Source of the DNA: Amyelois transitella
Taxonomy: Eukaryota > Arthropoda > Insecta > Lepidoptera > Pyralidae
Length of the DNA stretch: 64,000 bases
Direction of reading: 5' to 3'
NCBI RefSeq assembly: GCF_032362555.1
Contig: NC_083513.1
Coordinates: 1,860,001-1,924,000 of the forward strand
Below the pieces are notes generated by a model that saw only the letters and a list, made by a program, of their open reading frames with translations, was not told the DNA's origin and searched no databases. The position numbers and the translations under genes are program-made. Within the stretch, counting starts at the first letter, position 1. Each line of letters starts with the position of its first letter. Shown piece after piece: positions 1-64,000 of this stretch.

Positions 1-692
1 GTATGTATAAGCATTTTGGATAATTTTGAAAGTATTTTGTCAGTTAATTTTATGCATGTAAAAAAGAATTCCTTAATTTGATCTAGGTATAAAACAACAA
101 AAGTACAAGAACTTTAAAATAGATTCTTATTAGATTACAGTCAAATGAGAATAAAACATATTTCCAGTAAGACTTTCTTCATAACATTTCTACTGGATAA
201 TAAAACAAAATAAAAAGCTTATGGGTATATCTATCCTATTTGCTTCATCATTCATACATTAAATAAGTAAATAAATGCTTTACTATTAATTAAAGGAGTA
301 GTAAAATCAGTACAAAGGCAGACTCATCCCTTTGTGAGATCTCTGTGTGGCTCCTGCTGTAGCCGTGTGGTTCCCTGCACCAATAGAAAAAAAATAGGAC
401 AACTCCATTCTTTCTTTTTCGCACTTTCCCATGGATGTGGTAAAAGACAACTTAGGGATAAGCTTATATACTTGGGATTCTTCTTTTAAGCAATGGGCTA
501 GCAACCTGTCACTATTTGAATCTCAATTCTATCTTTAATTCAAACAGCTGAACATGGTCTATCAGTATTTTCAAGACTGTTGGCTCTGTCTTCCCCGCAA
601 GGGATATAGACATGATTAGATGTTATGTTATTGGGATCTCTTCCAGCCAACCTAATATTAAAACTTTAGGTTAACGAACTTATTTCTCACAG
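1..692. other. AT-rich sequence and a sense SINE, upstream of the perilipin exon
   Basis: The window opens with GTATGT, which looks like a splice donor, so the preceding perilipin exon could end exactly at the window edge; this cannot be tested here. Bases 361-625 are a nearly full copy of the GCCGTGTGG SINE in the sense of the gene. It starts GCCGTGTGGTTCC, passes GGGCTAGCAACCTGTCACTA, and ends CAAGGGATATAGACATGAT. Its end lies about 68 bases before the acceptor of the exon at 693. The open frame on the reverse strand here is SINE sequence, not a gene. Confidence 0.7.
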
Positions 693-3600
693 GTGTACAC
701 TCCATCCTCGACTGGGCGCTATCCACAGCTGAAGCCAGCGTGACCCTCGCCGCCACCACAGCCGCCCCCTATGTGGCCACACCCTTAGCCGCCGGAGACG
801 CGAGGATCGCAGCTGCCATAGACGCTTTGGAGAAGAGGGTGCCCCTCGTGACAGAAGAACCTAAAGTCATTATAGAGACCACCAAACAGGCAGTCATGTC
901 GAGATTAACGCCTCATGTAACGAAGGTAAGTTAATTGATTCAGAACTAAGCTTCTTATTTGACCACACCCTTAGCCGCTGGAGACGCAAAGATAGCTGCT
1001 TTAAACGCTTTGGAGAAGTGAAAGTCTTGTGTGTGAAAGGCCCAGTTTAGGTGAAGAGGCAGAAGAGCCTTATATCATCATAGTGATCACCTTGTGGAAT
1101 GAAGAGAAAGAAGTATGTAGAGATCACGGCAAGTGGAAAGATGTAGTCTCTGCCTATCCCTCTTCACTTGCGTATCAGACGATTATCACAGATAATTGGA
1201 GGTAAACAAATTAATTTAGATAAGGAATTATTGACACTTATGTTAAAGGCATCAAAATTCCTGCAGCAGCTATCATAATCACATGATTTCAGGCTAGATT
1301 AAGATAACGTTTTTAGTGCAGATTATGAAGTACATACACACACACACACACACTTATGCGGTGGACAGGGTCAGTGGTCACAAGACTCGAAGTCACGTGG
1401 TCACATGCTTAAATGAATTTAAAGATGTGACGATGATCGAGATGTTATGTAAAAAAATGCAACGATTATAAATTATTCCCCTGATAAAATGTTATTAAAA
1501 TTGCCTTTATATCAACTTCACATAGCCTTTCCAATAGTTTTTGTGTTTAGGCTTAGATTATACCTTTTTCTTTTTCATTTTGTAACGAAAGTAATTTTGT
1601 TATCAAATAGAATTCAACATTAACTTAGCACAGGAAGGCTTTCTATATTGTTGCAATTGTTATAACAAGGTCATATAAGTAAGGTTAAATTAGTTACATG
1701 ATTTAACTGATAATTACCGACGCGTTATTAGCAATTCAAATCGTCAGACAATATTTCATAAACGTGTGTGTTAATATTTGAAAACAATTCAATTGTTCAT
1801 TGTTATAGAGGTTATGACGGCACAGTCTCAATACGAGACAGTGTTGGAAGCACAATAAATAATATTGTTTCTATATATATATTCACCTACCGCCCAAACC
1901 GCTGGGTCTAGAGATTAAAATTTGCTATGTAGATTTGCCTTATGTGGTCGAGGGGTGCACTGAGAGATGATTTTACGAAATAAAATTATCGGCATTTTTC
2001 GCTTTTCGTGAGTGCAACCTAGGACAGGCTCTAGTATTGTGAATGCGAAAGTAAGTTTAGTTTTGGTTTGTTTGTTATCTCTTCACGCAAGTTCTACTGA
2101 ACCGCTCTTAAATTTCGCGTATACCTATATGATTAATGATATAGGTATACGCGAATGATTGGGAGAAGGACAGGATAAAAACTAAAGTTCCCATTAAATT
2201 TTCTAAAAACCTGTAGCGCGGGCGAAGCTGCGGGCAAAAGCTAGTCTCGTATAAATGTTATTGTATAACGTGCTACGTGCGGGTTACCAGGCCCGCAATA
2301 TTAGGAGATAATAGACATCCTGTTTATTGGAGCGGAGCTCGGTGGAATGTGCCACAAGAACGGGACTCGAGATAAAAATATCGTCTAAATATAGAGTGGA
2401 CTCGTTTGCGGAGTAAAAAATGCAGCGCCTAGTTGTTGCATTTTTGCCAGTCTTGCTTGGGTACGGATTATACTTGAGTTTTCTTCATAAGAGTGGATGA
2501 ATGAATGACGTGGTCTGAATGTGACTTTTGAACTGTGAACCAAGGTCTACAGTTTACGTTTAATGAGTAAACGTAGTTACTCATGTAGGTAATAAACAAT
2601 TCAATATCGAGTGGACTCTGGACGGGTGATACACCGGCAGATATATAAAGTATCTACAAAATAATATCTATCATATTCTTTATTCTATATTCCATTTCTG
2701 AATCGAATTCGGGATCATAGACTTACAGCGTGACTCAAAGCTCTGTCTGCTCCTTGAGAGTTAAAGCCTTGATGTTGTAAGTTCTGTACACACTTATGCG
2801 GATATGAATATCGATCTTGTGCTAAGTATTTTATACCAGTTACGCTTTGGGACGTTTAGCTTAGGAGTTCAGGGTATAGCCATGAAAGCGAATTAAACAG
2901 AGAGACTTTCACAATTTTCTTTTTAGGGATAAAGATGATATGCGTTACAATCATGAGAAGAATATACTCAATTTAGTTGAAACATTCTTTGGCTGTAAGA
3001 ACCGCAAGGCCAACTAATTGACAGTGCAACGACCTACTGGACGAAGTGGGGATGGAATAGTGCATACTAGAAGCAAATTGTAGGTCACTTGTTTGCGTCA
3101 TGTGCCTAATATACTTATAGGTACGTACATTTTGTATGTGTGTAAAAGACATATGATAACACGCTTACAAATATTTGTAGTGGACCACTTGTTTTTTTAG
3201 ATAAACAATTAAATAAAAAATATATGTGTCTACTAAAATTTTTTTCGTTTGTTTGGAAAAGTTTGAGATTGCTAATATACGGAAAATTCTTGAGACACTT
3301 TGATCAAGGTATTCTATAAGAAAATTGTGATTCAGTTAACATTACTTCAAGAACTTTGTAACTAAAATAAATCTGAATAATTCGACCAGAAAGTAACCAA
3401 TTAATTTTCATTTCTTTGTTTTAATTACAATTGCACTGAGACTGAGACGTCTAATGCTTGCATAATAAAACTAGTTAGAATAACATCCGTTTTCGTAATC
3501 GAAACGAAGGTCTGTAACACGGAAACAAGGCTATCATTGCTCTATTACAGATTATAATATAATTTTATCCAATTACTTAGATACATGGAATAAACAATGA

Positions 3601-6012
3601 AATACTTAAGAAATAAGAAGGATGTCGCCTTCGATAAGATTACAGACGGCGATGATAAAACTTGAACAATGAACCGGATCTAATGAAATAATTAGGGAAT
3701 TTATAAGAGCCGATAAATGAAAGTAAAAAATTATGGTACTTAATTAAAATATACTTATATCAAATGAGAATTATTAAAATTATTGTTTAGTACGTAACTA
3801 TTTGACCTATGTTACCGAGTAGCCACAGACGTAAATACCTACATATACATAGATATAGGTACCAAAACATTTGAAATGTTCGATTATTTACTACAATTAT
3901 TTGCTTACCTAACATTCGAACGACGCCAGTGGGTTTTTTTTTAAATTTAAAAATTAATTCCACGAATTTGCACGAAACAACATCATGGTCTAACGTATGT
4001 TGTACCGGTTTTAAATAAACAGGTATATAAGAGAAATCTTCCTTCTAACTACATAATAGACTTGTATGGATAAACGGGGCTACGCGGAGTCTAAAGTACA
4101 ATCAGTAAGGAAACACATTTCGTCACACCTTACCGCCAGTCATGTAAAAATATGCTGTTTATTATGTGTATGAATAACGCACGAGTTACGCAAATGTTTA
4201 GCTTTCCATAAGCGATTTTCACTTTTGAAATGACGCATCAACGTCGGTTTGTTTTCAGTTTTGGTTGTAAGTCTTGTTGTTTTGATAATTTGCCGAAGGA
4301 TTTGAGTCAACATCATTCGTATAAATTAGAGCAGTGACGGCACTAGATCATGGATAAGGTTGAGGTGCTACTTCCTTTTGGCGCCCATAATAAATTGAAT
4401 TTGTATATTCACAACTGCCTTTCACTAAATATTATGGTATTGTAGCAGACTTGTTTACCTTCGATAATGACGCCATACAGTGGATTCAGCAGTCATTGAC
4501 GTAATTGACATGTTAATAAACAAAGTTCACTAACCGTCAGAATTTAACTTCTTACATTTTTAATTTATCACTCCTGTTACATGTAGACAGTCATGATGGA
4601 TTTTCACCGACTAAGCACTTGCATCCTCTACGCACATTGCTCTCTTCATACTCACTCGCTCATTCCCCTTTTTAAGGAAAACTGTTATCTAATTGTTCCT
4701 TAAATGATCGTCGTAGTCGACAATTTTCAACTCTCATGAATTTAAGCTCTAGAATTTCATATATCAAATATTTCAGTGCCATTCTAAATATGCGTTTATT
4801 ATCTAAAGGTATGCACAGCCCGCGCTGCAGCTGAACATCGAGTCCACTCCCTAAAGGAACTGTCCTGGGCCAAAGCAAACGATCTCCTGTCAACGGCATA
4901 CGGCCAGAAAGCCATGCACGGCGTCGACAGTGGCGCCTCCTACGCCATGCAGTTGCTAGACCACTATTTACCGGCTATTGGACCACAGCCTGAACCAAGC
5001 TGTGAGTATTATGAGTTTTACAAGTTTCAATAGGATACGAGACATATTTAGAAGTAAGTACAGTGTACATACAAAAGTATACCACCAATATTTCTACAAT
5101 ACGGTGGCATAGTTTTCTATGTACTTACATACAAATTGAGTAGCAGGTGTACTGGTGACAATTTCAAATTTCAAAAGACACTATATCCTTATGAAGAAGT
5201 TTTTATTATTGTTTACGTTTAATATACAAAAAGAAAACAACTCCACTAGCCAAATGTTTCACCATTAATTTCATGTTTATTTACACTATTTTTTTATAGC
5301 CATTGACTAATATAAATGAAGAAGTAAGTTTTGTCGTCTGTTATTTGTATTTAACTCTTATTCTTAAAAACAATAACTGACCTGTTCCTTCGTCCACAGC
5401 GGAAATCACACCAGCGGAATCTGACCCGACGTTGCACACGATACAAACTGTGGGGAGACTGAGTGCCGTGGCCGCTCGCAGGGTTTGGGCCAACCTCGCG
5501 TACAAGATCAATGAGCTCAGAACCGAAGGTATATAATAGACTTATTTAAGCTTTTCAATATGATTAGAAAACCTGGAGCCCCAAAAATCAACGTGGAAGT
5601 GATGTGGCAGATAGAAAAAAATACTGAAGTGGCTAGCTCCTATGTTTACTAGAAAAACCATTTAACGTTGTGAAATTTAGTCATTTTGTGATATATATTA
5701 CAAATGATAGTCCTTACAAACTGACTGTACAAACTTTTCAACATTGACTTATAAATGCTTGTCTTTTCTATAGGCATCGAACTGGACTTCCGTCGGTATG
5801 TAGCCGCTCTCCTCGCCGCTCTTCACCTCGCCAAGGTCACCAGTCAGGAGCAGCAGAAGGAACTACAACAAACCACTCCTGAGAAGAGCCCAGCCGAGCC
5901 CAAACCCGCGGCTCCCCCCGCTCACCCCTCCCCCGTGCCGCACCCCGCCGTCGCCCCCACCGGCTCTAACCAACCCGCGGAGCACGCTTCAGAAAAAAAT
6001 AATAAACAATAA
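693..6012 (+). CDS. Lsd-2: Perilipin family lipid-droplet protein, LSD-2-like (5' end missing)
   Basis: Four exons join in phase: 693-925, 4809-5001, 5400-5528 and 5774-6012 (TAA). They give about 264 residues; at least one upstream coding exon is missing, because the first exon opens with the last two bases of a codon. Perilipins coat lipid droplets and control lipase access to stored triglyceride. Visible family-like traits are an alanine-rich amphipathic N-terminal part, the segment ALEKRVPLVTEEP, a middle part ending LLDHYLP, and TVGRLSAVAARRVW in the third exon. The tail is rich in proline, alanine and lysine and looks disordered. Acceptors are cacag, ctaaag, cacag and atag; every donor is GT. 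A decayed partial copy of the first exon follows it at 962-1091. Assignment to LSD-2 rather than LSD-1 is from general resemblance only; perilipin-family membership is firmer. Confidence 0.75.
926..4808 (+). other. Perilipin intron: ghost exon, LINE fragment, hairpin, CTAGT repeat end
   Basis: AT-rich intron with no supported gene. It holds the ghost exon (962-1091), a LINE 3' fragment (about 1092-1165), a CA microsatellite near 1335-1352, and an inverted repeat with perfect 16-base arms (2115-2130 and 2139-2154). A GC-rich repeat end (2212-2250) reads GCGGGCGAAGCTGCGGGC and then AAAAGCTAGT; similar ends recur near 32670 and 50600. The CTAGT ending with GC-rich foldback sequence before it resembles a Helitron 3' terminus, but this is tentative. 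Bases 2260-4808 show nothing further that I can support. Confidence 0.6.
962..1091 (+). pseudogene. Decayed partial copy of the perilipin exon 693-925
   Basis: The bases from 962 repeat the exon from about 777 (CCACACCCTTAGCCGC...GACGC...GCTTTGGAGAAG) with substitutions and a 3-base gap. Bases 1055-1091 resemble the later exon part (CAGAAGA.CCT...AT.ATAG.GA.CACC). The copy carries an in-frame TGA straight after GAGAAG and has no acceptor, so it should not be spliced in. It begins about 36 bases after the true donor and runs into a LINE 3' fragment (about 1092-1165). Confidence 0.8.
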
Positions 6013-7777
6013 AACATTTATTTTTACATGTATTTAATCTTAACCTTATATTGTACTCTCTCACGCCACAATGTTAGATAAAAAAAGTAAATTTTTACCA
6101 ATATTGTTTTGGCGTTAGCTGTAAGTATTAATTGGAGACTGTTGAATAGTCTTACATTTTGATGTGTATTTACGGCCGTTGTATGGCCATTTTGATAAAT
6201 TTTATACTATGATAAATATATTTCTTGGATTTTATACCATGAATTTTATTAATTACCCCTGTATTTATATATATATTTTTACCTTAATACTTAAATGTTT
6301 ATATAAATAAAACATTGAGGTACTTCATAAAACTTTATTTTATTTAATAATATTAAATCTTACTGTGTACAAATCACCTAGGGAACTCCGTTTGATCACT
6401 TTTTAGGCCCATAACGACGTAAAACATATCTTATTGTTACAATACAATACATTTCAGGCTTAGGTAATTGAATCCTGAACCACTACGTATGGGTACCTGG
6501 GCACGAATACAAACTAATTGGTATACACATCTTTAACGGATTTAAAAATTATAGGGATCCATTATTATTACAACACGGAATACATATAACAGTAAAGATA
6601 CAAAAGAAAATGTTATAAAACAGATATGAGATTTGATATGGAAGATTTAGAAGACTTTGCATAGTAAGGAGACACTTTATAAAAATTAAGTAGATATTAA
6701 GATATAATTTAATTTATGAAGGATTGTTTGGCACAAATGTTTAGAAATATAGTAATTTTCGAATAATAGTTTTGGAAGTGAATGGAAGATCCAATATTTA
6801 TTTCAACATCGAAAATGATATAAAACTCCAGCTGCATAATAAATAACCCAAGGTAAAATATGTTTAAAGTTTTAAAAATATAAGTTCTAAACTACAGCTG
6901 CCGTCAACTAAACGATATGTGTTCATAAAATATTACTCGAATAATTTGTGCTTAAAAATTATTATATGAAAAACAACCTTGTCGCAAAATATACAACATA
7001 CTCTTAATTAAGTTCACTGGCCAAAACCATACAACAGTAATGTTTCATGCTTAAAAAAAAGTATCATTTAAATTTATTAATTTCTATTGTAAAATAGGTT
7101 TATGTTAATTTGGACGTATATGGGGACGTAGTTTAAGTAGAATAATAAGGATAAGATGAAATTACCAAACATACCATTTGTTCAGATCTTCGTTACTATT
7201 TAGTGGTGACAACATGGTTTCCATATAGTGTTAGATAATATAAATGAAAAAATGTACAGAACGCATATTAAGAACTGTAATTTTTTTTAAATAACTTAAA
7301 CTGGAGGGCGATGCGCTTGCGGTAAATCTTAACGCTTATGCCCGTAGGTAATACTAATATTAGTAAGGTTTAAGCCGTAAACTGAAAAACAAATCCAAGT
7401 TAAATTAATTATAGTATTTCATTTAATAGCGGCAACGGAAAACATAATTTTTTTAAATTTCAGCTTTCAACTATCGCGTTTTATGAGATAAAGCTTGGTG
7501 ACGGACAGACAGACAGCGCAGGCTTAGTAATAGAGTCCTGTTTTCACCTTTTAGGTACAGAACCCTAAGATCACGGTGAAGCTAAAACATTAAGTATCGT
7601 AATAAAGTACCGCGTAAGTTGCTGTTATCTGTTCATGTTAATAAATCGACAAAATACTACATAATTAAATTAAATGAAAATAAGAAAGAAAAGTCTTACA
7701 AATACTACGTAAATATACGTCCACGTTGCAGGCTATTGATGATCATTACGTCGATGGGGCGCCGTCTCGGTGATGCT
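6013..7777. other. Convergent 3' ends of perilipin and AP-1 sigma
   Basis: AT-rich and without a protein gene. An AATAAA at 6306-6311 on the + strand fits perilipin. TTTATT at 6334-6339 and 6339-6344 gives AATAAA on the - strand and fits the distal 3' end of AP-1 sigma. The two poly(A) signals are only about 25 bases apart, so the transcripts probably abut or overlap tail to tail. An earlier AATAAA lies right at the perilipin stop (about 5998-6003). Confidence 0.55.
6306..6344. terminator. Paired convergent poly(A) signals
   Basis: AATAAA occurs on the + strand at 6306-6311 and, as TTTATT, on the - strand at 6334-6344. The spacing suits two genes that end towards each other. Use of either signal is inferred, not shown. 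Confidence 0.45.
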
Positions 7778-7822
7778 TTAGCCGAGGCCGTGGTCCTCGA
7801 AGAAGCCCTGCGGTGTCTCCTC
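7778..7822 (-). CDS. AP-1sigma: AP-1 sigma alternative last exon, tail [14 protein letters not shown]
   Basis: On the - strand an acceptor (TTGTTGCAG) is followed by 14 codons and [17 protein letters not shown]. It joins in phase 0 to the shared exon ending QDLLQE at 14477. This is the distal of two last exons of equal length, and its 3' UTR would run towards the perilipin 3' end. A longer frame on the + strand over the same bases is a shadow. Confidence 0.85.
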   Translation of the reverse strand, partial: EETPQGFFEDHGLG

Positions 7823-10800
7823 CTGCAACAAGGGTCACCACTGAGCCATAGTCGCTCGTGCCCGCGTTAAAGCCATCGCTTGTCGGCTGCGCGAATACTA
7901 CATCACAAAAATTTAAAAAATAAACAGAATAAACTAAAAGGAGTTAAAAAGTTTATGTTAACCTTAATACGCTTTTGAGTTAAAATTTAAATAAGAATTA
8001 AAATAACTTGACTAGACTACTCAATTGAAAGCAAATTCATATTTTACCTCAATGTACTTTTGTAACCACGTTTTGATTAATACTAATAATAATAACAAAT
8101 GAAGTACAAACAGACAGTTGAAACGAAATAAAAACTTATATATAAGTTAAGTAAAGTGAGCTATAAGTTAATTTCGATTTCATGATGGCTTTTGACTGCA
8201 GTTTAGAAAATATAAGAAAGGCTATGCAAATATAAGTACGGGATTAAATAAAAACTTAAATAACATGTAACGTTTATTGAAATCAATGGAAAAATTCTGA
8301 TACAAATAAAATTAAATCATTCTCAAGATAAAACACTAAAATAGGGAATTATTATTGCACATCTAGATAAAAGTACAATATTTTATACGGCCTACCTAAA
8401 ATATATTAGAAATTAAAAATAATACAAACATTTTGCCGAATTTAATCTCTTATGGTTTATTTTGCCAATAAATATTTTAAAGGAATAAAGTATCTTATCA
8501 AATTATAAATCAATACTGGAATAAATGTTATTTAATTATTGGCACAATAGAAGATTTTTTAAGTTATCGGAATGACACAAATATTTGTAAACCACTCAAT
8601 CGGGTCCGTTTTAAAATATTTATCTTAATAAATTCTATAATAAAATCTCAAAAAATAAAATGGAAAACATGAAATATAAATTCGAAATTTACTTAACATT
8701 ATTTCGTTTCCTATAAATACAATAACATGAATAAGAAAACCTAGTAGATATCTCTCACACTTTCATTTACTTCCAAAAAAATTATTTCATATGACCAACA
8801 TTATCACTTAGAACTTTTTAATATGTCATACGTAGATATTATATTGTTTTGAGGCTAGTAAGTATATTAAACTAGCACAAATCATAAAACATGAGTAAGC
8901 ACTAATATTTTTTAATGTTTAGCTTTACTTGCATGTCAGGTTAAAAACACAGATTTTTTGAAATGAATTGTTTAATTAGACTTATTTTTTAAGTATCTTT
9001 CTTTATAGTCATAGGTTTGATTCTCTCTATTTTCAAAATATTGATACATGTATACAATAGTAAACATGCTAAAAATATGTGACACCATCTAATTATTTAA
9101 GTCGGTTTTTCAATACAGCTACGTTAATTGTTTTAGTAGCACTTAAGATGTTAAATTATTGCATACATGAAAAAGCGATTGATATTATATTATGAACTTA
9201 TCGATATATTTTATCTCTCCCTTAAAATACTAAGCAACTTTAAGTCATTTATTTAGTTATCTCTTTTCATTATTTTTTATTCCACTGCTGAGCAACGACT
9301 CTCCTTTATCCATTGCATCTAATATAAACGCTAAGCATACAAAAAAAATATTTTTTTTCTATTTTCTAAACAAATAATCAAATCGATAGCGGCGTTATAA
9401 CATTTTTGCGTGCTTACCTACTAAACACCCCAGTTTTATTTCTCAAGAATAATATATCATTACTAAAATATAAGAGAGCTTTTCATGAAATTGTAGTGAT
9501 ATTTTGCAATAAGTTTACAGAAATTCAGCGATACATTTTATTATCACTCATTTTAATCCTTGACTTGAAATGCTACAATTAGAGCATAGAAAGAGGTTTA
9601 GCCTGGTAGGTAAAAACACGACATACTTCACTCTGGCCATTATTTATCAATCTATCAAATCGCCTTTCAAATCAAACGGTTTTAAGCAGCAAGTGTATGA
9701 AATAGTATTTTCAGACAAAAAAGACATCCAGTGTGACCTAAAAGAGTATACAAAAAAATGAGCTTGCAAATTTCACTAAATTAGCAACATTATAGTTTAT
9801 CAAGCAATCACGAAGAGTGTGCTAAATCTGACCAATCACAATCGATCATTGTGACGATGCTTTAAAAATCCGTGTTCTACTTTTTTAGGTCTCACAGAAG
9901 ATTTCGTTTTCATCAGTCCGATGTATGAGGATCTGTCATCTGTATTCTCTTGTCGGGGGCTCGTCGCCAACCTCAGAGTAGCCCCACCTCGCGTAGCGCC
10001 GCATCCACCGTCTCGTCCTAATACAACAACTATTGAACTAAGGAGAAATACTAGAGCAAAAAAATAATTTTCCTTTCGTTTTCATTTTATGATGTAGGTA
10101 ACTAATTTTGGTGCCTTTGGCGACAGCCTATAAAGTTTAAATCATGATTCAAATATTACGATGAGATAGCAGGTTGAAAGCGGTATTTTTAGTATTTATG
10201 AGAAAAATCTAACGTTATATTGTGCCAAAGCATGGAATATTAAGGTTCCTAGCACTGTTAGTAATAAAAACAAGCAGTTCAATATATTTTATCTGGGTCC
10301 CTGCATTATTAAGATATTTGTAAATCACAAAAATACATATTTTTCGTTAGGTCTTATATTTTTTTGACTTCAAATGTTATCCACATTGTGAGTTGTCATA
10401 TTTGAAGTTAACCCATTGCCACCACCATTGAAGGAACAGTACAAAATCAATAGAAATAATTTATTATATTCCTGACCTTAAAGATGCACATTTACAGATG
10501 TTAGTTGTGCAAAATTTTGAAATTACTCATTCTTAATAAAATAATTATTCCAAAAATATAAACTTTATTTATGTTTAGTGTATAGTTACATATTTGTAAC
10601 AATTTGAAGACTTTTCTAAATATACTATAATATAATTATTTCCCTGATTTCGTTAATGTATGATCATGCCACGGCCAAGGACGGGATAAGGTACATGCAA
10701 GAAAACAGAATTCCAGATAAAATCACTGTATTTCAACATCCCATTACAATAAATGCATGAACAACCATACCATCACCAGAATAAAATAATATCTTACCAG

Positions 10801-13800
10801 AAACATTAATTATGAAAAAACATTTACTGAAAAGCAAGAACTTTAAAAAATATATACAACGTGTAACGGAAATAAAATAAAATGGACTGTAAAAAATAAA
10901 AATTTTAAAATAAAAAAATAACTTTTAGGGTTTTGCGTGGCACCAGGCTGTTTGTTACCGGTGACTCGTTTGGTGTACTCGGTATGATAACCCCCTTTCC
11001 GTTACACGTTGTATATATAACGATTCCACATTTTTAAATATGTATGAAGATGAAATTTTCGTGGTAAAATATTATTCTTGATACAATCGTAAACGGTCAA
11101 CTACACAAATATAAAGCGGCGAAAGATATATAATACACTGACTACTTTACAATGGACGACTTTCTACAACCTAAATTATAGTAATAATAATTGCACATAA
11201 TTATCATTGAGACTGATATAATCACTAATGCCTAACGCTAAATTATGTGGTTACGGTTATTTTTTGATTGTTGTAAAACAGTAAATTTATGTACAATGTA
11301 CATCTACTAAATGTGTATAAAACAAAAGATATCTCAAGCTGAATAAACGTATCTAATAATATAACGAGGATAATAATTGAGACTAATAAATAAAAAAAAG
11401 AAACAAATATAAATTTCGTTGTTAACGACGTCACATGCTTTACATCTGTGAATAATTACATGCAAGAACATAATGGTATAGAAATAAAGCAGCATGCGAT
11501 AGCTACACAGTGTACTGTAAAAGCAGAGGAAACACTACAGAGTAATAGAAGTTAGATTAACGTATCGAGTGTGTTGTGTGCGGTCGAGCTCAGTGCAACA
11601 ACCCGTCGTTGAGATCCTGACGAGCCCGCAAGCATGCACATCACATCAAACATCACGTTAGCTTTAGGCACATTTCAGCGAAACCAAGTAAGTGACAATA
11701 GCCAATAGGACCAATTTGCTGAATATGCAGAAAAAAAAACAGATTTTCTATTTTGATTTTCAAATGTCTCATTTGTCGGTAGTTTACTTTCATCGTAATT
11801 TATTCCATAAAAGTGTATAAGTATATGAAGTGTAACTAGTTTGTAATACAGATATGGAGACAAATTTTGTGTTCATTAAAAAAAAATAGAACGGGGCGCC
11901 GATTTAGACTCCTGCCCAGAGCATCGAAATTTTCTATGGCCATCACTGTCAGTCAGAAATTACATCCTACTGGCTAGTTTCGTACATTAATAGTTGGCTA
12001 GTTTTACTATCTCCTTTGTTTTTCTATGTAATTGAGGTTTCCTTATAAAAATAAAGACACATAAAACAAACATATAATAAAAAAAATTGAAATCTTGGTA
12101 GTTTTTTTACATTTTAGGTATAATGGTTTATAAATTGCAAAGTGCAGTGTACTCGAAATAATAAGATTTGGAGTGCTGATGCAAATATGTGATGAATATA
12201 TGTATAGACAGTAGTTATATTTCCACCAAATAAATAATCTAATGTCTCTCGAAATGTTATCCCCGAAATTAAAAAAAATATCAAGTTGCAAGTTAAATTA
12301 ATGCGCATGCACATCAAGGTTGTATGTAGATAACCTTGAATACATATTAACTTAAATGTGCTGTATAGATTATTTCGCTACGGTACATTATTTTAAGTTG
12401 CCTAGGTATCTCTTTATGGCAAATATTCAAATTCGAATGTATGAACCTAGCTTAGTACCTACTTGGTTTCATTTAAGTGCCAAAATTGGATTCAAGAAGT
12501 TCAAATTTCAGCGGGAAAGTGCCTTGAACCTTAAGAATTGTGTCACATTCGTTTTTAAGTGGAAATCAAAATGTATTATTTTAATCATATTTGAAGGGGG
12601 CCCAATATCCAAGGAATTAAAAAAAAAATGGGAGTCTTAATTATGGAGGAAACAAAAATTTGTTTTCTCCATACACGTTTTTCGAACGTACATTCTTTAT
12701 ATGTTTAAGAATAAGTGCCCTGGGAATCTATCTGCGAAGCTTGACAAGGTATATCTATTATCTCTTTCTATCATTTTGGTCATAATATTAGACAGAATGA
12801 GATGATATGATGACAAATGCCTTTCGTGAATAAGGGGGCTGATATGTCGAATGCATTTGGTCTTTTTTCATATATCTAACGCAGTGCTCTTATACTATAT
12901 ACCTACTAGTGTATCTAATACATCGAAAGGCACTACCGAGGCCACTGTACCTACTAACTGGTCCACTCTCATTTAGAATACTCTTAAATACCGCATACCT
13001 ATTCACTAAGTTGATACCGCATACCTAATATAACACAGTAAAATTAAAAGGATTTATACTACTGGTGACTGAACCATGTGCACTTTGAAATGTTATATTA
13101 GAAAATTACTGCTATCATTAGTCTATTTCAATGCCAGTATAAGGAGAAAAACATAAATTTAGTGTGTTAAAAGTGGTTTAAAATAAAGTACAAATATATT
13201 AAGGATTGCTTGATTAATAATTGCTGAAACATTCGTAATTTTTCGTTATCATCTTTTTATTATTAAATGCGTATGATGACTGATTTAATTTACTATTCAG
13301 ATTTCTATCGCAAGTCAATATTTAATTGAGAGGTTCCTTTTGCTCTTGAATTGTAAAAACTACTTTGTGTTCTTAACACAATCTTCAATAAGAATAGTTG
13401 TACCTTATTTGTCCTGTTCCTCGTAGCAAGGCACGCGCGACGCCGTTCATCGTGCGAAATACTATCGCTGTTCCGTTTTACGTCATAATAAAAAGCGAAA
13501 CAGCAATAGTTTTTCGCGCGATAAAAACGGGGTCGCGCGTGCCATGCTGCCGGGGCTGAACTTAGTAATCATATTAAATCGAGATATACAAGACTAGCAT
13601 TCACAAATGCGAAGGAATTACAAAACCCGCTTTTTGAAATGTGTAAATTTATGAGATTTCGACGTTTTCGACTAAACTCTTGTCAAACATAAATCATGTA
13701 AAGCCACTAGTTGAAAAGAGTTAAATTTAAAACTGCGTTAAGATATATTCCAAACACCTAGTTCCAAACAAAAGTAACATGCTATATCACATATCAATTT

Positions 13801-16284
13801 TGTTAGGAATAGCATGGACATTTATTTAACACAGCTTTAAGACATAAGTCATGATTCACAGAAAATCTACCTAATTGAAACAATAGCAGATAAATTGAGT
13901 ATAATCTTTAGCTTAGTTATAAATACAAAGCTAACAATTTATTGAAAACCTAATATTTTTTTTAGAGCACATATTCATATTATAATACGGTCACGGCATG
14001 CACTTTTAACTATTTGAGATTGCATTGAATACAAGAAATTGAGATTTCCATTAACCTAAACCATTAAAGAAAAACATAAATCATGTAAATGTTGTTGTTT
14101 TATTATTTTGACAGATTTTAATATAAGAAACCATGGCACCACCAAGTCTTGACATAACTTTAAGATTTGTATATTCATGTCGATCGAGACTAAACATATA
14201 TGCTCATGTAACTTTGTTTTTTTTTTACACATTTTGCACATCATCAATATTTTTTCTAAAATTTCCGATGTGTAAACTTTTTTATAACTTTTTGTCACTT
14301 CACATGAAATTCTATTTATTGTACAAATCTGTTTGAGTTTGTGAGCCATTATACGTGGCAAATCACATAAGAGGTGCGCTGGTCTCATGTTGCTTGTAAT
14401 AAGATTACATGGTCTAGAATTGGCTCATGGCTCAAATATTAACATTTTAAACCAGTTCATTATCCTGACTACTGACCTCTTGCAGCAAGTCCTGTGCCGC
14501 GATGGCTTTCAGCACATTCTTCTTGCTGGTCTCCTGTAATTCCCCGCCCAGCACCAACTCGTCCAGGATGAAGTATGCTTTCTCAAAGTTAAAGATAATG
14601 TCCAGTTCACACACCTGAAAATAAAGAAATAAATTGATACTCATGAATGAGGTAATATTTTTTAAGCTTCAAAAATACTAGGCAAGCCTTAATTGGCTTG
14701 CCTCAGTATGTAATGTAGTAATGCCTACCCAAATCACTGAAAATTCACTTTTATTACTTTGTCATAAAGTTAGAACAGAATAGATTTATTTTAGAAATTG
14801 GATACAAGGTATCACTTATTACATGAGATCAATTTACAAATAAAGATATCTTGAATCTAAATCATGAAGGAAGGCACATTAACTACATTATATGTATATG
14901 TATAGTGAATAATATTAATGATTTCAATACAAATATAATGTCTCATGTCTCGTACATACAGTACATAAGTTTTGAAAATTAATCTATTCTATTCTACAAA
15001 TTATGTCAATACCATGTCAAAAATTCACATGAGGCCATTATGTCAAGCTCGGGCTACACATGTTCACAGTTCTATGCAGGGTTAGGTCTAGGTCTTGATA
15101 TGTGGTTGCTTATACTAGCTTCTGAGTGGAAGAAGTTTTAAATTGAGTGTAATTAAAAACTATTCTCAACTAGAAAGGCTATGTAGAACAGTTACATCAT
15201 GTTTAAAACGGAAATTATAAACCGCCGAGCTTGCATGAAGAGAGTTATGAATGTGGATGAAGCAAAGGAAGTATGCAGGGATCGTGGCAAGTGGAAAGAG
15301 GTAGTCTCTGCCTACCCCTCCGGGAAAGAGGCGTGAGTTTATGTATGTATGTATGTATGTATGTATTATAAACTTGAATCTTTTACCAAACATAAATAAG
15401 ATTTTATAAAGAGGACAATACAGTATCTATACCAAAAATAAAAGAAAAAGCAGCAGTCGGACATAAAGACAGTTTCAAAAGAAAAGTGAAAAATACTTAC
15501 GCTGCCAAAGTACTTGTCCAGCAACTCAACATATCTATGAATCAGCTCCAGGGTAAGCAGCTCATTGTCTTCCTGCTCCATCGCACAGCAGAAGTATAAA
15601 GATGCGTATCTAAAAAAATTATTGCTATATATTATAAACATATATTTTCTTCATCTGTATGTATGCGTGTATTATGCTAAAGATGGGGGCGGATTTTGTT
15701 CTTGTTTAAAATTATAGAAAGAGGATTTTCTAAGTAAGGTTTTTATCTATAAACACAACCTGCCTATGGCCAGGTTGGGCCGTTAGGAATAAATACTATT
15801 TTCATTATAATTTCTGTCGTTAATACCATATCTTCCTTGCTAATTCCAGCACCAGATTATTTTCATTGAAATCTTTCTTGTGAAACTTGTAATTAATAGG
15901 ATATCCCCAGTTTGAATCAGAAAGCTACCCAATCACAACTAAGAATTCTACAGAAGTCATTATATATTTGAAAGCAGAATTTATGAGTGCTTGTATTTTT
16001 ATTGTAACTACCTTTTGTATACAACTTTGACGTCTTTCCACTCCAAAAATGAGCACATCTTAGGTTTTCTTGCCAGCACTGTCGTAATCAGTTCTCGTGT
16101 TATTTTCTTCTTCAGCTTATCTGGGTGCGCCACATACCACTTCTGCAACCTCAGCTTGCCTTGGCGGCTGAACAGCAACATGAATTGCATCTGTAATATG
16201 AGAATAATGTAGGATAATTTATAAAGAATGACGATTTGTTTGCACTGTTCACACCCAGCCACAAACCAAATTTCTATTTACCAT
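7778..16284 (-). CDS. AP-1sigma: AP-1 complex subunit sigma (clathrin adaptor small chain)
   Basis: Small subunit of the heterotetrameric AP-1 adaptor that selects cargo into clathrin vesicles at the trans-Golgi and endosomes. Exons on the - strand: a first exon that contributes only ATG (16284-16282, then GTAAAT), 16190-16012 ([19 protein letters not shown]...), 15609-15501 ([20 protein letters not shown]...), 14614-14477 ([20 protein letters not shown]...QDLLQE), and one of two 45-base last exons (10017-9973 or 7822-7778). Phases agree throughout and the product is 157 aa, the normal family length. Sequence match to the family is near complete, including the longin-type core and the QDLLQE end of the shared part. 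The single-codon first exon is inferred from the family's usual MM start and a good donor. It starts head to head with SMG8. Confidence 0.93.
7823..9972 (-). other. AP-1 sigma sequence between the alternative last exons
   Basis: Very AT-rich sequence that is intron or 3' UTR depending on which last exon is used. Several TTTATT strings give candidate - strand poly(A) signals (for example near 8274 and 9537) for transcripts ending in the proximal last exon. No repeat or coding exon is visible. Confidence 0.5.
9973..10017 (-). CDS. AP-1sigma: AP-1 sigma alternative last exon, tail [14 protein letters not shown]
   Basis: On the - strand an acceptor (GTATTAG) is followed by 14 codons and [17 protein letters not shown]. 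It is in phase 0 with the shared exon and has the same size as the distal last exon. It is the proximal option in transcription order. The two tails differ almost completely apart from an acidic start and a final GL pair, so the choice would change the exposed C terminus. Confidence 0.85.
   Translation of the reverse strand, partial: DETVDAALREVGLL
10850..11018. mobile_element. Short non-autonomous DNA element (MITE-like), 169 bp
   Basis: The ends form a perfect 23-base inverted repeat: 10850-10872 begins ATATATACAACGTGTAACGG and 10996-11018 is its reverse complement. If the true end is CAACGTG, both flanks read TATA, as for a TA or TATA target duplication. The inside is AT-rich on the left and has a GC-richer block on the right (about 10928-10990). 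No coding sequence is present. Confidence 0.7.
13430..13543. mobile_element. Palindromic foldback element, 114 bp
   Basis: Almost the whole segment folds on itself. The outer arms are GGCACGCGCGAC at the left and GTCGCGCGTGCC at the right; inner arms are ACTATCGCTGTT and AACAGCAATAGT, with some mismatched bases between. Related copies lie at 43835-43925 (clear) and about 32510-32570 (decayed). The size and full-length palindrome fit a small foldback transposon derivative. Confidence 0.7.
15222..15364 (+). mobile_element. LINE 3' fragment with target-site duplication
   Basis: The sequence matches the last part of the LINE at 24046-26021, from CCGCCGAGCTTGCATGAAG to the GAGGCGTGA end and the (ATGT)n tail. 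The flanks ATTATAAAC occur at 15214-15222 and 15365-15373, a likely target-site duplication. The copy is antisense to AP-1 sigma and lies in its intron. Confidence 0.8.
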
Positions 16285-16621
16285 TTTGTAAAATTTGATC
16301 AGTCAGACGATAATACTTATAAGGAATGCTTTGAGATATTGTTTTTTAAATTAAAATATATTAATTTTCATTACATTTTCATAAAATTATTAATCACACT
16401 ATCCACATCCATCACTTTTTGACATTGATTTTTTTATCGAAAATCCCGTTGGCTTGGCAATGTCAGTATTTGGAAATGTCATTGCCATAACGGGTAAATG
16501 AGTATATTGTTGTTGTTTTCCATTGCCGTGCTGATATTTAAATAAATTTTAGCAAGTTTTCTGTGGTTTATATAGAAGAAAATTTATAATAAAAAAGGAA
16601 TAATTAAGAAGCTCTTTTAAA
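16285..16621. promoter_or_regulatory. Shared promoter region of AP-1 sigma (-) and SMG8 (+)
   Basis: Only about 340 bases separate the two start codons, so the promoters must overlap or be shared. An imperfect inverted repeat (CCCGTT...TGGCAATG at about 16447-16461 and CATTGCCA...AACGGG at about 16480-16495) sits near the middle. I see no clear TATA box or initiator that I would assign to one gene. Confidence 0.5.
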
Positions 16622-19600
16622 ATGAAAACGTTTACGATTGATGATATACCAGAATTTTCCAAAAAGGAGCGTATAGTCGTCGTAGGAGTAATTGGAAAGT
16701 CACCTTATCGTTATCCCAATAAAACAACTCCTCTTTTGCCCTCAGTAAAGAGCGATAAGGTAAATTTTAGTTAAATTTCAAGAGCTTTCTGCTTTCTAGC
16801 CGTACCAATAAAACCAAAACATTGAATATTTTTTTGTTTACAAAGTTTAATGTAACCTCTTAATCAATGTTTACTTTTTAATGTTTCTACAGAATAACAT
16901 CGAATGTTTTTGGGATGAGCGTAGTGGAGTGCTTTATCTGCATGCTGTTACATACCTTGATACCAAGCGGCTCACTGAGTTAGCAGCTACTCTGGATGAG
17001 GATTCTAAAACCACTATCAAGGTAAAAACAAGTGTAAATCTTCTTTTGCTTTAGAAGCCTTCTAAATATTAACTCATCATTTTAGAGATAATAAATTGAT
17101 TTAAGAGTTTACCATCAATACAAATAAAAGAAGTATTATAGGATTGTAGCGAGTGTAAAAATGTATTTTCTGCCTACCCCTCTAGGAAAGGGTTGCATGT
17201 TATTTATACTTTTTTGTACAAAATACAATTTGTGTAGTACAATATGTGGACTTCATGTTTAAAGCATTATCTTACAGTCTACCATTATATGAAGCAGAGA
17301 AACTTTGTGCGGAAGATATTAAGTAATTTTACTAAACATATATATGTATGTACGTTTTATTCACTTTAAAGGATGCGGATGCAGCCCATTGGTTAGTGGC
17401 TTCAGGGGAGCTGGCCGCTGACTCCTGCCGGTTGATAGCCCTGCTGTTCCACCTCTGTCACATTGTGGTGCTGTCTTCTCCCACTCCGGTGTTTGATTTG
17501 GGATACCTGCAGCTTTTTAAGGCTATTGACGCTTATAGGTGAGATTGTGCACAGTGTGCAGTATGCCATAACTAAGATTATTTTAACATATGGTGTTGAA
17601 TATTATGTTTATTTCAATAAAGTATGCATATACATCAAAATTACAAGTTTCCAAATCATTTCAAGGCTAACTCAATCTGTGTAATTTTTCCGTAATTGTA
17701 ATTTATTGTATTAATTAATTGAATTTTTTTTTAGTGCCGTGTGTTTCCCGTTCCAATACAAAAAAGAATAGGACCACTCCATCTCTTTCCCATGGATGTC
17801 GTAAAAGGCGACTAAGGGATAGGCTTACAAACTTGGGATTCTTTTTTAGGTGATGGGCTAGCAACCTGTCTCTATTTGAATCTCAATTCTATCATTAAGG
17901 CAAATGACTGAATGGCTACATGCCATTCAGTCTTTTCAAGACTATTGGCTCTGTCTACCTCGCAAGGGATATAGACGTGACCATATGTATGTATGTATGT
18001 AATTTTTAATAATAATAAGTTTTAATTTACAAATTTCAGAACAGAACTACAGCCTCGCACTGCGCCCTTGCTATCCGCCATCGGTCCCGGCACCGCGTGG
18101 GAGAGCCACGGGCGCTCGTGCTGCCCGCGGCTGCTGTTCCACTTCCGCAGGGCTCCGGCCCCGCTGCGGAGGGCCCCAGCGTCCCTCAAGCGCTTGGAAC
18201 ATTCGGTGGAAGACCAACTGTATTTTATATTGAGGAAGGCGAGGATCATCACTAATGTGTGGTAAGTGTGTAATCGTCTAAGCAGATATACAAGGAGAGT
18301 GTGGAGGGAAAGGTCGGGTGGGAAGACCTAGATTAACATATCTTGATCAAATTAAGGACGTCCTGGTAAAGGGTCAGGTCAAAAGTACCCGAAACCGCCG
18401 AGCTTGCATGAAGAGAGTATGAATGTGGATGAAGCGAAGGAAGTATGCAGAGATCGTGGTAAGTGGAAAGCAGTAGTCTCTGCCTACCCCTCGGGGAAAG
18501 AGGCGTGATTTTGTGTGTGTGGTAAGTCTCCAATAGTCTGTTTCTGTAGGGTTCTATCCTCGCTGTGGAGCACCACAGTGTCCGTCAAGCGACTAGGATA
18601 TTCCATAGAGGACCAACTGCATTTAATATTGAGAATGGCGAGGATTATCACTAATGTATGGTGTGTCTGACTTGTAGACCATATTTTCTAAATATATGCC
18701 ATATCTATCTATAAATATGTATGGTGTGTCTGACTTCTAGACCATATTTTCTAAATATATGCCATATCTATCTATAAATTATCTACAGATAGGAACAGTG
18801 AATGAAAGGATTCACCTTTACACTTCTTACTACGAAACAAGTAATAATTAATTCCTGATACTCTCAAGTCGTCTGAAGAGATTTTCACGTCTAGATCCTT
18901 TGTGGGATAGAGAAAACCAACAGTCTCGATAAGACCGAAAGGCGTTGTTCAGCTGTATAGCTTTATTATGGAATTGAAATTCAAATAGTGACAGGTTGCT
19001 AGCCCATCGCCGACAAGAATACCAAGTTTGTTAGCCTATTCCTCTAGTCGCCTAAAACGCCTTACATGGAAAAGAATTGCGAGTGGTCCTATTCATTAGT
19101 GCCGGGAACTACACGGCACAAATTTTTTTAGATTAACTTCTCAGCTGCCTAATCACTGATCAGTGCACTGGCCTTAACTGCTTAAGCTCTGATCAGCGCT
19201 CGCCCTACCGGCCACGTTTTTTATTTTATTTGCATTACTATAAGTTTGAGACTTATAGGAAATACTCCTTTCTCGCTCGAAAAATTGATTTCCCGCGGCA
19301 GATGCGGGTGTAAATCGGATCGCGGGTTCGGCAGCTCAGAGGTTAAGATAATTAACTTAATTGTTCACAGTGCAAAATCCCTGTTCGCCATTCCCAAAAA
19401 CGAGGAGTTTGTGTACATGACCGCCGACGACAGCGCCAGCGCCGCCCGTGACGTCAGCTCGCTGGTGCGCGGCCTCGTGGAGCGGTGCTCCGGGGACGTG
19501 ACGTCACAGCCCGGCGTACGGCCCACCTTCAAGGAGTTCCTGCAGGCTCACATAGACCTCGCATTCAGGGACGGGTTTGATGACAACGTGGGGAAGTACG

Positions 19601-22600
19601 CTATGAGCACTTCTTTCTTTGAGGTGGGTGTTGTTAGAAGAGTTTACTTGACTTGGCCGTGTGGTTCCCGGCACCAATATAAAAAAAGAATAGGACCACT
19701 CCCATCTTTCTCCAATGGATGGCGTAATAGGCCACTAAGGGATATGTTTATAAACTTGGGATTCGTCTTATAGGCGATGGGCTAGCAACCTGTCAGAATT
19801 TCAATTACAATACGGCATCCATGGGAAATGTATGTAGTGGATTTATTCTTAAGTGCTGAAAACCACACGGCACGCCCTAGTTATTTGGCATATAGTAGTA
19901 AGATGGCAGTCGCTCTGTAAAATTACTTTTCCACTCTGAGTGTCATTGCCCCGAACTCTTACGCAGGATGAATGCAACAAGAAACTCATGCGTGATATAT
20001 TGGTTTCAGCTTCCAAGTGCAACAACTTGGCGCCAGGCGGCCCAAGCTCTCGCACCGGTGTACTTGTCCGTGGAGACGGAGGACCAATCAGAGAGCGGCG
20101 GCGCGTTGTACGACGCGCTCGCTACTGACGTGCGGTTCTCACAAGCGAGATGTGCTAAGGTAACGTGGATATTAAAAGGCTTATGTTTATTTCAGGGATT
20201 TCATTACATATTTTGTGGTCTATAGGTCGCCTCTGTACCGCAGTGGTGGTTCACTTGTCTGTGACACCGGAGGTCCCGGGTCCGTATCCCGGAGGTCCAG
20301 GGTATTATGAGAAACGAACTATTCGTCTATATAAATAAGTATTTATTATTAAATATAGTATTGTTGAATTAGTATTTCGTAACACAAGTTTCGAAATCAC
20401 TTCGAGGCTAACTCAATCTGTGTATTTTGTCCCGTTTATATTTATTTATATTTATCCGTTCAGATTGTAGGACGTTACAAAAAATGGACACATTATAAAT
20501 TACATTTTCAACTCAGTAGTGTTCGTAGGATTTAAAAATTGACACAAAAGTAATGTATGTATATCTAACAAGCTGTTGCGAGAAACCTCGTTCCCGTGGA
20601 ACATTCATGAAAAAAAATATTTTTATATAAACACTCCGGTGTCATAGTAACAGAAGGTCTATTCTATATTTGTGGAAATCAGTCCAATAGTTTTTGAGTT
20701 TATTCGTTATAAACATTAAAAAATACAATTCTTTATTATTAGTTTGGAGAAAAAGTGTTTTTATAAACATATTTAGGGAGGTCATAAAATAATAATTGAA
20801 CATAGGTACAAGAAAGTAATTAATGCGCGTTTGCAGGTGCTGCCCATAGCCCAAGCTTCGTACACAGAGGGATTGCCGTCGCATTATTCCAGTCAGCATC
20901 ATGCTCATAAGGTGAATTTATTATTTAATTAGATATAAATTTAAAGTATGTTATTATTTATTTTATATTATTTATTATAAAATTGTTATTGTTAAATTTA
21001 TTCATTAAAATTTATAGTTTCTGAACAACCATCCCATAGGTATAAAAGAATAATACCACTCCATATCTTTCTCATGGATGTCGTAAATGTGAATCGTGGT
21101 CAGCACTTTCTATGAATGGGGTGAGCAGTCTCTTACTACTTTACTTCTTTCTTTCTTAAACTTTACTAGTCTAATACGAGCACTGAAATCCTTATATGAA
21201 AATTCGAGTGCTTGTGTCAGGATAAACAGAGCGCACACTGAGTGGTTTAAGTTTGAGAAAGGCGTTAGGCAAGGATGTGTTGCGTCACCGTGGCTGTTCA
21301 ACCTATTTATGGATAGTTGTTTGATGGATTTGAAAGAGTCTGAAAGTGGATTAAGGATGAATGAGTTACTCGTCAAATGCCTGCTCTATGCCGACGATCA
21401 GGTTATACTGGCGTCATCAGCGGAGGAGTTACAGGAGATGGTAAACTGTATGCATGAAGCTTTGAAAGAGAAAGGAATGAAAGTGAACGAAGGTAAAACT
21501 AAAACACTAGTTTTTGAAATGAAGAAAGAAATGACAGAATGTAATATTTTTATTGGAGGAGAAAAAGTTGAGAAAGTGAAAGTTTGTGTATCTAGGATCA
21601 AAGTTTACATCGGATGGCAAGTGTGATAGTGATATTGAAAGGAGAGTGAACGCGGGGAACATGGTGAATGGAGCTTGGCATGCCTTTATGAGCAGTCAGA
21701 AACTATCCAAAAAGGTTCGACTGGCTGTGAATAGGGGCGTGTTGGTCCCGACATTAATGTATGAGAGTGAAAGTTGGGTATGGCAAAAGAAGCATGAAAG
21801 CAGAATAAATGCATTGAAAATGAGAGCGTTAAGGAGTATGATGGGTGTGAAATTGAGTGACCGGATAAGGAACAGCGTGGTAAGGGAATGTTGTAATTAC
21901 AGGAATAGAAAAGGGTATGTTAAGATGGTTTGGTCATGTGGAGAGAAAGAATGAAAGCAGGTTGACTAAGCTAACTTAAGACTAAAAAGGGTCAGGTTAA
22001 GTGTACCTACCCGAAACCGCCGTGCTTGCATGAAATGAGTTATGAATGTGGATGAAGCGAAAGAAGTATGCAGAGATCGTCCTCTGCCTACCCCTCCGGG
22101 AAAGAGGCGATATTCGACCACCGACGCTATAAGTGCCTATGTCTGACATGAATTATACTCGTAAGCAATGTGTGTTATGATTATAACGAGGTGGGCGTGG
22201 CGCTGGGCGTGCTGGAGACGATGGCGCGCGGGCCGCAGTGCGCGGGCGCGCGCGCGCGGCTGGCGGCGGCGTGCCGCGCCGCGTGGCGCGCGCGCAGCCT
22301 GTGCGAGGCCGTCTCGCTCACGCAACATCCCTGCATACTGCCCGAACAGTCAGTGCTGTTTCCTTTTTGTACTTCCTAGACACTTTACATATGTAATATC
22401 CAGTCAATGATCAACACCCGAGAAACACTCCGGAGAGGAAAGGAGAAGAGGTGATGACGTAACCGAGACCAGAAGGTAAAAGATACTTTGAAATTTATTC
22501 AGATATAAGAGGCTTTTTACGAGATATGATCACAACTTTTAATTATATACTCGTATATGATGAAATTTGTGATGTGATGTAACGGGAGCGATGATTCGAC

Positions 22601-25600
22601 TCGACCGGAAGATCTTCCCTTAGGTGGCCCTAAGGGAAGATCTTCCGCCAGGTTAGGTGTTATACCTGGGGAACCGCGGCTCCGACGATGTTGTGTCGGA
22701 GGTTGTATATACAGGGTGACTTTTAATTCAACTGCATAAATTTAACTGTTAAGTGTACTCATCTAAAGGATATTTAAAAACGTTAAAAGAAAAATATCGG
22801 TTTATACTTTAGAAAGTACGAAAAAAAATAAAAGTATCAAAATCCACGATCCTAAATTCGTCATATCACCCCGGCCGGCGGAAAAGCGACGCGTAAGATT
22901 CAGAGGTCAACGACACAATTCATTCAGCTGAGCGATCTCGACAATTCTGTACTTTACTTGATCTTGATACTACAAAAATAATTTATTTTTCAGACATTTA
23001 TTTACATGATTAGTTTTAATTTCTTTTTGTAGTATTGGTCTTTAATAAACCATGTGACGTAGTTATTGAGGGTTTTTCAAATGTGAAAATGATGACGTTT
23101 CATTTAAATAAAAATAGGCTCAAACGCCTTAGAAGCATGGGTATTATAGTCTATGTTTAAAAGGATGCAGTTGTTTTAAATATCACCCTGTATAGCTGAA
23201 TTTCTTCGCGGTGATTGACAGTGGTTGTTTGATTTGATGTTGTGACGAGTAGCGTAGAGATGTCGCCACAGGTCACAACACCACTCCCCCCCAACACTTT
23301 ATTATTCAACATAAAATTAAGAACATCTAACAATAAAAAATATTTTTGACATCTCTCACTAACAAAACCATGGCAACCGTTGCTATGGCATCTAGCAAGA
23401 AGGTTGCCTACAACACAAATCATTTAAAAATGAAGATTTAAAAATAAATTAAGATTAAAGGGTCTATGGTATCCATTCTACTCTAACCGTCTTTGCCAGA
23501 TTAAAATTCTTCTCTTTCAAATATAAAGACCGCAGCACCCGAATTAACAAACAAACCAGTTTACTATCACCAACTACAGTCATATAAAAACCTCACTGCT
23601 AGAGCCTTGCTTATGGTCGAATAAAGTTTGTGTTTATACACACAGCGATAACACCAAAGAGCACTCGTCGGGCGTTCGCTACATCAGCGCCTGTAACTGC
23701 GGACGAAGCAAGAGCTCCAGGGAGGACCCCTACTCCGTGCGGAAAGCGAACCACACCTTCTACAGCCAAGCGGCAGATGAATGTGGAACTTGTCCGACAC
23801 TGCAAGCCATAGAGTTTCCCGTGTTCCAGCCTTCAACGCCCACTTACAGGTGAGAAATCACATTTTTTAAGGATGTAAGAGAAATCCCAAGTTTATAAAC
23901 CTATCCTTTAGTCTCCTTTTACGACATCTATATTAAAGTTATGGAGTGCTTCTATATTAAATTACCTGTGACCACACAGCACTGCCTGAACTGAAAACAC
24001 ATGTTCAAGAAGAAAATAGGAATAAAACAAGATTTTAAGAAGTGATTTGTTAGCAGCAAAAGCTAACTTAAGAATGCAAGAGGTTATAGATGAAGATGTG
24101 ATTGAAGCACGTAAGGAATATAAGAAAATGAAAGATTTGGTTAAGAAAGCTGTGATTAGAAAGAAAGAAGAGTATAAAGAGGATTTTGATAAAAGGCTAT
24201 CAGAAGACTTTCAGTCAAATCTGAAAGTATTCTGGAAATCCGTAAGGTCAGCCCGAGGAAATACTATAACCAGAGAGCTGACTAGGATCAGATGCCAGGA
24301 TGGTAGCGTTGTGAAAGGAGAAGAATGTGTACTAAAGATATGGAAGGACTATTTTGAAAGTTTATTTGAAAAAAGGAAGGAAATAAGAAAGATTTCTGCT
24401 ATAGCGAAGAAAAAGAGAATGAGATGGAAGGCGAAATTGAAATGTTCGAAATTGTGGAAGCACTTAAGAGTATGAAAGCGGGAAAGGCTGCTGGGTGTGA
24501 TAGAGTGTCGGTCGAGATGCTTAAAGCAGGAAAAGGCGTAGTAGCTAGTCAGTTGTACTGCCTTTTCAATTTGTGTTGGAGAAGCGGCCGAGTACCAAAA
24601 GATTGGTGTAAGGCTGTTATCGTGCCACTTTACAAAGGAAAAGGGTCACAGCTGGACTGCAAAAATTATCGTGGTATAAGCCTGCTTAGCGTCGTCGGCA
24701 AATTGTATGCTAAGGTATTGATTAATAGAGTCAGGAATGAAACTGATGACAAAATATGGGATGCTCAAGCGGGATTTCGAAAGGGAATGGGATGTACTGA
24801 TCAGGTCTTTTCCTTGCGGTGCATAGCCGAAAAGTTTTTGGCCAAGAGTCAAAAAGTCTATTGCACATTCGTAGATCTGGAAAAGGCCTATGACAGAGTT
24901 GAGAGGAATGAATTGTGGTCAGCACTTTCTATGCATGGGGTGAGCAGTCTCTTAATACGAGCACTGAAATCCTTATATGAGGATTCGAGTGCTTGTGTCA
25001 GGATAAACGGAGCGCACACTGAGTGGTTTAAGATTGAGAAAGGCGTTAGGCAAGGATGTGTTGCGTCACCGTGGCTGTTCAACCTATTTATGGATAGCTG
25101 CTTGACAGATTTGAAAGAGTCTAAAAGTGGATTAAGGATGAATGAGTTACTCGTCAAATGTCTGCTCTATGCCGACGATCAGGTTATACTGGCGTCATCA
25201 GCGGAGGAGTTACAGGAGATGGTAAACTGTATGCATGAAGCTTTAAAAGAGAAAGGAATGAAAGTGAACGTAAGTAAAACTAAAACACTGGTTTTTGAAA
25301 TGGAGAAAGAAATGACAGCATGTAATATTTTGATTGGAGGAGAAAGAGTGGAGCAAGTGAAAGAGTTTGTATATCTAGGATCAAAGTTTACATCAGATGG
25401 CAAGTATGATAGTGATATTGAAAGGAGAGTGAACGCGGGGAACATGGTGAATGGAGCTTTGCATGCCTTTATGAGCAGTCAGAAACTATCCAAAAAGGCT
25501 CGACTGGCTGTGCACAGGGGCGTGTTGGTCCCGACATTAATGTATGGGAGTGAAAGTTGGGTATGGCAAAAGAAGCATGAAAGCAGAATAAATGCAGTGG

Positions 25601-28600
25601 AAATGAGAGCGTTAAGGAGTATGATGGGTGTGAAATTGAGTGACAGGATAAGGAACAGCGTGATAAGGGAATGTTGTGATGTGAAAGAAGATGTAGTTAC
25701 AGGAATAGAAAAGGGTATGTTAAGATGGTTCGGTCATGTGGAGAGGATGAATGAAAGCAGGTTGACTAAGCAGATATACAAGGAGAGTGTGGAGGGAAGG
25801 GTCGGAGTGGGAAGACCTAGACGAACGTATCTTGATCAAATTAAGGACGTCCTGGTAAAGGGTCAGGTCAAAAGTACCCGAAACCGCCGAGCTTGTATGA
25901 AGAGAGTTATGAATGTGGACGAAGCGAAAGAAGTATGCAGAGATCGTGGCAAGTGGAAAGAGGTAGTCTCTGCCTACCCCTCCGGGAAAGAGGCGTGATT
26001 TTATGTATGTATGTATGTATGTTTAAGAAGTGAGGGCTGAAGACTCATATTTTAACACTTTGACAACGGATAATATTGTCATTGTCTGGAGGAAGTCTCT
26101 GATGGAAGGCTACTGCACAAGTCAATATCAACTGCAACAAATCTGCTTATAGTTGTCAGACTGATTGCAAGACCAGCAAAAAAACCAGTTAAATTGATAA
26201 AGCGACTTGCTACAATTGTAATCCAGATTACACTATTATGAGAGAGAGAGATATCTAACTACATTTAGTATGGTAACATCTCCAGGGCGGCGTCTCTAAA
26301 AGGCGAATCAAGCCAAGAAGCCGTTCCGTCGGGCCGGACGTCCGGCTCGGCGTCGCCCACGGCGCCGGGCGCGGAGCCGGAGCCGGCCGGGGACTGGTCC
26401 GAGCCGGACGCGCTGTCCCCGGGGGAGGCCGGGGACGACACTGACGAGGACAAGTCTTCGGCCTCGGACAAATATGTGGTGCCTGTCAGGGGAGACTCTA
26501 ATACAGGTTAGTTTGTAATCTTCAGTATTTTTTTTACATACATATAGTCAAGTCAAGTCTCAAAGACTGGAAGGCCACTTTTAGTTGATGGCATTGAAAT
26601 TTAGATATTGACAGGTTTCCATTAGTCGTCTTTTACGACATCCACGGGAAGGAGATGAAGTGGCACAAGGGGTTCTCTTGTAGCGATGTCCCCGGAAGAG
26701 GCTAGGTACGACAGAATAAGTCTCCGGTGTCGGATATATATAAGTGGTGTTGTGTTAGGTCTAATACAGATTAGTTTGTATTCTTTTTAGTATTCTTTTT
26801 AGTGATTTTGCTTTCTGTATTCAAAGGGTATTCAGGCAGCTACACTGTGGCAGCCCCGACGGCCATTTACCAGCTTTCCCGGTTACTCTACAATGTCGCG
26901 TGATGCCTTAGAAAAATCTATGTAAAGTTCCCTCTGTAGTGACGCGGAAGTCTGACTCAAATTGCTTACTATAAACTTACTTATCCACTCCAAATATAAT
27001 CTCCTTCCCAGGTTATACGCAATCAAGATTAATACCATGTAACCTTACAGATAAAGTGATTACCCGTCAGCCATCAACGACGGAATACCTCCCCGGCATG
27101 TTGCACTTAAACAGCCCCAGCGGTCTGCTGCCGGCCTTCCCCAGCTGGTCCCTCGTCTGCCTCGGCGCCTCCTCGCTGTACTCGCACAGCGTGGGGCTGC
27201 CCGAGCACCTGCAGCCCGGCTTCCTGCCGCACACCAACTACCTGCTGCCCTGGGACTGCGCCGTGCGGTGAGTGGCCACCTCTATGGAGACCAGCTGTTT
27301 GAAGTGTCTCCCTCGTCTGCCTCGGCGCCTCCTCGCTGTACTCGCACAGCGTGGGGCTGCCCGAGCACCTGCAGCCCGGCTTCCTGCCGCACACCAACTA
27401 CCTGCTGCCCTGGGACTGCGCCGTGCGGTGAGTGGCCACCTCTATGGAGACCAGCTGTTTGAAGTGTCTCCCTCGTCTGCCTCGGCGCCTCCTCGCTGTA
27501 CTCGCACAGCGTGGGGCTGCCCGAGCACCTGCAGCCCGGCTTCCTGCCGCACACCAACTACCTGCTGCCCTGGGACTGCGCCGTGCGGTGAGTGGCCACC
27601 TCTATGGAGACCAGCTGTTTGAAGTGTCTCCCTCGTCTGCCTCGGCGCCTCCTCGCTGTACTCGCACAGCGTGGGGCTGCCCGAGCACCTGCAGCCCGGC
27701 TTCCTGCCGCACACCAACTACCTGCTGCCCTGGGACTGCGCCGTGCGGTGAGTGGCCCCCTTTATGGAGACCAGCTGTTTGAAGTGTCTCCCTCGTCTGC
27801 CTCGGCGCCTCCTCGCTGTACTCGCACAGCGTGGGGCTGCCCGAGCACCTGCAGCCCGGCTTCCTGCCGCACACCAACTACCTGCTGCCCTGGGACTGCG
27901 CCGTGCGGTGAGTGGCCCCCTTTATGGAGACCAGCTGTTTGAAGTGTCTCCCTCGTCTGCCTCGGCGCCTCCTCGCTGTACTCGCACAGCGTGGGGCTGC
28001 CCGAGCACCTGCAGCCCGGCTTCCTGCCGCACACCAACTACCTGCTGCCCTGGGACTGCGCCGTGCGGTGAGTGGCCGCCTCTATGGAGACCAGCTGTTT
28101 GAATTTTCTCTCTCATGTATATTTCATAGGTGACCTTGGGTTGCATTGAGAGAGAAAGAAATTCGTATGGAAAGAAAAGATTACGGGGTTTTTTTTGGTT
28201 CACGCTAACGCCGGCTGGCGCGCTAAAGCGTTACAGCACAAACCGCATGATATTTGCATATTTACATATATATTACATATATATCCCATTTTCTTTCTCT
28301 CTCTCATTCTCACTCTCACTTTCTCTGTACAGTACTACCAGTCGCATCGGCAATATTCAGCAGAACAGTGCAACTTATCGCTCAATCAATCCGAATGAAA
28401 ATTCAATAAAATAACAACAACTTTATTAAAAGTACATTAAACTTTAAATCCAACAAAACAACTCGGACTATCTCGCTCACAATATCGGACAGTTTAGATC
28501 GCAGGTTCAAATGGGACGCTATGCTAAGCAAATATAGATAGGTGCAAATATTTTCGCGGCATACAAATATTACACTCTTACATCGGTATAACTTATAAAT

Positions 28601-31575
28601 AAAGGTGTTATATTCACAGAAAAGTACTGTCCGCAAACATAAAAAAAAAGAATAAATGGGTATTATCTTGGATTTTATCTCTTGTATTTGGAAAGACATG
28701 TATCATCTTCGTTTTCATCGCCACTCACCGTCAGGCGAGAAGACAAATGCCAAATACAATATCGAATTTAAAAAAGTAATCAATACTGTGAACACGTCAT
28801 AATTTAAGATAATCTAGACTTTTCTACATTTTTCCAGATTGGAGCAAGCTCCTACGTGGCGAGGGGCGGCAGGGCGCGCGCGCGGCAAAGCGGCGCCGCA
28901 CCACCTCACCGTCAAAATCTTCATCGGGTTCGAATACGAGTGTCCCAGGGGGCACAGGTTAGTACCATAGCCTCTCTCTCTCTCACTCTCTCTTACATAG
29001 TTTGAAGCAGAACCCTAATTTCCACGTGACGAATGCTGGTAGTAAAAGTCTAGTATCGATTTTTTTTTTGTATAATATTTTTGTTTTTATTTTAATCTAT
29101 TTTTAGAGGCTTTAATCCCTTGGTGTGAGTAGGATTACCAGGCTTTTTAAATTGCGGATATTCACGAGCGCCAATACAAATATACATTTTCTACATACAT
29201 ACATACATAAATCATGCCTCTTCCCCGAAGGGGTAGGCAGAGACCACATCTTTCCACTTGCCACGATCTCTGCATACTTCTTTCGCTTCATCCACATTCA
29301 TGAGTGTCTACATGCAATGCGGGTACTCTTGACCAGACCTTTTGCTAGAACATTTTTTACAAATATTTGATATTTTATGTATGTATACCTATGTATTTAT
29401 AATGTATATTATGTATCTTGTATGTATTTATGCATTTTTTTTTATCGCACCACCAACTTATAGTTTTTCTGATTGATCAGCTGGTTGACTGGTAGAGAAT
29501 GCCAAACGGCATTAAGTCCGTCTTTTGTACATTTTTTTTGTGCAATAAAGTTTAAATAAATACATACATACATACATATGATCACGTCTTTATCCCTTAC
29601 GGGGTAGACAGAGCCAACAGTCTTGAAAAGACTGATAGGCCACGTTCAGCTGTTTGGCTTAATGATAGAATTGAGATTCAAATAGTGACGGGTTGCTAGC
29701 CCATCGCCTAAAAGAAGAATCCCATGTTTATAAGCCTATCCCTTAGTCGCCTTTTACGACATCCATGGGAACGAGAATTTTAAAAGTTTAAAATTAAATA
29801 AATGAATAAATAAATATACATATACCTCAGCTATGGAGTTTAAATCGCTACCACCTCATGACACCAGGTTCATGATGTCTTCGCCGGACACCATAGTGAG
29901 CGGCGGGGGCTCCACGGGCAGCGGGCCCGGCGCGCGGCTGGCGTCCAGCGACATGCCCATATACAGCACGTGCGTGTGCCGCGGCGCGGAGCCCCTGCTG
30001 GCGCAGCTCATGAGGATCCACGTGGTCACGCCCAAGGCTCCTGTTCACGTCACTTTGGACCCCAAGGTGAGGATTTTTTTTTATTTCCTTACCAAGTTTT
30101 TGTTGAGAGAAACGCAGACATGCGCCGCGCCTTGTGAAAATAGTAAGCAATGACGCACTTATACACATTTCCGGATCAAACCTCTCTTGTACGTTTGAAT
30201 ATTTTACAATTGTTTTTGTTGTTTAAGTCTAAATAAATAGGTTTCCTTTATCAAAACTTGATCTTTGCTTATTTCATCACTTTTGGCTGGGTATATTATG
30301 GCGCTTAAGGTAGGTATGTTTGCTTGAAATAGAAAGATGATTTTACGACGAGGGAAAACATCTTTCACATACAGTCAACTGGATCATGGGTTAAGTTCTC
30401 CTGCAAAGATTGCGGAGAACAGACCGGAGTCGCTTTGTGTAAAAATCTGACTTACTCAATTAAGGATTATGGCCTGCTTCCTGGATAGTTGAAGACGCAA
30501 TCGGAATTAACACCAGGACGAGGAAGTTTTATTTATTTTCATCATATTAGAATCTACGATTAAGGATATAATCGCTCAAGTCCTAAGGTTGTTTCCAAAC
30601 TTGACAAGGTCAAAACTAGCTGGTTATAAATCGGTATCTACTTATCAAGCATTTCAGGTCATAGATTTAGAAACTTGACAAATTAAAACTGTACTAAAGG
30701 CTATTTTTTTTATGAATTGCTTACATATTTAGTAGGTGCCTACCTTATTACACAATTTCAATTACAAATTGAAAATTATCGCGACAAGCTTTTATTACAA
30801 TTTCAATTTAGTAAAATCATAAATGAGTGTGGTTAATGTGATGTGTGATGAATATACTGAGATACTAGCTCTGCTTAGTTTAGACACAAGTCTCTCACAA
30901 TCTTAAATAAGTTAAACGTGTAACTTTTACTATAAGTCTGTGTCATGTTTAGATTGTGGAGAAAAATAAAGAAATTTGAATTTTGAATTTGAATTAAAGA
31001 AATTTACTTTAAAATTTTATTTTGATCTTTTTAGGGCACTTAAATAAAAGCTTGTTTTAAAGGTTTTTTATAATTATTTTTTTTAAATACAAAATAAATA
31101 TATACGGGACAAATTACACAGATTGAGTTAGCCTCGACGTAAGTTCGAGACTTGTGTTACGAGATACTAACTCAACGATTCTATATTTTATAATAAATAC
31201 TTATATACTTAGATAAACATCCAAGACCCAGGCCAATCAGAGAAAGTTCGTTTCTCATCATGCCCTGGCCGGGAATCGAACCTGGGACCTCCGGTGGCAC
31301 AGACAAGCGCACTACCGCTGCGCCACAGAGGCCGTCTTATCAGATATGAGCAATGATATCGTTAATGTAATGTCCACGTGTGCCAGGCGCAGCCGGTGCG
31401 CGGCGGGCCCACGTTCGTGCCGCAGGCGGGCGCCGCGAAGCTGTCGGGCTCCGCGTACTGGGTGCTGCGGCTGCCCTTCATGTACGCGGACGAGCGCGGA
31501 GCCCTGCCGCGCCCGCAGCGCAGCGCCGCGCCCCAGGGAGCCCTGCTGGCGCCTGTCTTCGGCCTGCAGGACTGA
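16622..31575 (+). CDS. SMG8: SMG8, nonsense-mediated mRNA decay factor
   Basis: SMG8 with SMG9 binds and restrains the SMG1 kinase that phosphorylates UPF1 in nonsense-mediated decay. Fourteen exons splice in phase: 16622-16759, 16893-17021, 17372-17538, 18040-18261, 19371-19623, 20010-20159, 20837-20911, 22191-22348, 23646-23849, 26286-26506, 27051-27267, 28838-28957, 29868-30066, 31387-31575 (TGA). The product is 813 aa, shorter than the vertebrate protein. Family marks: the P-loop-like VVVGVIGKS at residues 19-27, FRFSE-type RFSQARC at the end of exon 6, ACNCGR at 446-450, [16 protein letters not shown] at 585-591, [15 protein letters not shown], and LRLPFMY near the C terminus. Exon 10 codes a Ser/Pro/Glu/Asp-rich linker. 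Introns are loaded with repeats, a whole LINE insertion, and copies of exons 4, 10 and 11. The start is chosen because it is the first ATG before the G-like domain and gives a clean first exon. Confidence 0.93.
17734..18000 (+). mobile_element. SINE (GCCGTGTGG family), full copy
   Basis: It runs from GTGCCGTGTG to CGCAAGGGATATAGACGTGA and an (ATGT)n tail. Flanks AATTTTT before the start and after the tail suggest a short target-site duplication. It is sense to SMG8 and its tail stops about 39 bases before the exon 4 acceptor. I find no clear tRNA-type A and B boxes in the head, so its origin is unassigned. Confidence 0.75.
18279..18528 (+). mobile_element. LINE 3' fragment in SMG8 intron 4
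   Basis: The segment from AAGCAGATATACAAGGAGAG to GAGGCGTGATTTTGTGTG matches the 3' end of the LINE at 24046-26021, with a one-base loss that breaks the frame. It lies between exon 4 and the decayed copy of exon 4. Confidence 0.85.
18536..18662 (+). pseudogene. Decayed copy of the 3' part of SMG8 exon 4
   Basis: This stretch repeats exon 4 from about 18138 to its donor: AGGGTTCTATCCTCGCTGTG corresponds to AGGGCTCCGGCCCCGCTGCG, and both end GAGGAT.ATCACTAATGT.TGGT. Many G and C positions of the exon have become A or T. There is no acceptor, and the donor position reads TGGTGTG. Confidence 0.85.
18659..18779. repeat. Tandem duplication of a 60-bp intron segment
   Basis: TATGGTGTGTCTGACTT..A GACCATATTTTCTAAATATA TGCC occurs twice in direct succession (18659-18718 and 18719-18779) with one base difference. 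The first repeat begins at the end of the decayed exon 4 copy, so this is a second, younger duplication at the same spot. Confidence 0.85.
18885..19120 (-). mobile_element. SINE (GCCGTGTGG family), antisense copy
   Basis: Reverse-strand copy, from CACGTCTAGATCC at the tail side to CCGGGAACTACACGGCAC at the head. It carries the family blocks GTGACAGGTTGCTAGCCCAT and GAGTGGTCCTATTC. It is diverged. Confidence 0.7.
19624..20836 (+). other. SMG8 introns 5 and 6: SINE pieces and a tRNA-derived SINE
   Basis: Intron 5 holds a sense SINE piece (19656-19803), then an inverted head fragment of the same family (about 19810-19876). Intron 6 holds a decayed tRNA-derived SINE (20222-20450) and an AT-rich repeat remnant (about 20560-20720). 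Exon 6 (20010-20159) lies between them. Confidence 0.65.
20222..20450 (+). mobile_element. tRNA-derived SINE, decayed copy
   Basis: It matches the copy at 31100-31336: a tRNA-like head (CCTCTGT.CCGCAGTGGTGG, GGTCCCGGGTCCG), then GAGAAACGAACT, and a tail with GAGGCTAACTCAATCTGTGT. A second tail-only fragment lies at about 17640-17700 and a reverse one at about 32840-32905. Confidence 0.7.
21033..22110 (+). mobile_element. SINE head fused to a degenerate LINE body
   Basis: Bases 21033-21086 are the head of the GCCGTGTGG SINE (GAATAATACCACTCCATATC...ATGGATGTCGTAAA). They pass directly into LINE reverse-transcriptase sequence from about 21090. The LINE part encodes GVRQGC and YADD motifs but contains an insertion of about 35 bases near 21135-21170, a frameshift near 21590, and deletions near 21895 and 21975. 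It is not functional. It ends with the family 3' end at about 22110, 80 bases before SMG8 exon 8. Confidence 0.8.
22566..22711 (+). repeat. Interspersed repeat with an internal perfect palindrome
   Basis: It shares CGGGAGCGATGATT, CTTCCGCCAGG, GGTGTTAT.CCTGGGGAAC and CGATGTTGTGTCGGA with 60052-60172. Inside it, 22606-22624 and 22629-22647 form a perfect 19-base inverted repeat around a 4-base loop; the other copy has one arm only. The repeat is cut at its right end by the element at 22712-23190. Confidence 0.7.
22712..23190. mobile_element. Non-autonomous DNA transposon with 30-bp terminal inverted repeats
   Basis: The left end CAGGGTGACTTTTAATTCAA matches the inverted right end (…TTGTTTTAAATATCACCCTG) over about 30 bases with few mismatches. 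TATA flanks both ends (22708-22711 and 23191-23194). The 479-bp inside has no coding sequence. CAGGGTG ends are common among insect DNA transposons; the superfamily is not resolved. Confidence 0.75.
23335..23410. repeat. Interspersed repeat shared with 41583-41660
   Basis: Both places carry TTTTTGACATCTCTCA, then CATGGCAA.CGTTGCTATGG, then AAGAAGGTTGCCTACAA. The copies are in the same orientation, one in an SMG8 intron and one just before CPEB exon 7. The family is not recognised. Confidence 0.6.
24046..26021 (+). mobile_element. RTE-like non-LTR retrotransposon (LINE), 5'-truncated, with 12-bp TSD
   Basis: The insertion is flanked by TTTAAGAAGTGA at 24034-24045 and 26022-26033, a clear target-site duplication. 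It lies in SMG8 intron 9, sense to the gene. It codes a reverse transcriptase without the 5' endonuclease part. Translation starts at once in frame from 24047, shifts once near 24420 and then stays open to 25998. RT marks include [25 protein letters not shown] and YADD. The C-terminal part has [19 protein letters not shown] and [15 protein letters not shown], as in RTE-type elements. The 3' end is GAGGCGTGATTTT and an (ATGT)n tail. The clade is by resemblance only. Confidence 0.9.
24424..25998 (+). CDS. LINE reverse transcriptase, 3' part (524 codons open)
   Basis: The open frame covers most of the RT domain and the C-terminal region of the element at 24046-26021. The conserved Asp residues of FVDLEKAYD and YADD are present, so the fold could be intact. 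It is joined out of frame to the upstream part (24047-24420), probably by an indel in the A-rich stretch near 24405-24420. The endonuclease domain is absent. It is a dead-end copy but young, to judge by the intact frame and target-site duplication. Confidence 0.85.
   Translation: MEGEIEMFEIVEALKSMKAGKAAGCDRVSVEMLKAGKGVVASQLYCLFNLCWRSGRVPKDWCKAVIVPLYKGKGSQLDCKNYRGISLLSVVGKLYAKVLINRVRNETDDKIWDAQAGFRKGMGCTDQVFSLRCIAEKFLAKSQKVYCTFVDLEKAYDRVERNELWSALSMHGVSSLLIRALKSLYEDSSACVRINGAHTEWFKIEKGVRQGCVASPWLFNLFMDSCLTDLKESKSGLRMNELLVKCLLYADDQVILASSAEELQEMVNCMHEALKEKGMKVNVSKTKTLVFEMEKEMTACNILIGGERVEQVKEFVYLGSKFTSDGKYDSDIERRVNAGNMVNGALHAFMSSQKLSKKARLAVHRGVLVPTLMYGSESWVWQKKHESRINAVEMRALRSMMGVKLSDRIRNSVIRECCDVKEDVVTGIEKGMLRWFGHVERMNESRLTKQIYKESVEGRVGVGRPRRTYLDQIKDVLVKGQVKSTRNRRACMKRVMNVDEAKEVCRDRGKWKEVVSAYPSGKEA
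26548..26660 (-). mobile_element. SINE fragment in SMG8 intron 10
   Basis: Reverse-strand piece with AGACTGGAAGGCCAC, GAAATTTAGATATTGACAGG and TTAGTCGTCTTTTACGACAT. It separates exon 10 from its decayed copy. Confidence 0.65.
26684..26800 (+). pseudogene. Decayed copy of the 3' part of SMG8 exon 10 with its donor region
   Basis: GATGTCCCCGGAAGAGGCTA corresponds to GCTGTCCCCGGGGGAGGCCG of exon 10. The match runs through the exon end (GACTCTAATACAG|GTTAGTTTGT in the gene; GTCTAATACAG|ATTAGTTTGT here) and into the intron. The donor GT has become AT. No acceptor precedes it. Confidence 0.85.
27150..28100 (+). repeat. 160-bp tandem array: SMG8 exon 11 3' part plus donor, six copies
   Basis: Copy 1 is the true exon end (27150-27267). 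Five more follow, starting at 27310, 27470, 27630, 27790 and 27950. Each unit is the last 118 bases of exon 11, an intact GTGAGT donor and 42 bases of intron. Copies differ a little after the donor (GGCCACCTCTATGG in the first three, GGCCCCCTTTATGG in the next two, GGCCGCCTCTATGG in the last). The period is not a multiple of 3. Reading past the first donor gives CGG TGA, an immediate stop. Long frames on both strands here are repeat artefacts. Confidence 0.95.
28101..28837 (+). other. SMG8 intron 11 remainder: CT-rich microsatellite and AT-rich DNA
   Basis: A polypyrimidine run of TCTCTC and CACTCTCAC lies at about 28288-28327, followed by CTCTGTACAG, which resembles an acceptor. The following 28338-28409 has no match to the SMG8 family. 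I cannot assign an exon here. Confidence 0.4.
29191..29342 (-). mobile_element. LINE 3' fragment, antisense, in SMG8 intron 12
   Basis: Reverse-strand copy that begins at a (CATA)n tail and passes CCTCTTCCCCGAAGGGGTAG, CCACTTGCCACGATCTCTGC and CTTGACCAGACC. Confidence 0.8.
29561..29777 (-). mobile_element. SINE (GCCGTGTGG family), antisense, in SMG8 intron 12
   Basis: It starts with (CATA)n, then GATCACGTCTTTATCCCTTA, GGGTTGCTAGCCCATCGCC and CCTTTTACGACATCCATGG. The head is cut off at about 29775. It sits a short distance from the antisense LINE fragment at 29191-29342. Confidence 0.8.
30067..31386 (+). other. SMG8 last intron with a tRNA-derived SINE
   Basis: AT-rich, without coding sequence apart from the flanking exons. 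The 3' third (about 31090-31336) is a reverse-strand tRNA-derived SINE that ends 50 bases before the last exon. Nothing else is supported. Confidence 0.55.
31100..31336 (-). mobile_element. tRNA-derived SINE, best copy
   Basis: On the - strand the head reads as a tRNA gene, with an A box TGGCGCAGCGG (31315-31325) and a B box GGTTCGATTCC (31272-31282). The body holds GAGAAACGAACTTTC, and the tail holds GAGGCTAACTCAATCTGTGT. These are the marks of a Pol III SINE. It is not a working tRNA gene, because the 3' half does not close an acceptor stem. Confidence 0.8.
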
Positions 31576-31598
31576 TTATGTTGTAAGATATCCCTTAA

Positions 31599-31785
31599 TC
31601 ACTACATAGTATAAAACAAAGTCGCTATTTTAGTCTGTTTGTCTGTATGCTTAAATCTTTAAAATTACGCAACGGATTTTGATGCGGTTCTTTGTAACAG
31701 GTAGAGTGATTCAAGATGAAGGTTTTTATGTATAATAACATTTATAATTTTGCACCCGTGCGAAGCCGGGGCGGGTCGCTAGTAA
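31599..31785 (+). repeat. Interspersed repeat in the SMG8 3' UTR (possible Helitron end)
   Basis: It begins about 25 bases after the SMG8 stop. Key blocks are CACTACATAGTATAAAACAA, TTTTAGTCTGT.TGTCTGTA and GGTAGAGTGATTCAA, ending GCACCCGTGCGAAGCCGGGG and CGGGTCGCTAGT. A reverse copy lies at 42638-42829. The CTAGT end preceded by a GC-rich foldback is compatible with a Helitron 3' end (CTRRT), but the 5' end is not defined. Confidence 0.6.
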
Positions 31786-32032
31786 TATTATAAATCCAAA
31801 AGTCTGTCTGTTTCGCTTTCACAGTTTAACCGCTGGACCGATCTGAATGAAATTTGGTATGCATGTAGTTAAAAAGCCGAGGTCTAACTACGGGTTATTT
31901 TTCAAAAATCAATCGTTTAATTACTTAAACATTTAAATGCAAAAGTTTGTATAAATGTCAGTTGGATCGTGTCAGTCTTGCATAGCACCGTAATTTAATC
32001 CTGCATTTTTAAATAATGAGGAAATGGTTTTT

Positions 32033-32266
32033 GTGGAGGGAAAGGTCGAAGTGGGGAGGTCTGGACGGACGTATCTTGATCAAATTAAGGACGTCCTGGT
32101 AAAGGGTCAGGTCAAAAGTACCCGAAACCGCCGAGCTTGCATGAGGACAGTTTTAATTGTGGATGAAGCGAAGGAAGTATGCAGATATCGTGGGCAAGTG
32201 GAAAGATGTAGTCTCTGCCTACCCCTCCGGGAAAGAGGCGTGATTTTATGTATGTATGTATGTATA
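32033..32266 (+). mobile_element. LINE 3' fragment
   Basis: From TTGTGGAGGGAAAGGTCG to GAGGCGTGATTTTATGTATG and an (ATGT)n tail. The frame to the end is broken by one inserted base (GTGGGCAAGTGG). It is intergenic between SMG8 and CPEB. Confidence 0.85.
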
Positions 32267-32406
32267 TTTAAACAACTGATCCATGATCCAAACTGCCGCC
32301 GTAGCATTGCACGTGCGATGACGTATTTGTCGCATGGAATCCTTCTTCTTATCCTTGTTCTATTTTACTTACACATTTTTCTTGTTACATTTTTTTTCTA
32401 TCTTAA

Positions 32407-32502
32407 AGCCAAATAGCTGAATGTGGCCTATCAGTCTTTTCAAAACTGTTGGCCCTGTTTACCGCGCAAGGGATATAGACGTAATTATATGTATGTATGT
32501 AT
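32407..32502 (+). mobile_element. SINE 3' fragment
   Basis: GCCAAATAGCTGAATGTGGC to CGCAAGGGATATAGACGTAA and an (ATGT)n tail. It lacks the head, as for a 5'-truncated insertion. Confidence 0.75.
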
Positions 32503-33303
32503 GTTCCATTTTACGTTAAAACAAAAAGCGAAATAATCATAGTATTTCGCGCGTGCCATTATACTGAAGAAGTCATGCGATGATCCATTTGCTGCCATCC
32601 AGATTATTTTAGTAAACCAGTTCTAATCATCATTGCAAATCATGATGACAATTTTATATGCTTCTAACTAGCTTTTGCGCGGGACTTCGCTCCTGTGGGA
32701 AATTCCAGAAATGAGTAACCTAACTATGTTTATAACGAAAATCTATCATAGGTATATCTGTTCATAATTTCGCGAAAATCAATCAAGTAGTTTATGAGCT
32801 TATTCGTTACAAAAATACAAACGATATAAATAATATAAATAAATATATAAGAGACAAACAACACAGTTTGAATTAGCCTTGAAGTAAGTTCGAAACTTAC
32901 TTACTTAACTTCATTTAGAATTTCTGGGTATTCTTCAAACAAATCTCAATTTATTTTTCAGGAAAGCACAAATGTATTCGAGTGCCGTGTGAAGCGACCA
33001 CAGATACTGCTGGAAACGCGGAAATACGTGAGGAAGTTTCCATTCAATATTCGACCTTAAACAATTGTAATAAGGTTCAAAGATATTGTTTTGAAATAAA
33101 ACAATCACCACTGAATATTGAACCTTATGCATTGGTGATACGGTATAATCATTCTTACCATGCTAGCTGCAGTAAAAGGTTAAAGCAATCAGTTCAAGCC
33201 ATGTGATAAACACTTTACAGGGCCATTTCAAATTAATAATAATCGACACGAGAAAAAAAAGTACCAGATTTTTCGTCGTTTGTCAAGCTTCCAAGTTGTT
33301 TGT

Positions 33304-33629
33304 GCCGTGTGGTTCGCAGCACTTTTGAATAGGACCACTCCATAGCTTTCCCATGAATGTCGTATAAGACGACTAAGGGAAAGGCAAAAAATCTTAGGAT
33401 TCCTCTTGCAGACGATGGGCTAGTTATGTCACTATTTGAATCACAATTTCAATTCATTCTGTACATTTCTGTTCTAACTACTACAATAGTCACTGTTTTA
33501 ATAATGGTTACCATTCCATCATTAAACCACACAGCTGAACGTTGCCTTTTAGTCTTTCCAAGACTGTTGACTCTGTCTACCCTGTAAGTTATGTAGGACG
33601 TCTACATAACTTACAGGGTAGACAGAGTC
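33304..33629 (+). mobile_element. SINE with an inverted copy of its own 3' end
   Basis: A diverged sense copy runs from GCCGTGTGGTTCGCAGCAC to GACTCTGTCTACCCTG. Its end (33569-33596) is followed after 5 bases by its perfect reverse complement (33602-33629, arms of 28 bases). The inversion replaces the usual GATATAGACGTGAT tail. Confidence 0.75.
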
Positions 33630-34849
33630 TTAGGGTAGACTTTATGAATGTGGTCAAGCTGGGCTTGGCGTATATCTTGGAGTTTTAATTTTATCCTGAA
33701 GTAGCTTATCTTATTTCAAAGCCGACAAAGTCGAAAATATACTTTAGACAATGAAAGAACGATACTTGAAAGAAGGACCCTAAATTATCTATGTACATAT
33801 ACGATACTTACCAAAACATGCTTATTTATCGAAAACCGTAAATTAGCGTGAATAAAGTTGGAAGAGTAAGGTCAAGACGAACGCGGCCAAAGGTCAGGTC
33901 AAGAGTACCTTAAACCGACGAGCTTGCATAGAAAATGATAAAAGTGAATGAAGCGAAAGAAGTATACTGGATTCGTGGAAAGTAGAAAGATGTAATATCT
34001 ACTCCTTTGATGTAGAAATAAATACACGTTTATTTTTTTTACAATGTATGTAAAGGTAAATAAGATTTTTTACTGTATAGCATACTAACAAAATTATTAT
34101 AATTAAATTGTAACTAAGATGGCGTTGTATTAAACATTTTTTTTGCAATTTAATTAAGGCGTCGTAAGAGTCTGTCTCTACGTTACTTAAGTCACTATGT
34201 ATTCTTTCGTGATGATTTATAAAGTATGCGTAAATATATTTTATTAAATAAAATGTTGATCATATATTATTTTTCATTTCTATACCCTTTATTTTATGAG
34301 TACAGTCACCTCCAGGTAAACATCTTTAAGCAATCAAAATAAAATACGGGTCAAGTTTCTCTACAGGCGACTGTACGTTTGTTTTGAGCCAGCAATGTAA
34401 ATGTGGGCAGGGTTGAGATTAGGAAGAGATATGTTAAATACTATTCAATATAAGTTTTGTCGCTTACATCAAAATATATAAACTATATCCCGTATGTCAG
34501 TATGTTATTTTCTTGGAAAGGTTTGTCCAGTACGGTTGGGGTGAGATGTAATCTACAATCAAGAAACCACTAGACCGATTTTGAGGAGAAATTTGGCATA
34601 AAGTATGCTACATTCTCACAACAGTAACATGAGATACTTGAGATACTATTTACAAAAATCCTACAGGAGCTATGCCTTAGGCAAAAGTCTAAATATATAA
34701 TTTCGGGTCAAAGCTATTCCCCTATTCTAAATATATGGTTAAAGTCATAAATTAAAGTATAAAAAATATTAATGAAAATCTCTTTAAAAAAACGTATAAA
34801 ATTTAAAAGTATTCAAACGAAGCAACTTGTTCGATTTTCAAATTGACGC

Positions 34850-35243
34850 ATGCGCCCTCTATTGACACGTGGTGTCTACAATTTACGCGGCAAAGTAATT
34901 TTACTTTTTCACTTTTCTCAGTTCATATTTACAAAAAATACCTTAAAATATTCTAAATTAAAATTTTGATAATTATTTTTGTTATTTTCTATAAAAAAAT
35001 TGGAAAATCGAAATAAAAAATAACGATTCAATGAAACAAAAGTTGCTGTGGGCGTGGTTTGTAGTAGGAAGGGTGTGGGTAGTGGGGATAGCGGAGGGGT
35101 GGGTGGCTTCGTGCTTCGTGGCGCGCGGTACAGCCGGCAGTCGTCTGTGCGCCGCCGCCGCGCGAACATTCTAAGAGGAAACTCTGGTTGATCAGCCCCA
35201 CAGGCTACGTATATCGAGCATCGGAAAACTTTCAGCGGCACTT
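34850..35243 (+). promoter_or_regulatory. Probable CPEB promoter and 5' UTR region
   Basis: The sequence changes from AT-rich to GC- and CpG-rich at about 35040-35170 (GGGCGTGG, GGGGTGGGTGG, GCGCCGCCGCCGCGCG), directly before the short first coding exon. A GC-box-like GGGCGTGG lies at about 35050. The transcription start is not identified. Confidence 0.45.
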
Positions 35244-38200
35244 ATGCCGCTCTTGCATCAGGTGAGATTTTTAACATACCTATCTTCTCTTAAATTTTTG
35301 AAATGTGTAGTTTTTATTTCTTTCTAAGTGGGATAATTTTAAAATTTTCTGATGAATAAACTATTTTTGTAATGGTAATTTAGTTGAGTTAGAGCTCAAT
35401 TTGCCTGATAGTAAGCAAGATGGGGGTTTCTCATAATGTCTATGGAACGTTGCTCAAATTCCTGATTCAACTCTGATCAGTTTCTCATCTCTACAGCTGT
35501 CCAGTCTCGTGATCTCTGCCCGAATATTTTCTACCCCCGTGTAGAATAAAATTTTTGTTTAAGCCTGTTTGAATATTTCTAAACGTCATTTTTTTCCAGG
35601 ACAACAGCCGCAGAGGCGGTGGCTCCAACGAGAACCGCCGCTCGTTGGCAGACTTCCTCGGTTTCGACGCGCAGAGCATCGGCGAGCCCGCAGCTGCTCC
35701 TGCTAACCACCGTACTAATGTGAGTACATACCATAGTTTCTTAAAAAATATGCGTTAAAATGGCTACAGGTTTTAAAATTATTTTTTGACGGTAGATCAA
35801 AGTTCTGGATATTATTTAAAGAGTACCTAATCAAAAAAAATCTAATTGCAATCATTTAACTTTTCAGTATTTATATATTTTTTGACAGTAGATTCAAGTT
35901 ATCCGTTAATAAGTATCATAATTATATTATTTCATAGTTTAGTCACGTTTTTATTTTATTTTTTAAATTTGAGGGTAGATCCTGTAACGGTTTTTCAAAA
36001 GTGAGGATACATTATGAAATTGCAACCATATTGCAATTGAGGGTAGTTTGATATAAAATAAATGCATTGCCTACTTTGAATACGGTACTTCTTGCCTACT
36101 CGTTCGTAATTTTCATTGTTTCATTGATGCGTATTTCTGGTATTTTCAGTGAATTTTATTCGGTTGTTTCTCTAGTCTTAATTTCCTGGAACCAGCTCTT
36201 GCTAGAGTTCAAATTTAAAAACTTAACTTCTATTGTGAAGTAAACTTGGATGTCTTTCACAAATATTTTTACCTTGCCTTTTAAATTTATATTATATTTC
36301 ATATTTCATATTAATATTACCTGTAACATACACCATTTAGATCTATTCTTTTTATTAGCACATTTTCATGAAAGAGCCGCACGGTTGTCTTGTAAATCAT
36401 TTCCCAAACCGGAACTTTCTCGTAAATTGTACTTATTCAAGCAGAAATTTAAATGAGCCGTGATTTTCTAGATTCTCCCAATAAATTTTCAAAAATATAC
36501 CATTTCAAACTAAACAATTGATCCACTATCTTTGTGGCATTTCTCTATTCAAGTTTACGTTAAGGTTGATTTCTTAGTGTTCCTTATACATATTTCGAAT
36601 TGATGCCATAAACTTAAACTTTCTTATTTATGTATACCCACCGATTATTTAATTTATGCGAACAAACCTATTGCAAATCCTTTTTTCCAAACACGCGCCA
36701 CACCACGTTGGGCGCCAAATTAGTGACGCGCGACAAAAACCATTGAAATAAGTTTTTGTCCATCCATAATGCCACGACGACATCCGGGTGTCGTCACTAG
36801 CTCTCGCCGCCTGCCAACACAGAGCTATTAATGTGAGCCTGCTGCCAAATACTCTATGCATTTACTGCGTTTGCATTAGCCCTTCTGTTATAATCTATAT
36901 GGAAATTGTTTGGCAACTCTCTTTTGAAAACTTTTATGGCTAAGATTTCGTTATTAAATGCATATTTTTTATTAAAAATATCCTTAACTTGTTCTTCTCT
37001 TTCTTTCTGAAGGATGCGTAGTTTTGTGTACGAACGGGCTTAAGGTAGGATGATTATGTTGATGCTTAGTGATTCAAGAGTGCAAGCCGATTCGCACATT
37101 ACTGATCGGCACGGCCAGTACAGTTTCGTATACTTCAATGTCATTGAAAAATGATTTTGTACCAAGCTATTCGTACTCGTGACTGTGATGTCGGCGTGCA
37201 GTGACTCTATGTTCGGATAAGTTACTAATCGGCACGTGCCGGCACTGTTATGTGCGGATAGACCTTTAAGCATATTTTGAAAAAAAGAATAGTTCAGCAA
37301 TATAAGTTTGTTACTTCTGACACATGTGCCAAAAGTTACCAAAATCTGCCAGTATTTGTTTTAAAGTATAAATTACAAAAAAATTAACAAAGATATTTAT
37401 CTCTTAAGATTAATCTGCGTTAATATACTCTGTGAAAAGAACTGGTGCCAAGTTCTAGTATTCAATCTTAAGTACCAGAAAAGGCAGTTAAAGTGTCTAA
37501 ATTAAAATACTTCAACCCTAGAGCACCCATTGTTAAGACAGCATTTGTACTTAATAATTTCGGACAAAACATACGAGCAATAAATTTGCTTGCATTACTT
37601 GCCAAGAGGCTCTAAAATCGCAAATCTGTACATCTGATGTGTATAAGGATTTGATGCAAAATGCCGTTACTTGCAGAAGTGCTTCTATGTGCAGATCTCA
37701 AGTATTGGTAATTTATATTACTTTAATACTAGACTCGTTTAAAAAATCTTACTTTAATATAGAAGTGGTTTGAAAGCTTATAAAATAGTCATTTATTTAC
37801 AAGAGTTTAATTATATGTACATAAATGTATTACTTGAGCTAATTAAGCATAATTACCGCTATCGATACAATCCAAAACGTATCAATGATTAAATCAACGA
37901 TACCTATAAAACCATTCAATGCAGCCTCCTTACTACCCTAACTTACAAAAAAAATATTTTCGAAGCGCCAACTCCGTACGGCCTTTAATTTTTGGTTGCA
38001 ATCGCGCTTTTGGCAGCGGCGTTTGGCGGCCCGCGTATTGGCATGCTCTGGCAATTTAATATTATTTGTGTAGGCTGCCACCGGCGTAATCGGCGAGCCG
38101 CGACCCGGAACATGTCTTTGGGGCTGCTTTCATGCTATCTGAGCAAGCCCGACGTTGTGGTAGATAAGATGCGATCACCGGCTGTTAGTTTTTACGATTA

Positions 38201-41200
38201 TATGTATCTCTTGAAACCGGATTTTTGTTTGATCTGAAATGGAGAACATTTGGATTGTATTGTTGTTTTGAAACATTGTTTTGGTAGATCCAACGTAGTG
38301 AGTGACCAAAACTAAATTATAGGCAAGATTGAGATAGAGGACACTATCCTTTATTCCTCCTGGCTTTAGTCCCGGTTGCATGCTCGGGGCTCGTCTCCAG
38401 AGGTGAAGATTCTCCTCTGGAGAGGAGATTCTAGATTGGATGAGTCGGGTTTTCAGCAACCATTTCAGGGGAACCTAACCTGTATTGGGTCGAACGTGCT
38501 TATATACACATCCCGGTATATAAAGACTAAATCAACTCTTGAAAAAGCCTCTAGATATGATGATGCCTTTGTAAAGTCTGTTATGGGTTTCTAAAGATAA
38601 CATGTACTCTGCTGAAAATCTCTTCATTCTGCCAGCTTTGATCCAGGATCTATCTGTATTAGTTCCAGCTTAGCTTTTAAATTAGTTGCCTCTTCAAAAA
38701 TAGTAGATATATGAAGAAGAATTTCCAGGACGTGGTATCTCTGGGCGGTGACGACTGGCGATGGGAGGAGCCCCGTAGCCCGGAAGTGGCGCACACGCCG
38801 CGCTCTCTGGTCCCGCCAAACTGCTTCCCGCCCAGGCATCCCAGGGCTTTCGCTAGCTTCAGGTAAGTTTGAATTGTAACTTTTGCCACTCAGAAATTGT
38901 GTTGAATGGTTTTTGATATCTGTCCTGTCTGCACAGATATCAAAAACCATTCTACACAATTTGATTTTTTAAGCAATACATTCATATAATCATATCTCTT
39001 GTGGGGTAGACAGAGCAAGTGTTTAAGACTGATAGGCCACGTTCAACTGTTTGGCTTAATGATAGAATTACACTTCAAAGATTAGAATAGAATAGATTTA
39101 ATGTTATCCATCTCTTTTCTTTGATGTTGTAAAAGGCGGCTGGGACATTTATTTAATGCAACTTCCCATAGGAATAGGAAAGGCATAATATACCTACCAC
39201 ATATAGGTACTTGGATTTCCGCAGACATATTAATATAGGGAAAGCTTTTTCACGTGAGATTCTTCAAGGCTATGGATTGGCATCGTAAACGTGGCCTTGG
39301 TAGAAATAGAGGTGGGGCACTGTCTACCTCGTAAGGGATGAACACGTGATGTATTTTGTTTGCAGTGAGAGCGCCCGCCCCGGCGCCGGGTGGTCGGAGG
39401 ACTCCGGAGGGCAGGGCATCACGGATCTCGTCGCCTCTTTAGTAAGCGCTACTTTTCTACATAACGTATCTATTTCTGAGCAGTTAAGCCGCTATTAGAC
39501 CATTCTATATTAAGACTGTCTTTAGTTTTAAAACGAATAGTGAATAAGTTACTCGTCTGAATATAGAGTAGTGTAATGAGTTTCATTCATGTTTGTTTAG
39601 GATTGTGCATTAAAATGTGGGTTCAATTTCTATACAATTTTTTAAATAGTAGAAAGAAAAAAATAAGTTATGTTTTTTCACTATGAAAATCTTAGAGCAA
39701 AATTAGGATAACGGATAAAGGGTTCTGCACTAGTTAAAATGCTTCCACAGCTATAAATTTTCGGTTTCTTACATTAGTTTCATTGCTAACGGATGTTCTT
39801 TCGGTAAGCGGCAGTATTCATTATCCAATAGGTTAGATTTCTTTACCAACCTTGGTTACCCGAGCCTTAGTCATAGTTATTCCCCATGCTCCTCTCCAAA
39901 GGGGCGACGATTAATACCAGGATATAATACATACATACATACATAAAATCACGCCTTTTTCCCGGAGGGGTAGGCAGAGACTACCTTATTCCACTTGCCA
40001 CGATCTCTGCATACTTCCTTCGCTTCATCCACATTCATAACTCTCTTCATGCAAGCTCGGTGGTTTTGGGTACTTTTGACCTGACCCTTTACCAGGACGT
40101 CCTTAATTTGATATAACAGACTATGAATAGTGTCTTGTCCCAGCATTTAGTAGCGGTCGTGTTTCAGAAGGCCCTGGCGATGCCGCCGGCTACGAATGCG
40201 CGTGCGCTGCAGACCTCCATACAGGTGCGGCTCAGCTACGAGGGTCTTGAGAAACTGGTATGTTAATTACTTTGTTTTGTTTCACAAGACTTTTGGAACT
40301 CGAGAACTGGTCTTCCAAATTTCAGCTTAACAAAAAGCTGTTTTGTATTTCTAAGTAACCTCTTTGCCAAACTGATTATTATAGCTTTTATTTGTTCAAA
40401 TGTATTCGGTAAAATTTGCCACTAGTCCAAAAAAACTTTAGAACATTCGAATATTTTTTATCTCAAATTGGAATGGTTAAATGTTTCGGAAACGTAAACG
40501 TATTTTTTACTTGTTGATTACTGAATCATTAAGTGAAATAAGTTTTGAAATGTTTAGCTTTTATAAGATAAATTAAATTTGCAGGTGGAGCCGCCATGGC
40601 CGCCTGAACAGGCCAGCTCTACCAGAGAAGAGCGGGCGCTCACTCGCAGAGCCTCCTTTTGTAAGTACATCTGTTTCATTCTCTCCTCCCTGCACGTGTA
40701 TTATCTATGGTAACTTAATCTATGGTTTTGAAAGCATGACTATACCTTCAAAATATTTGAACATACATACATATGGTCACGTCTAAGTCCCTTGCGGGGT
40801 AGACAGAGCCAACAAGTCTTGAAAGGACTGAATGGCCACGTTCAGCTATTTGGCTTAATGATAGAATTGAGATTCCAATAGTGACAGGTTGCTAGCCCTT
40901 CGCCTAAAAAAGAATCCAAAGTTTGTAAGCCTATCCCTTAGTCGCTTTTAACGACATCCATGGGAAAGAGATGGGAGTGGTCTTATTCTTTTTTTGTATT
41001 GGTGCCGGGAACCACACGACAAAATATTTGAAAAGGATTTCAAATGGCTGATAATTCTTTTATCTAAATTTAACAAGCTTTGATGCTGTCTCTGATACAT
41101 TTTTCTCTGCCAGTAATCCCACGAATACCACATATTTTTTCTAGTAATGTGCTACAAATCTTGTTTTTCCGTTCCGAAAAAGCCGCGGCCGCTTCCAAAT

Positions 41201-44200
41201 TTCGACATCTATTAAGTTTAAGGATTGAATGAGGCTCACCATGCCAATACGTGGATAATCCACGCTTTGTAAAAGCAACTTCATAGCACTAATTAGCAAG
41301 TACAGCTCTCATTAACATTAAATGTTTTTGGACCAGCCAGCACAGCTTTCATTGTTATACCCTTCCGGAAACACCATATTCTATAAATTCCGTATTTTTC
41401 GTAACAGTTAACTGAATAATTTTGACATTGTGTGCAGTATGGTTTCCAGCTAGAACCACTCCATATATTTCCCATGGAAGTTCGTTTTCCTCGTGTAGGA
41501 AATATGTAGAAAGGAGAAAAGAGTAGAAAATAATCAGTTTAAAATGTCTATATTATTCAACGCATAAATTAAAAACCTTTGACAATAATTATTTTTGACA
41601 TCTCTCAATAAACATCATGGCAATCGTTGCTATGGTGTATACCAAGAAGGTTGCCTACAAGTCTTAAAGACTGTTGGCTCTGTCTACCACGCAATGGATA
41701 TAGCCGTGACTGACATGTAAATATTGCAGGTGGTGCAACCCCTGTCTGCGTGGGCAGCGCAGTCGAGGGGTCTCCGGCGAGGTGGACGGGCGTACTACCC
41801 GCTCGTTGTACAGATCCTAGTGCTGGGTTCTCGGCGAAGGTGTTCCTCGGGGGGCTCCCGTGGGACATCACGGAGCAGGCGCTCATGCTGGCTCTTAAAC
41901 AGTTCCAGCCAGTGCGGTCAGTTCTTGGAACATTTGGATTATTTAACTCGTGAATTAAGTTAAAATGAGTGCCTGTTTCTACCATCATGTTATGAAAGTC
42001 TAGTCTTGCAATATGAGTAATCTACACCACGTTCTTTAAGTAAAAGGAACTTTTTGAGAACACTATAGGCTATCGTCAGAGAATACATTTTTATTTGTTA
42101 AATACCTATTCGCTTCTAAATTGATAGTCTGATACTTATGACAATTGAGAGAACTTATGGAAATTTGTTTGACAAAATCGTCCAATGGTTTGTGATAACT
42201 TCGAAAATGTGGTACAGCGACAGTATTAATAATTCGTAGTCTGCCTTTATAAAAAAAATTCGATGGGGAAAGCTAATGTTTTGTCTGACTTTTTATATTT
42301 CCCCGCAGTGTGGAATGGCCCGGGCAAGCGGACGGCGCGGCGGCGCGCGGCTTCGCGTACGTGACGCTGGACAGCGAGCGCCGCGTGCGCGCGCTGCTGG
42401 CGGCCGCGCGCCGCGACGGACACAACTGGTACTACCGGGTCGTGTCGCGCAAGATGCGGGCCAAGGAGGTCGGCGTTCCATTTACGAATTTCATTTTTAA
42501 TTATTTTTGTTAAAAGCCAGTCATTTTGGAATACATGTTTAAAAATGTATCAATTGTGGCCGGGAATTTAATTTAGGTACTTTGAATTTTGAATGCGGAG
42601 ATTGGACATTCTGCAGTTTTTTTTTTATTTTTCACTAGCGACCCGCCCCGGCTTTGCACGGGTGCAAAATTATAAATGTTATTATACATAAAAACCTTCC
42701 TTTTGAATCACTCTACCTGTTACAAAAAACCGCATCAAAATCAGTTGCGTAAATCCGTTGCGTTATTTTAAAGATTTAAGCATACAGACAGACTAAAATA
42801 GCGACTTTGTTTTATACTATGTAGTGACAAGGTTGTGATTAAACTTGTGACTTGACCAGTTCGCAATAGCAACCAATCTATTGAATTTAGAACTATTCTC
42901 ATACATCTACAAATACTTCTACAGCTATTACAAACCGTATTTTCACGTACAAACCAATCGAATGTTATGACGAAAATAAATACTTGTTGTGAACTTGTTA
43001 ACTTATCCTGGGCCCCAAAGCAAAACATTGAAATATAACAGATCACGCAAGGTCATTCTAAAACCCTTTATACAATTGCAGGCAGAAGTGATCCCCTGGG
43101 CGGTGTCGGACTCCAACTGGGTGAGCGGGGGCTCGGCCCGCCTGGAGCCGCGCCGCACGGTGTTCGTGGGAGCCCTGCACGGCATGCTGAGCGCGTCGGC
43201 GCTTGCGCACATCATGAATGAACTGTTCGGAGGCGTTGTTTATGCTGGTAAGGGATTTAGTAATTTTTATTATGAACATCGGCAGATACTTGGTGACTGA
43301 GAAATTTATAGTTCATTTCATTAAGAGTTTCTCACGGTTTCTCGTCTATGTATCCTACAGCAATTAAATTCAAATAGTGCTACTGCAAGTACTAATTTAT
43401 AATTTTTGTAGATTTGTTATCTGAAAAGTGAAACTTTCATTTTACTCCACTTATTGCGAAATAAAAATATTTTTTGTTAATACAAGTTTCGTCGAATTGT
43501 TTATAGAACTCCTCTGTTATACATACATACAAAAAGTCCCGCCCTTTTCCCTGAGAGGTAGGCAGAGACTACATCTTTCCACTTACCACGATCTCTGCAT
43601 ACTCTTGTTTTCTTTGTTTTAAATATTTTCTTTAATGCCCATAAACTTGTCACAGGTATCGACACAGACAAGAATAAGTACCCGATAGGCTCCGGCCGCG
43701 TCACGTTCAACAACGTGCGCTCGTACGTGCGCGCTATTTCCGCGGGATACGTGGAAATTGTTACCGACAAGTTCTCTAAAAAGGTATGTTTATCCTGTAT
43801 TTTTAGCTCCCCATTTCTTTTAATTTTCCCCAACCTATCGCTGTTTCGCTTTTTATTATGATTTAAAACGGGACAGCGATAGTTTGTCGCACGACAAAAA
43901 CTGCGTCGCGCGTATCGTGCTACTGGGACGTGAGCATATTTGAACTAGAAAAATTTTTTGAACAGTTTTATCAGTAGCTACAATCTGATAATTAAGTACC
44001 CAATAGAAAGATCCAAAACCGCAAAGGTTGCATGAAGAGAGTTATGAATGTGGATGAAGCGAAAGGAGTATGCAGAGATCGTGGCAAGTGGAAAGATGTA
44101 GACTCTGATGTATATGTTCAAAGAAGTTATACAAACTCCTTAGTTATGTTCTTGTTTATCTGTGGTGCAGCGTCCCATGCGCGCGCATCAAAAAAATACA

Positions 44201-45745
44201 TGGCATTCGTGTCCACGCTTTCCTTTGGTAATTGCATGAATATTTATAAATATCACTCTGCCTACCCCTCCGGGGAAAAGGCGTGGTTTTATGTATGTAT
44301 GTAGAAAGAAAAGGGTAAATCAATACTAGATTGGGTCTATAGGAATGATTCGATGAAGAGGAATGTTTCCATCACATTCTACAGTTACTCGGTAATCTGC
44401 TGGCGTTTCGGCGTTGAAATTTATATAAAATTTTTGTTTTGTATTCTTCAGATACAAGTAGACCCATATTTGGAGGACTCGATGTGTTCGGAATGCAACC
44501 TGCAGCAGGGTCCATACTTCTGCCGTGAACCAATGTGCTTCAGGTAATTCATTTACTCTCTAAAACCTAGCAATATACAAAGATATTTTAGCGTTTAACC
44601 TGTTTGCCGTTTTTGAAACTTTGACTGGAAGTCTTTTTATAATAGAATTGTAGCTTTAAGGCAAGACAGTACAGCTTCACCTACAGATAAGTGAAAAATT
44701 TTACATGACAATAAACACTAGAAGCAGCATTTTGTAAGTCTATCCTTTGGTCGCCTTTTACATCCATGGGAAAGAGAGTGGTCCTATTCTTATATTGGTG
44801 CCGGGAACCACACGGCATTGCTAAATTAATGTGGAATTTATACATTAACGCACTTTCCTGTTTAAACCTGGTTGACTATATTTAAAGTCAATTTTACTAC
44901 CCATTTGCAAAAACTTCTTTCATTCCTACAACCAATTTGCAAATTGTGCAATAAACATATCTCCAAAATCAGATACTTCTGCCGCTCGTGTTGGATGTGG
45001 CAACACTCTGTGGAGCCCCACAAGCCCCTGATGCGGAATTCGAAGGGCCCTCCAGTGTTCCCCGCCGCCAACCACCAGGCCAGGCCCGACCAGAACTTGT
45101 TCAACGGCGGATTTGGTACAAGCGAGGGTGAGTCATTTCAACATTTTTATCAATATACTTAAATTTTTCAGAGGTAGTTTAGTAAAGGTTTGTTTTCAAA
45201 GGTTTGTTGGAATTTAAGACTCCTCAGAATCTGAAAAGACTGGACTGTTTTAATCTTTAGCTCTAACCAAACGGAACCATCAAGTTTAGTCTTAAATTGT
45301 ATACCATTTGTATGATTTATTTAAAAACAAAGTTAAGTGTAATTTCGAAGAGTATATGAAAAAAATCCTTTTTCTAATTTGATTTTCAGACTCCGTACCT
45401 CCGGCAAATATTAATTACTGTAAAGTGACTTAAAATTTGCAAATGTTCTACATATAATTACGTCTTTGTCCCTTGCTGGGAAGACAGAGGCAACAGTCTT
45501 GAAAAGACTGATGGCTCTCGTTCAGCAGTTCAGATTTAAATAGTGACAGGTTGCTAGCCCATCTCCTAAAAGAATCCCAAGTTTATACGCCTATCCCTTA
45601 AGCAAGTGTTGTTACCAACATAAATGACATTCCCCTGTTCCCAGGTACCCCCTCGCCCGCCACGAGCGGAACCAGCGGGACCTCGGAGTTCGACGCCGGC
45701 GCCGCCTGCGAGGAGCCCGCCGAGGCCGGGTGGCCGCTTAACTAA
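35244..45745 (+). CDS. orb: CPEB1/orb, cytoplasmic polyadenylation element binding protein
   Basis: CPEB binds U-rich elements in 3' UTRs and controls poly(A) length and translation, chiefly in oocytes and neurons. Thirteen exons join in phase: 35244-35261, 35600-35719, 38729-38862, 39366-39441, 40168-40257, 40585-40660, 41730-41916, 42309-42468, 43082-43247, 43656-43783, 44452-44543, 44973-45127, 45645-45745 (TAA), giving 500 aa. RRM1 begins [12 protein letters not shown] (209-220) with GFAYVTL at 248-254. RRM2 begins [11 protein letters not shown] (313-323) with GSGRVTFNN at 354-362. The C-terminal ZZ-type zinc module has C397, C400, C409, C414, C419, C422, H427 and H432. VEWPG after RRM1 strand 1 and [12 protein letters not shown] mark the CPEB1/orb branch, not CPEB2-4/orb2. 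The N-terminal half is low in conserved motifs. The six-codon first exon is the least certain part; other promoters may exist. Confidence 0.93.
35720..38728 (+). other. CPEB large intron 2
   Basis: AT-rich with no recognisable gene. A GC-richer patch at about 36690-36850 (GCGCCAAATTAGTGACGCGC...GACGACATCCGGGTGTCGTC) includes a short hairpin but no convincing ORF. Another GC-richer patch lies at 37970-38160. Bases 38390-38440 hold an inverted pair around TCCAGAGG and CCTCTGGAGAGGAG. Confidence 0.5.
38894..38962. repeat. Near-perfect hairpin, 30-bp arms, just after the CPEB exon 3 donor
   Basis: Left arm 38894-38923 (AAATTGTGTTGAATGG...) and right arm 38933-38962 are reverse complements with one mismatch and a 9-base loop. 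It starts 32 bases after the donor at 38863. In the transcript it would form a strong stem close to the 5' splice site. Confidence 0.9.
38978..39078 (-). mobile_element. SINE 3' fragment, antisense
   Basis: ATAATCATATCTCTTGTGGG to GGCTTAATGATAGAATTAC. It lies immediately after the hairpin in CPEB intron 3. A sense SINE 3' end (about 39316-39350) lies further on, next to the exon 4 acceptor. Confidence 0.65.
39927..40113 (-). mobile_element. LINE 3' fragment, antisense, in CPEB intron 4
   Basis: It starts (CATA)n, then AAAATCACGCCTTTTTCCCG, and continues to CCTTAATTTGATAT. The CPEB exon 5 acceptor is 54 bases downstream. The reverse open frame over it is the LINE C-terminal peptide. Confidence 0.85.
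40761..41021 (-). mobile_element. SINE (GCCGTGTGG family), full antisense copy in CPEB intron 6
   Basis: From (CATA)n and TGGTCACGTCTAAGTCCC through GTGACAGGTTGCTAGCCC to GGTGCCGGGAACCACACGAC. It is nearly full length. Confidence 0.85.
41917..43081 (+). other. CPEB introns 7 and 8
   Basis: Apart from exon 8 (42309-42468) and the repeat at 42638-42829, these bases are AT-rich and unremarkable. I see no further feature. Confidence 0.5.
42638..42829 (-). repeat. Reverse copy of the 31599-31785 repeat, in CPEB intron 8
   Basis: It starts CACTAGCGACCCGCCCCGG and ends TTTTATACTATGTAGTGAC. A run of about 12 bases related to GCAACGGATTT is duplicated inside it (GTTGCGTAAATCCGTTGCG). Otherwise it is very similar to the copy in the SMG8 3' UTR. 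Confidence 0.65.
43519..43605 (-). mobile_element. LINE 3' fragment, antisense, before CPEB exon 10
   Basis: ACATACATACAAAAAGTCCC through GGTAGGCAGAGACTACATC to CACGATCTCTGCATACTC. It ends about 50 bases before the exon 10 acceptor. Confidence 0.75.
43835..43925. mobile_element. Foldback element, second copy
   Basis: This copy shares CTATCGCTGTTTCGCTTTTT, GGACAGCGATAG and GTCGCGCG with the element at 13430-13543. It lies in the CPEB intron between exons 10 and 11. Its outer arms are more decayed. Confidence 0.6.
44018..44303 (+). mobile_element. LINE 3' fragment split by a 145-bp insert
   Basis: Left part 44018-44107 (AACCGCAAAGGTTGCATGAA...GGAAAGATGTAGACTCT) and right part 44253-44303 (CTCTGCCTACCCCTCC...GGTTTTATGTATG) are contiguous in other copies. 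Between them lie about 145 unrelated bases that include GTCCCATGCGCGCGCATC. The insert lacks clear terminal repeats. Confidence 0.7.
44732..44817 (-). mobile_element. SINE head fragment, antisense
   Basis: TTTTGTAAGTCTATCCTTTG to GGTGCCGGGAACCACACGGC. It lies in CPEB intron 11. Confidence 0.7.
45451..45603 (-). mobile_element. SINE 3' part, antisense, in CPEB intron 12
   Basis: CATATAATTACGTCTTTGTC through AGTGACAGGTTGCTAGCCCA to GCCTATCCCTTA. It lies 41 bases before the last CPEB exon. Confidence 0.7.
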
Positions 45746-46780
45746 AGTCTGCCCGTCAGCCCCCTTACTCACCTACATCGAAACTCATTCTTTCTCTAAA
45801 TTGGAAATAAAAATAGATCGGATAACGAAGGGTATATTAATAGGTCTCATCATTTTAAATCTTGGGATAAGAAACGGAAGGGAAGTGTTTCGAGGTTCGC
45901 GAGTGAGTCCCCAGACCGACCGCCGGACGGCACCGGGCGAGCCACGCACGTGGCGTGTTGTCGAGCTGCTATTAAGTTGGGCGCTCCGCCAGCATTTGCT
46001 TTTTTTTAGATTAAGATTGATTTGTAGGCTGGTTTTTATAACTTACTGAGCTGTTAAATTTGATCTGTAATCCCAGAGACAAAGTGCGGGGCATATTCTA
46101 GAAATCGTTAGGTTAAAATTTGATGCCCTGATCACAACTTTTGAAATTTTTATTTCTATCACATAATTCAAAGTTAATACCGAAATTTCACTAAAGATAT
46201 ATGTAACGTTATAAACACCAGTCATGACCCACTACTTTGCCATACTAAATGTAAAAGTTAGCAGGTTCAGAGCGAGTGGACGAAATAATGTTGATTTTAA
46301 TCATTTTTTTAATTGTTATAGCTTTCCAAGGCAGATTAATTATAAGACTGAGTATCGACAAACTTGACGCTTTTTGTCTCATCTATTAACAAGTGATAGG
46401 ATGCGTCAAGAATATTTTAATAGTTTATTCTTTATACTTGTAACGACAATTTTCTGAAATACTTCTGCATTGGAAAGCCTACTTTAGTAGCTTTTATTTT
46501 TGTATACAATAAAGTATATTTTGTTTTGTATACGCCTTCAGCGTAGAATGTTCCTTAGATCAATTTTACACGTGCCTAAATAGATATAGGCGATTTTAAC
46601 GCGGTTTTAAGGTGCCTCATGTATTTTAGCCCTGTAGCACAAATCATTTTAAAATTTTAAATGGGCGTTTAAATGGTGTAATCAAGAATTTTATAGATTT
46701 TAGGCAATACCAACTAAAATATTGTTGATTTTACAAGTGCTTGTTTGATTAAAGAACTGTTCGAAATGTTATTCAAATGT

Positions 46781-46786
46781 AATAAA
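46781..46786 (+). terminator. Candidate CPEB poly(A) signal
   Basis: AATAAA followed by ATGTATAAACG. It would end a CPEB 3' UTR of about 1 kb after the stop at 45745. An earlier AATAAA lies near 46508. The choice between them is not visible. Confidence 0.4.
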
Positions 46787-47037
46787 ATGTATAAACGAAA
46801 TGCATCGTTTTATTTACATCTACTGTAATTGAAAGTCTATTTTCTAGGGTGATTCATGTTTCAAGTCACTTTCGTGTACAAACTACGTTGGAAATATAAT
46901 ATACTGGAAGAACCATCATGTATTGTCTTAGAGCCGCCCAGTCTTAAAAAACTGAAAGGCCACGTTCAGCTGTTAACATATATAATTAAAATAATATAGT
47001 TTAGGCACCAGTTTTAGCGTTTCCGCGGGGAATCTGT

Positions 47038-47295
47038 AAGGGTCAATTTATACTAGAGCAGAGTCGAAGCGCATCGAAGCGTCTATCCAAAACTGAACAT
47101 AACAAATTCAACCTTAACCCCACAGCGTAACGCACGCATTGCTTCTGAGGTTTTAAAAAGACGCGCACTTTCCTCTGAATTCGCGTCTGCGCGTGAGCGC
47201 CAAGGCTGATTGGTGCGGCGTGCGGTTTCGCTTTAGTTGTGAAGAATTTGACGCTTCCATGCGCTTCGACTCTGCCCTAGTATAAATTAACCCTT
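47038..47295. mobile_element. MITE with 37-bp terminal inverted repeats, 258 bp
   Basis: The left end (AAGGGTCAATTTATACTAGA, then GCAGAGTCGAAGCGCAT) matches the inverted right end over 37 bases with two mismatches (47038-47074 and 47259-47295). The bases outside are TA-rich. The inside is GC-richer than the surroundings and contains several GCGC-type words. No coding sequence. Confidence 0.8.
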
Positions 47296-49257
47296 AAACA
47301 CGCTTTGTATTTAACAAAAGAAAACACACATGAAGTATACAAAGTCTGATCTTTATTTTCAGCAATCATTCTGTACAGTACAGGGAACGGAGCTGCGCTT
47401 GCGCACGTTCTCACAAACGTCTCGCGCTTACACAACGCATTACAATTTCACTATATGTACATCGCTCGAACCGACGACATTTGGTGAGAACGGCGCGGCA
47501 CTCATTGGAGACACTTGATAGCCTATTGACATTCTGTTTATTTAATTTTTATACGAACTGACACTTTCGATCGGAGAGGCGAGAAATCAACAGTCAAACA
47601 TTACCGTTTATTTGAAGATGTGAACATTTAAAGTGCAGTTCACATTCTCATTTAAAAAGTTAAATGACTAATTCTCTTAAGACTTAAGCCAGGTACACAC
47701 CAGGCCTTTTATTCACGAACGTTGACAAGGCATGTCTTACGTTATCTGTATATAACACTTTGGATTACCTCAAAGATGGAGAAAATAATTGTGTATAGCC
47801 AACGAACATTCATGCCAACGCTCGTTGGCCCGGTGTATTATACTCTGCTTTAGACTCGCGCGTGACGTTTTGACATTAGATTTTTAATTTTGGATGTGTA
47901 TTTTAAAGCTACACGCACATCCAAAACTGAACGTAAATAATCCAGCTTATAATTTAACTTTTTATGAATAATAATATGCAAAATTGATAAAAATTTTACT
48001 CACTGTCATCTTTATCGAATAATCACAACGTTACCGTATTAGTAATACAAATCTGTTCACTTCACTAAGTCTTTGCTAACCTCTGCCACCACGAAGTTTT
48101 AGTCAATTTTAAAATTTATTCGCATCTAGGTAAAAACGAATTCTATGGCCATTCCTTCTATATTTTTTTTAATTCATTAAAAAAGTTTTCATTACATACG
48201 CTAACTTCTTAACTGCCTTAATATTTATTGATATTGAACTGAGCTTCATATTTGCTACAATTAATGTGAAAAAGTCACTTGTATACAGCAGATATTGTAT
48301 TGATTTGATTAAAACATTGAAGATATTTTAACTTCGTGAAAACCAGCAATGTTCACTTGAGGGGTAAGTTGACAGTATTTCCTTCTAAAGGCCAGTTCGG
48401 TGTGAACTCGTTACAGATTGACTGACTCACTATAAGACGACAAACATTTTACATAAAAACAATTTCATTATGTACAGCATATTCAATTAGTTTCACGGTA
48501 AATTTTCTACAAATTAATATCAAAGACGGTACATATTTTATTAATTATTTTCGAGAATATTATTTAATCTACAAAAATGATTTAATTTTTAATACTTATA
48601 GCTTGAGGAACATTCATATAATTTTTTTTTGAAATATGGTGATCAAATTTGGAGATTTGGAACAGCCTGATGTCCCGAATCGTGGCATTAATATTTTGAG
48701 AACAGTATATTTTCCATTAATATATCTGGATAATTTTGAGTTTTACTTGATTCCCATTCTCAGGGTGAATATGAGATCATCCGGTCATATGGTAAAATAA
48801 TTCAGATAAAAGGATGTAGTGTTGGTTGAATGAAGAGCAAAAATTAGAGGTTGCTTCAAATTGTAAAGCCCCATTCCATGTCAATGGAAATATGTTTTTC
48901 AGAAACTGAAACATATTTTGATGTTATTGATGTTATTATAACTGTCAGAGATCAAGCAATTACCAAAAAAATGCATTTTATGCACTGTTTGTGTCACGCA
49001 TTTATTTTTGGATTTCATGTAAATTATTATTATTAAAATTAATAATCGTGCTATTGACTTTACCGAGTGTCAAAACAAGAAGTTGTACTAGTTCAATCTT
49101 TAGTTCTCAAAACAAAATCTTACCAATCCAATCTTGGGTTCTCAAAAGATATTTTAAATGGTAGTCTTTCAAGTTACAAATCCGATCGATTCCCAAAAGC
49201 TATGAATCAGGTCAAAGAGTCTACGTATTACGGGCTGTGATTATCACCTTGTGTGTG

Positions 49258-52200
49258 CTAGGAGCGGGTGTGGTCTGTGTCGTTGTTGTCGGAGCGCGAG
49301 GCGGAAGCCCTGAGGCAGTCTCCATGGGCTTTGTATTCAATGGGAACGGAGGCGGGCAGCTGCAGTATGCGGCGGAGGGCGTCGCGCACGCGGGACGCCG
49401 CTAGTGTGTCGGACGCCGTCCGGTGCCATACCGCTAGGTGATCCTCCTGGAAATACTCTTTTTTTTAGACTTCGATGGCTAGGTTGAATCTTAATTTTTA
49501 TTATTCATATTATTTCTGGTTGCATCTTCACTAGAAAGAAGCCCAGGGTTAGCCAATGACAACGATCGATGAGTTATCTATCCTCTGTGACCTTGCAAAT
49601 GACCTACCCCAGTTTGATCATGGTTCTATTCTAGATCTATAACTATGATCTAATGGTTAGCTTTCCTTGTAAAAAGATGTGCGAAGGTTAGGTAAAAAAT
49701 ATGATATTCTTAATTATAAATATGTCTATACATTATTAATAAAAATATGTGTAATTTTCTCACTCTGAAATTGACAACGGATTATTTATCTGTTTGCTAT
49801 GTTACGTTTCAGGTTCAATAAAGTTTTAAATAAACAAAATAAAAAACAGGTGACTCATTCAATCCCTGAACATGGTGTAAAGGCGCACAGCGCACTATCG
49901 CCAGGTGGAAGAACCTTGGCGTGACTCGACGGTGGAGGTGTATTAGTACTGTGACCACATTTAGGGTCGGTCGACATAAATAAGCGGCTAACATTTTGCT
50001 TGCGACGCACGGAAATCGATCTGAGTTTGCAGCTAAATCAAATTTCAGTTCGCCACAAATTTGCGGCTCAGTCGGCCGCTAACAGTTTGCCTGCTGGGGT
50101 CACAGCCTGAACACGTGTCTCACCTGAAAACGCACAGAGAGCACCACGCCGCAGAGCTCGGCGCCCACCATGAATTGCTCGCCGAGCATCGCCATGCAGA
50201 GATCTTCCCACGCACGCCCCGTCTGCGCCTTACGCAATCGTACCACCTGGAACACGGGACCAGTTCTCAGGATACCGTATCAAAAGTGTTTTTAGGATAC
50301 TGTAAGGCTATTTCGAGGTAACATTCATATTGCTTCAGCTAACCTTCGGAAATCTAGCAAATCTAAATTAATATTATTATAAAGCTGAAGAGTTTGTTTG
50401 TTTGTTTGAACACGCTAATATCAGGAACTACTGGTTCGAATTGAAAAATTGTTTTTGCGTTAAATAGATAATTTATCGAAGAAGGCTTTAGGCTATATAA
50501 CACCAAGCTGCAACTATAAGAAGCAAAGAAATAATGGAATATGTGAAAAAAACGGGGAAAATTATTCATCCTTAAGGGCTTCAATGATGCCCAAAATAAG
50601 TATTCCACGCGGGTGAAGTCGCGGGCACAGCTGAACACACCTCTTTTTCAAAAGGTAAGGTCTTCTCCCCCACATGGGTTTAAAATTCAATAAGAATGCG
50701 ATGTGTACATTTATTTTAAAGTTTATACTTTCTTTCAATGACTATTAAAATTGAATTCAATGACTATCTTACAATAGTAAACAAGTCATGCAAGTCTCAC
50801 TTTTGTTTACAAAATGTGTTATCATGCAGGTGTTTTTTTTATCTTCACTATAACCCATTCAAGTTATTTTGCATGAATTTGGGTTACATACATATGTACA
50901 TACAATCACGTCTAGGGTACGGCCACCAGTAGTTAGCCCCGCACCAGTGGTCAGCCTTTTCCGGCTAATATCCTATAAGAATAGCGTTCTATTGCAAATA
51001 ATCCAATCAGGTCACTTTTGAAAAAGGCTTTGGCTTCTTATTGGTCAGTTCGGAAGATCAGAATGACGCCACGCGGTTGCAAGAAATAGTATTCGGGTTC
51101 CATTTCAACGTTGTCACTTGGCGAGTGAAGAGGCGGCGTGCGCGCTAAAATTTTCTTAGTGGGAGGTGTCCGAGAAGAAGGTGAGTTATTGTGATTTCTT
51201 ATTAACTTTTACATCATGTCTTATTAAAATATACTCGATGTACATTTTTAACGTCAAAATCAAATAAGTAATATAACAGTTTCTTTATAGTTATTTAAAT
51301 AATGAGGTGGCTGACTACTGGGTATGCGTTTCTTTTACCTTATCCAGTGTTCAGCCACCCCCGGCTGAGTACTGGAATTTACGCATATTTTTAAATTAAA
51401 GTCTTATTGGTATCATTTTAAAGTCTGAAATTCACATTTTTATTTAGTATTAACATGCCATACAACATTTCATCAAAAATCCAGTAGTCGGCCGCCTAAC
51501 TAGTTTTGTTTAAACCACGGCCGAGTACTGGGAAGGGTGAATCCAGTGTTCAGCCATCCGTAACTCACGCTGCTTAATTTATCGGTTAATTTAATAAGAC
51601 CTTAAATACTAAGTATTTCCTTAATTTGTTGGTATTGTTTATTTTTTACAGTTCCATATGTCTCTTTCGAGACCCATATTACAATACCCCGAAGAGAAAC
51701 ATACTCAAGCTTTAGACGCTATTAAAAATGGCATGTCTATTAGAGAAGCTAGTAGAAACCATGGGGTTCCTCGAGGCACAATTCAAGATAGACTTCATCT
51801 ACGAGTTCCTGAAGGGCCTAGAAAAATGGGTCCAGATTCCGTCCTTAACAAATTAGAAGAAGCAGAAATTGCAACGTGGTTGAAAGAGATTGCAACTTGT
51901 GGTTTCGGGATGAAACCTGACAACCTTCTTAATACTGTCCAGGATATGATGATAGAAGACGGCAGGCCTAACCCGTTTGTAAATGGAAGACCAGGCAAGA
52001 AGTGGATGAATTCTTTTTTCAGACGTAACAATATGTTTTCAATGAGAACACCTGAAGCTAATTCAAAGGGAAGGGCAGTAATAACTGAAGAGAGTATAAT
52101 AAAGTGGTTTGAGAAACTCACAGATTATCTAAGGGAAAATCAAGCACTCGACGTGTTAGAGGACTCCAAAAGAATTTTAAACGGTGACGAAACAAGCTTC

Positions 52201-54661
52201 ATGCTATGCCCAAAAACGGGAAAAGTGATAGCGCCCAGAGGATATAAAAATGTATACCAAATAGTAAAGGGCAAAGAAAAGGAAGCAGTCACGGTTTTAG
52301 CTTTTCTTTCCGCTATGGGCGATATTTTACCTCCCTGTGTAGTTTTCCCGTACATCAGACCCCCCAAAGATGTTATAAATAGTATGCCTGATGGTTGGTT
52401 TCTCAGTAAATCTGACACTGGTTGGATGAAGGCAGATATTTTCTTCGATTATATTTCTAAATGTCTATCCAAGTGGATAGATGAAAACAAAGTGAAAAAA
52501 CCAGTACTGGTTTTTGTCGACGGTCACAAAACTCACATGACAATGAAGCTGAGTAAATACTGTCATGAAAATAACATCATTTTGTTATCAATAAACTCAT
52601 TTCCCTTTTCAACTGACTTAAACAAAGGAAGAGGTACTCAATTTGAAAAAAAATTTTAGATGACGTGTCAGCAACTTGTTCCAAATAACCAAACCTGAAC
52701 TTCTATTCCATCATTATGCCATCTAACTAAACATGGCCTTCTGACTCTTATGACTTTCGACTCTGTCCACCAAATAAGGGATTAAGACGTGACATATGAG
52801 TCTGTAACTCACCCACTTGCCGCCATTAACGTTTGCGGGGTCCTCCCACATCGGCTTGATGCCGAGTTTGAAGAGGTGCAGGTCTGATAGCGGCGGCAGG
52901 TCCGCGGGCCGCGCAAGATGCGTGTACAGCCCCCACCATTGTTCCACGCTGCCCACCCGACCCACCAGACGTAACGCCTAGAATAGAGATTGACGAGTGT
53001 GATTGATTGATTGATGAGTGTGATCCAGCATTATTGGAGCCTAGGAATACTGATCAGACACATAATGTAAGTTGATTATTAAAATTATCAAAAAGTAAAA
53101 TTTTGATGTTTTTGCGTGTACAGCCCCCGCTATTGTTCCACGCTGGCCACCCGACCCACCAGACGTAACGCCTAGTAAAGAGATTGACTATTACCCTCGT
53201 TATGTACTAAACAAATTACAAATTGTAATTGTTTCGATAAAGAATAAATATATTATCAACTGAAGGTAAATAATGAAATTAATTTAATTAATTTTTTTTT
53301 TAACTATGATATGGTATATAACTATATAGGTGTTGCTTTTTCTTCTCACGGCTGTAAATTGGTTTTTGAATGTATTTTTTTTAATTAACATATGTATCAA
53401 ATTTGTTTGTGAGAAGTATAATTGTCAATTTTAAATTGAATTTAAATTCTATCACAAAGTGACTATGATTTTTCATATGAACTTTATGGACACAGGCAAT
53501 TTAAGTGCCTCACAACAAATAGTGGATTATATAAAAAATATTTAAAAAAAATCATTATTCTAACTTGAGGGTAATGAACAAGAGGATAGTCCAGCTACTT
53601 CAAAAGCAACAAGTTAATATGGTCAGTTGATTCAATTTTTATTTTATATATTATATTTTTTTACTCATTTTAATGTACAAAAACTCTACATCCCTTGCGG
53701 GGTAGATAGAGCCAACAGTCTAACAAAGACTGAAAGGCCACATTGTACCTATTATTTTATGAGAATAAAATTATTATCAGAGGCGCAACAACAGAATACT
53801 TGGTCATTTCCCTTTATTACTAAAACTCTATCATTCTTACTTAATATGCATTACAATCTGAAAAATAGTTAAAAGATCTGGATTAAATCTGAAATAAAAC
53901 TTAATTTTATTTGAAGATGAATGTTAATTGGTCTGACAATTTTTTTTTCTTTTTTTAATATTTTATAAGTAACAGTGAATATAGCATTGACTGATTAAAC
54001 ATTAAAAAAAGTTTGCCCTATTTATCTGATGAGTCAAATAATGTCCAATCAGACTCACTCTTGTAACACATGGGACAGGATCTTCTACTAGTCTAATTGG
54101 AAATTGTACCACAATATTAACATTGACACATTAGGATGTGCTGTAAATATAAACTTTCAACTATGGGTTTTTTATGGGTAATTTAAGGTTCCCAGTTATT
54201 TCTATCAAGTCTACTACTAAAGATGGTAAATATCAAAAATAAATGTTACATTATGTTAATCTACCTTACACATCAATCACTTTCATATGTAAAAAAAGTT
54301 ACAATAGGTACTAAAGTTTTCAAATAGTGCATCATTCTATAGTCAAATAATCCAATTGGATTATTTGCTCCTAGGTTTGTTACTGAGCATAAGTATGATG
54401 TTAGTGTGAACAGACCTGGCCATAGCCGGTGGTGGAGGCAGACAGCTCGCGGGCGGGGGGTCGCCGTGAGAACCACATCCAATAGCTGTACTCCAGTTTG
54501 TGTTCGTGTGGAGGCACTGGCGGCGGCGCGTACTCCTCGGAGTTCCTCTCATCTTCTTCATTGTTGCCATGGTTCTGCACCTGGCCACCTTGCCCTCCCT
54601 CCCCAGAACGACGATCAGGCACGTTCAAATTGTAGAATTTGCACATTTTCCTTTCAGTCAT
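49258..54661 (-). CDS. eIF4EHP: eIF4E homologous protein 4EHP (eIF4E2), cap-binding repressor
   Basis: 4EHP binds the mRNA cap but not eIF4G, so it blocks initiation on chosen mRNAs. Four exons on the - strand, all phase 0: 54661-54416 (82 codons), 52977-52813 (55), 50246-50124 (41), 49446-49258 (62 and TAG), giving 240 aa, normal for the family. The core reads EYSYWMWFSRRPP, SVEQWWGLYTHL, HLFKLGIKPMWED (W126, cap-stacking by homology), NGGKW, AMLGEQFMVGAELCGVVLSVR and RVRDALRRILQLP. Y80 stands where 4EHP has Tyr and eIF4E has Trp, which supports 4EHP over eIF4E-1. The N-terminal 50 residues are Gly/Asn/Glu-rich. Intron 2 holds a pogo-like transposase; intron 1 holds a chimeric duplication. 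It faces CDC16 head to head. Confidence 0.94.
49447..50123 (-). other. 4EHP intron 3
   Basis: AT-rich on the left. At about 49980-50095 two direct copies of a degenerate word (GCGGCTAACATTTTGCTTGC and GGCCGCTAACAGTTTGCCTG) lie about 90 bases apart, next to the exon 3 donor. This may be the remains of a short repeat; nothing else is supported. Confidence 0.4.
50926..51555. repeat. Eight 13-bp subterminal repeats (CCAGTRKTCAGCC type)
   Basis: Direct copies: 50926-50938, 50944-50956, 51344-51356, 51481-51493, 51543-51555. Inverted copies: 51309-51321, 51363-51375, 51519-51531. Two inverted pairs are close together (51344/51363 and 51519/51543). Repeats of this kind often bind the element's own transposase. 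Confidence 0.85.
51658..52659 (+). CDS. Pogo/Tigger-like transposase (DDE_1 family), C-terminally truncated
   Basis: A 333-residue ORF. Residues about 12-50 form a psq-type helix-turn-helix (EEKHTQALDAIKNGMSIREA, then GVPRGTIQDRL). The middle (KPGKKW-like GRPGKKWMNSFFRRN) is the CENP-B-type DNA-binding part. The catalytic core begins ILNGDETSF (first Asp) and reaches VFVDGHKTH (second Asp). The usual segment with the third acidic residue after PFSTD is replaced by NKGRGTQFEKKF and a stop, so catalytic function should be lost. No stop or shift lies upstream, so the loss is recent or the N-terminal DNA-binding part is kept. Start: ATG after an AT-rich leader. Confidence 0.8.
   Translation: MSLSRPILQYPEEKHTQALDAIKNGMSIREASRNHGVPRGTIQDRLHLRVPEGPRKMGPDSVLNKLEEAEIATWLKEIATCGFGMKPDNLLNTVQDMMIEDGRPNPFVNGRPGKKWMNSFFRRNNMFSMRTPEANSKGRAVITEESIIKWFEKLTDYLRENQALDVLEDSKRILNGDETSFMLCPKTGKVIAPRGYKNVYQIVKGKEKEAVTVLAFLSAMGDILPPCVVFPYIRPPKDVINSMPDGWFLSKSDTGWMKADIFFDYISKCLSKWIDENKVKKPVLVFVDGHKTHMTMKLSKYCHENNIILLSINSFPFSTDLNKGRGTQFEKKF
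52728..52800 (+). mobile_element. SINE 3' fragment beside the 4EHP exon 2 donor
   Basis: ACATGGCCTTCTGACTCTTA through GACTCTGTCCACCAAATAAG to GACGTGACATATG resembles the SINE end. It ends about 12 bases from the donor of 4EHP exon 2 (52813), antisense to that gene. Confidence 0.55.
53011..53114 (+). pseudogene. CDC16 exon 3 end plus donor, copied into the 4EHP intron
   Basis: TTGATGAGTGTGATCCAGCA to AAAATTTTGATGTTTTTG matches 56125-56229: the end of CDC16 exon 3, its GTAAGT donor and about 45 bases of intron, with few differences. The source is 3 kb away. It is followed at once by a copy of the 4EHP exon 2 acceptor region. Confidence 0.92.
53114..53188 (-). pseudogene. Copy of the 5' part of 4EHP exon 2 with its acceptor
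   Basis: GCGTGTACAGCCCCCGCTAT to GACGTAACGCCTAG and the following GAGATTGAC repeat 52920-52996. On the - strand this is the acceptor CTAG and about 20 codons of exon 2, now with a TAG in frame (CAA TAG). It is an acceptor decoy upstream of the real exon. Confidence 0.9.
53189..54415 (-). other. Rest of 4EHP intron 1
   Basis: AT-rich. It includes a reverse SINE 3' relic (about 53688-53740, CATCCCTTGCGGGGTAGATA). No coding exon or other repeat is visible. Confidence 0.5.
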
Positions 54662-55458
54662 GTTATTTAAAGTATTGTATTAACATGATTCGCTAACGGC
54701 CTAACCTAGGACACGTTGCTTCTCCCGAGTTTATTAGACTTCGCAAAAAGGAATCAAAGATTATGAAACGCTGTACAACTAGTTATTAAACACCTGTATA
54801 ATATTATTTTCTAATTAACAATAAATAAATTAAATTTAACTTAATTCCTATTTTTCTGTTTATAACCTTTTTCTTTCCGTCATCAAAATTCAAACTGTCA
54901 GTTGACAGCACGCATGGCAAAGATAGGTTGAATAAAAATATTTTCTGTAAAACGGATCGTAATTTTTTGCCAAGATGGGCCACATAACAGCCAACCATGA
55001 CGAAAACATTATTAAAATAAACCATGAATTTTCAACCCTCACAGTGTAAAATCTAATATTGTCTACCAAATTTATTTATAAAAATAAAGTTATTTATAAA
55101 AATATAATACCTATCTATTGCAAACTTATATCGTGTAGAAAATATTTTAAATGTTAGCTTTTTATGCGGTTTGAGGTTGGACGGGTTAACAATATATTTT
55201 TTGATCAAGTTCCAATGACTAGCGTCTAAGCAGCATAGAAAAAAAAACAAATAGGAACTGTCATTGTCACATTACAAACACCGTTTCGAACATCACAACA
55301 ACAAAACAAATCAAATTGCGAATTTCTATACGGCGCGAATGTATTTTTCAACCTGTAAATTAATTTCATTTTAATTAGGTACTATTTATAATTATATGGT
55401 GTAAATGTAGGTGTAGTTGATTTCTGTTCACATATTAATAATTCATTCATCAGTTGCC
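54662..55458. promoter_or_regulatory. Divergent promoter region of 4EHP (-) and CDC16 (+)
   Basis: About 800 bases of AT-rich DNA lie between the two start codons. CCAAGATGGGCCAC (about 54969-54982) resembles a YY1/pho-type AAGATGG word, but on its own this is weak. No clear TATA box is assigned. Confidence 0.45.
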
Positions 55459-58400
55459 ATGGCTAAAGCAGAATCTGCTACTAATATGGATTGTTTAAAC
55501 ATCGAATTTATGCGATCTCTTGTAAAACAGTACTCAGAATTGGTAAGTTAAATATGTGAACAACTACCATTTACCAATACTTGTCAATTTACAAGCTTAA
55601 TATAACCTGTATATTCATTGTCTAGGGACAGTGGACAAGTGCATTTTTCTGGGCTGATGCTGCAGCTGCAGCCGGTAGCGGCAATGGCCAGGCTAGTGGA
55701 GACGATATCTGGCTCTTGGCCAGTGCCATGTTGGCTCGGGGGGAGCTTCATAGAGCTGCACATGCAGTCACTACAAGAGGCCTACACAAGTATGTTTTTA
55801 GAAGCATGTACTGTACTCTGTTGCTGTATTCTGTTATTTAATTTTGTAAGAAAATGTAGGCATTTATCAATTAATATCTTCACTCCGAAAAAAACATAAA
55901 AGGTACTTTGTTTAAAATTTGTTATGAAAAATGACTGAAATATTAACTACAGTCTGCTTTATTCTGAAAACTCGTATTTTTTTTCTATTTTGCGCTGGCC
56001 AAACGTCACATGGTGTACAACCATTTAATACTGAATCAAATGTTGCAGGAGGCACTTATTGTGCCTTGGAGTGGTGATGAGAGCGTTCCTGACTGCAAAA
56101 GAACCAGCGACTGCCCTTAGCATGTTTGATGAGTGTGATCCAGCATTATTGGAGCCTCGGAACACTGACCAGACACATAATGTAAGTAATTATTAAAATT
56201 ATCAAAAAGTAAAATTTTGATATTTTTGTATGTAGGTTATTTTATTTTCATGTTATGTATATCACCAAGGCTTTCCATGAATTTGACAAAAATAATGAAA
56301 AAGATTTTTTGTCATAAAATATTACCCTTTGCTGCCTTTCATTAGGCTATTTTTTATGGCACAGTGTGTTTGACCTCAATCTAAGTAAGATGAGGCCCAA
56401 GGTGTTTCATGCAAGCTAAAATAATGCCTATTCTCTTGCCTTGAAAGTCCTCAAGTTGTTTACAACGGAGAAGAGAATGTGGAGTGAGTGCCTTTTACAT
56501 TGACTAAACAAATTGATAAAACAAAAGAAAAATTGTTTATTTGGTACATACACTGAAGATTAAAAAAACATATTAAAATAAATAACAAAATATCTACCAA
56601 AATGTGTGTTGTTTACAGAGAGCGCTTGCAGGGGTATTAGTGTGGCAAGCAAAAGCTCTGTCAAGTTTAGAGAGGAGGGAAGCGGCTGCGGAAGCCCTGA
56701 CCTCCGCTCTAAGGGCGGACTGCGCTTGCTATGAAGCCCTAGATTTGTTGCTAGATCAACATGCGCTTACTTCAAAACAAGGTACTTGATATTTTGTCTT
56801 GAAAACAATGTAAAGTTTATTGTTTGTTTATAAGAACTTTGGAAATACAGAACTAAATATACATTAAAAAGGTATATTATAATATGCAGGTGTTATAAGA
56901 AATGTACTTAGGGCAATTTGCCTGTGGCGTAGTAAATGATATAGCTAACATTTCACCTGCATCTCAATAAGTTGTTTCAGTTGAGATATATAAGAAGAAG
57001 CAATGAAGACAGTGGTAAATATGTATGATATGGATGGATGGGATAAGACCCACGTGTGCAAAGCACATTGGATTAGCAAGAAAATTAAAAAGAAATATGA
57101 GAACTAAATAACTACTTAACTGTGCCTATGACAAACTGAAAAAAAAAACGTCAAATTTTTAAACTCTAAAGCTCGTTGTCCATCGACGCTGATCGAAGTG
57201 GCGACAGCGAAGCGAGTTAAATATTGACCAATACTAATGCCTTAAATCTCAGTTTTAAAATCAAACCAGAATTATAAACTTATCTAAAATTCTCAATCTC
57301 TTTTTTTAGAATTGGAACTAATAGAATCACTGCCGATCAGCCAGCAGCTTAGCTCAGCGGAAGGTATATTAGTTCGGATGGCCTACTACGAGCGGTTGCA
57401 GCGGTACGTGCCGCCCTCGCCTGCCGCTATACCGCCCACCATGGATTGTCCAGTAAGTTTAACATTTGTGAATTACCAAGTGTGGATAATATATAATTGA
57501 ACAACAATAACTACATTCACTGGGAAGAATTGAGAGAGAGAGAGAGACAGATTAAACGTACATTAAAATCACGCCTCTTTCCCGGAGGGGTAGGCAGAGA
57601 CTACCTCTTTCCACTTGACACGATCTCTGCATACTTTCTTCGCTTCATCCACATACATAACTCTCTTCATGCAAGCTCGCCGGTTTCGGGTGCTCTTGAC
57701 CTGACCCTTTACCAGGACGTCCTTAATTTGATCAAGATACGTTCGTCTAGGACTTCCCACTCCGACCTTTCCCTCCACTCTTCTTGTATATCTGCTTAGT
57801 CAACCTACTTACATTCATCCTTTCCACATGACCAAACCATCTTAATATACCCTTTTCTATTAGACAAATAAAGTTAATTAATTTATTATAAATTAAAAAA
57901 ACATAACAATTAATTAATGTAAATTGTGTCCGTTCGTTCGCCCCAGATGGCGCAAGAAGTAGAAGCGGTCCGAGCCCGCACGGCGGAGGCGGCGGCGTGC
58001 CGCGCGCGGCGGCTGTGCGGCGCGGCGCGCTGGCGGCCGGCGCTGGCCGCGCTGCCGGAGCCCTGGGCCTGCGTGGCGGTCCGCGCCGCCTGCCTCGTGG
58101 AGCTCAGGAAGACCGCCGACCTGTTCGCCTTCGCCCACACCTTGGTGGACGCCTACCCGCAGGAGTGGACGTCGTGGTTCGCGGTCGGATGTTACTATTA
58201 TCTGATTGGTGAGTTATCATGACCAAGGATCTTAATGATCCTTGGCTGTATGTTAGTACGAAGATACAGTAGAAGCTAGAAGAAGATTATGTGTTCGCAT
58301 CAGTCAGTCGTGAGGAAATACATTCTAGTTGTATTGAACCCTGGGCTTGCGTGGCTGTGATGGCCGCCTGTATTGTGGTATTTGAGAAGAGTGCCTAGCT

Positions 58401-61400
58401 GTACTCGTTTGCCCACACCCTGGTAGACGCCTACCCTTAGGAGGGTACTTAGTGGTTTGCAGTGAATTACTATCTAATTGGTGAGTAGCATTGATATATG
58501 GGTTAGGATCTAAAAACTCTTGGCTGTGCGTCAATGTAGTACCTGACCAAATTGCCTACCTATGGGAAGCAATGTTTATTAGAATAAAATAAAAAGTAAG
58601 GCTCTTGCCAAAGGAAGACCTTTTAAATGCCTCGAAAACAGAAAGAAACTATATTAAGCATGTCATTGTACCAAGTCGCGAGAAAAATACTAGTTTATAT
58701 AATTACTAACTGATGAAGCACAGCCCAAAGCCCAAATAGCCAAGATTTTAAATGTAGCGTGTCGGTTCCTTATGTTGTCTAGAATTCACTAAGAAAAGAC
58801 TTCCCGAAATTCCCACGGGAATGGCATTCACCGGACGCGGATAAACACCACTGATTTACATAATAGATTGATGTTGTTTCTCTGCAGGTAAAAGCGAGTT
58901 CTGTCGTCGCTACCTCAGCAAAGCCAAGTGCCTGGAGCCGGGCGCGGGCTGCGTGTGGCTGCTGTACGGCCACAGCTTCGCCCGGGAGAGTGAGCACGAC
59001 CAGGCAATGGCCGCCTACTTCAAGGTAGGGGTACATAAAGGTCATTCAGGTGCATGCCCGAGACGTTTCTCATACATATATACGTATGGTCACGTCTATA
59101 TCCCTTGCGGGGTAGACAGAGCCAACAGTCTTGAAAATACTGAATGGCCACATTCAGCTGTTTGGCTTAATGATAGAATTGAGATTCAAATAGTGGCAGG
59201 TTGCTAGCCCATCGCCTAAAAAAGAATCCCAAGTTTGTAGGCCTATCCCTTAGTCGCCTTTATCGACATCCATGGGAAAGAGATGGAGTGGTCCTATTCT
59301 TTTTTGTATTGGTGCCGGGAACCACACGGCACCGACTTTTCACATATAAAGTCTTAAAAACATATACCTACAAGGGGTTGCACTTAGAGAATGCTGGCGT
59401 AGTAGGTACAACTTGAATTTCCAATGAAACTGATACCCTGTAGCGGCCGTTCAGCCTCCACGGACAGACAGACACTTTGACTTGACATTTTAACTGAACA
59501 TAACTGACTGACAAGTTAATGAAAAAAAAGGACAATCGAATTTTGACTAAGACAGGACGCCTTGAACATCCGAAAATCTGGTTTTATTCTGACTGACCCA
59601 CCAGACCCTCGGCCCGTTCATACCCATTGACATATTTTCCCTATGTTGATGATCTTACGAATTTACCCTCACTTCACATGTCATGACGCGAGTTTAACGT
59701 TTTTTTTCCCATCGCTAAAAGTGTACAACGCCACAAATGAAGATTTTAAACCTTAAAAATACTCACTGGCGTGGAAGATAGATATTTAGAACGCAATATT
59801 TCTGTCCAAATCACGTAGAACAGACAGGCCGATGGAGCCAAAAGGTTTTAAAAAAGTTACCACGCACCGAGCAAGCGCAGTGTTGACAAGACGGTCTTGT
59901 CTTCGGACGAACGCAGAATGCTTTCATACTTCTACTTTGGTACCTTCACTACTACACATAAATTACACTTTTCTATGTTACGTACATTAGTTTCCATACC
60001 AACCGATGCTCGTACGGGTAAAGTTGGATATCGTGAGGAAACTTAACAATTTTACGTGTAGCGGGAGCGATGATTTGGCTCGACCACCACCAAAGGGAAA
60101 ATCTTCCGCCAGGCTAGGTGTTATGCCTGGGGAACCGCGGCTCTGACGATGTTGTGTCGGAAGTTGTATATATGCTCCAATCCGTGAAATCTTTGCTTGC
60201 GCGATTTACACTTTCTGCTGTTTTTGACTTATAGCGTCACGTGATTCTATTTTTGGGACTTGTGGCGACACCTATAAGCCGAAGTTCGAAGGTCCCTGGT
60301 GTCAGACAAACTTTAGGAGGATGACAATAAGATGAGGAGTGTTTCTGTCCTCAGGCCAGCCAATTGATGAGCGGCTGCCACCTACCCCCTCTCTATGTGG
60401 GTGTGGAGTGTTCCCTGCTTAACAACCCCAGCATGAGTGCCAAGTTCCTCGCCAGAGCAGCCGCTTTACATCATGGAGTTGACGTGAGTATTGTTAGGTT
60501 TTCAAGTAATAAGTTAATGTATGTAATGTAAATATATCTTAGTTTAATAAAAAATTAAATAAAAAAAAGTAATAAAATAATTATGAATAGAATAAAATAA
60601 AGCCTCGGAGAGATGAATTTTACTAAGAACTAGATTCTAGTGAAAAGCAGACTGAAGAGGCACTATTTGAGAATGCGTGCACCAATAAGGCCTCATCTTG
60701 CTTACCACCAGGCAGATTGCTTTCTATTTATTGGTGCTATGTTAATATAATTAAATTTTATTTTTATTTAATGAATAAATTTCCCAATATCTAAATTACG
60801 TATGCACGTGAGGGTCAGTGCGCAGTAACTGACCACACGTCATTCGTTCGTCGCTCTCATACAAAATCGCTGTCACATAACATTCACACTTATATATTGT
60901 GTCCCTACAGGCGACTAAGGGATAGGCTTATAAACTTGGGTTTCTTCTTTTAGGCGATGGGCTAGCAACCTATTTAAATGTCAATTCCATCATTAAGCTA
61001 TGTTCGCTCTGTCTACCCAAGGGATATAGACGTGATTATATGTTATACGTATGTATGCACAGTGCGCAGAGCCCCAAGCGGGCGAGGCGGAGGGCTCCAA
61101 GGGGCGCTGGGAGCGCGTGCTGGCGCTGGTGCACGAGCCGCACGTGGCGCACGAGGCGGGCGCGGCGGCCTTCGCGGCCGGCGACTTCAGGGCCGCCCGG
61201 GCTCTGCTGCTCAGGGCGCTCGACATCGCCAGGGGGAACAAGGATCTGGATGACGTGAGGATGTTATGAGATTTTAGTGAAATGTCATCGGGTGTGAAGC
61301 AAGGAGGATATTGTATAGTAGTTGGCGGCTGGAGACTTCAGGGGTCTGCTGCTCAGGGTGCTGGACATAGTCAGGGGGAACAAGGATCTGGATGTCGTGA

Positions 61401-63561
61401 GGATATTATGTGATTTTAGTGAAATGTCATCGGGTGTGAAACAAGGAGGATATTGTATAGTAGTTGGCGGCTGGAGACTTCAGGGCTCTGCTGCTCAGGG
61501 CGCTCGACATCGCCAGGGGCAACAAGGATCTGGATGACGTGAGGATGTTATGAGATTTTAGTGAAATGTCATCAGGTGTGAAGCAAGGAGGATATTGTAT
61601 AGTAGTTGGCGGCTGGAGACTTCAGGGCTCTGCTGCTCAGGGCGCTGGACATTGTCATAGGGAACAAGGATCTGGATGCCGTGAGGATGTTATGAGATTT
61701 TAGTGAAATGTCATCGGGTGTGTAACAAGGAGGATATTGTATAGTAGTTGGCGGCAGGAGACTTCAGGGCTCTGCTGCTCAGGGCGCTCGACATCGCCAG
61801 GGGGAACAAGGATCTGGATGACGTGAGGATGTTATGAGATTTTAGTGAAATGTCATGGATATATAGCGTCAGCGCTTTGAGCGAATCGGGTGTGAGCGAG
61901 AAAGATATTATAGTAGTTTGCGGCAGGAGACTTCGGGGATCTGTTGCTGAGATGGATGACGTGAAGATATTATTATATTGTTTTTAATCGTTTTCATAAA
62001 AGATGGTTGTCAGTTTGTTGTGTTTGTGTATGTGTCTTTGTATGTATGTATGTTTGTCCGCGATTATCTCGCGTTTCACTGAACCGATTTTCAGGAAAGT
62101 GTTTGTTACACACGAGAGAAAGTTTCAGAAATTTAATCGACTTCAAAAAAGCAGAATATCGATTCGAAGAGTCATTTTTGGTGGAGGGATAGCTCATTGT
62201 GTTTATCAAATTTAAAATTCCTTTACTAATGTATCTTTAGTGTGCACTTAAAAATGGCTTGTGTTTAAACGCCTACCAGAAATGCACCTATATTACTTCC
62301 AATAAATTCGAAGTGCCTGCCATAACGGATAAATGCTCACCAAATTGTGTATCACAAAATATTCTAGAAATAAAGCTATTTTGCTTTTTATTACATTCTA
62401 TAAAAATAAATACACACCTTTAAAGTCAATTTGAGTCCAAATTTTGTAAATTATCGCTAAGGAGATGTTACCAATATTTTATTTTATTACTTTCATTTTA
62501 GTTATCTATGCTGAGGGAAAAAATTACAGTCAACCGCAAATATTTTTTTCATACCAAATATAATATTGATTACACCAAACACAAGTTACATAATTAATGC
62601 ATTATGCATTTAATTATATATTTTTATGCAGTTACATAATTACTTTGTTGTCAATTATTGCAACAGATAATGACTAAGGTATACAATGAAACAAACCATT
62701 GGTAGATGAGGAAATAAAAAATCTAAATTAAAACAGAAATTTTATTAAAGTGTTCATAAGATTAATTTAAGAATAATCAATGGCACTTCAAAAGGAACAC
62801 AATAATTACAGTCTTATACAATCTTATCTTATAAGATTAATTTGTACTTAAAAATAATCAATGGCACTTTATATTTTACGTATATATTACGTTTATATTA
62901 CGTAATCTTAGCTTGACCATAATATATTTTGGATTTTGGTTACATAATTTGATTACAATAAAGCAAATTTGAACTGTACATTTTGGTATCAATGTTACTG
63001 TTTTAGTGAAACAATATTTGGTGAGCATTAATCCATTTTGGCAATCAAAAAGAATATTTGTACACAACGTACGATTATTCTGACGTGTGTATACTTATTT
63101 TGAAGCTTAATACGTTTTACTTTGGGAAACTAAGTATAGATTGATTTTAATTTATATGGAGTTAATTTATTTTACTGGGTACTAAAATTTGGAAAACAAA
63201 AGCTATTTTGGTGAGCCCTTAAATTGTTGTATAGCAAAAATAAAAGATGCAATTGCCATTGACTGAGCACCGCATGACCCCCAGCTGGACGCGCGCTGGG
63301 CGCCGACGCTGGACGCGCTGGGGCACGCGGCGCGCGCGCTGGGCCGGGCGGGCGAGGCGCTGTCGTGGCACTCGCGCGCGCTGGCGCTGCGGCCGGCGCG
63401 CGCGGCGTCGCTGGCGGCGGCCGCGCTGTGCCTGGCGCTGCTGGGCCGGCCGGCCGACGCGGCGCGCTCGGCGCACGCGGCGCTGGCGCGCGACCCCGAC
63501 GACGTGGTCGCGCACACGCTGCTGGACGCCATTCTGGACAAACTGGACGCTGCCGCCGCTG
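55459..63561 (+). CDS. Cdc16: CDC16/APC6, anaphase-promoting complex TPR subunit (3' end missing)
   Basis: CDC16 is a TPR scaffold of the APC/C ubiquitin ligase that triggers anaphase and mitotic exit. Ten exons join in phase: 55459-55542, 55626-55789, 56049-56181, 56619-56781, 57310-57452, 57947-58208, 58888-59024, 60355-60483, 61063-61254, 63285-63561, giving 561 aa up to the window edge, which the gene passes. Family marks: LVKQYSEL, SAFFWADAAA, the LHRAAHAVTTRGLHK TPR, CYEALDLLLDQHALT, ELIESLPIS, WTSWFAVGCYYYLIG, CRRYLSKAKCLEPG, YGHSFARESEHDQAMAAYFK, GCHLPPLYVGVE, and LDALGHAARALGRAGEALSWH. Exons 6, 9 and 10 are extremely GC-rich against AT-rich introns. A part of exon 6 is copied at 58331-58490 and of exon 9 at 61321-61975. 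Confidence 0.93.
56182..57309 (+). other. CDC16 introns 3 and 4
   Basis: AT-rich, apart from exon 4 (56619-56781). The first 45 bases of intron 3 are the part also found at 53070-53114 in the 4EHP intron. Nothing else is supported. Confidence 0.5.
57565..57863 (-). mobile_element. LINE 3' fragment, antisense, in CDC16 intron 5
   Basis: AAAATCACGCCTCTTTCCCG through CCACTTGACACGATCTCTGC and GACTTCCCACTCCGACC to ATACCCTTTTCTATT. It has the longest LINE 3' end after the main copy and the fused copy at 21090. It ends 84 bases before the exon 6 acceptor. Confidence 0.85.
58331..58490 (+). pseudogene. Decayed copy of the 3' part of CDC16 exon 6 with donor
   Basis: TTGAACCCTGGGCTTGCGTG corresponds to CGGAGCCCTGGGCCTGCGTG of exon 6, and the match continues to CTAATTGGTGAGTAG (exon: CTGATTGGTGAGTTA), including the donor GGTGAG. 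Stop codons are present (CCTAG, CCCTTAG). G and C have often become A and T. There is no acceptor. Confidence 0.9.
58491..58887 (+). other. Rest of CDC16 intron 6
   Basis: No repeat or coding sequence recognised. The GC content is moderate, and the normal acceptor TTTCTCTGCAG precedes exon 7. Confidence 0.5.
59071..59332 (-). mobile_element. SINE (GCCGTGTGG family), full antisense copy in CDC16 intron 7
   Basis: From CATACATATATACGTATGGT and CCCTTGCGGGGTAGACAGAG through GGTTGCTAGCCCATCGCC to GGTGCCGGGAACCACACGGC. One of the least diverged copies, useful as a reference for the family. Confidence 0.88.
59333..60354 (+). other. CDC16 intron 7 repeats
   Basis: Bases 60052-60172 match the repeat at 22566-22711 (CGGGAGCGATGATTTGGCTC, CTTCCGCCAGGCTAGGTGTT, CGATGTTGTGTCGGAAGTTG). 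The flanking 59440-60050 and 60173-60300 are probably parts of the same, unclassified element, since they have no coding potential and differ in composition from other introns. No terminal repeat was found. Confidence 0.5.
60909..61058 (+). mobile_element. SINE 3' part abutting the CDC16 exon 9 acceptor
   Basis: GGCGACTAAGGGATAGGCTT through GGGCTAGCAACCTATTTAAA to AAGGGATATAGACGTGATTA and an (ATGT)-type tail. The tail runs straight into the acceptor (TATGCACAG, exon from 61063), so the bases upstream of the splice site are SINE sequence. Confidence 0.8.
61180..61975 (+). repeat. 142-bp tandem array: CDC16 exon 9 3' part plus donor
   Basis: The true exon end (to 61254) is followed by units whose GTTGGCGGC word starts at 61321, 61463, 61605 and 61747, and by a decayed fifth unit near 61916. 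Each unit has about 67 bases of exon (9 bases shorter than the gene: GCCGCCCGG is missing), the donor GTGAGG and about 67 bases of intron. The period is not a multiple of 3. Open frames here are repeat artefacts. Confidence 0.93.
61976..63284 (+). other. CDC16 intron 9 remainder
   Basis: AT-rich. TGTGTTTGTGTATGTGTC and ATGTATGTATG at about 62017-62053 form a TG-rich microsatellite, followed by GTTTCACTGAACCGATTTTC, a block common in insect repeats. Two direct copies of TAAGATTAATTT and AATAATCAATGGCACTT lie at about 62758-62790 and 62832-62869. No exon is visible. Confidence 0.5.
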
Positions 63562-64000
63562 GTAACTTGTTTTCTTAATTGGATACAAGGTGTCACTTGT
63601 TGACGTCGCATCACTTAAATCTTATTGTAACTACTGACGCTTTCGAAGCGCATGTGTAGAAGAAGCGGCGGAACAAACTACACTGCAGCATTTTCATCGG
63701 ACGTCAATATAAAAATATAGATCTCTTAAATCTAAATCGTGGAAGAATGCACATTGTCTACATTAAGAAACATTAATACTACAGTACTAGTTATATACAT
63801 ACTATATAACACCTACTTCTCATAAGTTATGGTTGCTAGTTGAATATTGATGACAAAAGTACAAGACTAAGGAGAATCGTCTTTGTGGAATGAAAATGGT
63901 TCGTAAACTGTTAGGGCAATGTCACACTGGCGTATTACAAGCGTTTGGGCGGAACTGCTTACTGCCTGGCCTTCGCAACCATGCAAGGAATCTATTCCAC
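63562..64000 (+). other. Start of CDC16 intron 10 to the window edge
   Basis: The donor GTAACT is at 63562. The rest is AT-rich intron without a recognisable exon. The C-terminal part of CDC16 should lie beyond 64000. Confidence 0.5.

Follow-up and report, generated by a model that had tools for sequence, protein, structure and literature searches.

Local copies of exon 3′ ends and donor sites in introns of Amyelois transitella

Partial exon duplications in the window

The window, a stretch of 64,000 nt of Amyelois transitella contig NC_083513.1 (C9; positions 1,860,001 to 1,924,000), carries exons of a perilipin-like gene, of SMG8 and of CDC16/APC6 on its plus strand, and of an eIF4E-family gene on its minus strand. 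Positions outside the window are given on the same scale (w = C9:1,860,000+w), with negative numbers lying upstream. Six donor-side copies and one acceptor-side copy of exon parts were recovered from these 64 kb by self-alignment, TRF and sequence reading. The features are as follows.

693..925, plus strand: perilipin-like exon, parent; open reading frame, start set by eye; donor GTAAGT, intron begins at 926
956..1097, plus strand: decayed copy, within the downstream intron, of the 3′ part of this exon from 770 onward; 186-bp unit
18040..18261, plus strand: SMG8 exon, parent; Pfam Smg8_Smg9, E 1e-12; donor GTAAGT at 18262
18542..18662, plus strand: decayed copy of the 3′ part of this SMG8 exon; 77 % over 121 bp, E 3e-21; copy donor mutated
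18654..18779, plus strand: 63-bp tandem duplication, 98 %, beginning within the final bases of that copy and extending into the intron
26275..26506, plus strand: exon between two SMG8-matching exons, parent; open frame, start approximate; donor GTTAGT at 26507
26683..26801, plus strand: decayed copy on the donor side, intron start included; 71 % over 132 columns, E 2e-11; donor GT changed to AT
27013..27267, plus strand: SMG8 exon, parent of array; Pfam Smg8_Smg9, E 1.9e-33; start set by eye; donor GTGAGT at 27268
27149..28114, plus strand: array of six 160-bp units, parent included; TRF, 99 %; 119 bp of exon 3′ part and 41 bp of intron
52813..52979, minus strand: eIF4E-family exon, acceptor-side parent; ends set by eye; acceptor just above 52979
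53113..53188, minus strand: acceptor of this eIF4E-family exon and its first 61 bp, copied into the upstream intron; 93 % over 76 bp
57947..58208, plus strand: CDC16/APC6 exon, parent; PDB 3hym, E 1.2e-12; start set by eye; donor GTGAGT at 58209
58336..58486, plus strand: decayed copy of the 3′ part of this CDC16 exon; 73 % over 157 columns, E 5e-19; GTGAGT donor kept
61063..61254, plus strand: CDC16 exon (TPR), array parent; coding score, start approximate; donor GTGAGG at 61255
61199..61951, plus strand: array of 4.6 units of 142 bp and a decayed further piece; TRF; 56 bp of exon and 86 bp of intron

The first gene matches Perilipin weakly (E 0.0064, under Pfam's curated cut-off). Its copy is recognized by 83 % identity between 770–835 and 956–1018 (self-alignment, E 1e-13), with a fainter likeness visible by eye up to about 1097. 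No donor is visible in this copy because it runs into sequence of a family that is repeated in the window.

Within SMG8, three exons (at 18026, 19186 and 26975) match Pfam Smg8_Smg9; a further exon at 26269, which lies between two of these, has no Pfam match of its own. The end of the first parent exon aligns with its copy as 18143–18263 to 18542–18662, and the end of the 26-kb exon as 26410–26536 to 26683–26801 (71 %). The donors of these two copies, at 18.66 and 26.77 kb, are mutated, and in both cases a stretch resembling a dispersed repeat was seen by eye between parent and copy (at 18.3–18.5 kb and 26.6 kb). The 63-bp duplication at 18654–18779 is a second-generation event. In the 160-bp array the GTGAGT donors are intact in all six units. 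Two retroelement copies, 96 % alike over two 300-bp stretches, also lie in the SMG8 region: a 542-aa reverse transcriptase ORF at 24370–25998 (Pfam RVT_1, E 1e-41) and its broken relative at 21093–21954, 3.8 kb upstream (RVT_1, E 6e-21).

The end of the first CDC16 parent (58058–58214) aligns with 58336–58486, the unit of 278 bp consisting of 151 bp of exon and 127 bp of intron. The PDB match of this parent is that of the exon at 57923. Identity of the second CDC16 parent is indicated by a weak TPR match and, for the exon at 61036, by a CDC16 match with E 0.46. The array proper spans 61199–61856 (92 %, TRF), with the decayed piece reaching 61951, and the GTGAGG donor is present in five of five units.

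In the minus-strand gene the ORF at 52723–52974 matches Pfam IF4E (E 4.9e-20), and 52919–52994 aligns with 53113–53188 (93 %). Beside it, 51625–52659 holds a 344-aa ORF encoding HTH_psq and DDE_1 domains, which we take to be a pogo-like transposase gene.

A preliminary description of this stretch had claimed six donor-side events of one shape, a single acceptor-side copy at 53114–53188 and differing ages, some copies being decayed and some near-identical. Self-alignment of the window recovered all pairs and supports these points in the main, identities spanning 71 % to 99 %. The account of the six copies as carrying the exon 3′ part, the donor and the intron start holds for the general anatomy but fails for the donor in the 956–1097 copy, and the copy donors at 18.66 and 26.77 kb are mutated. 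Likewise, all six align as described but are not of one kind, since two are multi-copy arrays (160 bp × 6 and 142 bp × 4.6). Single donor-side copies are 71–83 % alike to their parents, and the acceptor-side copy 93 %.

By their sequence, the donor-side copies sit within the existing downstream intron, and neither a new intron or exon nor a copy with both acceptor and donor is evident among the window events. The frames of the six window parents meet a stop 4–15 nt beyond the first donor, and among nine unit lengths checked only 186 is divisible by 3; correct expression therefore needs the first donor.

Cases in the flanks and on other contigs

The 100 kb on either side of the window were examined (264 kb in all), together with 26 windows of 3 kb on other contigs, which were hand-picked among multi-exon protein-kinase matches with no strict random rule. 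Outside the window, splice signals and open frames inspected by eye served to call donor, acceptor and strand. The cases are the following.

L009:916–1330: donor-side array, 131 bp × 3.2; C1-domain exon
L011:3216–3934 (-56784): donor-side array, about 72 bp × 10; the exon's F-box match is weak and below cut-off
L012: decayed single donor-side copy; exon by open frame and splice signals only
L013:3156–4244: donor-side array, 328 bp × 3.4; exon by open frame and splice signals only
L013:7955–8875: donor-side array, 97 bp × 9.5; exon by open frame and splice signals only
L014:6784–7841 (C9:1836784–1837841, -23216): whole-exon array, 172 bp × 6; acceptor included; splice signals
L032, contig C2: downstream copy, 451 bp, 96 %
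L042, contig C17: downstream copy, 191 bp, three units
L045, contig C17: downstream copy, 75 %
L047, contig C7: downstream copy, 88 %; donor not visible in the copy
L049, contig C3: downstream copy, 85 %; donor not visible in the copy

Apart from the whole-exon array, the flank arrays and the L012 copy are donor-side relative to the strand of their exon, and both strands are involved. In the array at -79084 donors were read in three of three units. The parents in L012, L013 (both), L014 and L032 gave no Pfam match. In L032 parent and copy are separated by sequence that looks repeat-like by eye. The hand-picked other-contig windows gave a downstream exon copy in 5 of 26 and an upstream copy in none; the set of cases is thus not confined to the C9 region, with examples on C2, C3, C7 and C17.

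In the downstream flank an exon on the minus strand (L023:8200–8498, at 132200), presumably phospholipase-A2-like, is followed immediately by a copy of itself at 82 %. An in-frame stop hints that this exon is terminal, in which case it would have no donor and be useful for weighing the GC hotspot idea taken up below.

Counts and one-sidedness

A scan for local same-strand repeats gave 37 clusters in the 342-kb sample, 31 of them in the 264 kb. Classed by eye, the 37 comprise 14 donor-side cases, 2 downstream exon copies without a visible donor, 1 acceptor-side case (53113–53188), 2 whole-exon duplications with acceptor and donor in the copy (-53098 and -23216), 1 exon-related but unclear cluster (132200) and 17 that are non-exon, dispersed, simple or unclear. 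These 17 were left out by eye (L052, -98840, -96551, -88425, -71024, -38547, -33805, -28116, -15420, -14852, 64135, 64660, 65236, 86815, 97885, 103552 and 124056), the genome-wide check among them covering -28116 alone. In the 264 kb, 11 of the 31 clusters are copies of an exon 3′ part in the downstream intron, 1 is acceptor-side and 2 are whole-exon. The hand-classed list thus sets 16 donor-side or downstream cases, including the two without a visible donor, against 1 acceptor-side case; the exons of the 16 lie on the plus strand in 11 cases and on the minus strand in 5.

A tandem pair of a 109-bp AT-rich element at L014:2435–2656 was ruled out as a local duplication; it has 41 genome matches on many contigs and belongs to a small dispersed repeat family. 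Just past the window end, two blocks of a 16-bp minisatellite in opposite orientations (L017:135–285 and L017:1237–1413) lie about 1 kb apart and are possibly the ends of one element.

The exon-by-exon test was symmetric, covering 1.5 kb on each side of 172 coding segments predicted by a home-made codon score trained on parts of the window exons. In raw form, 15 segments had a downstream and 5 an upstream copy. Removal of 3 segments that are themselves copies left 169, of which 14 have a downstream copy (13 donor-only and 1 whole-exon array) and 2 an upstream copy, one of these two being doubtful (-88425/-87912, a segment with a weak coding score of 20). The downstream frequency is 8.3 % of predicted exons (95 % interval 4.6–13.5 %), with 10 of 120 exons on C9 and 4 of 49 on other contigs; owing to segment calling the test misses -56784, -36844, L047 and -53098. 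The imbalance is significant by the binomial test for 14 against 1 (p 0.001) and 14 against 2 (p 0.004), and also when the whole-exon case is taken away (13 against 1, p 0.002; 13 against 2, p 0.007). The other contigs alone give 5 against 0 (p 0.06).

All predicted coding segments were also searched for in the 342-kb sample after repeat masking. Among local matches none was a convincing inverted copy, the two hits being GC-rich and self-complementary; the distant matches were confined to kinase paralogues and to short stretches of low complexity or high GC content. For this sample the comparison rejects copies that are inserted elsewhere or inverted: the copies are local, head-to-tail, on the same strand and downstream.

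Excess over random placement

When the 31 clusters are placed at random, 1.73 donor-only, 1.70 acceptor-only and 2.30 whole-exon cases are expected, against 11, 1 and 2 observed. None of 4000 shuffles reached 11 donor-only cases, the maximum being 9; this shuffle took every cluster of the 264 kb with the smallest of its offsets, and segments were trimmed at arrays. A second shuffle used a 21-unit list made by hand without unclear clusters, still including the dispersed 109-bp unit, and gave 1.15 donor-only, 1.15 acceptor-only and 0.52 whole-exon cases against 11 donor-only cases observed. In preparing this shuffle we removed the TRF row of a 48-bp minisatellite, gave a value of 150 to two periods that repeat-like insertions had lengthened, supplied one exon segment manually for the parent at -36844 and trimmed a few segments at arrays. 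Both shuffles reject chance similarity.

The same pattern is seen in the arrays. TRF lists 13 arrays with a period of 40 or more in the 264 kb. Eight have three or more copies, and seven of these lie on exon ends (6 donor-only, 1 whole exon) with 3.2–9.7 copies, the eighth being a 16-bp-based minisatellite. Random placement of the seven units yields 0.39 donor-only cases, with a maximum of 4 in 4000 (unmasked sequence, 122 predicted exon segments).

An excess at exon ends thus exists, on the donor side, and acceptor-side events are near the random level. Its size among the decayed cases is inflated, as a conserved parent keeps exon copies recognizable for longer than intron–intron ones, perhaps two-fold; the inflation is weaker for five of the seven exon-end arrays, which are 97 % or more alike (98–99 % by TRF). 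The preliminary description had proposed that donor- and acceptor-side counts be set against random breakpoints. In the 31 clusters of the 264 kb this comparison bears out a donor-side excess, with the acceptor side at the random level.

Base composition is a less clear correlate. Windows of 150 bp with a GC content of 0.6 or more overlap predicted exons in 99 % of cases, a figure that is partly circular because the predictor is itself based on codon composition. The GC content of exons that have a copy does not significantly exceed that of the others (0.673 against 0.648, p 0.17), and two exon-end arrays are not very GC-rich (0.43 and 0.50). The transition from GC-rich to AT-rich sequence as a start point, put forward in the preliminary description, is weakly supported.

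Origin and retention of the copies

We favour, with a probability of roughly 0.6, recurrent small tandem duplication and array expansion from exon ends, the products persisting where the true donor precedes the copy. The units would be about 70–515 bp long, the longest enlarged by later insertions, with an upstream breakpoint inside the exon and a downstream breakpoint tens to a few hundred bp into the next intron. Unequal exchange or slippage would presumably then enlarge some duplications to minisatellite-like arrays. Exon ends would be hot for duplication, perhaps as GC-rich islands in AT-rich DNA. Splicing would filter the outcome. A copy behind the true donor and without an acceptor would stay in the intron, and the mRNA would be unchanged as long as the first donor, which is also the first transcribed, is used. 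A copy ahead of an acceptor would place a decoy acceptor before the real one and be purged, as would a duplication wholly within an exon, which would alter the protein. From the sequences we infer both the use of the first donor and the purging of other copies. The filter would not be absolute, since an acceptor-side case that is young (93 %) has survived, as have two whole-exon ones. The span of identities, 71 % to 99.8 %, points to an ongoing process.

The source of the hotspot could be either the GC-rich exon sequence or the donor itself, GC content and predicted exon being confounded. The second option leads to a different reading, in which duplications are seeded at 5′ splice sites by pausing of the polymerase, by R-loops or by breaks coupled to transcription or splicing, so that the bias is mutational and polar, not selective. 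It agrees with a polarity that tracks gene strand in the 16 cases, with the donor-side excess beside a near-random acceptor side, and with GC being no clear predictor. However, a splicing filter acting on a symmetric exon hotspot would be expected to leave the same pattern, and we consider donor-directed mutation unlikely. Equally tentative is its wider form, in which 5′ splice sites are mutation hotspots whose transcription-polar duplication of exon end and donor would be an engine of intron growth and of decoy donors. If this were so, a recognizable copy would lie behind about one exon in twelve, genome-wide.

Small tandem duplications might instead be random and sorted by splicing only, the donor-side copies being the tolerated class. 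Tandem duplications do occur in AT-rich non-exon DNA (-71024, 64660, 103552), and donor-side copies are plausibly neutral. Donor-side cases nevertheless exceed random placement in both shuffles (11 against 1.73 and against 1.15) while the single acceptor-side case is near it, and the young multi-copy arrays show the same donor-side excess. A filter only removes events and cannot create an excess; exon ends must therefore duplicate or expand unusually often. With the acceptor side near random and the donor side far above it, an exon-end hotspot combined with a donor/acceptor filter, or else donor-directed mutation, is needed, and random duplication with filtering alone is improbable. The preliminary description had offered two options, duplication starting near exon/donor junctions or escape of these copies from mis-splicing. 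The exon-end excess (11 against 1.73) speaks for the first, and escape alone is insufficient.

Mobile DNA that leaves long target duplications on insertion, or recombination mediated by transposable elements, would account for the repeat-like sequence seen by eye between parent and copy at 18.3–18.5 kb, at 26.6 kb and in L032. No such element was read at the parent–copy junction of the window arrays, of the copies at 956 and 58336, or of L042 and L047. Additionally, in a search of the 327-Mb genome (33 contigs, one assembly) the 160-bp SMG8 unit and the 142-bp CDC16 unit each gave 6 matches, all in their own array, whereas the dispersed element searched likewise gave 41. These two units are thus not dispersed in the genome as a mobile element or introner would be, which rejects transposable elements as the copies themselves, and a part for mobile DNA in making the copies is very unlikely. 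An assembly or sequencing artefact, that is, repeat expansion in GC-rich exons, is hardly credible, for although the youngest arrays are mostly GC-rich and near-identical, where assemblers can err, 7 of the 16 downstream cases have decayed to 71–85 % with mutations and insertions of their own, and the SMG8 and CDC16 array units bear distinct variants.

Comparison with known repeats

The closest known thing is the ‘mirages’ of amphioxus, minisatellite-like tandem repeats over exon–intron boundaries in Adh3, the globins BflGb6 and BflGb9, TnC and PGBD5 (PMC3087553, PMC3902484). Their units of 10–160 bp consist of exon end and intron, many with splice signals; BflGb9 has a 157-bp duplicate of the 3′ boundary of exon 2, and BflGb6 has 6 units in one haplotype and 3 in another, with RT-PCR reported and splicing described as undisturbed (PMC3087553, PMC3902484). 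The two systems share tandem units that span the exon–intron boundary in several genes of one genome, and minisatellite-like arrays with splice signals in the units (the seven exon-end arrays of the 264 kb); the 160-bp SMG8 unit is very like the BflGb9 duplicate. In contrast, mirages are described at both boundaries, whereas 16 of the 17 one-sided events here are donor-side or downstream and 1 is acceptor-side. The present case also has a frequency estimate, about 8 % of predicted exons, and it includes decayed copies of every age in a different lineage.

Two further systems are related. For potato RdRp, intron gain by tandem duplication is reported (PMC4974935); both there and here tandem duplication over splice signals takes place within a gene, but here the copies lie inside an existing intron and no new intron or exon is evident. 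Human segmental-duplication genes carry internal tandem repeats at exon–intron boundaries with an average unit of 30 bp, half of them coding (PMC2812944). These are likewise minisatellite-scale and alter exon–intron structure, but the accessible text mentions no donor polarity. No report of exon-boundary repeats in insects was found in the open-licence literature.

Should the pattern be genome-wide, thousands of exons would be followed, in the next intron, by a recent or decayed copy of their end and donor. Such a set would offer a natural experiment on the choice of the spliceosome among identical tandem donors and a measurable route to intron lengthening, and its contrast of donors and acceptors would cleanly distinguish selection on splicing from mutational hotspots. 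It would also mean that amphioxus-type mirages occur in another animal lineage.

Tandem duplication of whole exons is a known process of local tandem duplication of exon-bearing DNA. Two such cases are present here; each of the other copies is without an acceptor or, in one case, without a donor, and none could serve as an exon on its own. In the L014 array each of the near-identical units seems to hold a whole exon with acceptor and donor; the intron sequence separating them measures only some tens of bp, which probably leaves too little room for splicing from one copy to the next. The other case consists of two whole-exon copies on the minus strand (-53098; L011:6902–7064 and 7383–7544), 87 % alike and with open frames and splice signals. 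It lies about 3 kb from the exon with the weak F-box match and is possibly a functional exon duplication.
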